Source of the DNA: Heterotrichella gracilis
Lineage: Eukaryota > Sar > Xanthophyceae > Tribonematales > Xanthonemataceae
Direction of reading: 5' to 3'
DNA length: 64,000 nucleotides
Assembly: GCA_032358255.1 (NCBI GenBank)
Contig: JAULBX010031924.1
Span: 62,001-126,000, forward strand
The number at the start of each line of letters is the position of its first letter. The stretch's first letter is position 1. Position numbers and translations under genes: made by a program. The notes under the pieces were generated by a model, which was given only the letters and a program-made list of their open reading frames with translations, was not told the origin of the DNA and made no database searches. This document shows positions 1 through 64,000 of this stretch, one piece after another.

Positions 1-754
1 CTTGCTATGAAACACTGCCTTGTCAAGACAATCGAAACGAATGGAGTTCAGGGGGGGGTGCAATGCAAAAACGGGGTGTGCAACGCAGCTTATGTATGCA
101 TGCATTGGCCATGCGCAAGGCTAGTTTGTAATGGTAGTTTACTGCGCGTGCAAAACTGGTTGCGGGCGAAGTCCTCCTGTACTTAAGCAGTTGTTAGACT
201 GCGGCATAGCAGTATATTTCCCGACGCTCCATTGGGGCATGCATGCACCCGTTGACAAGTGCCCACACGCCCAGTTGACTTGGACCCGATGAAGCAATAT
301 AACACCCTCAATGTAATTTAAACGCATTTATTGTTGACTTAAAGTCGGTGCTTGACAGGACACAGCCTTTTCTGGTGGGGCACAGCGCAACTACTGAACT
401 CGTGCAGTGCTTGCACAGCAGTTGGTTTGCCCCTGTGGAGTGGATCTGGTGTAAGAAACGCTCAGGTGTGCTTCATGATCGACCATAAAATCACTCTCTG
501 GTCACCGCCGTGCACCAGTCCCTTGGTGGACCCTTCTGGCCAAAACCCTGTACACATGCCTGTTGATATCTGGGATACACTATTTGCTTCAAGTTCTTCT
601 GCACAATACCCTGCGCATGTACCTGCAAGGAACCCATACACCCACCTTTCCACACTGAAGTACATGACTTTGATACAGGCAACCCAACGCACCGCCCACT
701 CCCCACCATGCCCCCCCACCCACCCTTCCCCCTCACACCCCACCCAAGCACCCG
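1..754. other. Non-coding stretch upstream of the kelch gene
   Basis: I see no convincing gene here. The frames that stay open are low-complexity, with C-rich runs near 710-750. They have no recognisable domain and no splice-consistent continuation. The last 100 bases are C-rich and directly precede the kelch start codon, so they probably form its 5' leader. Confidence 0.5.
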
Positions 755-3700
755 ATGAAGTGGACCCTCGCCACCGCCACTTCGCTCGAGCTGCCACCCG
801 CACCACGCGTGGGCCACATCGCCATCGCAGTGGACGCCTACTCAGTGTGGGGCGACGAGTTTGTGCTTGTGCATGGCGGGCTCAGCGATGAGAAGCTGGC
901 GCTGTCTGATGTGGTGGTGCTGCAGTGCGGGGCGGCGCAATGGCTCCGGCCGCAGGTAGGAGGAACAATTTTGATGAATTTTGATCATTCCTGGAAAAAA
1001 TGGAATTTTTTAATACAGATGACTGCGGATTTTAGTCAGAACTTCAAATATGCAATTTATTTGTGCACCAGCCAGACAGCCAGGTCAGCACCCTGGCCTA
1101 CATGCCTTCCGCCTGCCACTCCTGTGCTCGCACTGCATTAACCCCAAAAAATAAGCCTTGCCACAGGTTCGTGGCCGCCCGCCTGCACGCGCCTTCCATG
1201 CAGGCGCCTCCCTTGGTCAGCGCCTGTTTGTGTTTGGCGGGCATGTGTTTATGAAGGAGAAAAAGGGGCTGCACAAGTTCAACGACATGTGGTGCCTGGA
1301 CGTGGTGCGTAGTGGTGGTTGGGGGGGTCTAGGGTTTTGGGTGTGGAATTTAGGGTTTATGGTTTACGGTTGTGGAGCTGCACAAGTTCAATCACATGTG
1401 GTGCCTGGATGTGGTGCATGCGGTGGGGTGGCATGGGGTAGGGCAAGGGAACTGCGCCAGGGGATGCCGGCGGCTGTGGTTGCACATGGCAGAGGAGACG
1501 CGCATCGTGTTCAATCAAACGCACCATTTGGAGAGGATAACCCCGCCGGGTGCCAATAGTCAGGTGGCGAATGCTTGACTTCTGGGTAATTTTGAGAATG
1601 TAGCATTTGCATGGGCCAATGCTGCTGCAGCCACCCACCAATATGCCACCCTGCTTTGCCAAGTGCTTCCCACTCATGCAATGTGCAGTGGTGCAGTATA
1701 CCTATTGCTGCACATCGTACATGTGTATGTACGATGGATATGTGTGTGTGTGCATTGGCTCCTGGGGATTCAGTGGACGTCCCAATTAGGATCCCACCAT
1801 CCCTTCCCAATTTTCCAATCCCCGCTCCCCCCCTTGCAGTCCACATGGGAGTGGAGTGTGATCGACCTGGTGCCCGATTCCCCCCTGCCCGCCCCGCGCG
1901 ATTTCACCTCCCTTGTCGCGCTGGATGGGGACAGGTTGTTGCTGTTCGGAGGTCTGGACAGCAGCGATAGGAGGATGGATGACCTGTGGCTGTTTGATGT
2001 GGCAGGGTAGGTGCACGCATTGGTATGGGGTTGGGGTGGGTAGGGCTGTGCGTGCATGAGTGGTATCTGTGTACATTTTGTTGTGGATCTGTGGGTGTAT
2101 CTGCATGGGTGTTGATCTGAGGGCCAAAATACTTTGTCTCTGCGGCGTCCTCCCCTCCCCAGCATCATCCTGTATCCTCCCCATGCTCCGCCTCAAGGCA
2201 CAGCACCCACGCCACCACCCACCCACCCAAGAAATACCATTACTATGGCACCTATGTAAAACCCTATTTTCTCGCCCTGGCAGGCGCCGCTGGACTGAGC
2301 TCAAGCCCAGCGGCCCCAAGCCCAAGGCGCGCTACGGCCACACCCTAGCTAGGGTTGAGCAGCGCTGCCTGCTGTTTGGGGGCGAGACCAACTCTGGGGT
2401 CAGCAACGAGCTGTGGAGCCTGAGGGGCATGGGGGTGGGGCTGGATGCGGAGGAGGGGGGGGCGGCGTGGGTGCCTGTGGAGCTGCCAGGCGCCCTCCCA
2501 GCGCCTCGCAAGGGGCACGCGACAGGAGGTGAGTGGGAAACCCTAAACCCTCCCCGCAATGTATAGGAAACCGTGGAAACCCAAGGAGGCCCTACAGGCT
2601 GTGCAAGGGATGGAACAGGTTCGATTCCGGTGTTAGTGATCCTGGTGTCCATAGGTGGGCTTCCACCCTACACCCCACTCCAAACCCAAAACCCTACACA
2701 AAGGCGTGGCTTGTGCTGCGCCACCTTCCAGGAGCCTGACTGGTGCAGTATGTGAGGCCAACATCCACACGCATGCTGCCCAGCCCCGCCTCACGCCTCT
2801 TCCCTCCCCTCCTGCAGCCATCGGCCCCTTGGTGGTCATTGTGGGTGGCCACAGCTCCGAGCTAGGCTGGTTCAGGGCCAAGGTAGACACCTTCCTGAAC
2901 GACGTGTCGGTGCTGGAGCGCAGCGAAAACGTGTCCTGGCAGCGAGCGGACATCCCTCCCGAGGTGCCCCAGCCCCAACCCAGGGAGTACCACTCGCTGA
3001 CGGCTGTGGGGGGGTCGCGGCTGGTGCTGTTTGGAGGTGGGTGCTGGTGGCGGTTGTGCTGCATGCATGTAGCGGTGCTGGATTGGTGTCGGCTGCATGG
3101 GTGGCGTTTAGAAGGTAGCCTGTCATGGCTGCATTCAAAATGGAGCATGCTACAGCTGCTCTGGCTGTATTGTTAAGATGTAACTGACTACCGTAACTAC
3201 TTAAGCCTTTCAACACCTTTTGTGCGTCCTTCTAGGGGGCAATGGCAAGGTCATCTTTGGCGATGTGTGGTGGTTGGAGCCAGACTCCAAGAACAACCCC
3301 GGCCTGCTGTCCCCCATCCTGTCGCCCTCCCAAGACAACTCGCGCCCCTCCTCCCCCCCTGCCCCCAAGCCGGGCAAGTCCCAGCAATGGACCGCACCCG
3401 CAGCCTTCAGGCAGAGCCAGCTGTATCGGAAACTTGATGGCCTGCTGAGCCGCAGTGGAAGGAGCGCGCAACCAGCGGGTAGGGCATGCCGCTGCAACTC
3501 GACGTAAACCTTACGAGTAATGAGCAATGAGCAACATTAATGTTTTGGGTCTTCATACCCCCATTTTCGCAGCGATTTTTGATGAAAAGTGTGCACCAAA
3601 TATTTGGCAAATCTCCACACAGAAGTCCTCGACTTAACACAATCCCAACAGCATGTTCCAAATTCTCTGATTGCCGAATAAAGCCACATGGATGACCCGC

Positions 3701-4556
3701 ATGAATTTTTTGTTGCCGCCCCTGCAGGGTCTGCAGTCCAATCCCTGGGAGGCGCTGCCCGCCATGGCAGTGCGTCTTCCCTCCACCGCCCCACCCCGCT
3801 TGCCAGCCCAGCGCCACCCGCACTGCAGGAGCTGGGCAGAGAGTTGCTGGGCACAGGTGGGCAGCAGGGCGGTTGAGGCAAATAATTGCATCAGATTTCT
3901 TCAACTATGCTATGATTATTGCTAGTTCAAAAAAAAGATGCGCAACAGCTCGTTTTAAGCAGCTCGTCACGCTCTAAGCAGCTGTTACCTGTGTATCGCC
4001 TGTGAGGCTATTTCATTGGTTGATTTAAATGATGCAAAGTATTCATTTTGCATCTACAGAGTCCCAATTACTCAAAGGGCACGCGAATGTGTCCATCGCA
4101 CTAGGATATCTGTAGGCAAATACCGAAGTCCAGATCAGTAGCGTCCAGTTCCCGCAGTAGTGGAAATGTTGCTTGCCAATTGACCAAACTAAAGGACATT
4201 GTCACCGTTCAAAATCCCGGTGTCATGTTGCAGGGGGTGTGGGTGCTGGCAGCTACGAGGGCATGGGCGAGTCCCAAGGGGAGGGCGGTGCGGAAGCCGC
4301 CCGCGACTACCTGGCACTCGCTCCCGTGTCAGAGCTGAAGCTGATTCACCTGGACGTCATGCTGAGCGACTACCGCCAGATGGTGGATACCCAGCTGGGC
4401 AAGGTGCTGGGGGAGGGGGGGTACGAGGGGATGAAGCAGGGGAGGGCGGGTGGGGTGGGCAGGTTCTACCACTGTAGCACCCAGGAGCTGAGGCTGGGGG
4501 AGCTGGAGGCGCTTCAGCAGGAGTATGGGGCTCTGCGCCAAGCGCTGCAGCGGTGA
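755..4556 (+). CDS. Kelch-repeat protein with C-terminal coiled-coil-like tail
   Basis: An eight-exon model (755-955, 1167-1304, 1840-2006, 2284-2528, 2818-3036, 3236-3478, 3728-3856, 4234-4556) closes in frame to 554 residues. At least five kelch blades are visible, each with the family pattern of a hydrophobic strand ending in a double glycine (LVHGG, FVFGG, LLFGG, LLFGGE, VIVGGH, LVLFGG), followed downstream by a tryptophan strand (DMWCLDV, DLWLFDV, NELWSL). Such repeats fold as a beta-propeller used for protein binding. After the propeller come a Ser/Pro-rich linker (about residues 340-440) and a charged C-terminus rich in Leu, Glu and Gln (SELKLIHLDVMLSDYRQ to the stop) that looks like a short coiled coil. 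The layout resembles acyl-CoA-binding or Rab9-effector-like kelch proteins, but I see no ACB domain, so the partner is unknown. The start is the first ATG before the first blade. Exon 2 and the 3' end each have a decayed duplicate nearby. Confidence 0.82.
1269..1430 (+). repeat. Duplicated exon 2/intron junction of the kelch gene
   Basis: Bases 1269-1320, covering the end of exon 2 and the start of its intron, recur at 1378-1430 with few changes. Both copies could encode HKF(N)xMWCLDVV. The spacer (1328-1372) is a degenerate TTTAGGG tract. I take the first copy as the working exon because it is continuous with the FVFGG blade and its donor gives the right phase. Confidence 0.85.
2538..2555 (+). 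repeat. Telomere-like tract at a kelch intron donor
   Basis: Two CCCTAAA-type units begin 9 bases after the donor of exon 4. Further degenerate units lie near 2681-2700 in the same intron. Confidence 0.8.
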
Positions 4557-4735
4557 CTCACCTGGACGCCATGCTTGAGCGACTACCGCCAGCCTAGTAA
4601 AGACGCGGCTGGACGTGGTGCTCAGCATCTTGATAAATGGGGGAGGGGGGGGAGGGCATGAAGCAGGGGTGGGCGGGCGGGGTGGGCAGTGACTCAGGAG
4701 CTGTGGTTGGAGGCAATGCACCAGGCGCTATGCAC
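4344..4735 (+). repeat. Tandem duplication of the 3' end of the kelch gene
   Basis: The last coding stretch (from about 4344) is repeated from about 4556 with an offset near 213 bp. Matching landmarks include CACCTGGACGYCATGC, GCGACTACCGCCAG, a G-run, ATGAAGCAGGGG and CAGGAGCTG. The second copy has in-frame stops and indels and lies outside the coding sequence, so it is a decayed gene tail. Confidence 0.85.
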
Positions 4736-5855
4736 CGGCTGCTCTGCCGCAGCACCAGGCGCTGCGGCGCTGACATCTGATTAGAGCTGGTCATCACGGG
4801 CGTAAACAGCCTTGCGTTTCTGCTCAACATGTATATTATGCAACGTTTTGCGCTCAGTCGGTGAATTGTTACCAATATGCTACAAATATCACACACACTG
4901 TCTGACTCAGCAACACTTGTAGGTGCCGCGTCATTGTGTGCCAACGGTTGCGCTGGCCCTAGCCTAAGGCACCAATTAAGCAAGGCTTCAAGCAGTGTCA
5001 AATTCCAATATGGACGCTGTAACACGCTGGGGCCCAATTTAGGTTCAGCTGAGCAAGCAAAAAAATAGAAATAGGTGATGCAGGTATTTTGGAACATTCA
5101 GGTATTCCTATTTGAGGAGCCGCTGACATGGCGCTTGCACTGGTCACCCTGTCACTGGCTCACCAAGCAACGCTACCGGGCAATGCCAAGTTGGAAACAT
5201 ATTGGAGCAGAGCACCCACACTTCTGTTTCCTCTTTTTCACAGGATGCCCTGTTTACCACTGATATTGCCAATTCTGAGTGTACTTCGAAAAAGCCCATT
5301 CTGAGGCGCATCTGATGCACGTAGTGACTCCTTTGTAGGTCTGGCAGCAACATGTCAATCGGTGGTTTCGAATGCATGCATGCCACAATTATTCGTGGTT
5401 CGAACGATGGTACGATACCGTATTCTGGGCACTGTAGGCGGATGTAAAAATAGAACGCTACAGTAGCCGTCGCCAATATCTTACCAGCGCTCTCATCTCA
5501 AGATGTGGTTTGGCCTGGCCTGGCTTGGCCGTCTATTTAAATATGATTTCTTTTTAAAATACAAGCTTGGACAAATTGATGGGTTCAAAAAAATACAAGG
5601 GGTCCAGCAAAGGTTCTTTGCAAAAAGGTTTCAGCGTAGTTGCAAGTACAACCCTTTCAATGATATACTGGAACTTCACTGCTGCTGGTGGTGCCGTATA
5701 GGCCCGCAGTGAGCCGATGCAGTAGAGCGAGATGGAAGATCAGTTCCCTACATCTGCCCACCAGCTACTTGTTGACAAAGGGCACTAGCGCAACTTTGAC
5801 GCCCATTTCAGCTTTTTACACTGTTGAGACTTAGGCGACGGTGCACGAGGCGATC
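4557..5855. other. Intergenic region between kelch and LMBD2 genes
   Basis: The first 180 bases are the decayed copy of the kelch tail. The rest is AT-richer and has no frame with recognisable protein features. It should hold the kelch 3' UTR and the LMBD2 promoter, but I see no clear motif for either. Confidence 0.5.
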
Positions 5856-8800
5856 ATGTGGGGATTCTACGGAGCGGCGCTGGGAGTCATTGTCCTTGGT
5901 GTTGCCATACTGTGAGTCACTTTACACCACCAGTCAGCAAACTCCCCCACCTCGCGGGCTCTGACTGAGACCATGGCTTGCAGGCTTCGGCGGTATGCAG
6001 CGCCAAGTGTCTTGCTCCCAGTGTTGCTGGTTGTTGGAGTGGCTTGGATCACGTCCATGTCCATTGTGGCAATTGTCCCAATTGATATCTCAACAACGAT
6101 TGCTGCAGAGCCACATAGCTCTATTGGCGTACTATGGAGTTTATCTTACTGGTGAGACTTTGCAACAGGACCCTTTTCAACCCAGTTTGTTGCTGGCACC
6201 CCTTCCCCAGGTTTGACCTGTAGGCCCAGGTTGGGGGCTTGCCAGTCAAAAGAGCTGTTGTTGAGCCCGTTGTGCTGAACCATACAACCCGCCTGCAGGA
6301 CAACACAAGTCCTCACTTGGGTGTGCATACCGTTGCTGCAAGGCTATGCTGTAGCTGGCGACTTCACTGTATGGGGCAGGTGGGTGGCGCTTCCTGCTGG
6401 GTTAGGTCTTGACTAACAGGCCTTCTGGTGGAAGTTGGGAAGGACCAGGGGAAGGACATCGAGTTCCGTTTAAGAAGTGGTTGGTGGTGGCTGCCTGGCG
6501 ATTTCAGTATTGCACCAGGGGCACCACACCCATGCATGACAAGCTTGGTTTGTGTGCAGGCTGAGAAGCAGCCTGAAAGGTCAGGCGACGTTTCTTTCTA
6601 TCATCGGCACCCTGGGACTTATAGGTGAGTCCAACCTATCACCGATCAGTGCACGCCATCACCGCAAGCTCCTTTGATGCACTGAAGAACCTCGGCCTAA
6701 CGCCATGCCTCGTGACTTCAGGGCTAGCAATTCTTGTATTTCTGGGACACCTGGAGGCCACCAAAATTCCTGGTATCCTTATTTTTTTGTCCAACACTTA
6801 TGGTACGCCCTGGTTGCGCGTTCTTGTGCAGTGTTCTGTTGCCACTGGTGTTCCCCAGTCCCAAATCTCTATCCCTCATTGCTTGGTGCCACGCACACCG
6901 GCAGGCTCGCTTCACATCTGCTAGGGAGGGGGCATCCCTTTCAGCCACCGCATCACTTGCCAGCTGCTTGTGCCATGCCTTTGTGCACCATTGCACTGGT
7001 TCAGACTCATGCCATGCCATGCAGGTCTGGTTGGCGTCACCTTCCTCATGGGGTTTGGCCTCATCGACATCCCTAAAACCACATGGAAGAAGTCAAACCC
7101 TGAGAAGAGGTTCCTATGGCACTGCCACAGGCAAGTGTCCCATAAACGTTTCCTTTCTTTTCAACCAGCACCCCCACACTGGTTTAAACCCTGAACACCC
7201 AAGGGCCAAACACCCCAGTGCCAAAACCCTAAACCCTAAACATAACTGCACACTGCTTATATTGCCACCGCATTTCACAACTAATCGTTATGGTGGGGTG
7301 TGTCCAGGGTGGGTAGAGCAGCAGAAAAGCTTGAAGAGGCCGCAGCTGAGCTTCAAATTGTGATGACGGTCACCATGGCTACCTCACGCCCCATCCCCCG
7401 GCGCGACCCGCTGCGGCCATGCATGGACATCATACTGAAATACGCGGAGGACCACTCACCGCTCAAGCCAGCAGCAGTACCCGCGGATGCCAATGGCCAG
7501 GTGACCATCCTGCATCTTAGACGCATGGGGACGGGATGTGCATCCACCTCTATGTGTCGAGCCATGAATGGTATTGAGACATGCTGCCATGCATTGAGCT
7601 CCTACCCCATGCAATGTTGCGGAAGGTGCAACTGATGCCATTGATGTTGCTGCAACATGTAGAAGACAAGAGTGCATGTCATGGTCACTGATTTATCCCA
7701 TATGGGCTTCGCCTGTAGTTCATTCATCACATGCATTCCCATGCAATACAGCCATATCAGCAGTCAGTCCTGCACGCCAGTTCTGCAGCGCCAAGCTGTA
7801 CAGTCCTGGCGCGTGGGCCATGCATGTAATTGCAACTGTGACTGTGCCCCAGGTGGATGTTGAGCAGCTGACTGATGTTGAGCTTGACTATGGGCTGGAT
7901 GAGCGGGGGCTGGCGGCGCTGAGGCGGAGGCTGGCAGCGGCAATCAGCAACTTCAACTGTGAGTAGCCATTGGGGCCACTTGAGGCTGCAGAGTGCTGCA
8001 TTGCAAGTGTTATCCGCATACTCGTAGCTCTCAGCAAAAACATGGCTGGGGATGGCAGCAGGTTGCATGATTTGATTTGAGACATGATTCCAACGGCCTT
8101 GCCATGTGATTGCGCAAGCGCCAAATAGCACCTCACGCATAAGGCATGCGAGGCAAGTGTTAGCCCAACATACTGAAGCAACCCTAAATCCTACCCTTTC
8201 CATCAGCCTCTCCATGCTCAAGTAAACCGTAAACCCTAAACCCCTCCCCACACAGGCGCCAAGGTGGAGTACCAATCCTACATCAAGCGGGCCACGCACC
8301 TGGACGCCATCTGCAAGGCGCGCGCCACGCGCAACTTCTCCTCGCCGCCCGGCGGCACTGGCATGGGCGCTCGGGTGATGTGGGTATACCGCTGCCTGCT
8401 GCGCCCTTACCTGCTTAAGTTGATGTCCCTGGTGCTGTGGGTGGCGTCTGCAGCGGTAATTTGGAGCGAGGCTACCATTGGATCGGGGCGGGAGCCGGAT
8501 CTGTCGCCATTCTCGCTGGTACGCTGACTGGGAGTTGTGCACAATTGGGAGGGGTGTTGTTGAACTGTATACGGGGACTGTAAGCGCATGTTGGAGGGTG
8601 GGAGCTAGACCTGTCGCCATTCTCGCTGGTGCGCTGGCTGGGGTGGCTGGGGTTCGGGCACGATTGGGATGGGCATTGTTAAGCTCTTTTTTTGGGGGGG
8701 GGGATAAGCGCGCGCTGGGGGGAAGGTTGCCTGCATGAGTGGTCAGCTTTTGGTTAACTGTTGAACGTGGTAAGGCTGCGTACCTTTCTATATATTTTTT

Positions 8801-11398
8801 TTATCTGCCTCCCTTCTTCTCAGTTGCGGTGTTGCTGTGGACATGCACCACCCGCACCACGCCACCCACCGACCCCCTCCACCCGCAGGCCCTGCACAGC
8901 GCCGCCCGGTCCCAGTTTGAGCAGCAGCTGATCGTTGTGTCCGTGCTGGCCTACATGGCAGCTGCCTCCTACCTGTCGCTGTTCAAGCTGGGCTCCTTCC
9001 AGATGTACCGCATGGCGCTGGGCTCCACAGGGGACTACAGCCTGCTGCTGTCGGGCAGCCTGTTCAGCCGCTTCACGCCCCCGCTGTGCTACAACTTCCT
9101 GCACGTCATACGCATGAACGAGTACCTGGACAATGGGAAGGTGGGTGCACGCGGTGAATGTGTCGTGCCGTGGTGCAATGCCTCTGCATCTGCAGGCAAA
9201 GGATTGCCACGAGAGATTGATTTCAGGGATTAAGATCCTAAGTTGCAGAAGTCAAGTTAGTCAATTATCCGCCTGTTCAGCTGGTTCACCCCCCCCCGCT
9301 GTGCTACGACTTTTGCACGTCATACACATGAACGAGTATTTGGACAATGGGAAGGTTGGTGCATGTGGTGCCATGGCGTGCCATGGTTTCGATGCCTCTG
9401 TATCGGCAGGGATTTTATACTCACTTATGAAAGCACCCTCCTGTCAATTTATGTTTTCGATTCTGACATGTTCAATCCATGCATCGATATTCCGCGCCCT
9501 GGGCGTCGTCTGCAGCAACAACATATAATAAACCAAATATAATTTCCAGCAGGACAATATACTATACATTTGCGGCAAGAATATATTAATAAACTAGTTA
9601 TATTTTGCAGGAGATGGTGTTTGTCCAAAAGATGGGCGCCATGAACGACCCGCTGCGCCACACCTGGGGCACCGACTTCAACAAGTGGTTCCCCATCGTC
9701 ATGGTGGTCTATACGGCGCTGCTGGGCCTAGGCATCTGGGACAGGTGCATACACAGAGTGCTGGTGTCGGCGCGCTTCAGGTTTGCGGCGGAGCGGGCGG
9801 ACGATGAACACAGCGAGAGGGGGAGGAACCTTCTGCGGGCGGAGCAGGAGGCGGGTCAAAGGTGGGGCCAACTTCTGGGGGTAGAGGTGGGACCACACAG
9901 GGGTATAATATCAGCAGTGCAGCACGCCACTTGTCAGAAGATGGAGCCTACCTTGGGGATCAACAGCTGCACTGCATGCAACCCTTCCAGGTCGACCTGC
10001 AGGTGGATACATGATGAGGGATTGTTTTACAGCCCTGCGTGTGTGTGTGCGTGTGCAGGGGCCAGGCTGTGGGCGAGGTGCTTGGCCTGTTTGGCGGGCT
10101 GGAGGCAGGGCGCACCAACCGCCTGGTGCGGCCCAGTGACCGGGCGCGCGCAAAGCTGGCGGACCTGGAAGGAAGGTGGGTGGGCTGGGTGCTGGGGAAC
10201 CAGACTTCCCCGTGTTGCTCTTGTCCCTATTGCGGCCCCCCGCTCCCCCTCGCTTTGGAGGGCATTCCATCCCCACTCCTATGTTTTGCATTCATCATGC
10301 TGAGCGCTTAATGCCCTCATATGCTGGATTGGGCATGGGAATGTGGCAGGGGCACAGCTGCAGAGTGGCACCAATGTGACTGGCTGTGCAGTGCAAAACT
10401 GGTGTGCGGTAATGGCACGGCTTGTCCTGGATATGGCATGGGAATTGATATATAAATTTGTGTCTAAATTAGAATGTCCTTGAAATTAGAAGTTTGAAAG
10501 TTGATCAGGATTAATACATCTTTTGGACGAGTAAAATGTTGATTCTGTAAACGGGTTCCAAAGGAGATGGGTGGCGCGTGTGTGCAGGGGCGGCAAGGCA
10601 GGCGCTCCCGAGGCAGTGAACGTGAGCGCTGCCTCCACATGGGCCAAGTGGACAGGCAGGGGGGCGGCGTCGCCAGCTGCAGCGGAGCTCAGCACTGCTG
10701 CAGGTGCAAGGGGTGTCGCCGCATCCGGCAGGCATGGGGGCCTGTTGCAAAGCAGCCTGTTGGGAGGGGCGAGGGGCGGCAGCGCGGACTCGCTTGCGTC
10801 AAGCAGCAGTCAGGGTGCGGCAGCGGGCAAGCCAGGTGCGTGTGCATATCAGAGTGCGTTGGATCCGATTCGTGCGGGGGGTCTCATGTGACCATAGGAT
10901 CTGCGGCATGTCCAGTGCCAGGCTGTATGTACCTTGTATGGCGCCGAATGGCGAGGCATTGCCGCAGTGCAGTGGGGATAGGGCACCTGTATTGTGCTGC
11001 AAGGACAACCTCAAAAACCTCACAACATGCAATAGGGTGTCCCTGTGATGATGTGATCCGCGCTGCATTATAAACCAGCCTCCATGTGGCTTGCCTTCCG
11101 TCATCTGGGCTGTGCAACAGGCCGAGGGCACCTTATAATGCTCTGAGAACAAGCTGAGACACTGGCCACTGGCCTGTCAATGCCACTGTGGCGTCCTGTA
11201 ATTGTGTCATTCTGACATGCGTGCATGTGTGGGGATGGTGCAGGCGACCTGGACAACATCTTTGCGCGCATGGCGCCAGCGGCGCGCCCAGCGGCCCTGA
11301 GCACGGGGCGCATCGACGACGATGACGACATGGATGAGGATGTGCCCTTCCTGGCGCCATCTGCGGCCACCATCACCGGGTACAAGCGCGGCAGGTGA
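5856..11398 (+). CDS. LMBD2: LMBR1-family membrane protein, LMBD2 type
   Basis: A 14-exon model closes in frame to 713 residues, close to the roughly 700 usual for LMBD2. Exons: 5856-5911, 5984-6151, 6299-6379, 6560-6624, 6722-6802, 7025-7130, 7308-7500, 7853-7958, 8256-8518, 8889-9140, 9611-9861, 10059-10175, 10588-10835, 11244-11398. Diagnostic stretches are TQVLTW with LLQGYAVAGDFT, LRSSLKGQ, LSNTYG with FLMGFGLIDIPKTTW, a coiled-coil-like EKLEEAAAELQ, DPLRPCMDIILKY, and NEYLDNGK followed by a GAMNDP segment. Hydrophobic segments at the N-terminus, around SIVAIVPIDI, TFLMGFGLI, LMSLVLWVASAAVI, LIVVSVLAYMAAASY and PIVMVVYTALLGLGIW fit a polytopic protein. The family acts at membranes and has receptor or signalling-scaffold roles. 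Intron 6 uses a GC donor. Introns 9 and 10 contain decayed copies of the neighbouring exon ends. The C-terminus is a Ser/Ala-rich then acidic (DDDDDMDED) tail. Confidence 0.9.
7223..7241 (+). repeat. Telomere-like tract in LMBD2 intron 6
   Basis: About 2.5 CCCTAAA units lie in the GC-AG intron, about 65 bases before its acceptor. Confidence 0.8.
8224..8244 (+). repeat. Telomere-like tract before an LMBD2 acceptor
   Basis: A CCCTAAACCCC tract ends 11 bases before the exon 9 acceptor at 8255. It provides the C-rich stretch and a CTAAA branch-site-like element in front of that AG. Confidence 0.8.
8490..8722 (+). repeat. Duplicated exon 9/intron junction of LMBD2
   Basis: The end of exon 9 plus intron start (about 8490-8597) is repeated at about 8600-8722, offset 110. 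A CTGTCGCCATTCTCGCTGGT block is identical in both copies. The second copy is intronic, has diverged, and carries an expanded T/G run. Confidence 0.88.
9058..9412 (+). repeat. Duplicated exon 10/intron junction of LMBD2
   Basis: Bases 9058-9200 (end of exon 10 and donor region) recur at 9271-9412, offset about 213, including an ATGAACGAGTAYYTGGACAA block and the following GGGAAGGT donor. The intronic copy carries frame-breaking changes such as an expanded C-run near 9290. Confidence 0.92.
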
Positions 11399-13330
11399 GG
11401 TGGCGCTGGGTGTGGGGTTGTCGGGAGTCAAACAGCGTGGGTTCATCCCATGTAATGATGGGTGTATTCATGTACATGGCTGGGGCGGTGGACAATGCTA
11501 GATGGCAGCAAGCTTTTGCCTATTTTGTGATTGTGGAGCCCTGTGCCCCGATTCCTGTCTGACTTACAACTGCTGGGCCTATGCACAGGCGATGAGCGTG
11601 ACATCCAACATCCCCCTGGCATCAAACCATCCCAGTGTTGTCCACTTGCAATCCAATCATACACACAAGCATGATGATGCAGCTACTGATGCTGGGTTTG
11701 TTGCCGCCACCTCTACAGTGCCCGCCTAAGATCCACAACGCCACCGGGTCCCGACAACTTTCCATGATTCAGACTGATGACAGGATTGATGATGAATTGT
11801 GCACTGATGACGTCATCCCAGGGCGCCAGCATAGCACTCGTAGAGTATACTAGAGAACCATACTGATTGTTATATTTACTTTATGTTGATTATGGTATTT
11901 CTGCTTGGGTACAACACAGTTTCTGGGTCAGCGCAACAAGCTACAATTCCTGTGAATACCTATACTGCACCAGCTTACAAGTGCATTGCCTGGGGAGTCT
12001 TGCAGCCACAGCACACCTTGTGCCACAGCTTTGCTGGAGTGTAGCTCAATAGGCGCCACAAAATCTGCTGGGGCACTGCACTGTATCAGCTCATACATAT
12101 TTATTTCCATTTCCGTTCGTGGCATGTGTAACACCCATCACCTTCCGTCCGTGCTTGCAAGCCAGGTGTTTGTTTTCAGAAGCCTGGTCCAGCAGTGTCA
12201 TGTCACTCTGGGTAACTATCGTCTTGGTTGGCAAAATACTATGCAGGTAGGTACCCAGTCCTGCTAAAGCCCTGCAAAGAGAATAAAGCGCCATTTTCTT
12301 GTTAAAGCACAGGAGTATTCATTAACGCATCTGATGGAACACTTGTTCCAGTGTCAAAGCAGGTTCCAGCCTTGGCTTGCAATGCACAGTGGCCCGGTAT
12401 CATAACCACGTGCGTGTTCCATAATTGATGTTGATGGTCATCGGGATTGGCTCAGCTTGAACCAGTGCCACAGCCGTTTGGGGGCCGCAGCTAGTGACCA
12501 GCTTGCAGGTTATATAAAATAAAATATGGGCAGCCTGACAACCTCCCCATCTGGAAGAAAGGGAACGCCTGCAAGCAAGAGGCGCCTATGCCATAGGCTA
12601 TGGCTATTTGCTTTTTGCTCTTTTTACACACCTGTTCAATGGTGACGAGCGGCAACACAGATGCCAGTGGCAACGACAACAGCATTTGTCACTTTCTTTC
12701 CCGTGGACTGGATGACCCAGCCAACGACATTCTGGTTACGTCAGGACTCATTGGTGGCATGATTGTCAACAAGTTGGGAGGGCTAGATCGTGATTGCTTT
12801 GTTTACAGCATCGTCTGACAAGGTATCAGGAAGGTATTTTCTTGACAGTGCTTGCTGCAGCCATAGCTACCCTACCCTCGTGCAGCCCTAGGTGGTGCAA
12901 GCCCCAGCCTGACCATTGGTGTGGTTCTAGTTTCCTACCAGTATGGACGCTCAGTACCCTTTAAAGCCTCAGAGTACAGGTGTTGAGGATAACCCTCAAG
13001 CATAAAGTATGAGAAGAGTAACAGCTGAGCCTGGCATACAGAGCGGTGCGTGTGACACTAAAAACCTCCCCCCTGTTCCGTAAAGGTTCCAACCCACACA
13101 ACCAGCAGTGACCAAGCAGACGCTCGACACCACTAGCAACAAATGCGTAATAGTCTTCTCAAAAACCTGGTGTAGACTGCATTCCAGCTGCAGCTCATAT
13201 ACAAAGCACCGGTACCATGCCAAGTCAACAAGTGCATAAGTCCACCTCGCCATCAAAAGGCCTGCCCCCACAACCCATCAAGACAGGACCTTTCCCCTCT
13301 CGGCTAGCGGTGTTTAAAGCCTCCCCGTAT
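11399..13330. other. Gene-poor region between LMBD2 and psbY
   Basis: Short open frames are scattered on both strands, for example a 72-codon plus-strand frame at 12600-12818 with a hydrophobic start. None shows a domain or linked exons. The region should contain both 3' UTRs of these convergent genes. I see no RNA gene or mobile element. Confidence 0.5.
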
Positions 13331-14591
13331 TTACTTCTTCTTGCCCTTGGTTGGCTTGGGCTTGCCCATGGCGTCAATCTGGCTCTTTGCTGGGCCCAGG
13401 ATGTTGAAGAGCACCCAGCCCACCACAGGCGCAAACAGGCCCGCGATGATGATGAGCCTGTTGTCCCCCGCTGCCAGCTGCATGACCTCGGTGGCTGCGT
13501 CGGCTTGCTGGGCCATCAACATGGAGGCTGCGCCCAGGCCGACAGCGCCTGCGATGCCCCTCTTGGCCTTGCCCACCACCTTGGGCTTGCCCATGGCGTC
13601 AATCTGGCTCTTGGCTGGGCCAAAGATGTTGAAGAGCACCCAGCCCACCACGGGCGCGAACAGTCCCAGGATGATCCCGGTCCTGTTGTCGCCACCTGCC
13701 AGCTGCATCACCTCGGTGGCGGCATCAGCATGCTGGGCCATCAACAGGGAGGCTGCGCCCAAGCCCACGGCACCTGCCACTCCCCTCTTGCCCTTGCCCA
13801 CTGGCTTGGGCTTGCCCATGGCGTCGATCTGGCTCTTTGCTGGGCCAAAGATGTTGAAAAGCACCCAGCCCACCACGGGAGCAAACAGCCCCAGGATGAT
13901 GCCGGTCCTGTTGTCGCCACCTGCCAGCTGCATGACCTCGGTGGCGGCATCAGCTTGCTGCGCCATCAAAAGGGCGGCAGCAGAGAGGCCCAGGCCGGTG
14001 GCGATGCTCCTCTTGGACAGCTTGGGCTTGGCCATGGAGTCAATCTGGCTCTTGGCTGGGCCAAAGATGTTGAAGCCCACCCAGCCAAGGGCTGGCAGGA
14101 ACAGAGCCAGCAGGAGCCCGGTGCGGCTGTCGCCACCGGATGCGATGGTGGCAAGCTCTTGTGCTGCGTTGGCGTTACCGGCCATGAGGAACGTGCTGGC
14201 AGCGGTAGTGATGGCAGCGAACTGGGACACATTGGCCTGCACGAGGGGGAGAACGGATCAACGCAAGGCGACAACAACGGACGTGGGCAGCAGTTAGTGC
14301 ACCGTGCCTTAAACAACACAGGAGGGATGTCGGAGTTACAACGCATTGAGAGGTACGCTGGCCTAGTAGAAACCCCCAAACAGCGCGGTAGGTGAAACTG
14401 TACTGTAAGCGCCGTGCGCTAATCGGGCTGGCATTAAGGGTGCAGCATACCTCGAAGTCCACAGCGGCGACCTGCTGCTGCTTCTTGACCTGGGCACGGA
14501 CCACGCAGGTGCTGCGCCTGGCAAGGTTGCGCGCTGGTGCTGCAGGGGCGAAGGCTGGCGCCCGCAGCTGCATGCTCAGGAGGCTCGCCAT
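13331..14591 (-). CDS. PSBY: Photosystem II PsbY precursor with four PsbY units
   Basis: Two exons (14591-14451, 14236-13331) encode 348 residues. Exon 1 is a typical chloroplast transit peptide rich in Ala, Arg and Ser. Exon 2 is a polyprotein. Each unit starts after a hydrophobic stretch ending in an Ala-x-Ala thylakoid processing site (NANAA, QQADAA, QHADAA, QQADAA), then has a short acidic/polar start (EVMQL, GDNR), one transmembrane helix (about GLFAPVVGWVLFNI) and a conserved exit GPAKSQIDAMGKPK. Four such units are present; the first is the most diverged. PsbY is a single-helix subunit at the photosystem II periphery near cytochrome b559. In land plants the precursor is known to yield two mature PsbY proteins, so four is unusual. 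The hydrophobic linkers probably act as successive thylakoid signal segments. The start is the first ATG of the transit peptide. Confidence 0.95.
13355..14040 (-). repeat. Internal tandem repeats of psbY
   Basis: The segment encoding the unit exit starts at 13355, 13580, 13805 and 14021 (plus coordinates), giving periods of 225, 225 and 216 bp. The three 3'-proximal units are nearly identical in DNA. This points to recent duplication or ongoing gene conversion. Confidence 0.93.
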
Positions 14592-15402
14592 GGCTACAGG
14601 ACTTGGGGCAGCGAGTACAGCGGGCAGGAGGCCAAACCCTACGTCGTCACAGCGCGAGTATTGATACGGCGGCCAGCGATCAACCTTGGGCGGACTTCTA
14701 GAATGGGCAGGTATGAGGGAAAGCGAAGTCTTCCAACGTTGTCTAGAGTGATCGTCAAAGATCTGGTGCGCTATGAAGAGGACATCAGAGTGAACCACTT
14801 TAGCTGACGTGGAAGCGTACTTTTTATCGGCGTGGCAGTCGCTGGATGGGGCGTATAACATTATCAATCTGAGTCCTTCCCCGGTACATAAAATCATTTA
14901 CTGTTTTAAATCGAAATAAGACAATAATAAACAATCAAAACATGGCAAGAACAGCCCATGAAGCTGAGTACAGCTCGCGACATGGCAGTGTCTCCGTGCC
15001 TCAGTAGCATCAGAAGCCCCAGACCCTGGCGGACCATGGGACGCCTCGTGCCATAACCCACATCGTGCAAATAGCTAACAGGGAGTACGCATCACTCTAC
15101 AATCTCGCGCCCCTGTGCGCAGTTCATTCCCGCACCAGAATAAGGCTCAAATAAGGGTGAGCTACCTTGTAACGTCAACAGTGCGCTGTATCACACCGGG
15201 TAACCCTGTCTCATCCAGAAGAAAATTCCAAGAGATGTAAATAGCCACTAATTCGTCATAAACTACGCAGGTGCTTCTGCAGCAATGCCCCAAACCCTTT
15301 CAACAGGACCTATGACACCTCCAATGCACTGAGCGCATATACGGGCCCACACAGTATTCATAGGCCCTGAACCATCAATCATCAGCTTGCAGCTAGTTGC
15401 GA
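14592..15402. other. psbY upstream region and RAF2-like 3' flank
   Basis: I see no coding frame with support. The minus-strand psbY promoter must lie at the left of this stretch. A weak A/T-rich element (ATAAAAAG on the minus strand, near 14820) is the only TATA-like candidate. The right part should be the 3' UTR of the next minus-strand gene. Confidence 0.45.
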
Positions 15403-16503
15403 TCAAGCCCAGAACCTTGCCTTCCTCGGTGGCTGCAGGTCCTTCACTTCCACCTCGTTTATTTTCGCTGCCATGATGAAGTCATTTTCTGTCAGACCAC
15501 CTGCACATGGGCGCCAATACAGTTAGGCCCACCCGTGGCATTCGAGCAATGCACACTTGCTGTGCGTACATCACGCGCCACTGGGCAGCTTTTAAACTTG
15601 CGGTGGCTCACCTACTGAGTGGGTAGACAGCACCACACCCACGTTGTTGTATCCCTCCAAGTGCAGGTCTGGGTGATGGCCCTGCTCCTCCGCCACCACA
15701 GCTATGCGCTTGAACAGCTCAAGCCCAGCCACAAAGTTCTTGACCTTGAAGTCTTGCCTGTGTTAGATTGGAAGACAAGTGTTGAACAAAAGGGAAAGCA
15801 ATTCCCATGCCCGAGCAAAATGGAACAAAATGCAGTATTGCAAATTGATCCAGCTGAGAACGCAAGAAAATGTAAATACCCAGCTCCGCCTAGGGCGCGC
15901 CGCAAGGATATGGCTCACCTGATGGCTTTGTGACCCTCGCGGGTTTCAGTGAACATCCAGCCAGGCAGTTGATTCCGCATCACTTCCGCGTCGGCGTCGC
16001 TCAACTTGCCAGCACCCGCTTCACAGGGCACGCACTTCTTTGACTTGAGGCCAACCACCTTGCTCATGGCCTCAGGTGGTCTACAGCCCAGCAAGCGTTA
16101 TTATCAGTCAGCACAAAGAGCATAGCAGGAGGTACGCGCAAGGAACTGGAGACTGGGACCTCACGTACGTGACAATGTGGTCGGTGTTTGCGTTCCCAAG
16201 GACTTTGTCAGCAAAGTTGCTCGCCAACTCCCCTGCGAATGGGTCACGAGCACCAAAGTTCTGCAAGTTGCAAGCCCACACAGGTCAGGTTGTGCGCAGG
16301 GGGAACAGGTGGAGGAGGTCATAAACGTTTGCAAGAGCTGTTCCCACCTCGCCAAACAACCCCTTCTCCAAGCCGCTTGAACGGATGTCGTCTCCAGAAT
16401 GCACAATGACACGGCGCCGTTGTTGGCGCGCTTTGGGGCACGCATTGAACGCCACTCTTGCAGGGGCCACAGGGGTTGGTTGCACCTGGTCATATGCATG
16501 CAT
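15403..16503 (-). CDS. RAF2: RAF2-type pterin-4a-carbinolamine dehydratase-like plastid protein
   Basis: Five exons (16503-16348, 16260-16169, 16080-15919, 15757-15612, 15500-15403) close to 217 residues. The C-terminal half is a PCD/DCoH domain: a KCVPCE lead-in, LPGW, EEQGHHPDLHLEGYNNV with the paired histidines of the pterin site, and STHSVGGLTENDF. Ahead of it is the plant-specific NFGARDPFAGEL...FADKVLGNANTDH segment seen in the chloroplast members, one of which (RAF2) is a Rubisco assembly factor. The N-terminus is Arg/Ala-rich and fits a transit peptide. The start is uncertain: 16503 is the first ATG in the exon 1 frame, and an upstream exon is possible. Whether it keeps dehydratase activity or acts only in Rubisco assembly cannot be read from the sequence. 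The assignment to the family is secure; the symbol is by resemblance. Confidence 0.85.
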
Positions 16504-17523
16504 TACCTGAGCGCGCTGGTTCCGCGTGTTCCAGGCAATTGGGTTACTTGAAGTTATCAACGATAGGGTAGCCAAAACACAAGCTGCTATACCTTGACGA
16601 CACTTCCACTGCTGCACAATTGCGCCATGTTGAAGTCCCGTCAGCACCCGAAATTGTGTGGGTTTATGTCAGAAGCAAAGAGCTTGCGATAGTCGTTCGA
16701 GAACAGTGATATGTAGCAAATCAGTAGTACACTTTCAAGTTGCGGGCAAAGTCTAAGCAGCAATGCAGAATAAGCTGGAGGCAGGCGTGCGTGGCGGCGA
16801 ACCAACACCCACTTGTGTTTGCAGTGCATCGACGACCTACAGCAAAACAGCTAAGCAGGAAAATAACAATAGTTTACAGCTTTCACGGGGCAGTTTGCAA
16901 TAGAGGCCGCTGCAAGTTGAAGTAGTGCGTAAGGTCTAACTGTGTGTGTTCGACGCCTCCTCGACTGCCCGCTCTTCATGCATACTGTTCTACGCGCAAC
17001 ACTGCCGGTCAAGAACGACTTCATAAGCTGGCCAAACAATAAGCCCGCAAATTTGAGACGCTATACGCCGAGACACCGGTCAACTGCACGTTTCCACCAG
17101 TCGACGGGCAACTTGGTCGACGTTTCCACCAATCGGCATCTTAGATGCCGGGGTAGTTGCAGGTTGCATACACCGAGAGTCGGGCCGTGTTTTACAGTAC
17201 GAGTTTGCCTAAGATGCGAATTGAAATACTGGGAGTTGAACGAGTTACTCGCTGTTCATAGTGTGCGTGAGTGAACAAATAACCGCGGTAGCTAGCGGCC
17301 CCCTAACAAGTCGTTCCAGCACGCGGACCACAGGCCTGCAACAGACTTGACAGTGATAGGGCTTTTGTCCCTATCATAGAGCTGGCAGCCTCGGCTACAA
17401 GACCACTTTACTTAGTGTTTGAGCCATGCATGCATATGGGGGGTGCCAGTAGTACAAGCGGCAAGCACAGAAACACAAGCGGGCTAGCGCGACAACAAAA
17501 CTATAGGAAAAGGTACCAAAGAT
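16504..17523. other. Divergent intergenic region between RAF2-like and EXD3-like genes
   Basis: Both neighbours start outward from this 1-kb stretch, so it should hold two promoters and any missing 5' exon of the RAF2-like gene. Open frames on either strand lack domains. No clear TATA element is seen. Confidence 0.5.
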
Positions 17524-20500
17524 ATGAGCGACAGCGAATTTTGGGCCATGCCCACCAACCTGGTGGTGACTCTGCTGGACAGTGCGTCCCAGCTGCACCT
17601 CCTCAGGTGGGTGGCAATGCAGCGCTCCAAGAGCGCGCAAGGACGTGCTTTATATACTTCCTCCCTTGCAGAGGTTTGATAGAATCTTCTGCATATATAT
17701 GCATGTTGGTGGTGGCACCTGCAATTCCTACTGGTATCACCTCACTGGAGTCACTGTTGGCTGCACTCTTCAGCAAACCCTCGCCCACTGTATATGGACC
17801 CTTGCAAATTCGCTCAACAGTGCACGTTGCGTGCACAGGAGTGCAATCAGTGAGGCGTGCGTGTGCGGTATCGACGCTGAGTGGGACCCTGCAGCGACGG
17901 TCCCCTCAGCTGCGTTGCTGCAACTGGCCTTTCGAAGCTGCACAGGGGAGGCCACAGTGCTGTTGTTGGTAGGCTGACCTGCAAGCCCAAATGCGCACTC
18001 ACCCCCTGCGCACACTATCCCAACAGATAGGGTGCCAGTTCTTCTAAATACTTGCATTGGCCACTGTTTGCAAACGTGTGTAATGCAAGGGCATTGGCCA
18101 GCCTTTGCAACGATGAATATTGATGCACAAATCAAGGTTGGGATTAGCGTCGGTTTTGTCTTGAGCCGTTGACCTTGCATTCTGGCTGGAGATGCATATT
18201 TTTATTGGTTATATCAGTGTGACCAGATCGGCGGTCACCCTTGCCAGCTTACGCCATGATTGATGCATTTAATGCAGCTCAAATAATTTTGGCGTGTTTG
18301 ATTCACATGCATTTGAGCTCAAGCAATCATCATTTTGATGCATGCCTGACATTGCTCGCTGGTCCAGGACATGCTGCGCCTCCCCCGCAATGAGGTCAAG
18401 CCGCTGCTGCAGGAGCTCTTCAGGGCAAAGCACATTGTCAAGGTGGGTTGCTTTATCTCATGACACCACCCAGAACATACCAGGCAGCTCTCAACATGGG
18501 CAAGGTGGGTGCATGGCGCCTTGCTGGCAACGCATGTCGGTGGGTTGGGATGTGCGGCGTGCTGCATGCCCTTGACCATTACACCAAAATAAGTGGTCTG
18601 CATTCGCTTGGTTCCCAGCATGCTGACGCGAATTGAGTTTATCATGTCAGCGTTTTCAGCTGGAAATGCACTGACATGATTTTTCAATGTGGAAAATGCG
18701 TTGATCTGATGCCAACAATCTTGTGGTGATTTTCCAGGTTGGCTATGGTTTGGTGAATGACCTGCGTGCCACTGCGGTGGCCCTGGGTGGTCAAGGGGCC
18801 AGCTGTGTGGCGGTGGTTAACTCCCACGTCAGTATTGGGGGGCTTTACCGCATGCTGTACGAGACGAGGGTGGTGGGGATCGCCAAGGTGTGGCAAGCAA
18901 TATATCAGCTAGTTCATTCCATGCATTTTAGCAGTACAACTCAATCAGTGGCCAGTTACACCGTATTGCTTGCTACCTATTTAGGGTGTAGGGTTTGGGG
19001 CTGGCTAAATCCTGTCTTGCTGATACTCACCTGGCGGCTGCAGACCCGCAGCTCGGGCCTGTCAGGCATTGTGGAAGCACAGATGGGCAGGCCGCTGGAC
19101 AAGGCACTGCAATGCAGCGCGTGGCACCAGCGGCCACTGACACAGGCGCAGATGCGCTACGCTGCGTGCGATGCAGCCTGCCTGCTGTATCTGCTGGACT
19201 CTTTTGTGCAGCTGGCACCGCCTGAGGAGTATCCAATCGAGGGTGTTGAGGAGCGCGATCAACAGGAGCGCAGTGCAGGACCTGCTGATCACAGGCAATC
19301 AAGTGGCAGCAAGCAGACGTCCACACCTAGTGGGTCCACTGGTGGGAACCTTGAAGGCGCATCCCTCAGTCAAAATGCTCCAGAAGCCTTATCAGCCGCT
19401 GCATCAGGGAGCGGTGGCACAGAGGGGGATGGTCATGTGAGCTTAGCAAGCAGTGAAGGGCACAGCAACGAAGTTGAGCAGCATGCTACTGAGCACGTGA
19501 GGCATGATGGCGGCTCAGAGGGCAGCACCAGTGGCCAGGAGGTTGCATCCCCCGAAGGCTCGTGGCGTCACACCGCTGCCGGTCAAGCTGCAAGGTGAGG
19601 CCTGCCATGGCAACCTGCTAGCTCTCGGGGTAGAAACAGAGTTGTGCATGTTGAAATAGTGTGCTTGACATGCAAGGGGTTAGCAGCGCCTGCAATCCAG
19701 CTGAGACACTCTTTCCAATACTGGCATAATTTTGTGGCAGATTGCAATGTTGCTCATCCTGTGATCAAATTTAAATAGTTATCATGCCTCTGTAGCATTA
19801 TGCACCAATACACTCACGAAAGTTCTGCCTTGTTGCCATTTTCAGGCGAGTATGTAACCATTGGGCCAGTCAGATGCGCATGGTAGGCAACAAGCCTATG
19901 CACAAGCCTCATGGCATAAGTGGGGCGGGCAGCGCGCACCACACCTCGGGCAGTGGCAAGGCCAGCATCCAGTCCCAAGCGGAGGCTCTTGGATATCCTT
20001 TGGTAACACCGTGGATGGCTACGGATGGAACTGTTGTTGCTGAGCCCTGCTTTATATGTGACACCATGATAGAGGGGCTGGCGCGGCAGCTGCGCATGTG
20101 TGGCTTAAATGCAGCATCCGTACCTGAGCAAGATAAAACCAAGCGGCACCTCGTTTACAGGTGCGCAACTCTTTAAATCACTGCTCCCAATTCATTGCAA
20201 TGATGGCACATATGCTGTAATTAAATATCGCTGCTTGTCATGAGTTGATGCACAAGATTATGGCTGCATTTTGATCAAATACTGCATGCCAGGGCGACTG
20301 GAAAATTTGTATTCTGCATGCAGCAGTGATGGCCCTGCGCTGTGGGCTGTTTCAGCATCACACGACGCCATCCTTACTGGTGACCCCTGCCTTTCTTCTT
20401 CATAGGCACATGGTGGAGCGCAGCGCGGCGGAGGGGCGCGTCATCCTCACCGCGGACCGCATGTTCATCCGCTCACGGTACAGCGACCACGCCTACCTGG

Positions 20501-21124
20501 TGCGGGGACCCAACAAGCAGGAGCAGCTGGCAGAGGTGCTGGCTGCGTTCAACATTACAGTGGATACGGAAGCTCTGCTCACGCGCTGCGCCAAATGCAA
20601 CGGGGAATTCCACCCACAGTATGTACCGTTGGGTTTGTGGGTTACTGTCATTATTGGCTTCCATGTGGACATGTTGACAGAGTGCACGTCCCTTTGGAGC
20701 ACTTCAATTTTGGAAGCAACCTTATTTGCGGATTTCCTCATGATCATGATTCGTAATGGGGGAGAAAATTGCCTTATGAAGTTGAGAGGCATGCTGCACT
20801 GTATCTACAAAATTTGATTTATTATCCAGAAGTTGCATGAGCGTTGACCAACCCTGATAAAGCATTAGTCTTTATTCGCTGCATTAAATTGTCCCTCTCC
20901 ATGCTCGCAGGCCGTACCGCCCATCGCAACTAGAGCCCAAACACAACGTGCCAGAGGCCGTCCGTGAGCGCGTATCAGAGTTCTGGGTGTGCTCAGCATG
21001 TGACAAGGTGTACTGGCAGGGCGCTGTGTATGACCGATCACTGGAGGCCCTGTCTGAGAGGCTGAACAGCATGACACTGCAACCTCCTGCGATGGCAGCC
21101 AGCGCAAAAGGCAGCAACCCGTGA
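17524..21124 (+). CDS. EXD3: Exonuclease mut-7 homolog: DEDDy 3'-5' exonuclease plus Mut7-C domain
   Basis: Eight exons (17524-17606, 17839-17968, 18368-18442, 18738-18887, 19044-19594, 19846-20160, 20406-20618, 20911-21124) close to 576 residues. The N-terminal half has all DEDDy exonuclease motifs: GIDAEW (Asp40, Glu42), VGYGLVNDLRA (Asp104) and RYAACDAACLL (Tyr185, Asp189). A low-complexity Ser/Gly/Glu linker of about 130 residues follows. The C-terminal half is the Mut7-C domain: CDTMIEGLARQLRMCGLNA with the conserved Asp, then GRVILTADRMF, and a zinc-ribbon-like pair of CxxC motifs (CAKC, CSAC). Both domains act on RNA in known relatives: the first is a 3'-5' exonuclease and the second a predicted PIN-like nuclease fold. 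The fusion is the EXD3/mut-7 architecture, linked in animals to small-RNA metabolism. Intron acceptors and phases fit throughout. Confidence 0.88.
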
Positions 21125-21600
21125 AAGCAGCAAAGCAGGGCCTTTGTGACACATCGCAGTGTATTTATTGGCGATCAACAACCTGGCCAGCCACTGTGCA
21201 CTGGGCGTGGATGCTGCATGATCATCTTTCATCAATGTTGAAAAGCATCACAGACCCATCAGAGCAGCCACTGCACGCCAAAGTGGTCCAATCCCTGCAG
21301 CAACAAGATTTGATGCTAAACACAAACATGACGTTGGCAACTGTGTATGACAGGGTCTGTTAACCCACAGCGCTGAGCAAATTTTTGGTCAAAGTTGGTC
21401 GCATTTTTGAACTTTGTGGCTTTTTATCAGGCGTGACCTGTCTAGTTTCACTGGTCGCCACGGGTTTTTCAGGAATATGGAACAGCAAATGACATCTGCT
21501 CAGCAGAATATGGCTAGTGTAGTTATTTACAGTGTTTAATCCCGCAATCATCTGGTGCCATACAAGTTCACTTGTCTTGCAATCATTGCACAATATGCGT
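21125..21600. other. Convergent 3' flanks of EXD3-like and MFI-like genes
   Basis: No gene is seen. On the minus strand a TGTAA motif (21531-21527), the usual green-algal polyadenylation signal, lies about 70 bases after the MFI-like stop codon. Confidence 0.5.
21527..21531 (-). terminator. TGTAA polyadenylation signal of the MFI-like gene
   Basis: TGTAA is the chlorophyte poly(A) signal. It sits about 70 bases past the stop on the coding strand. Chance occurrence is possible because the motif is short. Confidence 0.4.
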
Positions 21601-23777
21601 TCAAGGGTTTTGAGACCGTAGATCTATCAATTGCAAAGTAAATGTTGTGCCATGGTGCTTGTTTGTGAGAACTATGCACTCGTACCGTATGTAGTCTTCA
21701 AAATCCAGCAGCGCTGTCCAGCCAAGGAGATTCTTGGTTGGCAATGGATGTGAGCTAATGTGGGCTGCAGAGGCTGTAGGTTGCCCCATTGTCTCAATTG
21801 CCTCCCAATCAACAGCATCCTCCTGTGTGACCTGGCAGTTTTGCAGGCGACGTGATGCAGGCAGGCAATTGTCCTCATCACATATGTTGGCAGTTGCTTG
21901 GCCTTTGTCTCTGAGCTTTGCTCGCTCCAACCTACAGGAATTGATCGCTGTACTTGTGCCGCGTGGCAATTGCCATGTGGCAATTAAAATTGAGACATTT
22001 GTAGTTATAATGTGCCTGTGAAAGGATTCCAATTTATTTTGCAATTCTACAAGTCTGCTAATCTGGCTCAAAGCTGGAACACAGATACTAATTACTTACC
22101 TCATGCATGTGTTGCACAATATAAAAGGAAAGGGAACATGCAACGAGGAGAAAAGAGGGGCACAAGCCAAAAATGCAAGGGGTGCAAGCCATGAAATATA
22201 ACAACTGTTTTGCACATTTGTGAAAATTGTAACAGGGCAACTATAATTGTGGTTCATTTTTGCAGGCTTACATGTATAGGTTAATTAACCGCTGCCGCTG
22301 CCGCTTCTTCTTCTCCCGTATCTGCTGTGCCTGACTTTGCAGACTGCTGGTCAATGTGCTGTCCCTAGTCATTGATTGAGGCTCTTCAGCGCCATCCAGG
22401 AGCATGATGTCACTAATTGGCCTCCACCCATTGTTGTCATGCCTATTATACCAACCCTGGCAGCTTCTGTAACCTACAGACCCATCTGGACGCAAGTATT
22501 TCCTGCGCAGGCAGACAAGGCTTTAGTTTTGGTGATGGGGACTGGGAAATTGCCTGGTCGGCGCATCGCGTGCATGTACCCCAACGCCAACAGGAAACTT
22601 TCACGTGGCACAGGGCTGCTGCTGCTACTCTGTAATAAGATTATAGGAAGTAATTGTTTGCTTAATTTTTCTATATTCGACATAGGAGAAACTCAGAAAA
22701 GATTCTAAATTCCCGAAAATGTGACTTTTTCAGTCTTTTGCAAATCCACACTGGCAGCCCATACTTACTGACCATGTAGATGTTCAAGGATGACAGCAAC
22801 ACCACCCACCATCATGGGATGATCATGATTTGACAGACCCAGTTGATGCACAGGTTAGCTTTTTACCTTAGCTCTGGTTGCAATTCAAAGTCGTCTTCCC
22901 AAACCCGCTCCTTGATGATCCATGTCTGATCACAATCAACAAGCAGCGCCTGCCCGCTTGCATTGCTGTGCTCAACAGCATATGCCCGGGGTCCAAATGC
23001 GCCGATGTCGGTGATGGGGCGATGCGTGAATAATTTATAAAGGACAATGGGTGGGAAGGTGCTGCCCCACAATCTAAGTCTGACATGGATACCAGCTGCG
23101 GCATCTACGAGCTGTGCTTCCCGGGGGTTGATACTCCTCAGAAGGTCCCGGGGGTCCATGCGATTCCTGGTGCAGAGAGTAAATAAATGAGATGAAATGG
23201 TCACAGTGGCTGGAGGCGGCGTGTACCTGGTCAGTGCAAATGGAGGCGTGTGCCAGTAAAAGGCCGGGCACATGCACAACTGCTTATGAACGCCACTGGC
23301 TCTGCGCCGGCGGGTGTGGATGTAATGCACGTCCCCCGCTGTGCACAACTACTGTCCCCACTCTGAGTGCCCCACTCTGAGTATACCTGAATCCAATGAG
23401 TTCCTTGTAGAAAGCAAAAACACGTTTGTAGTAATGCCCTCTCCAGCAATTCTGGATGGTCCTTGCAGCGCAGTACTCCAGGTGGCTCCTGTGAAAATAC
23501 TTCCGCCATCGTTGCTGAATGGTAAGAGCAGCCTGCCTCTGCACAGTCGCAGTGCAGTCAGTGGCTTGACATATTTACCGAAGGAACCTACAAACAGCCG
23601 CAAGTGTGTGCTACTTATTAAACCGTTTTTTCCTTTCCAAACTGCACGATGCAGGCGCAGAGTCAGTACCTGCGCAATGAACTTCTTGCGGTGTATGAAT
23701 TGCCGGAACTGTGCTTGGATGACTTTGGCGGCAAAATGTTGGAACACCGAACTTGTGCTTCCAGCGTCCATTTCCAT
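21601..23777 (-). CDS. IQ-motif protein homologous to MFI (C11orf65)
   Basis: Five exons (23777-23670, 23538-23387, 23166-22867, 22502-22272, 21931-21601) close in frame to 373 residues; the human relative has about 313. The N-terminus carries repeated IQ-like calmodulin-binding helices (AAKVIQAQFRQFIHRKKF, ALTIQQRWRKYFHRS, AARTIQNCWRGHYYKR). The core matches the MFI family: INPREAQLVDAAAGIHVR, then FPPIVLYKLFTHRPITDI, then GWYNRHDNNGWRPISD, a basic EKKKRQRQRLINL helix and a C-terminal LLGWTALLDFEDYI. The animal protein is known as a mitochondrial fission factor interactor expressed in germ cells; a role in an alga is unknown. Calmodulin binding is inferred from the IQ motifs. The start is the first ATG of the frame next to the first IQ helix. 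Further upstream in-frame sequence is open, so a longer N-terminus is possible. Confidence 0.82.
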
Positions 23778-24592
23778 TTTCTTGCAGTATTTTTCCTGCT
23801 GCAGCCTCTTGCATACACACAGCCACTGCCATGAGGGAAACACTTCCTCCTTTTGCTAGGCCCTGTTTCTCCGCTTGTCAGTTGACATACCCAACAAGTT
23901 TCCTGTCGTTTCTAGACCCCTTCCCCCACCAAAGCTTGCACTAGGAACTGCCAGGCCAGGCTAGGCTGGTACCTTGGGTGATATGCCTCTGAGGACATGC
24001 AAAGTGGAAAACCCAGGACGTGCGTCACTTGCTAAAAGCTGTTCTCAGTGTATGAATCGTTCCAATTGTAGTTATGAATAGCACCTCGCTGTTGCCACTC
24101 GTGGGCTGCTTGTCTAACTCGCTGTAGTAATGACTTCAGTCCGGGCATGCCACAAGATGCCACATCACTGGGGTTAGAACAAGTTGGGCACATAATATCC
24201 GTACAGTACATAGGTTGCACAATGAAAACCCATCGTGAAGCGTTCATTGGCCTCCCTCTGCGAATTGGTTTGAGAACTTCGCCCAAAACATGTTATCAAG
24301 GGGAGCGTCAACAGCACTGCATAACGAGAGTGTAAAAAACCCGAGCGAATGCTCAACCCAGCTCACAGAAAAACACTCAGTGGTGCCAGCACTGTTGAAG
24401 GCTTCCATTTTGAAACTTGCAGCTGCATACAACCTCTACTTAAGTGTTGATCGGTGTGCAAGTGCAAGCGCTTTGGCTGATGCCACCGTGTTCACCTGCT
24501 CGAGTGGTGTTGGGTCGCCTGATGCGTCATTAACATATAGCTGGTCTGTTGTCCAGCAGTTCTTCCCCCGATGCGTAAACAAAAGGTTTGAA
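23778..24592. other. Divergent intergenic region between MFI-like and HUA2-like genes
   Basis: The two genes start outward from this 0.8-kb stretch, so it should hold both promoters. A plus-strand open frame runs from 24290 into the HUA2-like exon, but its upstream part has no conserved features. I treat it as 5' UTR. Confidence 0.5.
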
Positions 24593-27500
24593 ATGGCTGC
24601 CGAGGTGAGAAGAACCGGCAGGACACGGGGGATGGTTGATAGGTATCAACCATCTGCCACTGGGAAACTGGCAGCTCAGGAGGACGATGCTGAGTCGCTG
24701 TCTTCCGATGAAGAGCGGGAAGATAAGCAAGCTCAAAGCAACACTACAAGGAAAAGGGGACCAGGACGACCTCCCAAAATCCAGAGAGTCTCGTCACCTT
24801 GTCCTTTTCCTGATGGGGACTTGCTGGACAGGCGTGTTGAGGTGTGCGTTGTACTGTAATGCTTTTGTTGATGCCTTTCTTCACAGTCTGTGGTTTTTCA
24901 ACTGCTTTGGTTTATTCCTGGGTTGCTCAAACTGCACTTTCTGCAGGTGCTTTTTGATGATGATGACAAAAGCATCTGGTACCCTGGCACAGTGGTTCAA
25001 TACCACCACCAGAAGCGGTTTCACTACAGATTGGACTATGACGATGGAGATAGAGACGACGGCTACTTTGGCAGAAACAACTGGTATGCAAGAGGGAAGG
25101 AACCCAGCCAATACCGTGTTGTGGACCCAGACATGCCAGCAGCCCATCCATCAATGCAAGGGGGCGTTGTGGGGCAGACACCTGCCAACGGCTCAGGTCC
25201 CTCGGTGGTGGGCCTGGGACCATCACTGCCAGCTCGCAAGGCCGCGGTAGCAAGCAAGCGCACTCGGGACTTCAACGGTGCTCAGTCATCTGAAGCTACC
25301 ACAGATGGCTACAGTGGCCTGCAGGGTAGCTTGGGCCCTAACCCCAAGAAGCACTGTGCGGTGACCTCCCGGGTGCAGCCCGGCTCAGGCGGGCACTTGC
25401 CCGCCATGTCAGGCCTACTGCAGCAGGGCAGTGATGCTTTGCTGTCTGCGGATGGGAGCGATGGGCCTTCACCGCAGTATGCTGATGGGGGCAACGGCCA
25501 ACAAGCAGCAGCAGGCAGGAGGCCAGCAAGCGGTGCACGCAAGGGGCAGCAGCCTGTGGCCATAAACACCAGTCTGTTCAACGGTGGGTACACCAGGTCA
25601 CACCGTAATGCTGCAGTTATTATTGAGGTCGGTTGCATCTCACATGCAGTTGCTCTGTACTAAATTTGCAGGCGGGTGTTGCTGCTTTTCTGACAACTCG
25701 CTTCGCTTTGTGCACCGTGCAAATCAAAGCACCCTTTCCTCTCTGCGGCTGCAGCTTTTGTCTGTGCATTATGGTACCCCATCGCCTGCTAGTACACAGA
25801 TGTACATCCCTGTCTACTATTGTACTTTCCAGGTTGCGAAGTGCCCGTTCTGACTGTCAGTTGGGGTTGTGCAGGTCTCCCACAGGTTAATGACCTGCGC
25901 ACAGGGAATGGTGCAGCAGCTTCAGTACAGCAGGTGCAACCTCCACCCGCCTCAGCCTCAGCTCCTGCGCAGCAAGATGGCAGTGGCCAGCCCTCGCCAG
26001 ATGTACCACCGGAGCAGCCTGCTGGTAGCAGTGGGGCGGACTCTGCGGCATCCCTCCCCCCGGGCTTGCAGGCTGGCGCCACTCAACAGCTGGGGCCTGC
26101 AAGGCAGAAGCAGCTGCGGGCTGGGCCTGAGGCAACACATCACAAGTCCCTTGTGCAAGCAGCGGCGCGGCGCAAGAACTCTACAGCACCTCCTGCGGTT
26201 GCACCACCAGTGCTTGCGCAGCAGCAAGCACAGGGGCAACCTGGCAGTGCTCCAAAAGGCCAAGCTGTGGCCTTGGCACCAAGTGAGGCTGTGAAAAGCG
26301 CTACCGCAGCGTCGCCGATTACTGGCACTGCACAGCGCCCTGCAGCAACACCACCCACCACAGGCGATGAACAGCCTAGCCTGGCAGCGGCGCCCGCAGC
26401 CAAGCCTGCGCAACACCCAGCTCCAGCTGCCACTACGCCCACATTGGGTATGCCAGTGGCAACTGGTCAGCGCCCCCCCATAGCCACACCCTCTCCAGCG
26501 GATCCACTGCCAGCCAAGCCAGCACCTGCAGGCGCCGCCTCTCGACTGGGCCCAGCTTCGCAGGCGGTCGCAGGGCCCCGCCCCGCCATAGCAGCACCTG
26601 CAGCGCAGCCGGCCTCCACCTCGCCAGTGGCAGCAGCAACCGCCACCCCTCGCCCCACCGCAAGACCAGCTGCCCCACGACCCGCCTCCAGTGACCCCAG
26701 GTCAGCTTTGCGCGCTGCCGCATCCGGTCCGGGTCCCAGGCTGGCCATCCCACAAGCACTGGCCTCTGGACAGAAGCCGCCAGCCGCCACGCTGGCCACC
26801 GCGCGCTCAGGGGGTGCGCTGCCGCCGTCTTTCCCCAGCCGGCAGACTCCCTCAGCTACACCCAGTGGGGCCGCCGCTCGGCCTGTGGCTGGCCGTGTGC
26901 CCCCTCCATCTGCCACGCCGCAGGCCAGGGCGCAGGCACGGCCAAGGCCAGTGCAGGCACCAGCGCAGCCTGCGCCCCAGGGCGCTTTGCCAGCACAGCC
27001 ATCGCCTGGCCCCGGTACCATGGACGAGGTGATCAAGATGTTGACGCAGCGTATAAAGGAGGGCGACACGGGCGCTGGGCTATCCAAGGCGCTCCAAAAG
27101 ACCATCGAGGGTGCGCAACTTGCCAGGGCAGCATCGGCTGGGGGCACAACCGCTGCATCTACTCCGGCACCTGCCATGGAGACACCAAAGCAGCCGGGCC
27201 GAGCAAGCAACAGCCCGCATGCCAACCAAGGTAAGCCCGGCATTAGCGTACTCTAGTAATGCATTCCTGGTTGTGGTTGTCTATGCCACCGTTGAGGTTG
27301 TGCAGCTGATACTTATTAGGGGTCAGGGTTGTTTATAGGTTGCACCCATGCACCCCACCCATGTACTGGTAGGGACATTTCAGGACGTTGCAGTACAGAG
27401 GCGCAACCACCCGTATGCATCAGCCTCCTGGGTGAAGCATACACACCCTCTGCTCAAGAATTGCCTGTTTGCCTGCAGGTGCACCAGACACTGGCTCAGC

Positions 27501-30500
27501 AGGCGGTGCTCATTTGGCTCAACTTGGTGCTGCCAGGGTCTTTGAGGAGTTCTGCAAGAGCCTGGACAGCCTGTCGCGCACCAAAGACAGCATTGGGCGC
27601 GCCACAAACCTGGCCATTGTGTGTGCAACCCTGGAGGCTGCGCCGCGGGTGATGCGCCTCATCACTGAGCGCATCTGGGCCCTGCGGAGCGAGAAGGATG
27701 CCGACATGCGCGTCAACTTGTTCTACCTCGTGGACTCCATTGTGCAGACGGCGCGCAATGAGAAGAAGGAGCACTGCGGCCCGGAGAGCAAAGTTGGGCA
27801 GTTGTACACGCGCTTGGTGAATGCAGCGCTGCCACGTCTGATGTGTGGGGTGGCCACCGATGGTGCCAAACTTCCCAACGCCGATGGGATTGAAAAGGTG
27901 GACAAGGTGCTGAACGCCTGGACACGCAGGTAAGGAACAAAATCAGTTAGGTTGCATGTAGCAGCCAAGCCAGATGAGCAGTTACCTTTGCACTGCTTGC
28001 AAGCCCACCCAGGCGCCACCCAACTCTGTCTTTGACCATTTTTTACACTTTTTGTACTGCATGTTGCTTAGTAATCAGCGGGTTGCTTAACATGTGCTTT
28101 GGGCGTCTATGTACTGCCTGTCCTTATCCTCCTTTATGCACATCAGATACTTTGGTGCTGAAAGCGGTAGTGGTCATGCGCTAGCAATTCATGTCTGGTG
28201 GGTATGCAATTGCCTGCACGCACATGTTGGGAACAACTGCATGGTTTTGTGGGCGCAGGATGCCTGAGTGCCATGTTGAGCTTTGTGTTGGCAGCCAGGT
28301 TGTCTTCTCCCTAAGGGAAAGCTTTTGCCTGTTGTGTAATCACCCTACCATATTGTGTGAACTTCCCTGCTGACCACTGCTGCTGCATCACCCCTGCAGG
28401 AAGGTGCTCCCAGATGCGGAGCTGGCCTTGGCAAAGAAGAGCCTGCGGGACCTGCAAGGCGGAGGGGCCCCCTCCAGACGGCAGCACCAGGCCCCCGTCA
28501 CCGGCCAGCGGGAGCGCATGTACCTGCGCCGCTCCAAGCCCGACCGCGTGGCGGTGCCTGTGGACTCTATCGGCAGGAAGGTGCTGCATGCGGAGCTGGA
28601 GAACCAGTATGGCAGCACGCACCTCACGCCCTTCTCAACAGGCAAGTTGTCAAAGGAATGGCCAACCGTGTAGGGTTTCAGGACTAGGGGTTTGTGGTTT
28701 AAGTTATAATGTTCTAGTGCAACCCTCAACACCCTGCTCTTTGGTACGACGATCAGTGCCTTGCATGCTGGCAGCTGCTGCCTGGACTTGTTGGCAGTTT
28801 CTTGACTGCTTTGTATTGTTGCGTAGTGTGGGTTTTGCAGCATGTGTTGTGGCAGAAGGTGTGATCTTTGTCAAGGCAAGCCTGCATGAACACACAAAAT
28901 GGATAGGTTGCAAGTCATAGGTTGCAGCGGTGGAGGAGGTGGCCCATTGGCGCATTGTGTGCCCTGCACAGGCCCCTCGTCCGAAGTCATGCGCCTCAAG
29001 GTTGCCGAGTCTGAGTGGGAGGAGGATGACCTCATGTCGCCAACTGTGCGCCTGGACTTTGACCGACACGCAGCAGACCTGGCGGGCGGCTCACCCTCAC
29101 ACAGCCCATGGCACCAGGAGCAGCTACCACTTCCAGCTCTACAGCCCGCGCCCGCACCCACGCCCATAGCTGTGGACACAGACTGGGCGGACGCAGGAGA
29201 TGATTTCGAGGATGGGCCGCCTGGGTTGGGCTTCTCCCCTGTGCCGGCGCAGCTGGCGATGCAGCACTATTATCATGGTGCCGGCAGCGAGCGGCAGTCG
29301 GGCCCCAGCGAGCGGCATTCGCCCCCACCCAGCCCACAGCGTGAGGACGCCTTTGGTCAGGACTTTGACTCCAGCCAGGGCTATGACCAGGGCTACGGCG
29401 GCAGCGACGGGGATGGCCTGTCTCCTGATATGGACACCACGCGCAGCCCCCCCAAGGCGCCCAGGAGGGAGGACCTGTACAGCAACTGGGAGCTGGCGCA
29501 GGTAACAGCAACTGCCAGCTTGATAATATTGTTTTGGCACTGGTTGCATCCAGTAATCTTACATATGGCAAAACCAATGGTCATTCAGATGGCACCTTTT
29601 GGTACTTTTCTCCTGCCTTCTCCAGTTTCCCTTTTTCTTTTCTTTTGCTTGTCCTGCCTCTGCCCCTCTTTGTGTGTCTGCCTCTTCTTGCGGGTTTACC
29701 CCTTGCACCTTTTCCACAGGCGACCTACCAGCAGCAGGAGGTGCGATATGACGCGCAAGCGATGGGGGATGCACGGGGGTACAGCCAGGGCGACGCGTAC
29801 TACCAGCCTGCAGACTACGGCTTTGACGAGTTTGCATACATGGACTCAGCGGGGTATGCGCTGGAGCACAGGGAGGACACCAGCTTTGGCATTGGCAGCC
29901 AGCCCTGGCATCAGGACTACCCAGCTATGCCAGCACCAGAGCTCTCCGCCCAGCCATGGCACCAGGACTTCCCTGCGTCGCAGCTGGGTGGGCCACCTGG
30001 CCACGGTGGGCCAAGCGGGCGCTCGCCCCCTGCGCCACCGCCGAGCTTTGGGCAGCACCCAGGGTACCCCCCGGTGCCTGGCGCGGCGCACATGCAGCCT
30101 CCGGTGCTGGCTGGAGGCTTTTCACAGGAGGACACCACCCTGCAGCGCCCTGCGCTGATGACGGAGCAGTTTGAGGCGGATCATGAGGACATGCCTCCCC
30201 TGCCTCCCGAGCTGCCCCCGCTGCCGGAGGACTCCCCGCCGCCTCTCCCGGTAGGTTTAAGAGCTGTTTTGGGAGCAAGCAGCAAGATCGAGGATCTCTG
30301 TGAGCAGCAGGCACTGCTCAACATCGCCTAGACACCTAATCAACTGGCGGCTGCATTCATCCTGTACTGGTTGCCTTGTTTCTGATCGATGGAGTTTGGC
30401 ATTGCGGGGCAAGAAATTGATTGGCTGGGGCAGTTTATTGAGCAGCGTAGACTGCAGAGGAAGTTGAGAAAACTTGCTCAATGGGATGGTCATAAAGCAG

Positions 30501-31688
30501 GCCCATTACCTCACGGGGGTCTTGCCTTATATATCCTTAGTCATCATGCCGTGCTAGTCGCCAACCCAGTATCATTGCTAGTAATATGTGGGTGGAATGT
30601 GTGTGCATACCTTGGCTTCCTCCCACAACCTTGGTTTTGTGCAGGACTCCCCACCGCCGCCTCTGCCGGAGGGACCGCCCCCTCCTGAAGGCACTCCGCC
30701 ACCCCCTGGCACACCCCAATCATCTGGCACTCCGCCCCCCCTGCCAGGGCATGGTGGTGACCCTCCTCCATTACCGCCGCCAGACCAGGAGGGGCACCAT
30801 CAAGGTAGGTAATCATTACTCGTCACTGTGGCGGCAAGCGATCATGCCGCGCCACGTTGAGTTGTAGATCTGCGATAAATTATACTAGAATATGCTAAGA
30901 ACATAGAAGGATTGGAGCCTGGGAAGTACTGCGAGTGTCTTTACGCGTTTGCAGCTAAAGGGGTGCATATGTGTTTGCTCGACTGCATATTTCTTTCCTA
31001 TATAATGCGCTCAGGCCATTGCTGATTGCTGTGACGGGGCTGTCCAGGTCACGCCCCCCACCCCATGATGCCACCTGGCATCCATCCGGCGCACTTCCCG
31101 CCTCCTCCCTGGGGCCATCTCCCGCCCCACATGATGAGTCACATGCTGGTCCACCCACATATGCTACCTCCACATCTTGGTGAGTCCATTTGGTGCAGTG
31201 GCATGTGTATGCAAGAAATCAGTTAGACCTCCATGCAGCCTGTCGGGTAAAAGTCACTGCAGGGGGTCAGTGAAGGGAGAGGGGCGTTGTCCGCCCACAT
31301 CCCCTGCCATATGTTACTTGACGCATTACCCTATTTCTTCCTCCCTTTTACTCGCCACTGCGCTGCTAGTTTGGGGGGTTAGGTAAGCCATGGGCCACAT
31401 GGACTGACCTGTCCAGGGAGGATCTCAATTGGGCAAGATCAACAATTGGTGTTTACATTGGGAGGATCGAACTGCTTGGCTGCGCAGGTGCATTCTTGCT
31501 GTATTGCTGGAATGCATGTAACTGTTTAGCTAACCGCTGCACTGCTCATGTTGTGCAACACCATGGCGCCATGTGTCACTTCTGAAGGGCGGTGGCGCTG
31601 TGCAGGGTTTCAACCACCCGCTCCCCCGCCGATGCCACACATGCCACCTGTGAGCATGCCGCCTTATCCCCAGCACCAGCACCGGTGA
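24593..31688 (+). CDS. HUA2-like nuclear protein: AT-hook, Tudor-like domain, CID/RPR domain, proline-rich tail
   Basis: Ten exons (24593-24841, 24947-25583, 25875-27230, 27479-27929, 28400-28641, 28972-29501, 29720-30250, 30645-30804, 31048-31179, 31606-31688) close to 1456 residues. In order: an AT-hook-like KRGPGRPPKI (about residue 60); a Tudor/PWWP-like module with WYPGTVVQY and YRLDYDDGDRDDGYF (90-135); about 550 residues of disordered Ala/Pro/Gln-rich sequence; a CID/RPR domain (EEFCKSLDSLSRTKDSIGRA to VDKVLNAWTRR, about 755-900), which in this fold binds the RNA polymerase II C-terminal repeats; a following basic KVLPDAELALAKKSL helix as in HUA2 proteins; and a long acidic then Pro/His/Met-rich tail. 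Plant HUA2/HULK proteins join PWWP and CID domains and affect transcription and pre-mRNA processing; here a Tudor-like module stands in for PWWP. Intron 5 has a GC donor. Confidence 0.82.
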
Positions 31689-34600
31689 GGGATGTGGCAG
31701 GTTTGCGTCTTGAGGGCAGCCCGCCGACACCAGCTGTGGTCATTGCTGGCTAATGCGAGAGAGTGAACTCGTCTTGCCCACAGTTTGTTGCGGTCAATGA
31801 TCGTGGTGCACGATTATCGATGGTAAGCTCTGCAGGAAACGGTCAGTGCCCCGGCAGACCGTGACTGTGATTATGCTGCTTTTAGCTGTAGACATAGCTG
31901 TAGACACGTATGCTACCGATATGGTGGCAGCTACTGTATTGTGTGTACATTCTTGCTAGTGATAGCAAAGCGAGACAGAATTCAAGGATTCAGCATGGGC
32001 AGTATGGACCTTGCGGCAGCTGTTTATTGCACTGCCAGTTTTTTGGATGCAAAAAGAAGGCGAATGTGCAGCGAAAATGAAAGTGACTGCAGTGATGTCA
32101 TGCAGTGATGTCATGCGGTGGATTTTCGCCAACGGCAACGGCAAACAGTGGGGTATTTTGTCAATCAGCCTCCGCTTGCACAACACCCTGTCAGCCTTCA
32201 GCAGCTTACCAGGTATATATGACGTAAGCTGCTTGACAGACCCCTTGAACTGAGCAGCCAAGCTGGTTGGCTCCGAATGTACTGGCATGTGCAGTGCCCT
32301 GCATTGGCAGCGCCACATGAATCAGGCATCATGCCATTGGCTTGGCGTCACATTTGCATTCCCCCACAAGGTTGAGGATCGGCAGATCAATTTTATCTCC
32401 CTTGTGTGGTTTGTGGCAAACCATCTCCCTGAAGTAGGTATAATTCCCTTGCTGAAAATGCAGTCTTTCACCCAAGTTCAAGTGCAATTTCCATTCCTGG
32501 CTTTGATGCTGCACATTTTCCTTGCACAATGAGGTATGTGTAGCGCATCGATGATTACTGAATTTTTAAATTTTAGCCGTCATAATGGTTGATAGCACCT
32601 CGTTGTCAATCTGCTTGGTCTCCTTTTGCCTGTTCCCTACTGTTGGGTAAACCCTGGAATTAAATCCACTTGGTAATCCCCGAAACCCTTTCTATGTATT
32701 CATTGTTTTGTTTGATAGTATAATTCACAGTAGATGGAGGGATATGTGCTGTCTATCATGCGTAATGATTGATGCACTTCACTGCAAATGTGATGGTCAG
32801 CAGTTTAAAATCTGGCAATGCAAAACAAGGAAGTATTCATATGTTTGCTTTCAGTCCACCCGTGCATTGTCTGCTCAGGTTCAGCAACGCACCATCATTA
32901 GAAGTGCACACCATGTTTGTAGTATCACAAGATTTTATGGTGAGATTTCTTGGACCTTGATAATTGCAGGTATAAAATATAGCGCCCGTCATTTTTTTAT
33001 CTAGGCAAACAAACGGAATGGCACTGCAATCTGTGCTCAGCAGCCTGTGCACGTGCTACTGGTGGGAGGGAGTGGATTTGTTGAATTTTTGTTTGGCTGT
33101 GTTGTGCACGTTGCTGCCTCAGTTTTGTCAATCGTCCATGGTACGAGTATCATGACATCAGCATTGGCCACCTGGGATGCTGACACCCCCCATGTCAGCA
33201 TCAGGGGTGTCGTGGCTCTTTTGTGCGCTGACAGCCTGTATTATTGCTGATGCTGTTGCTGCTCTTTGAGGGCCATCTGAAGGCTTGGAGGGCCAGTGCT
33301 GTCACCTAGAGACCCGGATACAGATACTGATGGTTTGTTGCCTGCCCACCACAACAGGCAAGTGAGATCAATGACCCTGTCCTGTGTAGTAGCTTATAGC
33401 ACCTGATCCAGAGGCACGCACTCTGTGAATTCACTGGTTGGCAATCGCAGCTGTACAGCGTTCATGTAGAGCATTTGCATGAGGTCAATTGATCAGGAGG
33501 ATGGCATATATCTCGTACTCCTCTATCAAACAATTCCCTCAACAGTATCTAGAAGTACCTTGGCTTTTCAGCTCTGTCCTTTCCACCTTTGTGGCCAGGC
33601 TAGCGTAGTTGCGTTGTGCCTCGCGCAGTCGTCAAGTGGCCTGCCAGTGGCTGCCTATCCGTGCAATCCTCGCCAATGCGCAGGTGCTGAGAATCCAGGT
33701 GACTTTGAACTTGACATGCACCAGTTTCTGCAACTGGGTGGACCCAATGCAGCTGGGTGTTCTATGATGTGCACTGAGTGCAGTAGACTCGGTATTACCT
33801 ACTAGGTTCCATGACAAAAAAGCCTGGATTTTCTGGAATGGAAATATGTACAGTTATTACAGAATCTGATCGGTGATTATATTTCCTTTACTTAGTAGTC
33901 TACGCCTTTGTGCGTCGCCTTTCTTTCTTCCTTTCTTTCTATGCCTGCGCCCATTCGTTTGCAACCACATTCTGCTTATCAGCAAATCATGTATAATACC
34001 CAGTCTTGGAACAATGAAATCTTTAAATAGTCAATTAATAATTTTCAAATTTGGGGGTCTTGTTGAAGGGAACGTTCAAATTCAAATTGAAACTGTAGAC
34101 TATGTTTGGGGGCCGTCAAGACACCTGGCCTTAGAGGTCCTGCAGAGTCTGAGGCCTCTTGAGGCAGAGTCTGGGGCAATGTGGAAAAAAATTCAAGTTT
34201 GATGGCAATCGGTACGATTATAGGGAGCCGTTAATTCCGAAAAGGAGCTTTCCTTTTACTCCATTTTTACCCAGCATTACGTATCTTATATGCGCTCCGA
34301 TAATGCTAGCACCTCAACGGCCACAGACAGTGGCCACAGCCAGTCGTCAGGTAATGATTTCAAATTCTGAATTGAATCAACAGATATACCGTTCCATGCG
34401 GCCGCCACCCCTGACACATCGTGCACAAGGTGTCACCGGGTCGCAGCACTAGGGTTACCCTAGGATAGTATCAAAGTCGCCTGGGTTACAAATACTGCGA
34501 CAGGGGGCCATCAATCACCTTCATATCCCTTAGATTGTAGCAATATAGGGGTGCTGCAGCAGCAGAGTTGCATGCACATCCTCGGGTATACCTTCAGGCC

Positions 34601-35564
34601 TTTGAACCTTCAAGGCAAGTTGCCAGACTGGGTGCTGAGTGCACTGCAAGCTGACTGGCACTCACGCAATTGTGCACAACGTGTGTGCATATGGTGAAGC
34701 TCACTGCACCGTACTAGATCAGGTGGTACACTATGACATTGACTGCAGGAGTGTGCACCACCACGGGAACGACACATGGCTGAGCCTCAGGCTGAAGACC
34801 TAAAAATACTGTAGTACCAATCATTGTGCTAAATTAAATGAACATACAGTACCCTTAATTTGCAATGCCATGAGGAAAGGTTGCCAGACCCTGCAGTTGC
34901 GTTAACGGCGGAAATGGGTTTAACCAGAATTGCCGTCCAGGCACAGCAAACAGTGCACAGTGTTTTGGCTTCTTCATCCTTGGCCCCCCAAAAAAAGATA
35001 AATCAAACTGCCCATCACCACTGGATGATAACCTACCCATGGGCGCACCTAATTCAGCTCAATGAGATGACAACTTGTGCCATGTAGTCCCCACATGTAT
35101 GCTGAATTATTCTGTTGTATGCCTGCAAAAATGTGCCCCCATGGAACGCTATACCTTGCACCACAAGTGATGGCAGATACACTGCTCGGCACCAGAGCCT
35201 GGCCCAGGCTGCTTTGCCAGCGCAATTGGAACCCTGCTCCCCTGGCCCCCCTCACCACACAGAACCCCACCATGATGCGCAAGCATGGCTGCGTTGTATA
35301 GGTACCAGTGCTGCTGTGAGCTCATCCCCCTCTGAGTTGAGCCAAACTGCTGATACTGAAAACGCCTGCCAGGAACCCTTATTCCATTTGCTTCAACATT
35401 AATCACTGGCTGGTCTCCGCCCAATCCCAAGCGGCCCTCTTGCAGGGATGGTTCTCAGAAAGAGGTCCAAAATACTGATAGCTGCCCTGAGTCCACTAGC
35501 CAGCTGGAACACACCCTGTGTGTTGTACCCAGACTGTTGGCGTCCCCTCCCTCCCTTCCTTCTA
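31689..35564. other. 3.9-kb gene-poor region
   Basis: The base composition is AT-richer than the flanking exons. Open frames on both strands are short, cysteine- and histidine-scattered, without domains or splice-linked partners. It lies between two convergent genes and should include both 3' UTRs. It holds a CT-rich microsatellite near 33915-33940 and a small hairpin at 33176-33202. I see no transposon ends, tRNA or rRNA. Confidence 0.5.
33176..33202. other. Short perfect hairpin
   Basis: GATGCTGACA and its exact complement TGTCAGCATC flank a 7-base C-rich loop. The function is unknown. Confidence 0.6.
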
Positions 35565-38500
35565 CTAGTCCCCGCCCGACTTGCCCGACCTGTATGGCTC
35601 CATGAGCCGGTCTACAGGCACCGCCACATCCCGCAGGATGGCCGCCCCCCGCTCAAACTCGCGGTGCAGCACGGCGCTGGTCTGGCGGTCCACCGTGCGC
35701 CCCAGGTCGTGCGTCACCTCAAAGGGGTCCTGCACAGCGCAGCAAATTACAGCGGTTTGGTGACAACGGGAAGGCTGTGTAAGGGGGTGAGGCTGGGGTA
35801 TGGGTCCTGCATGGGGACTGCATCAGGCTGATTTGCCCCATCTGTGGTGTACACAGTGCCAAAATAGAAAGTGCTTGGCGCCGCTTGTGCAAAGCTGACA
35901 GGCTATAATGCTGCATGCACGTCACTGACTGAGCCGCCCTGTCAGGTGCAGATAATGTTTCCTGCAGGGCTTGTATCTTGGTCATACAGGCAAGACGGGG
36001 CAATTGATACCAGCACTGCAACCCGCATTGAATGAGGCAGACCGCGTGAAGCCTGAATACGCGGAGCGATGGAGCACCAAGTGAGGAGGGGCGGCACCAT
36101 CTGACATCCAACGGCTCCAACCAGCCTTGAATACCCGTGTGTGTACACACGTTCACTGGTGGAAATACGATTTGCCCACCACGCAGCTACATGCTGATTG
36201 GCCATGGGCGCATTTTATGCAATCCGCATGCCGCAATCACATGCCCACTGTGACAGCTGTGCATGATCTGCTAATAAGCATGCTCTCGCCCGGGCCCACC
36301 GCCTCCAAAGCTGTGCGGCACACGTTCCACCGCGCGCGCAAACTGCACACCATGTCAAGCAACAACCCAGTTCATGCGCTTGCTCCAACCTACAGCTTGG
36401 CACTGCACATTCCCAAGGCAGCTGCCCAAATCGCCCTCCATGCCAGTGCTACACCCACACCCTCCTTCTCCCCCTACCTACACCCCCAACCTCACCTACC
36501 GCAACCACGCTTAAACTGCCAACCATGTTATGTACCATTTCCCCACCTCATTGTCTTGAGATAACACCTCATTGCTCACTACTGCCCCGCACCACACCCC
36601 CGTTGCCCACCCGCCTTGAACAGCCACACTTCTTCACCCAAGCTGCTTTGGCACAAGAGTGGCACAACAATTATTGAAGGGTTTTTCTCACCTCAATACA
36701 GATGAGGTGCCGCTCATTCCCCACCCGCCGCGTCCAGTCCTTCTCAGCCTTGGTCAGCCACCCCCCCTCCCGCACGCTGATCACGCTGTTGTTGTAGTCG
36801 TGCTTCCAGGCCCAGTAGGCAAAGAAGGCCCACACCAGCTCCGCAAGGGTCTCCTTGTTGGCCGCGCACTCCTGGCGCAGGGGCGCCACATCGTCGCAGT
36901 AGTGCACCTGCCACTCGCCAATCTCCCTGCGGGTGGATGGGGAGGGAGGTGGGTGGAGAAGTTTGTGGGGTGGGGTGGAGCACAGCCTTGGTCAAGGTGT
37001 GGTGCACCAGGTGCATTTGCACGCATAGGGCCTTGCCATGTACCCACCACAGTTCGCCTGCATGAAAACTGTGATGCCGTATGCCATAAGGTGCTGTGGC
37101 AAGTTGCCGCTGCAATGCTGGGCGCTTGGATGCCTGTGGAGAACTTCTGCCACATGGTTTGCACAAAACAGATAGCAGATATGCTGCACAGCACGCCACA
37201 CGCTGCCGGCGCCACATGGCGCACTGCACCACCAGCGGCCGCCGCACCTGCGGAAGGTGGCGGGCAGCGCCTGCAGGCACGGGAGTACCGGCGGCGAGCG
37301 CTGCTGCAGCAGGTGGATACACATGAGCACGTAGCAGTAGGAGGACAGCGTGCCCCGGTAGGAGTCGTTGACCTGGCGCCGCTTTGCCCAGTGCTTGACC
37401 ACGAAGATGAGCTGGCGCAGGCGGTCATCACATGCGCAGTATGCGCTGATGAGGCGCGTGTTCATGAGCGCCAGGATGTTATTCACCGTCACGTCCACCT
37501 TGGTGCCGGTGTCGGGGACCTGTGCGGGGGCAAAACATACACGAACAGGTCAAAAAGCCAGAAAACAAAGAGAAAAGAATGTACATTCCACCATGCCTGT
37601 GTGTGTATCTGGTCTCTCAGAAAATTTATAAATCAGCAAGTAAATGAAAAAGGATTCAAGCCACCTTATCCCAGGTGTCAAAGAATTGAGAGAACGATAA
37701 AACTATATGAATGATAAGTGAATAAATTAATATGATTAAACATTACAGTATTAATCATTGATAGCATGTGTGCCTTTACCTGGAACTTGACCACTGGCAC
37801 GCGCGCTTTGGGCAGGCACAGCACATCCTTCATGCCAGCCTGGGTCATCAGCTCACCCATCTGCTCAGCAACCTCGGACTTGGCAGCCTGGGGGGGAGGA
37901 GGGGAAGGTGGTCAGGGGTGGGGCAACAGACAGGTATGTGAGGGCACAGGAAATGGCCTGTGGTAGGGTACACCCACAGGGCTTGTCGATAGATGTGCCT
38001 ACAGAACCACACCAATGTGCCAGGGAAGGGCTGCTTGGTGCCGCATTTGCAGCACCGACTGCTAAGCTGGCTGTTGTCCGGGAATGCAGGTAATCAACTA
38101 ACTAAATAACTGATAGAACCAAACAGGTCCACCGCAGCGCCCGGCCACGCAATCAGGTGCCACCATGCACATCAGCATTCAGCCTCACACACACCTTAGC
38201 GCCACCCTACCCGCCGCCCCACCCACCACCCCACCCATCCAAACCCCACGCACCTGGTCATACCCCACCTCGGGCAGCTCCAGGCACACGTCGATGTCAT
38301 TGTTGTTGGCCACGTTGATGCTGGTGGCCACGGAACCAAACAGGTGCACCGCTGCACCGGGCCACTTTGAGCGCAGCACCTCGGTCACGCGCTGCAGCGC
38401 CGCCACGTGGCGGGCCCGCTCCTCGTCATTAGGCTGGATGGAGGCCACCAGGCGGTGGAAATCGGCGTCCAGGCGGGCGGGGTCGGCCTTGGGCCGCGCG

Positions 38501-41182
38501 TGCGCGTTGCGCAGCCGCTCCCTGGGGTTCAGGGTTTAGGGTTCAGGCGGCAGGGGATGGGCAGGGGTCTGGTGGGGGGTAGAGTGCGTTGAAAAAAGAG
38601 AGACCAGTCCCGCTTCCGAAGAAAACCACTTCAAGGTGGGTGGAAGGCAGGGGGTGGGGTGGGGGGTGGCAGGTTGAGGGCGGCGCAGGGATCGGTGGAC
38701 GGCATTGCAACAGTCTAGGGCCCCGCAGGTGGGCAACACCTGGGGTGAAAGTGGCAGGAGTAATGCATTTCTGGGATGCCCCTCACGCACAGTGGCGCCG
38801 CCGGCCACCAGACCTACACCCTGAACCCTAAGCGAGGGCGAATGCACGGCGTACCGGAGTGCGCGGCCGTGGTAGGGCCCCAGCGCCGCTGCGGGTGCCG
38901 CTGGCTTGGCCCTGACGGCAGCTGCCACGGTCACCACACCGCCTGGCGCCCCAGCTTGCGGCTCAGGATCCCCCTCGGTTGCTGTTGCTGGTGCTGCTGC
39001 CGCTGGTGGCGCTGGTGGGGGTGCTGGTGGGGGGGCCTTGTCAGTGCGCGGCTCGGCTGGTGAGGGTGCGGGTGCGGGTGGAGGGGGGGCCGGCGGCGCG
39101 GGTGGTGCGATAGCGGCGCGGGGTTTGAGCACCGGCGCGGGTGTGGTCCGCACAGGCTTCTTGTCGGACCGCTCGTCGTAGCGCTGCAGGCAGTGGAGTG
39201 GGGTCAGCCTAAACCCTAAACCCAAACCCTCAACCCCAAACCCTACTATTCATCATAGCGCTCTGGGGTTGGGGTCAGCCAAGGCATGCGATGTAGGGCA
39301 GGCCTGCTCTATGTGGTAGACTGGGTGAGCTTCCGCAGCAGGTAATTAAGGAGCATGGCTGCTGCGACGTGCATGTGCAGCTGCAGCCTCCAACTACCCA
39401 GGGGCAATGCCTCCGCCACAACACACCCGCCAAGGAGTAAACCCGCTTTGGTGGTGCAACAGCCACTCATCTACACACTCTCACCGCCGCTTTGCCCACA
39501 GCGCAAGGGGGATGCAAAGCAGGCAGCACAACATGATCCCACAGCCAAGCTACCCCACGCACAACTCGCCCTAAACCCTAAAACCACGCACGATTGCCGC
39601 ATTCTTGCTCAGCTTCTTGTTCTCCCCTGGCGCTGCCTTCTTGGCCTTAACCCCCTTGCCCTTATCCCCGGGACCCTCCTGACCCCCTTCCCCCTCCCTG
39701 TTGTGCTCAGGCGCCAGCTGGAGCGGCAGGCCCCCACCCAGCGGCCCCATGGGGTGTGGATGCTGTGGCTGGCGTTGCTGTGCCTCAGCCATTGTTGCTG
39801 CTGCTAGGGCTCGAGACTCCAGCTCCTCCACCGATATGGCGTGCACCGCCCGCGGAGGGTTCATGTGGGGGAAGGGAGGGGGCGGGGGTGCGCGGGGCAG
39901 GCTGTGGAAGTGGTCTGAGGGGGGAGGGGGCTGGGGCAGGTGGTGTGGTGGGCCGGGGGGCTGGCTGGGGAGGTGGTTGAGGGGATCTTGGGACCAGATG
40001 CTGTTGCCGCCTCCCCAGATACTGTTGGTACCTAGGGAGCCAATGAAACCTGTTTAGGTTTTAAGGTTTAGGGTTTAGGGTTGAAACGTGCTGTTGGTAC
40101 CTGGGGTGCAATTGAACCCCGGGTTGTCATATCCCCTACTATTTACGTCCGAGACCAAGATAAACACCTTAGCAAGGGACCCTGCCAGGGCCTACATTGT
40201 GAGGCAACGACAATGCACGCGGTTTTGGTAGGGAAGGTGGCGCGCCAACCCCCATTGCTCCACCACCGCATGCCAGTGCAATGCCGTCAATGTGCACCAC
40301 TTCAGCGTGCAATGCAATGCCTCTTTTATGCCAGATGAGTAGCCTCCCACACAGGCCAGTGCCGCATCAAGTTGTGGGGGGCCAGGTGCACTGCATGTTG
40401 ATCAGCATGCGTTTCCAGAGTATGTTTTGCAACCAATACAACACACCCCTAATGCATGCTTATGGCAACCCACCTCCCCATAGCGCGCTGCCTCCCCACG
40501 TCGGCCCAGCCGCGGGCGCCGTGTCATCCCACAGCGACCCTGCACCATCACCAGGTCCCGGTGCAGGCACAGCTTGGGGCTGGAAGCTGTGCATGCCTGG
40601 TGGGGGCTGGCGCTGCCCTTGCAGGTTTCCTTGGTGGGGGTTCCCGGGCCGCATGAAGGAGGGCATTCCAGGTGGCGGGCCTACTTGATGAGGCTCTCCA
40701 GGCTGCATGAAGGCGGGCATTCCAGGTGGGTGCGGTGGCAAGCCCAGGTTGGGGGGTGGGGGGTGCTGAGGAGGTGGGTGGTGGGGATGAGGCTGGGGAT
40801 GAGGCTGTTGCCAAGCACTCAAGCTGGGCTCTTGCAGCTGGAAGCCGCGATCAGGTGGAGGCATCGGAGGGCCTGGCGCATTGCCCATCATGCCCTGGCG
40901 ATGATGGTTGGTGCTCTGTAGGAGGGCCAGGAGGGATGCCCCATTGTTGGGCTGGGGCTTCTGAGGGAAGCCGTTGCCTTGAGCGAACAGGCCGTCGAGC
41001 GGAGATGGCTGGTTTGCTGGAGGAAACAGCGGGAAGTTGCTGCCCTGCTGCGGGTGGTGGGCGTGCTGGGTATTGGTGTTAGGGAATTGGCTGGGCTGCT
41101 GCTGCAACTGGTTGTTCAGCCCCAGGTTGAGGCCACCAAATGCACCCGCCACATCGCCAGGACCGTTGTTTGTGGCCCACAT
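35565..41182 (-). CDS. URT1: Terminal uridylyltransferase, URT1/TUT-like
   Basis: Eight exons (41182-40474, 40031-39592, 39183-38855, 38521-38254, 37887-37780, 37519-37248, 36926-36692, 35729-35565) close to 841 residues. The catalytic half has the non-canonical nucleotidyltransferase signature: FGSVATSINV then NNNDIDVCLELP (Asp568 and Asp570), the third metal ligand in DTGTKVDVTVNN (Asp627), VKHWAKRRQVNDS, and the PAP-associated region LVWAFFAYWAW to CIEDPFEVTHDLGRTVD. The histidine in EVTHDLGR (about His794) lies where Cid1 and human TUT enzymes have the His that selects UTP, so uridylation of RNA 3' ends is the likely reaction. The N-terminal 490 residues are disordered, rich in Gln, Pro, Gly and His, with repeated PPGMPxFM motifs (about 160-215) and repeated SIWGGG. 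Plant URT1 likewise has a long disordered N-terminus that contacts decapping factors. Telomere-like tracts sit beside several splice sites. Confidence 0.88.
38525..38546 (-). repeat. Telomere-like tract before a URT1-like acceptor
   Basis: In the sense direction a CCTGAACCCTAAACCCTGAA stretch runs almost into the exon 4 acceptor. A related TTAGGGTTCAGGG stretch lies near the exon 3 donor (about 38814-38833). Confidence 0.8.
39173..39280 (-). repeat. Duplicated exon 3 acceptor of the URT1-like gene around a telomere-like core
   Basis: The acceptor plus first exon bases (39173-39208) have a decayed copy at 39249-39280. Both share GGGGTCAGCC at one end and a TCRTMRTAGCGCT block at the other. 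Between them, 39209-39246 is a degenerate CCCTAAA array. A further unit pair lies at 39569-39585, next to the exon 2 donor. Confidence 0.82.
40022..40119 (-). repeat. Duplicated exon 2 acceptor of the URT1-like gene around a telomere-like core
   Basis: CTGTTGGTACCTAGGG... (40022-40050) recurs as CTGTTGGTACCTGGGG... (40091-40119), both ending in YAATKRAACC-like bases. The spacer 40052-40083 is made of TTTAGGG-type units. Confidence 0.88.
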
Positions 41183-41856
41183 GGCGCCCTAGGGCCCCAG
41201 CCCAGCGGGGTATGTGCTGGTTTCAAGGGCTAATGCTGCACAAAAGACGTCTCAATGCATGAGAGCGCATTCTCGAAGGCAGGGCGCTTGTAAGGGGCCC
41301 ACTCTACCTAGTGCGCGTCAGCCCGACTGCGTTCCTGAACACAGTATCAACGTCGCGTTTCTTCCTTATATGCGGTCGGTGGAAACCACCGACTTCATAA
41401 AGGGACAAAAAAAGGTGTCCATGATTGAATGTCGACCCCCTCGTTGACACTGGTGCAACACCCTTGACAAGGGCCTTCAAGGGTGAAGCCTTATGATAAG
41501 CCTTGGTCGGACCACATGCATATAGAACGGCAACCAAACGAGGAGCATAGTGCAAGTCGTGCGTTCTTATCTCAGTACGCATCTGCGTGGTTGATTAAGC
41601 ATCCCTCTGTAAGCATCACATCCATTATATCCTGCAGTGCATGTGCTTGTATGTCACGGTTGACACTGCCCTGTGCGTGTGCCGGTGGAAAGTGCAGCAA
41701 CGCGCTGATACTGTAACCCATGCTGTCCGGTTACTGGTGTCGTTGCTGTGGTTGACCTTGCGCCTGCCGTAAAGGCATCCATAGTCAATACATCTTGCTA
41801 GCCGTGGCGTCAACTTCCCAAACAGCGTGGTTACTGGGAGCGCCCAAACGCCAGCC
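41183..41856. other. Divergent intergenic region between URT1-like and cytidine deaminase genes
   Basis: It should carry both promoters. A minus-strand open frame of 92 codons (41304-41582) has no recognisable domain and is not linked to splice sites. Nothing else is supported. Confidence 0.5.
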
Positions 41857-44779
41857 ATGCGCCATCTTGCAAGGCGTATTGCCTTTTCAGGATCGCCGCA
41901 GTCCTCCAAACCGTGTATGGTGTGCAACCAGTTCGCCAAGAGACAACGGCATGTGACTAGGCAGGAAACCCGGGTTAGGGCAACCCCGCAGGATGACTCA
42001 CAACCCCAGTCCAAGTGAGTAGCAAGTGACCTGGCATACCCTTCAAGGCACCATTACACAATTACGCTCTCTTTGTGCACGCAAGCTCAACCCATTAGTC
42101 ACTACAGTACTGGGATCTGCAGTGTCTTCCTCACCTATCCCAGGCTACACATGGGCACCAAGGTCCTAGCTACCCCGCCAGCAACAACCCTTTGCAACCC
42201 TTGCAGGTTCTCCCAAGTGTCAGAGCTGCCCAACATCATACACAGTGACACGGTGTTCATAGACATCGATGCCCCCAAGGCTGCCACCGACACCAGCCCC
42301 CTGGCACTGGGTGGCAAGTTCAGGTGGGAATAAGAATAGTAACAATAATAATAACAAGTTCGAATAAGACAGGGGGACTCCCTCTAACAGGCCCTTGCAA
42401 CACAAGTCTTTTTGCCATGTGAGGTGCACTCTCAACCATAGTGGTTCAGCCAACTGGGGGGGGATGTCTCTGGGTTGCATGGGGAAGGGTGGGGAGGCTA
42501 ACCAGCCCTAGGGAGGCTCTTCACCACTAGTTGTGTCACCCGCCAGCACTTGCGCCTTGCTGCAGGTTGATCCCTGCCGATACCAGGAGGTGCTCCAAAA
42601 AAAACCATAAATTTCTTCATTTTTACCCAAATCAAATAAAGTCCCTCAGGCAGCAATGCGCCCTTCTTGCAGGTTGACCCCCGCCGAGGTCCAGGAGGTG
42701 CTCCAAGAAACTGGGTACAACGAGGACGAGCTGCTGCAGGCGCTGATACGGCCCGCCTCAACACTGGCTCGACCACCCATCTCCTCGTTCCACGTGGGCG
42801 CAGTGGGCCTGGGTGCTTCGGGAAGCTTGTGAGTGCACCGCCACTTCTTTCACATGTGCATGCTGAGCCACACTGCCTACATCAGACTTCTTCTGCGCCA
42901 TGACCAAAAATGAATAAAAATAATAGTAATAATATAAGAAACGGAATTGAATAACCTGCATGACTGTAGTGCACCGGTTGCAACCATTGAAAGCCATGCT
43001 CAGCTGCTCTGCAATCAGCTCCATGACCATTCTTCTCCTGTAGCGCACACCTCCCGCTGCGTGCGGAGCCTGCCTCTCACCAGCAGAATCCTAAAAATTA
43101 AACCCTAACCCTGACTGACTTTGCTGGCCTGTGCCAGGTATGTGGGCGTAAATTTGGAGTTTGCCCGCCTGCCGCTGTACAACAGCGTGCACGCAGAGCA
43201 GTTTCTGATTGTGAATGCGGTGCACCATGGGGAGAGCGCCATACGCAAGCTGGCGGTGTCGGCGGCGCCCTGCGGCCACTGCCGGCAGTTCTTCTGCGAA
43301 CTAGGGTGTGCGGTGCGTTCCCAAACCCTAAACACTGGACCCTGAACCTAATGGGATTTTTGGCGAGCTAGGGCGTGCAAGCGTTGCTAAATTCTGAACC
43401 TTTAACATCTTCTTGGCAAGCTGGGGTGCGGTGCATGCGAGGTGGATGCGTGGGTAAGGGACTTAGGTGCATGGGGGGTGCATGGGTGTGCGGTGAGTCA
43501 GTAGTGGATGCATGTGTGTAGGGATCAAGGCGTAGGCGGGGCGCATGGGCGTGGGATTACAAGCACAGAGCTTGATGCCACTGAATCATTTGTACGCACC
43601 CAAATGGCCAGCATGGGCTCAATCTTCCTGAGGATCCTTCAAACAACAAACCCAACTGGGGTATCGCAGGACGAGATGGAGATCGTGTTCAAGAACCGCA
43701 GCCACACCCTGGCGCAGATCCTGCCCGAGCGCTTCAAGCCCTCCGACCTGCTCCCAGACACCCAGCTGCAGCTGCTGCTGGAGCGACAGGACAACTCCAT
43801 GAACTTCACAGACGGGGTGTACCACCTGCTCCAGGCGCGGCAGGACGATTCCTGCTTCCAAAAGGCGGCGGATGACGCCATGCAGGAGGCCAGAGGGGTG
43901 GGTGGCGCTTTCTGGTGACAAGTCCCAAATGTGTCTGGTGCATGGCATGTGCACCTGCCCATCCATTGCTGCATATTGGCTTGATGTCATAAGTGACGGT
44001 AGAACAATGTAAAAGTTAAATGAAGAATGATGGCAATTATCGTCCATTGAATAATAGTAGTAAATAATAGTGATAAGGTGGGTTAACAAACAAAAAGTAC
44101 TAGAAGACCTTTGCAATCCCATAAATGATGCAAGATTGGCACAAAGGTATGACGACTCTGACATGTGGCTGTGTGGCTGCAGTCCTACGCGCCCTACAGC
44201 AGGTGTCCGGCAGGGGTGAGCATTATCCTTGCCAGCGGCGAGGTGTACAGCGGCGGCTACATTGAGAGTGCGGCCTACAACCCCTCCATCCCCCCGCTGC
44301 AAACCGCCATCATCGACGGCATCATCCAGGGCATGCCCACATACGCCGAGGTGCGCGGTGATCATGTATGCAATGTGCGCATCTGTGGGCAGTAGTGCGA
44401 ACCCTAACAGGTGTATCCAGTAAGATGCATGTGCTTGCCACGTACAACACTGCGTACACACAGGGCACTGTGCCGGACCACCCCCACCCCCAGCTTGCAT
44501 ACAGCATGAGGCTCAATGATCCGCTAGCCTGGCATGTCAATGTGCTTTGGCAAGCTTACCTCCTGAGGATATGCTTTGTTTGCTGCAATGGTTGGCCATG
44601 CTCCTGCCCCTTGAAAAGCCCTGAACCCTTTGAAAACCCTAGACCATGTGCAGGTGCGGGAGGTGGTGCTTGTGGAGCTTGAGGGCGCGCCTGTGCACCA
44701 TGCGCCGACCATGCGAGTCATCCTAGAGCAGATAGCGCCACACGCCCACCTCACGCTGCTCACGGCACTAAGGGAATAG
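41857..44779 (+). CDS. CDA: Cytidine deaminase, plant two-domain type
   Basis: Seven exons (41857-42014, 42207-42323, 42673-42828, 43138-43312, 43670-43897, 44183-44350, 44654-44779) close to 375 residues. The enzyme deaminates cytidine and deoxycytidine to uridine in pyrimidine salvage. The catalytic domain shows [20 protein letters not shown] (zinc His and catalytic Glu) and [11 protein letters not shown] (two zinc Cys). The C-terminal domain has [13 protein letters not shown] and [17 protein letters not shown], the inactive second repeat typical of plant and E. coli-like dimeric enzymes. About 90 extra residues precede the domain: an Arg/Ser/Gln-rich start that may be a targeting peptide, then an acidic linker. 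The start is the first ATG of exon 1; nothing decides it strictly. Introns 2 and 4 contain decayed copies of adjacent exon ends. Confidence 0.92.
42550..42714 (+). repeat. Duplicated exon 3 acceptor of the cytidine deaminase gene
   Basis: The acceptor with the first 40 exon bases (42659-42714) has an upstream decoy at 42550-42603, offset 109. It keeps TTGCTGCAGGTTGA and CCAGGAGGTGCTCCAA but is broken by an A-run. Confidence 0.9.
43298..43440 (+). repeat. Triplicated exon 4 donor region of the cytidine deaminase gene
   Basis: GCGAACTAGGGTGTGCGGTGCG is followed by two diverged copies at 43363-43386 and 43417-43440. A CCCAAACCCTAAA-type tract (43321-43350) lies between copies one and two. Confidence 0.75.
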
Positions 44780-45504
44780 ACAAATTTATGGAGCAGCCCA
44801 CATTCGTGGCAACTGCACTGGGACCCTCCTCAAGAGTTGGCAGTCGGCAGGGCTGGGTGTGGGGCTGTGGGTGGCTTGCGAACTGGCATGGGTGGCGATT
44901 CCAGTGGCATATAGACCGCACAACTTTGGTGCGTCAGGAACTGCGTATCTGTGACGGCGGCTGTATGGAGGTTCAGAATATCCAAAGTGTGGAGCGTTGA
45001 TTTCCTGCCCTGGTGCTGATGACAGCTACCGGTCCACGTACCCCCACCCATCCAGTACATTGATTCTGCCAGCAAAGGTGGTTGAACGGTATCAAAATAT
45101 TAGAACTGCAACATAGCAGAATTGTGTAGGATATACCGTTTTTTTTATGTTGATAGACATAGAGATTGCTTGCTATCTGCTGACCGTAATCAGTGTTGGC
45201 TTGCAGCTGGGCAATGGCATGGCGCAGGTCATGTGCTGGGAGGTTGTGGGCAAAGACCATTCTCCGGGTATAAAGTATGATTTCTACTGATCTGCCATCG
45301 TGTTTTGGATGAGCAAAGTCCTTTGCGGGATCCTTGCCATGGATCATGCTATGCAATGCTGGAATAAAACCCTAGCTTAACCCTAGGCTGGGGTTTTGCC
45401 TGCCAGTAAACTTTAGCGCGATCGACTTGTCACACCAGCGGTTTCCCCTGATGCCACAACCACTGTTAGGTCACGGGCGGTTGCACTGTCCGCCTCTTTC
45501 GTAC
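44780..45504. other. Intergenic region between cytidine deaminase and spermidine synthase
   Basis: No supported gene. It contains a CCCTAGCTTAACCCTAGG stretch (45366-45388) reminiscent of the telomere-like tracts. The right end should be the spermidine synthase promoter and leader. Confidence 0.5.
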
Positions 45505-47474
<1,970 letters not shown>

Positions 47475-48349
47475 ATTGCCCCGCCCAGCCAGCGAGGTTT
47501 TCATCCTGGACCTCCCCTTCTACCGCAACCAAGCAAGGCACATTGCAGTCTCCAGGCTGTCGGTCAAGCACATGTACACCATGGTACAATTGGAGGATCC
47601 TTGCATCCGGGGAGTGTAGGGCGCAAGGAGTCAGCACCCTGCAGCACAGCAAACTGGAATTGACTTTTCCTCTTGACGGCACTGGTAGACATAGGTAGTG
47701 ATTATTGAAGATATTCTTATCCAGTGAATTGGTGTGTTGAGTTTCATTGCTGGACACGTTGCGAGCCATGGCCCCCCAAGAACAGCCCCCTACAAGGACG
47801 TTGACACCCCCTATCCTGACCCAGACATGATAACACAAGGGGGAAGAATGGTACTACTGGCAGCTCTATTGCAGTGTACATTACCACCCAGCACCCATGG
47901 TGGGGCGTCTTGTCACCCTGCAATGTATGTGCATGGGGCACAGCGGTTAAAATTTGACACTGGTGACTGCTGACGCTGTTGCACCAGTGCGCAACACGGG
48001 TATGGTCCATATTTACCCGCAGCCCTGCAAGAGGAAGGTCGTAAAAGTGGAAGCTGAAGTGCATGGGCCACTCCATTTTTTAAATGCACTGCAATTATGA
48101 AAAAGGCAATAATGGACAGAATTTACCTACCCGATTCTGAAATGTGGCTATCTTCCCCCGGGCCAACCACCCTTGACAAAAGCACACTCGAAACAGAACC
48201 CTGCTTATACAACGTGAGTATAACGAGGCGATCTTGCCCATTCGACTGGAGTGCATTTGTCTTGTTGCCACTTGGCGAGGACCTGTTATTTGCCTTGCTT
48301 GAAAAGGGCACCCGTTGGTGACAGCGCCCAGTAACGCTTTAGTAAATGC
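47475..48349. other. Intergenic region between spermidine synthase and the LYR/BIG locus
   Basis: No supported gene. Open frames are short and lack domains. It should contain the spermidine synthase 3' UTR and the promoter of the LYR gene, which may also serve BIG. Confidence 0.5.
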
Positions 48350-48777
48350 ATGAGCGCTCGTCACCTTTACCGGCACCTGCTGAGGGAGGTCGGCAAGGTG
48401 CCCGTGAAGCCTGTTGCACGTAAGTTAAGGCACAACATCCGAGAGCTGTTCCAAGCCCATCAGGTGGTCCCTGCAACCGAGGCCGTGCACAAGCTGTATG
48501 GGACAGCAGTGGCATCCTTGCGAGTTCTGACCTGGCTGAATAGCCTTTCAGAGGTTCGTACAGTGCATTTGGGTCATAATTCACTTCAAGGCAGTCGTGC
48601 GTTGGTTCCTTGTGCAAGTCCGATCGGCTTTCTGCGCGTGATCAGAGTGGCATGTGTGCAATCCTGAGCTGTTGGAACTGGTGCCATGCACAGGTAGAAC
48701 TGCAGACCCTTTACAAACAGTTCCTGGTAGCACCAGCTGGTGGATCCGTGGCACACAATGGGTCCCACCCCCATTGA
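48350..48777 (+). CDS. Small LYR-motif protein, FMC1-like
   Basis: Two exons (48350-48553, 48694-48777) close to 95 residues. The start HLYRHLLREVG carries the Leu-Tyr-Arg motif and the following helices (ARKLRHNIRELFQAH, AVASLRVLTWLNSL, LQTLYKQFLV) are basic and amphipathic, as in the three-helix LYR family. LYR proteins act in mitochondria as assembly factors with acyl carrier protein. The short length and the pattern resemble FMC1, an ATP synthase assembly factor, but the family is diverse and FMC1 is only my best guess. The stop (48775-48777) lies inside the first codons of the BIG gene, in another reading frame. A bicistronic transcript is therefore possible. If exon 2 were misassigned, the protein would end differently, but splice sites and phase agree. 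Confidence 0.68.
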
Positions 48778-51700
48778 ACTTGTGGGCCCTTCGTTGGAAA
48801 AGATTTATAATGCAGCAGCGGGCAGGAAGTATGTCAAACTGAGGCAGGACACCAAGGTAAGGGTGCAAGCCTCATGCTCTGCTCAATATGGTCACAGCAG
48901 TCTATGTTCAAGGTACCTTCACTTGTACACTGCCAACTTTGACTGGGCATTGTCACCAGCAACATGCGTATGACCATTTCAAAATTCAACACCACGGTCT
49001 TGACAACACATTCATCTGTGTTGCAGGACCTGATTGGAAAGCTGAATCAGCTGCTGCAGCCTGTAGTGCCACAGCAAGCTGCCCCTCCAGCAGGTAATAC
49101 TGTTGCTGCTGTTGTTGCGCCTCCAATTGTCAAGGGTTGAGCACCTGTTGGAGGTCTAAGCAGTCCTCGTTGCAGGGAACGCCTCACAACCGGTGTCACC
49201 TGTGGCTAAGGCTGGGGAAGATGCACCAGACATTGAGCAGGATGGCATCAACGAGGGGGGCGATGTAAGCGAAAACGGCGAGGAAGCGCCCAGCAATGGC
49301 GATGGGGTGGCACATGCCCCGGTTGCAGTGGACGCTCAGCCTGTTCAACCTGCTGTCACCCCACGGCGGGTGTCTATGTCAGCGTCTGCGGCACAAGGTG
49401 TGCACCACTGCCCAATTACTCTTGCAGAATGTCCGCCGCCAGCGCCACAGAACCTGTTGTGACACGCCCACATGTTTTTGCAGCTGTCTTGGACCTCTTG
49501 CGGGAAGCAATTGAGACGCGCAAGCCACAGCTGGTGGAGCTGTCGCTGGACTGCATCCAGAAGCTCATTGCCTACAAGCAAATACAGGGCCCGGTGTTGA
49601 ACATCAACCACCGGCGGGAGCAGACTGGCAAAGGTGGCAAGCGCTTGCCCGACGATGACGAGGAAACGGATGTCAATGCCGCAGACACACAGACACCTCA
49701 GGTAATTACTGCACAGCTGCGGGAAGTGTGGCAAGGGCTAGCAGACGCCTACTGAACAGCTGCCGTGGTGCTGTGGTGGTAACGGTGTGTGACATGTCTG
49801 CAGGCACAGGCATTGGAGCTGCTGTGCCGGTGCGATGACATCCCTGATGAGGGTGTCGAGCTCCAGGTCCTGAAAGGGCTCCTCACAGCAGTCACGTCTA
49901 CCACGATCTTGGTCCACAACCAAGCGCTGTTGCTGGTGCGTGTGAGCCCCCATCTGGTGAGTTGTTGCTTTTGCGGGTCCCAACAGCCAGTTGAGCGGTG
50001 CGGTGTTGCTGCAGGCTGTGCGGACGTGTTACAACATCTTCCTCATGACCCGGAGCGAGGTGAACCAAACCACAGCCAAGGCGTCGCTGACCCAAATGCT
50101 GAACGTGGTGTTCCAGCGCATGGAGGCAGGCTCGGAAACAGTGGTGGTGGCCCCGATAGTTGTCAGCGACATGCTTGGGTTGCCATCCACCGATGCGTCA
50201 ACACTGTCAGCATTCGTCCAGTCATTCTTGCTGGAGGTAAGCAAGGGGTAGTGTAGGTGGATGCAGGCTGCGGCATCCGCGCTGCAAACATGACATGTGC
50301 AGGGCTGGGTGCCTCAAGCTTGTGCAAGGGTGATTGCTAATCTGGCGTTCTTGCGAAAATGCCTGTAATTAATTAATTAATGACATGTGGCAACTTGTGG
50401 GCAGGTGGTCACCAGTGTCGATCCTTTCGCCACATCATATGTGGAGGACATCCAAGCGGGGCTTGACAACGCATTTGTGCATGAGAATGGTGCCGACTCT
50501 GGCGACGAGTCTGAGGACCCAGCTGCCAAGCAGCGGGCAAGGGCTGTGTCAATCGCCAGCCTGGCGCCACCGCTTGCGGGCGAGGGTACGTGCTTTAAAA
50601 AGCTTGAAATATAATATGAAGGAAATATCATATAAAGGCACTGATAAAGGAAGCATATATGTCCTTCAAGGCTGGCTGCACCCTCCCTTTGCAGCATTTA
50701 TTTGCATATTTAGCATGCAGCATGGTCCACGCATTGATGCATTACATTGGCATTGCCATGCAATTGTGCAGGGAGCCAGCCGGATCAGCCTCAGACTGCC
50801 ACTGGAGCCACCGCTGAGTCTGACAAGGAGGATACCGCCACCACGCTGCGCAAGGACGCCTTTTTGGTCTTCCGTGCGCTGTGCAAGCTGTCCACCCGCA
50901 CAGCGGACTCCAGCACGGGCAGCGATGCGACTGTCATCCGGGGCAAGGTACGCCATATGTACATGCATGGCATGAAATACAAGAGCATATAGGGGCCAAG
51001 TGACTTGTGAGTTGAAAAGGATGGCTTCCTGGGTTGGTGGCTGTGGACGGCAAGTTTTTTTGGGGGGACGATGGACATTTTTGGGGAGCAGAAAGACGAT
51101 GCATGCAATTGTAGATCACCATTTATGATGGTAGTGGTGTAATGCATGGCTGTGTGCTGCAGGTGCTGGCGCTGGAGTTGCTGAAAATCCTGCTGGAGAA
51201 CGCGGGACCAGCGTTCCACACCTCAGAGAAGTTTGCCTCTGCCATCAAGCAGTACTTGTGCTACAGCCTGCTGAAAAACGCATCGTCCTCAGTGCCCCAA
51301 GTCATGCGCCTCACTTGCTCGATCTTCCTCACCCTGCTCAACAAATTCCGGCACCAGCTGAAAGCGGAGATCAGTGTGTTCTACCCAATGATCTTCCTGC
51401 GCGCGATTGAGCCACCATCGGCACCACAAAAGCCTGCACCTGGAGGTAATACACAATTTATTTGAGACTCTAAGACATGCCTCATTTACATCGCATCATT
51501 AACATCGCACATCACCTGTGGGCATAGCCAAGCCTGCACTGCTTTGGAGTAAGTAGGCTGCGCCATTGGGGGATCAACTCCTCCTCAGCCCATGTGCAAG
51601 CTGTGTGGCATACGCCATGCGCCTTGTACTCCGTGCTCATACGTGGCGCGGCAGCTCACATGCCCTCCCTCCCGTCTCACTGCAGGCGGCCCGCCCCAGC

Positions 51701-54700
51701 CACCCCCCGCGGTGGACCTGGCGCACCGCTCGGTGGTGATGAAGTGCCTGCTTTCGCTGTGCGAGGAAGGCCAGCTGCTGGTTGACCTGTTTGTAAACTA
51801 CGACTGCGACCTGGAGGGGTCCAACCTGTTTGAGCGCATGGTCACGGCGCTGGTGCGCATCGCGCAGGGCGTGCCCACGGCGGACCCAGGCACGCAGCAG
51901 TACATCGATGAAGACAACCTGCGCTTTGAGGTGCGCTGCGGTCTTATATTATTATAATAATGATTAATGTTAATATTACTGTTGTTATTACTTGTATTTC
52001 AACATTCCAACAAGAAAGCCAGATCAGCTGTGAGGTGCGCTGCGGTGTGGCAGGGGGGAAGCATTGATGGTCCTGGTAGCAGGGGTGGATGGCGAGGCAG
52101 GACGGGGATAGCAATGCACGATGCGACAGGACAATACATAGAGTCCTGTTTGGATAATGCAGCTGGTTTGGAATATGCAGCCTAAGGAGAGCTCTCCTTG
52201 GCAGGGCACGGCGGTGTGTGTATGCTCATGTTTGCATGGTTCAATGGAGGTGCCGAGGTATGTACGTGTATGGTGGGGGGCTGATGCAGCCGCTGGCAAT
52301 GCGCAGGCGCTCAAGTGCTCTGTGGCAATCCTCAAGTCGCTGCTGGATTGGTACTCGTGCCAGAGCGGGCAGGGGGACAACATGGCGGCCATTGCGGAGA
52401 CCAAGCTACCAGATGGTCCCAGCGTGCTGGATTTGTCGGGGGAGGCCAGCGCCCAGGTGATGAGCAACGAGAGCTCCAGCAATGACATGGAGGTGCACCA
52501 AGGTGAGCTCCATTGCCATGCGCAGGTGCATGGTTGCACTCGGAATGCTGTGGGCGCGCTGGGTGTGGAAGGTGGGGCTGATGCCGCTAGGGGGGCTGCA
52601 TGTCACTGAGGGTGCCAAGTCGTGGTTTGGAGCGATGGCCAAGTGCCCCGCCTGCTACTCGGCACCAGCCAGGCATCACCAGCTTGATGCATGCGTCACT
52701 ACCATTACTAATGCATCGCCAGCCAGCCACCCCTCGGGCTGACATGGACAGCATGACCTCACTGCAGGGGCGTTGGCTAATGTTTGACTGCGCACGTTCC
52801 CACCCGTGCATTGGTCATGGGCATGGCTTGGTCAGCGATTTGAGCTGCTGTGCGTGTGTGCAGAGCCCGACTCTCACGATGCCCAGAAGCTCGAGACCTT
52901 CAAGGCCACCAAGAAGGTGTACCAGGAGGGCATCCAGATGTTCAACAAGAAGCCAAAGAAGGGAGTGGCATACATGCAAGAACAGGTGGGGCAGGATGCA
53001 CAGCAGCTCCCATGTGCTGGCAGGGTGGGCACTTTCATGGTCCATGCCGTGTGGCTATCTTCCTGGTGACAGGGCCTCACATGCACTTTTTGCCGGCGCC
53101 TTTGAATAATGATACGGGGCGCAATTGCCTGACCACTGTTTACATCTGGAGTAACGTATCTTACCTGGGGCACCCTTGTAACTATCAATGCAGCTGAAGC
53201 CCTGTCCATGGTTGCATCGGACTTGGGGAGTATGCATGCACCTGTCACTGTAACTCCTGCCTGACCCGCTGTGTGCTCCTGCAGGGTGTGCTGGGGCGCT
53301 CCGCTGAGGAGGTGGCCAAGTTCCTGCAGAAGACACAGGGCCTGCACAAGACCATGATCGGCGAGTACCTGGGCGAGCGCGAGGAGATGTGCCTTGCGGT
53401 CATGCACTGCTACGTGGACGCCATGGACTTCACCGAGGCCGACTTTGACGAGGCCATCCGCAAGTTCCTGTCTGGCTTCAGGCTGCCTGGCGAGGCCCAG
53501 AAGATCGATCGGCTCATGGAGAAGTTTGCCGAGCGCTACGTGAAGTGCAACGCGGAGTCGTTCAAGAGCGCCGACGTGGCGTACGTGCTGGCCTACTCGG
53601 TCATCATGCTCAACACCGACGCGCACAACCCCATGGTCAAGGTCAAGATGTCCAAGCAGGTAGGGGCGGGGCTGTGAGGGGGCGGCGCATGTTGGCACAG
53701 CATGCTGTGGAGGCAGTTGCATGTGTGTGCCTGTGGGGGTGCATGGCCAGGTGGTAATGGCTGCTGTGTGTGGTGGCAGGGGTGAAGCCCCAATGGGACT
53801 TCCAAGGCGCTAGTGATAGATAATCCACATGGCGTTTTGATAAAAGATTGAAGCCATTTATCCTTTTTAATACACTGATTTTACATTATTTTCGATTCAA
53901 TTATTTTCAACAATAACGCAGATCAAGTTTGTGGAGCCCGGGTTTGCTCCCTGAATCTGAAAATAAATATATTTTGATAGGAAAAACCTAATTCCTGGAT
54001 TGAATTACGAATGTTGTTCATTGCTCTTGCAAAAAAAAAAAAAAAAATCCACAAAGAAACTATGCACCAACCTGCTCCCTGCCTGTGCCCAGGACTTCTT
54101 GCGCAACAACCGCGGCATCAACGACGGCGGCGACCTGCCCGAGGAGTACATGAGCGCGCTGTACGACCGCATCGTGCACAACGAGATCAAGATGAAGGAC
54201 AGCCCCATGGACGGCGTGGCCATGCAGTCAACCAAGCAGGGCAGCCAGGGTTGGCTGGACACGGTCATGAACCTCATCCCGGGGCGCAAGCAGCAGGCAT
54301 CCATGGAGCCCTCGGATGACGCCATCAGGCGCACGCACGACTTCCTCAGGTGCGCGGGTGGTGCGCTTGCTCTCAAGCACTGAATTCAGCAATTTGCACC
54401 TGTGGCTCCTGGGTGCCAGCATGGTTGCATGCTTGCAACCATGCTGGGGACATGCAACGGCAGGGTTTGCTGGGCTCATGCATATTATTCTTAGCAAGTG
54501 ATATGCCTGGTGGCCTGGGTGTGGTGCCAATGACGCACAAGAGCCTGCATCGCGCAACCATGTTGTAAAACTGACAAATCACCTGGCGCCGTTTGTGACA
54601 CTCTAAATGATCCCGGCTGCATGGTTAGAGTGCATGTACCTAACTGACTGCCGCGGCCACTTGTTGTGCAGGGAGCGGGCCAAGGGCGCCACCTTCTTCT

Positions 54701-57700
54701 CCGCCACAGACAGCGACACCATCCGGCCCATGCTGGACGTGGCCTGGGCCCCCATGCTGGGCGCATTCTCTGTGCTCTTTGAGGAGTACGAGGACCCCCA
54801 GGTACTGGAACTTTTTATTTTGCTGTTTAAAAGACAATTTGTGAATTTTTTCCTAAAATGGATGTTTTACTTACTCCCAACGGTCTTGCGAGCCCGGGTT
54901 GGCTCCCTGAATGTGATTGTCAAATAAATTTTGTAGTGTTGCAATCTTACTTTGTTCACTGTTTCATATTTGGACCCCCAGGTGACCACCCTGTGCCTGA
55001 CTGGCTTTGTCACCGCCATCCGCCTGACCTCGCTCATGGGCATGGGCATGTTCCGCAACACCTACGTCACCTCGCTGGCGCGCTTCACCATGCTGCACGC
55101 GCCCGCAAACATGCGCATGAAGAACGCGCGCGCCTTCAGGGCGCTGCTGCTGGTGGCGGAGATCAGCGGGAACCACCTACATGTGAGTAGCCGCAAGCAT
55201 GCATGCCTCTGGGCAGTGCGGTTGTGGCCGGGTAGTGGAAGCATGATGGGGTTGCTGAGACGCTTTCTGTCATGTACTCTTTTGCACATATCCATATCCA
55301 CAGCTACAACAGCAGCATCACTAGTCATAGTCTGCTGGGAAGCCTTGCAATGATGAAGGCTGCTTAGAATATATGACGGTGGATGAAATTCAAGCATGCT
55401 CATCAGTGCAGCATGCTTGAATTTCATTCACCGCAACAAAAAAGGGCAGGACGGGTTCACTTTCTCTCAATAGGCGCGTAGCACTTGGTCAGTGTGGCAC
55501 CACACTGAGGTGCCTGCTTGCCCCCCGCAGGACAACTGGCTTGAGGTGCTGCGCTGCGTGTCGCGCTTCGAGCTGCTGCAGCAGCTGCACAGTGGCCTGC
55601 CTGGGGACGCCTTCCTGTTTGCACCCGACAGGGAGGAGCTGCAGGAGAAGGGCAAGCGTAAGGGGATACTCAAGCTGGGTAAAGGTAAACAGGCTCGTTG
55701 AGTGGTTGCGGTGTGGTGTGGCGTTCAGCGCTGGGAGGGTGGGCTGTTTGAGAGTGTTATCTGCTTCAGTGGAAGCAACAATGCGCACCCTGTGATGGGC
55801 CCGAGGTCGCAACAGCCACATGTCATGCATGCTGGCCGATTCGCCGGGTTTTTGCCTTTGGTTTTATCAACTGCAGCAAACTACCCTTTTATTTTATGTT
55901 TCTGTCACACGCGCGTGTGTGGGAGGTGCGCGGCCTCTCAAACCTCTGAACCCTGTGCCCCCCAGGGAGCAGCAACGGGCGCGCAGAGGGCGAGCGGGAC
56001 GTGCTGCCGTCGCTGGGCGAGCCGGGCTTCTACCTGCAGCCGCGTGGCAAGGGCAAGGAGCACGACCACTTCCCCTCGCCGCCGCCCGAGGTGCTGAGCG
56101 AGATTGACTCCCAGGAGCTCAACCGCCTGTTTGTGCAGAGCGACAGGCTGGACAGCGAGGTGCGCATTCCTACTTCATTTTATTTTTGTTTAAACAGCTT
56201 TTGAAGCCAGGCGGGATGCCGGTACAATTACAATACAGTTGCATGCGTGCTCCAGAATGGATGCATCCATGCCGGTCATGCCGCCAGGCCAGGCGGACAT
56301 CAGCAGCGTTAATATGGGCAGGCAGCAGCACCAAACAGCAACACCAAGCAGCAGCGTTCAGTGCCTGACAATGCAGGCATTAGGCAAGGGGCGGTGCTCT
56401 TCAAGCCTTTGCCAGCTAATGGTGGCCTGCCAACTGCAAACATGGTGGCTGGTGCGCATATGATATCCTGACTGTTGCTGCGCATGCAGGCCATCGTTGA
56501 GTTTGTGCGCACGCTGTGCCAAGTGGCGGCTGAGGAGCTGAAGAGCCTGCAGTACCCGCGCGTGTACAGCCTGACCAAGATTGTGGAGATTGCACACTTC
56601 AACATGAGCCGCATCAGGTATGGGCCGGTCTGCGGGCGGTTTTTGGGCAAGGGATTAGGGTTGCATTTATTTTTTCCCTTCAATTATTGGTACATTTTAC
56701 TTTGGTAACATAATAATATCATTGAAAGCATTTGCAGTGAGCCGCTTGAAGCATGTGCACTGAGGGCACCGCGCTTCCACAATTGGGTACATTTCCACTT
56801 TCTTAGCATAATGGTGACATTTAAAGCATTTGCACTGAGGCGCTTTATGTCTTCCGCCTTTCAGGCTTGTGTGGAGCCGCATCTGGGCGGTGCTGTCGGA
56901 CTTTTTCGTGGAGGTGGGTTGCCACAAGAACCTGCAGGTGGCCATGTACAGCGTGGACAGCCTGCGCCAGCTGGCGATGAAGTTCCTGGAGCGGGACGAG
57001 CTGTCCAACTACACCTTCCAGAACGACTTCCTCAAGCCCTTTGTGGTGGTCATGCGCCAGTCCAAGTCGGTGGAGATCAGGGACCTCATCATCAGGTGCG
57101 TGGGATGCGAAAAAGTGATATAAAGAACTGAAATTGCGCAAGGAAGAACATAAAAGATAGGCAAACATAGTTGATTACAGTATATTACAGTTGATTATAT
57201 ATAAAAAGAAACGAATGTACAATAGCCCTCATGCACAGTAAGATTGGGTGTCAGAGCCAGATGGAATGAAATCAGCGAACATCAATTACAGCAAAGCAGC
57301 CGTGGCATGACCACAGTGCATTGCACGTGACCAAGCGTTCGCGCGGCCTTCACCACGCTCTATATTCAGCGCCAAGCAGCTGACGTGCATGTACCCCTTC
57401 CCGTGCGTGCAGGTCGGTGTCTCAGATGGTGCTGGCGCGCGTGGCCAACATCCAGTCGGGCTGGAAATCCATGTTCATGGTCTTCACCACTGCCGCCAAC
57501 GACGAAAGCCCCAACATCGTGCGCCTGGCGTTTGACACCATTGAGAAGATTGTGCGCCAGCACTTCAACCACATCACCGAGACCGAGACCACCATCTTCA
57601 CGGACTGCGTCAACTGCCTCATCGCCTTCACCAACAACCCGCACAGCCTGGACGTGTCGCTCAACGCGATCGCCTTTTTGGGATTCTGCGCAACCAAGCT

Positions 57701-60700
57701 GGCTGAGGGAGACATAGGTGCGGGTGGAAACTAATTGGGGCCGCAAGGGGTGCATTAGTATAATGTGCAAAACAGGCAAGAATTGTTCGCCTCAGGGCGT
57801 GGCCATTTGATCAACATCGGTAGTGTGAGACTGCATGAAGTTGTAGTCTGCTTCACTGGGCTGCCTATGGCACTGGGGAGAGGCCAGATCAGCAGACAAC
57901 CTTGCACAAGCGGCGCAATACAGGTCACCTGTCACAGTTCTCGTCATTTGCTGGTACAGTGCGATCAAGGTCTCCAATTGCGCATGGCGAACCGACCCCT
58001 GGTCCTGTGTGCTGTGCAGGGGATGTGGAGGAGCTGCCAGAGGGTGCTGCCGGGGAGATGCTGGCTGGGCGCTACCAGCTGCACATCAGGGCGTCAGGCA
58101 GCGAGGAGCTGGCGGAGACATCGGCGCGGGGCGAGGCCGAGGGGGGGGACCCTGACGCTAGCTCCACAGGGAGGGAGGAGGATGGGGGGTCGCCCAGCGC
58201 AGCAGTTGGGGGGGGCATCAGGTTCACCGACAAGGATGAGCACATGTACTTTTGGTTCCCGCTGCTGGCGGGGCTGTCGGAGCTCACCTTTGACCCACGG
58301 CCTGACATCAGGTGCGCAGGACGCTTAAGTGGAGATCGCCGCCTGACAGTACCTTGCGATGATGGCGCCAGATGTTGGCTTCATTTAGTGCCACCGTGGT
58401 CTCATGTCATCAGCAATCACATTTGGCCAGTGTAGCACATGACCTGGTCCCATAACTGCATGGTGCATTCCTGCATTTCTCAATTGCCACCCCCTGGTAG
58501 CGTTTTAGGCAAATTTAGTGGGGGCGTCACTTGCATGGTGCAACCCTGCATCCACGCGCTCACGCCAGGGTCCTTTGGTGCTGCAGGAAAGCCTCGTTGT
58601 CTGTCCTGTTCTTCACCCTGAAGGAGCACGGGCAGTCGTTTGAGCAGAAGTTCTGGATCCGCATCTTTGACTCGGTGCTGCTGCCCATCTTTGACCACGT
58701 GCGCGCCGAGGTGACCGACACAACCACATTCACCGATGACAAGCGCCGCGCGGAGGTGGACTCGTGGCTGTACGACACAGCCAAGCAGTGCCTGCAGGTA
58801 AGGGGTGGAGGGGCTGGGGGTGGGGGTTATAGCGCGAGACATGGTCATGAGTGCAAAAGCCATGCACATGTGGGGGGGCATTGGTGGATGGGTATGGAAG
58901 GAGAAGGAACTGCCATTGTGTGAGCCAATGACATGGGGTGGAAAGTAGCTGGCATGTGCACAGTGCGTTTGGTTTGCCTGGCGGTGGCGGCATGTGCCTG
59001 GCAGATGCGTGACCGACCCTAAACCCTGACCCACTGTGGTGCAGAACATGGTGGACGTGGTTGTCCAGTTCTACAGCATCATCAGCATGATGCTGCCGCG
59101 CATCCTTGACCTGCTGCTGGGGTTCATACGGCGCACGCACCAGAGCCTGGCGGCGGTGGGCGTGGCGGCGCTGGCGAGGCTGGTCAACGGGGCGGGGCCG
59201 CACTTCACGGAGCAGGTAGGGAAAATCTTCCTTGTGTCCTCTTTACCACAGGCAAGCACATTTCCCGGCCTTCAAGTCAGTATCATTCTTGCACAGCATA
59301 ACTCAACATTGGGCAGGAGGCATGTGCTCCTTTTTGCTCTCCTCTTGTTGACGACAGGTGGGTAAACTGCATCACTCAACCTGCATCACCTGTTGCTTGC
59401 CAGCGTAGAATCTTTTACCTTTCTTTTAATTTACTTGTTATTTCAATTATTTTACTTTTGTTCAGGTGTGGATGGATGTGATGGCCACCATGCAGACTGC
59501 TGTTGCGGACACGCTGCCAGACATAGTGGGCCTGGTCAACAAGGAGCAGGGGCCAGAGGCGCACACAGAGGAGGAGCCAGCCAGCCCCTCATCGGCGTCG
59601 GGGCAGGATGGGTCGGAGAGGGCATGGTCGCTGGCCTACGGGGCGGGCTCGCGGCGGCTGGCAGAGGTAGGGTTTGCAGGGTTTTGTTTACCCTTTAGTG
59701 CGCTGTGGTGGCGCCTGGGTCACCAACCCCTGCCTAAGCAGCAGCTGCTGCTGGGTTGTACATGTATGTAGTTAGATTTTATGTACGGGTAGTCACACAG
59801 GCAACCTGTCATTGTGCGGTTCCGTGCCTCTGTGAGCCCCTCCCTGGCTAGGCCTTGGCTAGGTACCTGTGTGGGTAGTTCAGCTGTCCATATGCATGTG
59901 GTGACGCCAACATTCCCTGGTGCGTGCGCAGGTGCGGTGCCGCGCCTCCGTGCAGCTGCTGCTTGTTCAGGCCTTTGGCGAGGTGTACACGCAGCACAAC
60001 CGGCGGCTGAGCGGGCAGGCCATGGCGCACATGCTGGACACGCTGGTCATGGTGGCCAACCACGCGCGCAGCATCAACTCGGACTTCAACCTCAGGCAGC
60101 TGCTGCTCATGACGCAGCTGAACGACATGGTGGGTAACGGAGCGGTGGCAGGGGGGGAAGGGTAGCATCTGCATGTGGCGCAGGCCAGTGGCATGATGTG
60201 CACTGTCAGTGGACGTGTGGACCACAAACACTCGCTCTCTCCACACACCATTTCTTCCTCCCACCACCTTGCCCTCTGCAGCAAAATCGCCCTTTGCATT
60301 CCATTTGCCTACGCTCCCTTGATCAAGCACCTCCCTTCCGCCCCAGGTTGCCGGGGACCGCAACCTCAAAACCCTGAACCCTAAACCCTGCACCCCTCCC
60401 CAGGTTGCCGAGGACCGCATGCTCCCCGACCCGCCCCTGCTCAAGCTCGAGGTCGAGGCCACCACCGCCTACCTGTCCATGCTGCAGCACCTCAACGCGC
60501 TGGGATCAGCAGACGTCAAGGGGCTGTGCGGGCTGGAGGAGCGCCTGGTGCAGCTGTGCATACAGAACCTGCAGCGCTTCGAGTCTGGCGGTGAGCGCGC
60601 GCGGGACGGAGGGCTGTGCTTGCATGAATGAAAATGAATTGCATTGATGAAAATAAGATGGCATTCATGAAAATGAATGCCTCAATTTGATGTAATGCCC

Positions 60701-61519
60701 ATGCGCTCTCAAGGAACATTCCCCTGGGCATTGCACTGTGTCTCAGATCTTCAGTACTGGCATGGTGGTGTGTCAGATGCAGAAGATGTCACCAGTAGTG
60801 CACCTGGCTGACCCGTGAGCCTGACAGGTGCCCACACCCCTGGCGCACTAAAGTTTTCTAATCAATTTTCATATTATTGTTAATAATATACCTTGAACCC
60901 TCCACCTGTCCCTGTGCAGGCATGGCGCACTCCCAGAGCGGGCATGCAGAGTCCGGTGCGCTTGCGCCCCTCATCGTGGCCACGCTGCGGGTCATCTCCA
61001 CCTTCTCCAACCAGCAGTTCAAGCACTACCTCAAGGTGTGTGTTGCTAGGGGAAGCCACCTGCCCCCTGCATTGTACCTGCCCCTGCATGGGGTTGATCC
61101 GAAATCTTCCCCTTGGATACCTAGTGATCCCAGCAGACTTGTGATGGTATTCTTGTTCATTGGTTTGAAATTTGTACTGTACTGTCCTTCGGTCAGCCGG
61201 TGCGGGGGGATGTTGCAGTCCTGATATGGTTTGCTCAGGCATCAACATCACGCTGCCCCAGTCAACGTGTTTCGGCAAACCTTTCACCTTGTCCCTTCCT
61301 CACCCAGCGCCCTGCGCCCTGGTATTATGGACAATGTGTATAATACCCATTGTTCCATATATTTATCCCTTTTTTTTTCCCCAGGAGTTCTTCCCCCTGC
61401 TCACCACGCTCATCAGCTGCGAGCACGCCCCGCCCCAGGTCACAAAGGCGCTCAGCGAGCTGTTCACGCAGCGCATAGGCCCGCTGGTGGCGGCTAACAG
61501 CAGCATTGCGCTATCGTAA
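48758..61519 (+). CDS. BIG: BIG-type ARF guanine-nucleotide exchange factor (Sec7)
   Basis: Twenty-nine exons close to 1880 residues. It activates ARF GTPases at the trans-Golgi/endosome for vesicle formation. Regions: N-terminal DCB-like ([32 protein letters not shown]), HUS-like ([16 protein letters not shown]), Sec7 (about 715-905) with the glutamic finger in [12 protein letters not shown] (Glu791), then HDS1-4 repeats up to the end. Residues Tyr825, Ser826, Asp833 and Met843 match the brefeldin-A-sensitive type. Exons: 48758-48856, 49027-49093, 49176-49397, 49484-49701, 49804-49935, 50015-50236, 50405-50585, 50772-50947, 51163-51445, 51686-51930, 52307-52502, 52864-52985, 53285-53659, 54093-54349, 54672-54801, 54982-55182, 55531-55678, 55966-56159, 56490-56617, 56865-57095, 57413-57717, 58020-58311, 58587-58797, 59045-59215, 59466-59666, 59932-60129, 60404-60590, 60920-61035, 61385-61519. 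All phases agree. The start ATG overlaps the upstream LYR gene. Confidence 0.93.
51924..52045 (+). repeat. Duplicated exon 10 donor of BIG
   Basis: GAGGTGCGCTGCGGT at the exon 10 donor (51928-51942) recurs exactly at 52032-52046 inside the same intron, offset 104, with weaker similarity on the left. Confidence 0.8.
53933..54950 (+). repeat. Short repeat shared by two BIG introns
   Basis: A block with GAGCCCGGGTTKGCTCCCTGAAT followed by an AAATAAAT-TTTTG tail occurs near 53934-53983 and again near 54890-54935, in the introns after exons 13 and 15. It looks like a dispersed element of at least 45 bp. Confidence 0.75.
54031..54047 (+). repeat. 17-base poly(A) run in a BIG intron
   Basis: A pure A-run lies about 45 bases before the exon 14 acceptor, just downstream of the dispersed repeat. 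It could mark a retroposed fragment or be a slippage tract. Confidence 0.7.
54792..54983 (+). repeat. Direct repeat at both ends of BIG intron 15
   Basis: GGACCCCCAGGT is present at the donor (54792-54803) and identically at the acceptor (54972-54983), so the exact splice point is ambiguous and the protein is unchanged. Confidence 0.92.
56681..56845 (+). repeat. Tandem duplication in BIG intron 19
   Basis: About 66 bases (56681-56747) recur at 56780-56845, sharing GGTACATTT, AGCATAAT-like and AAAGCATTTGCASTGAG blocks. The second copy ends 17 bases before the acceptor. Confidence 0.85.
59015..59030 (+). repeat. Telomere-like tract before a BIG acceptor
   Basis: CCCTAAACCCTGACCC lies 14 bases before the exon 24 acceptor and includes CTAAAC and CTGAC, both good branch-site matches. 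Confidence 0.8.
60333..60420 (+). repeat. Duplicated exon 27 acceptor of BIG around a telomere-like core
   Basis: CCCCAGGTTGCCGGGGACCGCA (from 60341) recurs as CCCAGGTTGCCGAGGACCGCA at the working acceptor (60404), offset 57. The spacer 60366-60390 is made of CCCTAAA/CCCTGAA units. Only the second copy continues into the conserved reading frame. Confidence 0.92.
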
Positions 61520-62414
61520 CCAGCAGCCATGCAGCTTGGGGGCTGTGCGGGGAAGCGGGGAGGCTGTGAGGCGCTAGAGATGGCATTGTCAATGCTGCTG
61601 GAGGCGTGAGTAACACGAGCTGGCGCTGTTCAAATGGTTTTGCACCACAATACTGCAAGCTGCTGAGCACTGTGAACAGATAAATGTGAGTCTGGGTACT
61701 GTGGGTTGAAGGACCAGCTGTAACAGATTATTATTTCATCAAAAGCGGAGAAATTGGTGCAAACTATGAAGGCCGAATGATAACCATTCATCCCTTTGTT
61801 GGTAGACATCCGCTCCCAGGGAGCAGCGTACAACCAGGGCTTGAATCAGCGGTAATGTAACAGTTAGTTACTAGCAGGTTCAATTCCTAATCTTAAAAAG
61901 TAATCGAGTGTCAAATAAAGTGACAGTGTGGCGTTATTTGACACTCGTTTTACTGTGCTATGATAGATGCAGCCCAAAAAATGCGGAGAAATATCTACAA
62001 ACAGGAATGCACCAAATCACTACGTGTATGTTGCAGGTAAGACATAGCTATAGACACTAATAGCTGCTGCTGTTTACAAGCAGTGCCACTCAAGAGTGAG
62101 ATGTGATAGTAATACTATTGTGCGCTGAGACTGAAAATATTAAAACGCACACAGCGGTACTATGTTTAGTCAGCCTGTCCGATCCAGTCTGACTCTTCAT
62201 TTGGCTCTTGGAAAAACTCTCGATGTGATTTATAAATTTAATTACCTCTTTGAAGAAAGCTGAGACTGATTGGGACATGAGCGAGTACTAGCCTAGCACG
62301 GTCTAAGAGCCAATTGGACACAAGTGCAAGTACAGTTGTCCCAATGGGCCACGTGTTGAACATAAAATGCCAACCGTTGGCAAGTGTCTGATGCACAATG
62401 CAATCAGTGATGGG
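61520..62414. other. Convergent 3' flanks of BIG and the membrane protein gene
   Basis: No supported gene. TGTAA signals occur at 61719-61723 and 61856-61860 after the BIG stop. A long perfect inverted repeat lies at 61905-61947. Confidence 0.5.
61905..61947. repeat. Perfect 14-bp inverted repeat
   Basis: CGAGTGTCAAATAA (61905-61918) and its exact complement (61934-61947) flank a 15-base loop. It may be an RNA hairpin past the BIG 3' end, or the footprint of a small inverted-repeat element. Confidence 0.85.
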
Positions 62415-63656
62415 CTACAGATTCGTACCCATGCAGTGAACCCCATAGACGAAGCAAATCACCCAGAAAAAGAAGCGATCTGCTAGAATTCCTGCTTCAC
62501 TAGACTGCGGAAAATTGAAGACTTGGTCCAGGCCTCCCTTCCACACCACTGGAGCCAAGACTGCAATGTGGGCAATGGATATGAGGGGCAATGCAAAACC
62601 CAAATCTGGCAACCTCTTGCGATGTGCAAAGAAAGACTCCTTAGCAAAGAAGATCTTAGTGGCATGAGGATGAGCATTCCCTGCCCCAATGACCTGCCAC
62701 TCGAATGCCACCTGAACACTGACGTTGGTTGTGCCAAATGCACCGTTCAAAGAGCTAGCAGGGTACAAGATGCACAGCAACCCCGTTTGGACTGACATTA
62801 GGGCAACTAACCATCTCCATATGGTGTGAGACCAAGTCAAGGGCTGCAAAGCGGCGGGGGGCCCTGCAAGGGGGCATTCAATGAGTCAGATCTGAAAGGA
62901 CCTGTCCTATAATGCACAGCATAACTCAGCCAAACCTAACACCTAACCTTTGGTTGGCAATGCTGTGTGTATGCACGGGCTGGAGGTGAGTCGTGTATAC
63001 ATGCATGCAGGAGTATAGGCCAAATCCGAACCATGAACATGAGCGCTCCAGCAGAGCTGCGTGCCATGCCCCAGTGGGCTGAGAGGGTGCCACTCTGATA
63101 CTATCAGAAAAACATAGTTTGACCTATTAGGAGGAGCAAAATGTGACCTTAACAACGGGTGTTGGGGCGCTTGATGCCTATTCAATTCAAATCATCAGTG
63201 CATGCCTTGAACACCCCTCAGGCTGGCATTGATTTCAATGTGAAATGCATGTCCTCCCCGCCACTCTCCTGATCCCAACCGTTCAAGGGGTGACCCCTGG
63301 CCTTGATTGGAATGTGAAATGCATGACCTCCCTGCCACTCTCCTAATCCCACCTGTCACAGGGCCAGCTTTCCAACCCATGCCCGGGATGGTGAGGAGAC
63401 AGGCGCTTTGGACCACAAAGAGCGACCCAAACACAAGGAGTCCGAACAGCAGTCTTGCTGACCGCCAGGCTGTGGTCATGCCAATATTCCAAGCGTGCAG
63501 CTCAAGTGCCAGACCCCCGAAACCCAGGAGGTGGAGGTGCGCTCTCCACAGCACAGCTGCAGCATATCCATTGCGGCAATCATTCTGCGCGGTTGAAAAA
63601 AGTTACAAAATAATGTTAAGTTATAGTTTAACATTTGTAAGTCTTACTTTGACCAT
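62415..63656 (-). CDS. Small four-helix membrane protein of unknown function
   Basis: Three exons (63656-63648, 63584-63353, 62863-62415) close to 229 residues; the first exon is only nine bases (MVK). I do not recognise the family. Four hydrophobic segments are visible: about ARLLFGLLVFGSLFVVQSA, IWRWLVALMSVQTGLLCIL, FALPLISIAHIAVLAPVVW and RFFFWVICFVYGVHCMG. A longer polar loop between the second and third holds WQVIGAGNAHPH and a basic FFAHRKRLPDL. The gene converges on BIG. The start is the weakest part of the model: the tiny first exon has a good GTAAGA donor and a 63-base intron, but a longer 5' exon beyond the ATG cannot be excluded. Confidence 0.6.
63227..63370 (-). repeat. Duplicated exon 2 donor region of the membrane protein gene
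   Basis: About 68 bases at the exon 2 end and donor (63301-63368) have a second copy at 63227-63294, offset 74. Both share AATGTGAAATGCATG and GCCACTCTCCT blocks. Confidence 0.88.
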
Positions 63657-63865
63657 GACAGTGGTGGTGCGTGAGTGCAATAAAAGTAATGACTGACCAG
63701 CCACCCCCCTACAAGGTGGAAACCGTCTCAGTCAAGGCTCCAAACTAGTTGGCCCAGAGGAACATATACTGCTTAGTAGCTAGGTACAAATCGTGCGGGT
63801 CCTGCACAGGCTTGAACTGGCTTCACATGGTAAATTACAAGATATATACTTACTTAGCCCTACAC

Positions 63866-64000
63866 CTATGCATAAATAAGGCAGCTTTGCATTACATTTA
63901 CTTTCCTTTTCCCATTTTCTTTTTTAATTGTCAGGTACTTGATCAAGTCTTTAGGCAACACAACATCACGCAGCCCCTCACCACTAATTTTGCGCAGCCT
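63866..64000 (-). CDS. Possible 3'-terminal exon of a gene crossing the right edge
   Basis: An open frame of 44 codons enters from the right edge on the minus strand and stops at 63866. It is lysine-rich (GLRDVVLPKDLIKYLTIKK is its clearest part), unlike the surrounding non-coding sequence. I do not recognise it, and the true coding end could be earlier if a splice site intervenes. Confidence 0.3.
   Translation of the reverse strand, partial: RLRKISGEGLRDVVLPKDLIKYLTIKKENGKRKVNVMQSCLIYA

Follow-up and report, generated by a model that had tools for sequence, protein, structure and literature searches.

Short interstitial telomeric sequences in mammals are inserted at double-strand breaks, and telomerase has been proposed as their source (PMC2246262; PMC7215372). 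In the available parts of these two reports, target duplications are found at 4.6% of such loci in rodents, 16% in primates and 4.5% in the horse, and are attributed to staggered breaks. CST with Pol alpha-primase also produces small tandem duplications in mammalian cells, where breaks have complementary 3' tails; the main text of that study does not contain the term telomerase (PMC8355091). Further, direct repeats from staggered-break repair are reported, by a secondary citation, for 43% of the introns gained in Daphnia. The action of telomerase on breaks within chromosomes, the making of small tandem duplications and the growth of introns are usually separate fields, and the events described here connect them. 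The starting point was a window of 64,000 nucleotides from Heterotrichella gracilis, in which an earlier note had reported twelve pairs of copies, one functional and one decayed, at splice junctions or gene ends. That observation proved largely right and extends outside the window.

Local duplications in the window and beyond

Compared with randomly chosen places at equal offset, ten of the twelve pairs are non-random (p<0.02; 1269, 4344, 8490, 9058, 40022, 42550, 51928, 56681, 60341 and 63227), but the pair at 43298 is marginal, with 54/1500 random places as good, and that at 39173 is at chance level (416/1500; Table 1). An independent diagonal scan of the window returned the same ten pairs and three unlisted ones (29899, 38116 and 39879). 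By home-made gene models, eight of the twelve lie on a junction, including the weak 39173 and 43298. Six of the ten real pairs touch an exon-intron junction, as had been claimed (donors at 1265, 8486, 9058 and 51923; acceptors at 42551 and 60341, the latter assigned by eye), but three are intron-internal (40022, 56689 and 63223), and the pair at 4331 was assigned to neither group. With one copy masked and a stricter re-prediction, the junction calls at 1265 and 42583 became ambiguous. Pfam backs the gene models for Kelch, for LMBR1 and for the poly(A)-polymerase-like gene. Telomere-like bases are present in all five gaps for which they had been noted, although two of these belong to the weak pairs. 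A 901-base query around 9058 matched only itself in its own genome, with no second allele or paralog, and Rfam at gathering thresholds gave no matches in the whole window.

Table 1. Duplicated stretches in the window (positions in the window; a range with two dots spans the whole pair)
Copy 1 or span	Copy 2	Strand	Identity	Gap	Context
1265-1318	1374-1426	+	87%	55 bases, 42 telomere-like	around a donor site of the Kelch gene
4331-4456	4541-4683	+	73%	84 bases, none telomere-like	
8486-8532	8596-8642	+	87%		copy 1 across predicted donor, with 33 bases of exon and 14 of intron
9058-9196	9271-9410	+	82%	74 bases, none telomere-like	copy 1 across LMBR1 exon donor; copy 2 intronic
38116-38148	38333-38365	-	88%		unlisted pair; touches exon of poly(A)-polymerase-like gene
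39173..39262		-		real array 39208-39245 in between	listed pair of 13 bases, chance-level
40022-40050	40091-40119	-	83%	40 bases, 34 telomere-like	intronic
42551-42602	42657-42710	+	83%		copy 2 across predicted acceptor 42673
43296..43385		+	79%	17 telomere-like bases	marginal pair of 24 bases; predicted donor
51923-51942	52027-52046	+	95%	84 bases, none telomere-like	predicted donor
56679-56747	56775-56845	+	77%		intronic
60338-60362	60395-60419	+	92%	32 bases, 24 CCCTAAA-type	acceptor
63223-63289	63297-63363	+	84%	7 bases	within predicted intron

The window is ordinary in this genome. An unbiased sample of 264 kb on seven contigs, made up of the window and 20 stretches of 10 kb, held 73 local direct duplications with separate copies by diagonal scan, against 3 in a far-offset control; 13 of them lie in the window and 60 in the other 200 kb. 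Offsets ranged from 21 to 399, mostly about 50-135, and this broad spread did not confirm the clustering near 105-113 and 213 suspected among the listed pairs. An earlier offset scan had returned none below 83, for which BLAST pruning of self-alignments is suspected.

Telomere-like gaps, defined by at least 9 telomere-like bases, occurred in 28/69 duplications, against a mean of 7.5 and a maximum of 19 in a shift null of 3000 trials, and their share drops as the copies diverge (14/27, 6/16, 5/16 and 3/10). The refuting outcome named in the earlier note, duplication at background frequency with no link to telomere-like units, was put to this 264-kb sample, which gave the opposite. The gap was not telomere-like in 41/69. 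Some fillers are mixed with other sequence, and some that stand beside copies 93-98% alike have already degenerated, as at L011:5928-6141.

Replication slippage or unequal crossing-over, with the telomere-like units accidental, would account for the 45/73 duplications whose gap is shorter than 10 bases or not telomere-like. It would also explain several loci with at least three units of T plus array, where T is the duplicated stretch. However, this explanation is disfavoured and seems improbable, since telomere-like gaps number 28/69 where 7.5 are expected and occur most often between the most-alike copies, and since flanking copies are roughly ten times more frequent at arrays than at random positions.

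Telomeric arrays and the probable repair of staggered breaks

The repeat at contig ends is TTTAGGG, and short internal arrays carry the same repeat. There are 834 matches to three consecutive TTTAGGG units, and 11 contigs carry arrays of at least eight units, which in six cases sit at the start of the contig and are oriented as a telomere would be. Measured by a cross-locus null at its 99% level, which would pass 0.7 loci, the three-unit arrays have copies at their flanks at 34/67 loci, compared with 61/1200 random positions at a similar threshold; the other 33/67 loci are without flanking copies. Among the best 32 loci, the flank copies are 21-77 bases long, and in 14 no more than 6 bases separate the array from the copy on either side. 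In the unbiased 264 kb, 5/9 arrays of at least two exact units are flanked by copies. Further, head-to-head arrays number 263 against 89 tail-to-tail ones (controls 26 and 20, so that the latter are also above their own control), and 8/20 head-to-head loci have flanking copies. The genome encodes TERT (telomerase) and Ku domains. Searches for Stn1 and CTC1_2 gave no match, and the same searches were silent in control genomes.

The duplications with telomeric filler are probably scars of staggered-break repair by telomerase, fill-in and end joining. We infer that a staggered double-strand break would leave two single-stranded tails, both covering T (about 20-150 bases), and that telomerase would extend one 3' tail or both by a few TTTAGGG units. 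Fill-in would follow, most simply via the telomere fill-in route of CST with Pol alpha-primase, and the filled tails would be united by Ku-dependent end joining. The expected product is A-T-filler-T-B, in which the filler could be TTTAGGG, CCCTAAA or both head-to-head; an excess of head-to-head arrays is predicted by the joining of two telomerase-extended ends. No sequence motif was found at the ends of T, as expected for duplications made at staggered breaks, and enrichment of CG there, as CpG-directed nicks would give, is not clear. Several observations count against this reading: in-register bases do not favour the presumed priming end, some fillers beside closely similar copies are degenerate, 41/69 gaps and 33/67 array loci lack the feature with which they should be paired, tail-to-tail arrays exceed their control, an outward orientation relative to the exon did not hold in the unbiased sample, and Stn1 and CTC1_2 gave no match in searches that were silent in control genomes too. 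The flank copies, the head-to-head excess and the outcome in the 264-kb sample nevertheless give good support to the earlier note's idea that breaks are repaired while telomere-like DNA is synthesised or captured.

As an alternative, end joining at a staggered break could take up ready-made telomeric DNA, be it fragments or circles, and telomerase would then have no part at the break. Such capture would suit array ends without polarity: at least one base in register with the repeat was found at 6/46 left and 8/46 right ends, and in these 46 arrays in-register bases were not commoner at the presumed telomerase-priming end than at the other. It would also suit fillers that are sometimes degenerate or mixed with other sequence. 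Yet one captured fragment should give one orientation and two should give random ones, which does not match 263 head-to-head against 89 tail-to-tail arrays, and we consider capture unlikely. The base at position -1 was G in 77% of 108 arrays.

Flanks that resemble target duplications of variable length could also be left by a telomeric-tailed retroelement (LINE or Penelope-like) inserting with long target duplications. This origin is disfavoured and highly improbable: an element body is not shared, as sequence near the array resembled another locus in just 1/88 loci, the ends of T lack a motif, and the arrays occur head-to-head.

Splice junctions and the growth of introns

Where T lay across an exon-intron junction, repair by telomerase, fill-in and end joining would leave one copy that still splices and another as an unselected intronic copy. 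The spare copy and the filler would decay, and the intron would be lengthened by T plus filler; duplication and filler left at junctions would thus make introns grow. By home-made gene models, a predicted exon-intron junction is spanned by 31/53 tolerated duplications, where about 14% are expected, and the excess persists at identity of at least 0.9 (12/22). Plain survival was considered as the cause and rejected, as tolerated placements chosen at random cross a junction in 13.5% of cases, which is too few. The excess may partly be ascertainment, because conserved copies are detectable for longer. Arrays lie within 60 nt of a junction in 32/54 cases of the unbiased sample (26% expected), and proximity is weak at 34 intronic array loci, with 9/34 within 50 nt (22%) and 15/34 within 80 nt (32%). 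An outward orientation, TTTAGGG after donors and CCCTAAA before acceptors, was seen at 26/34 array loci and dropped when the unbiased sample gave 15/34 and 11/23.

The earlier note had also proposed that duplicated AGGT sites feed new introns. Many T copies do include a complete donor site, so that a duplicated AG|GT could in principle serve as donor and acceptor. When the donor region of each of 343 predicted introns was compared with its own acceptor region, 12 were similar at the 99% level (3.5 expected), but just two were in register, both weak, and the strongest matches resemble decayed copies mistaken for exons. The proposal thus finds no backing and is very improbable: with the test negative for in-register copies, growth of introns is supported and gain of introns is not.

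Extrapolation from the 264 kb on seven contigs gives about 7,000 telomere-filled duplications among about 19,000 local ones. It is plausible, if tentative, that telomerase with telomere fill-in is a major mender of staggered breaks in gene bodies of this lineage, leaving thousands of telomere-filled duplications, and that it is most active at exon edges and steadily supplies both growth of introns and spare splice sites. Should the exon-edge excess hold and not reflect survival or detection, it would suggest that breaks cluster in exons, a surprising outcome. The route is a testable one for intron lengthening and the gain of decoy splice sites, and the spare sites, if it is true, are possible raw material for new splicing. 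The events are abundant and of all ages within a single small genome, which makes them a natural series for dating and dissecting what telomerase does at breaks.

Comparison with known systems

The mammalian telomeric insertions share with these loci short internal arrays, target duplications and a proposed telomerase source (PMC2246262; PMC7215372). They differ in that duplications accompany 4.5-16% of loci there and 34/67 here, and in that in-register bases occur at the break in mammals, whereas in H. gracilis they were seen at 6/46 left and 8/46 right array ends. Further, the recurrent copies of splice junctions seen here are unmentioned for mammalian insertions in the available parts of those reports (PMC2246262; PMC7215372).

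Daphnia intron gain, as secondarily cited, is similar in its direct repeats made by staggered-break repair around introns. However, those introns were gained, whereas the copies in H. gracilis look like one-end growth of existing introns, and the two weak in-register donor-acceptor duplications among 343 introns are unlike gain of the Daphnia type.

The duplications made by CST/Pol alpha-primase, as far as the available part of that study describes them, are alike in the duplication of an overhang of tens of bases at staggered breaks and in Ku-dependent joining (PMC8355091). Their copies are adjacent, whereas here telomeric filler separates the copies in 28/69.

Local duplications and their telomere-like filler

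The assembly comprises 903 contigs (68.5 Mb), from which an unbiased sample of 264 kb was composed of the window (G000:C899:62001-126000) and 20 stretches of 10 kb taken at round coordinates on six contigs, blind to their content. A scan along diagonals with TTTAGGG/CCCTAAA-type (telomere-like) bases masked recovered 91 non-overlapping duplications at offsets (distances between copy starts) of 20-420; 73 have separate copies, and the 18 whose copies overlap were excluded. As the same scan at far offsets (1500-1900) gave 3, local duplication is above chance, as the earlier note had proposed. The window contributes 13 of the 73 and is thus ordinary for the sampled genome. The association with telomere-like units was likewise confirmed. 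Of the 69 duplications with gaps of at least 10 bases, 28 carry at least nine telomere-like bases between the copies, whereas 3000 trials of local gap shifting averaged 7.5 and never exceeded 19. The share of such gaps drops with copy divergence, from 14 of 27 at an identity of at least 0.9 to 6/16, 5/16 and 3/10. An earlier BLAST-based scan is concordant (23 of 47 telomere-like gaps, 6.1 expected).

The same association was found starting from the arrays, the interstitial runs of TTTAGGG-type units. Sixty-seven loci were sampled from the first 100 of 834 TTTAGGGx3 places, in listing order and with flanks not a criterion. Measured against a null built from flanks of different loci, the two flanks of an array align above the 99% level in 34 of the 67 (0.7 expected) and above 99.9% in 32; random positions in the 20 stretches gave 61 of 1200 at a similar threshold. 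Copy length in the 32 best loci ranges from 21 to 77 bases, and both copies lie at most 6 bases from the array in 14 of them. Among arrays of at least two exact units in the 264 kb, five of nine are flanked by copies. TTCA is common directly past the last exact unit (11 of 108 arrays), and CTG and ATG often stand just before the first (13 and 9 of 108). Tandem units of a unique stretch plus a telomere array, at least three each, occur at loci L046, L056, L064, L066, L067 and L094, as if the duplicated unit had re-expanded.

Position relative to exons

Gene models came from a home-made finder trained on the same sequence, which yielded 386 introns (median 280) and 396 exons (median 162) over the 264 kb; the finder fuses adjacent genes, and the window appears as five models. 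In Pfam, parts of three proteins from the window hit the Kelch, LMBR1 and poly(A)-polymerase-like families. A putative PsbY-like polyprotein, a putative cytidine deaminase of plant type and a telomere of TTTAGGG units would point to a green alga. Of the 12 pairs listed in the earlier note, ten exceed random places at equal offset (p<0.02), while 43298 is marginal and 39173 is at chance level. The claim that the pairs sit at splice junctions held in part: six of the ten real pairs reach a predicted junction, another three lie inside introns, and the position of the last is ambiguous.

Positions of pairs and other repeats in the window
Feature	Position	Remark
Pair 9058/9271	9058, 9271	Clean case; first copy in exon of protein matched by Pfam to LMBR1, second in next intron, reading frame lost
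Pair 39173	39173	416 of 1500 random places (same offset)
Pair 43298	43298	54 of 1500 random places (same offset)
Pair 60341	60341	Touches junction; acceptor assigned by eye
Extra pair	38116-38365	Poly(A)-polymerase-like gene; offset 217; gap without telomere-like bases; absent from earlier list
225-base unit, x3.3	13355-14137	Top direct repeat of window, unrelated to the finding; within predicted minus-strand gene, presumably for a PsbY-type polyprotein
Dispersed repeat, about 40-95 bases	38017-38111, 31494-31534, 7716-7774, 50323-50380	76-88% alike to L101:334-428 (a sampled locus)
Imperfect palindromes, 32-57 bases	54416-54447, 55377-55433, 61902-61950	

Genes were also re-predicted for each of the 73 duplications after masking the gap and one of its copies, which avoids mistaking a decayed copy for an exon. 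Thirty-one span a junction, 22 are intronic or intergenic, and the 20 called wholly exonic are ambiguous. Scored against the ordinary models, 13.5% of random tolerated placements cross a junction, far below 31 of 53 (p ~5e-14) and likewise far below 31 of 73, where every ambiguous case is counted against (p ~2e-9). Exon sequence makes up the larger part of the duplicated piece in 27 of the 31. Among pairs on the donor side, seven that are at least 91% alike were read by eye, and in these the piece stops 3-13 bases beyond the donor GT. Detection bias may add to the excess, because a copy under selection remains recognisable longer; the excess nonetheless holds at identities of at least 0.9 (12 of 22). 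Survival alone predicts an even spread along introns and does not fit. Breaks may be commoner in exons, with survival perhaps limited to those where the overhang takes in a junction. The excess at exon edges is the strangest part of the finding.

Proposed telomere-assisted repair and known systems

Arrays of at least eight exact units occur on 11 contigs, six of which carry the array in their first 200 bases in telomere orientation; the other five have it on the plus strand. Contig C626 codes for a telomerase RNA-binding domain, and contigs C771 and C380 code for Ku domains. Searches for Stn1 and CTC1_2 had no hits, and they were likewise silent in every control genome.

Head-to-head arrangements, TTTAGGG-N(0-30)-CCCTAAA, number 263 and tail-to-tail ones 89, against 26 and 20 in reversed-pattern controls, with several registers of single arrays included in the counts. 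A head-to-head excess is the expected product of joining two telomerase-extended ends; the tail-to-tail surplus may come from clustered events. Flanking copies score >13.5 in 8 of 20 head-to-head loci hand-picked from the listing, most clearly at L083, where copies of 31 bases with one mismatch surround the array.

The simplest explanation starts from a staggered break, at which one or both 3' tails would receive a telomeric extension, both tails would be filled in, and the ends would then be joined. CST with Pol alpha-primase is also the complex that fills in telomeres. In mammalian cells it turns breaks with complementary 3' tails into small tandem duplications, according to PMC8355091. Given both roles, telomerase and CST acting on the same tails would yield the observed structure. 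Against this mechanism stand array ends without polarity, fillers that are degenerate beside some highly similar copies, and arrays that face outward from the exon in one sample (26 of 34) and not in the other.

The finding is real and well above chance everywhere sampled. It probably reflects telomere-assisted repair of breaks, which shows itself as growth of introns; the suggestion of the earlier note that duplicated sites give rise to new introns was not supported. Among the matches listed from the open-licence literature, titles and abstract openings describe no telomere-filled duplications at splice junctions, which does not prove their absence, and the telomere-term passages retrieved from the Haematococcus genome paper and from a 2025 study of direct repeats close to splice sites are of another kind. 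For Daphnia, a review (PMC3443670) links intron gain to direct repeats from staggered-break repair. In mammals, telomeric insertions at breaks are known, and the share of loci with target duplication is 4.6% in rodents, 16% in primates and 4.5% in the horse (PMC2246262, PMC7215372).
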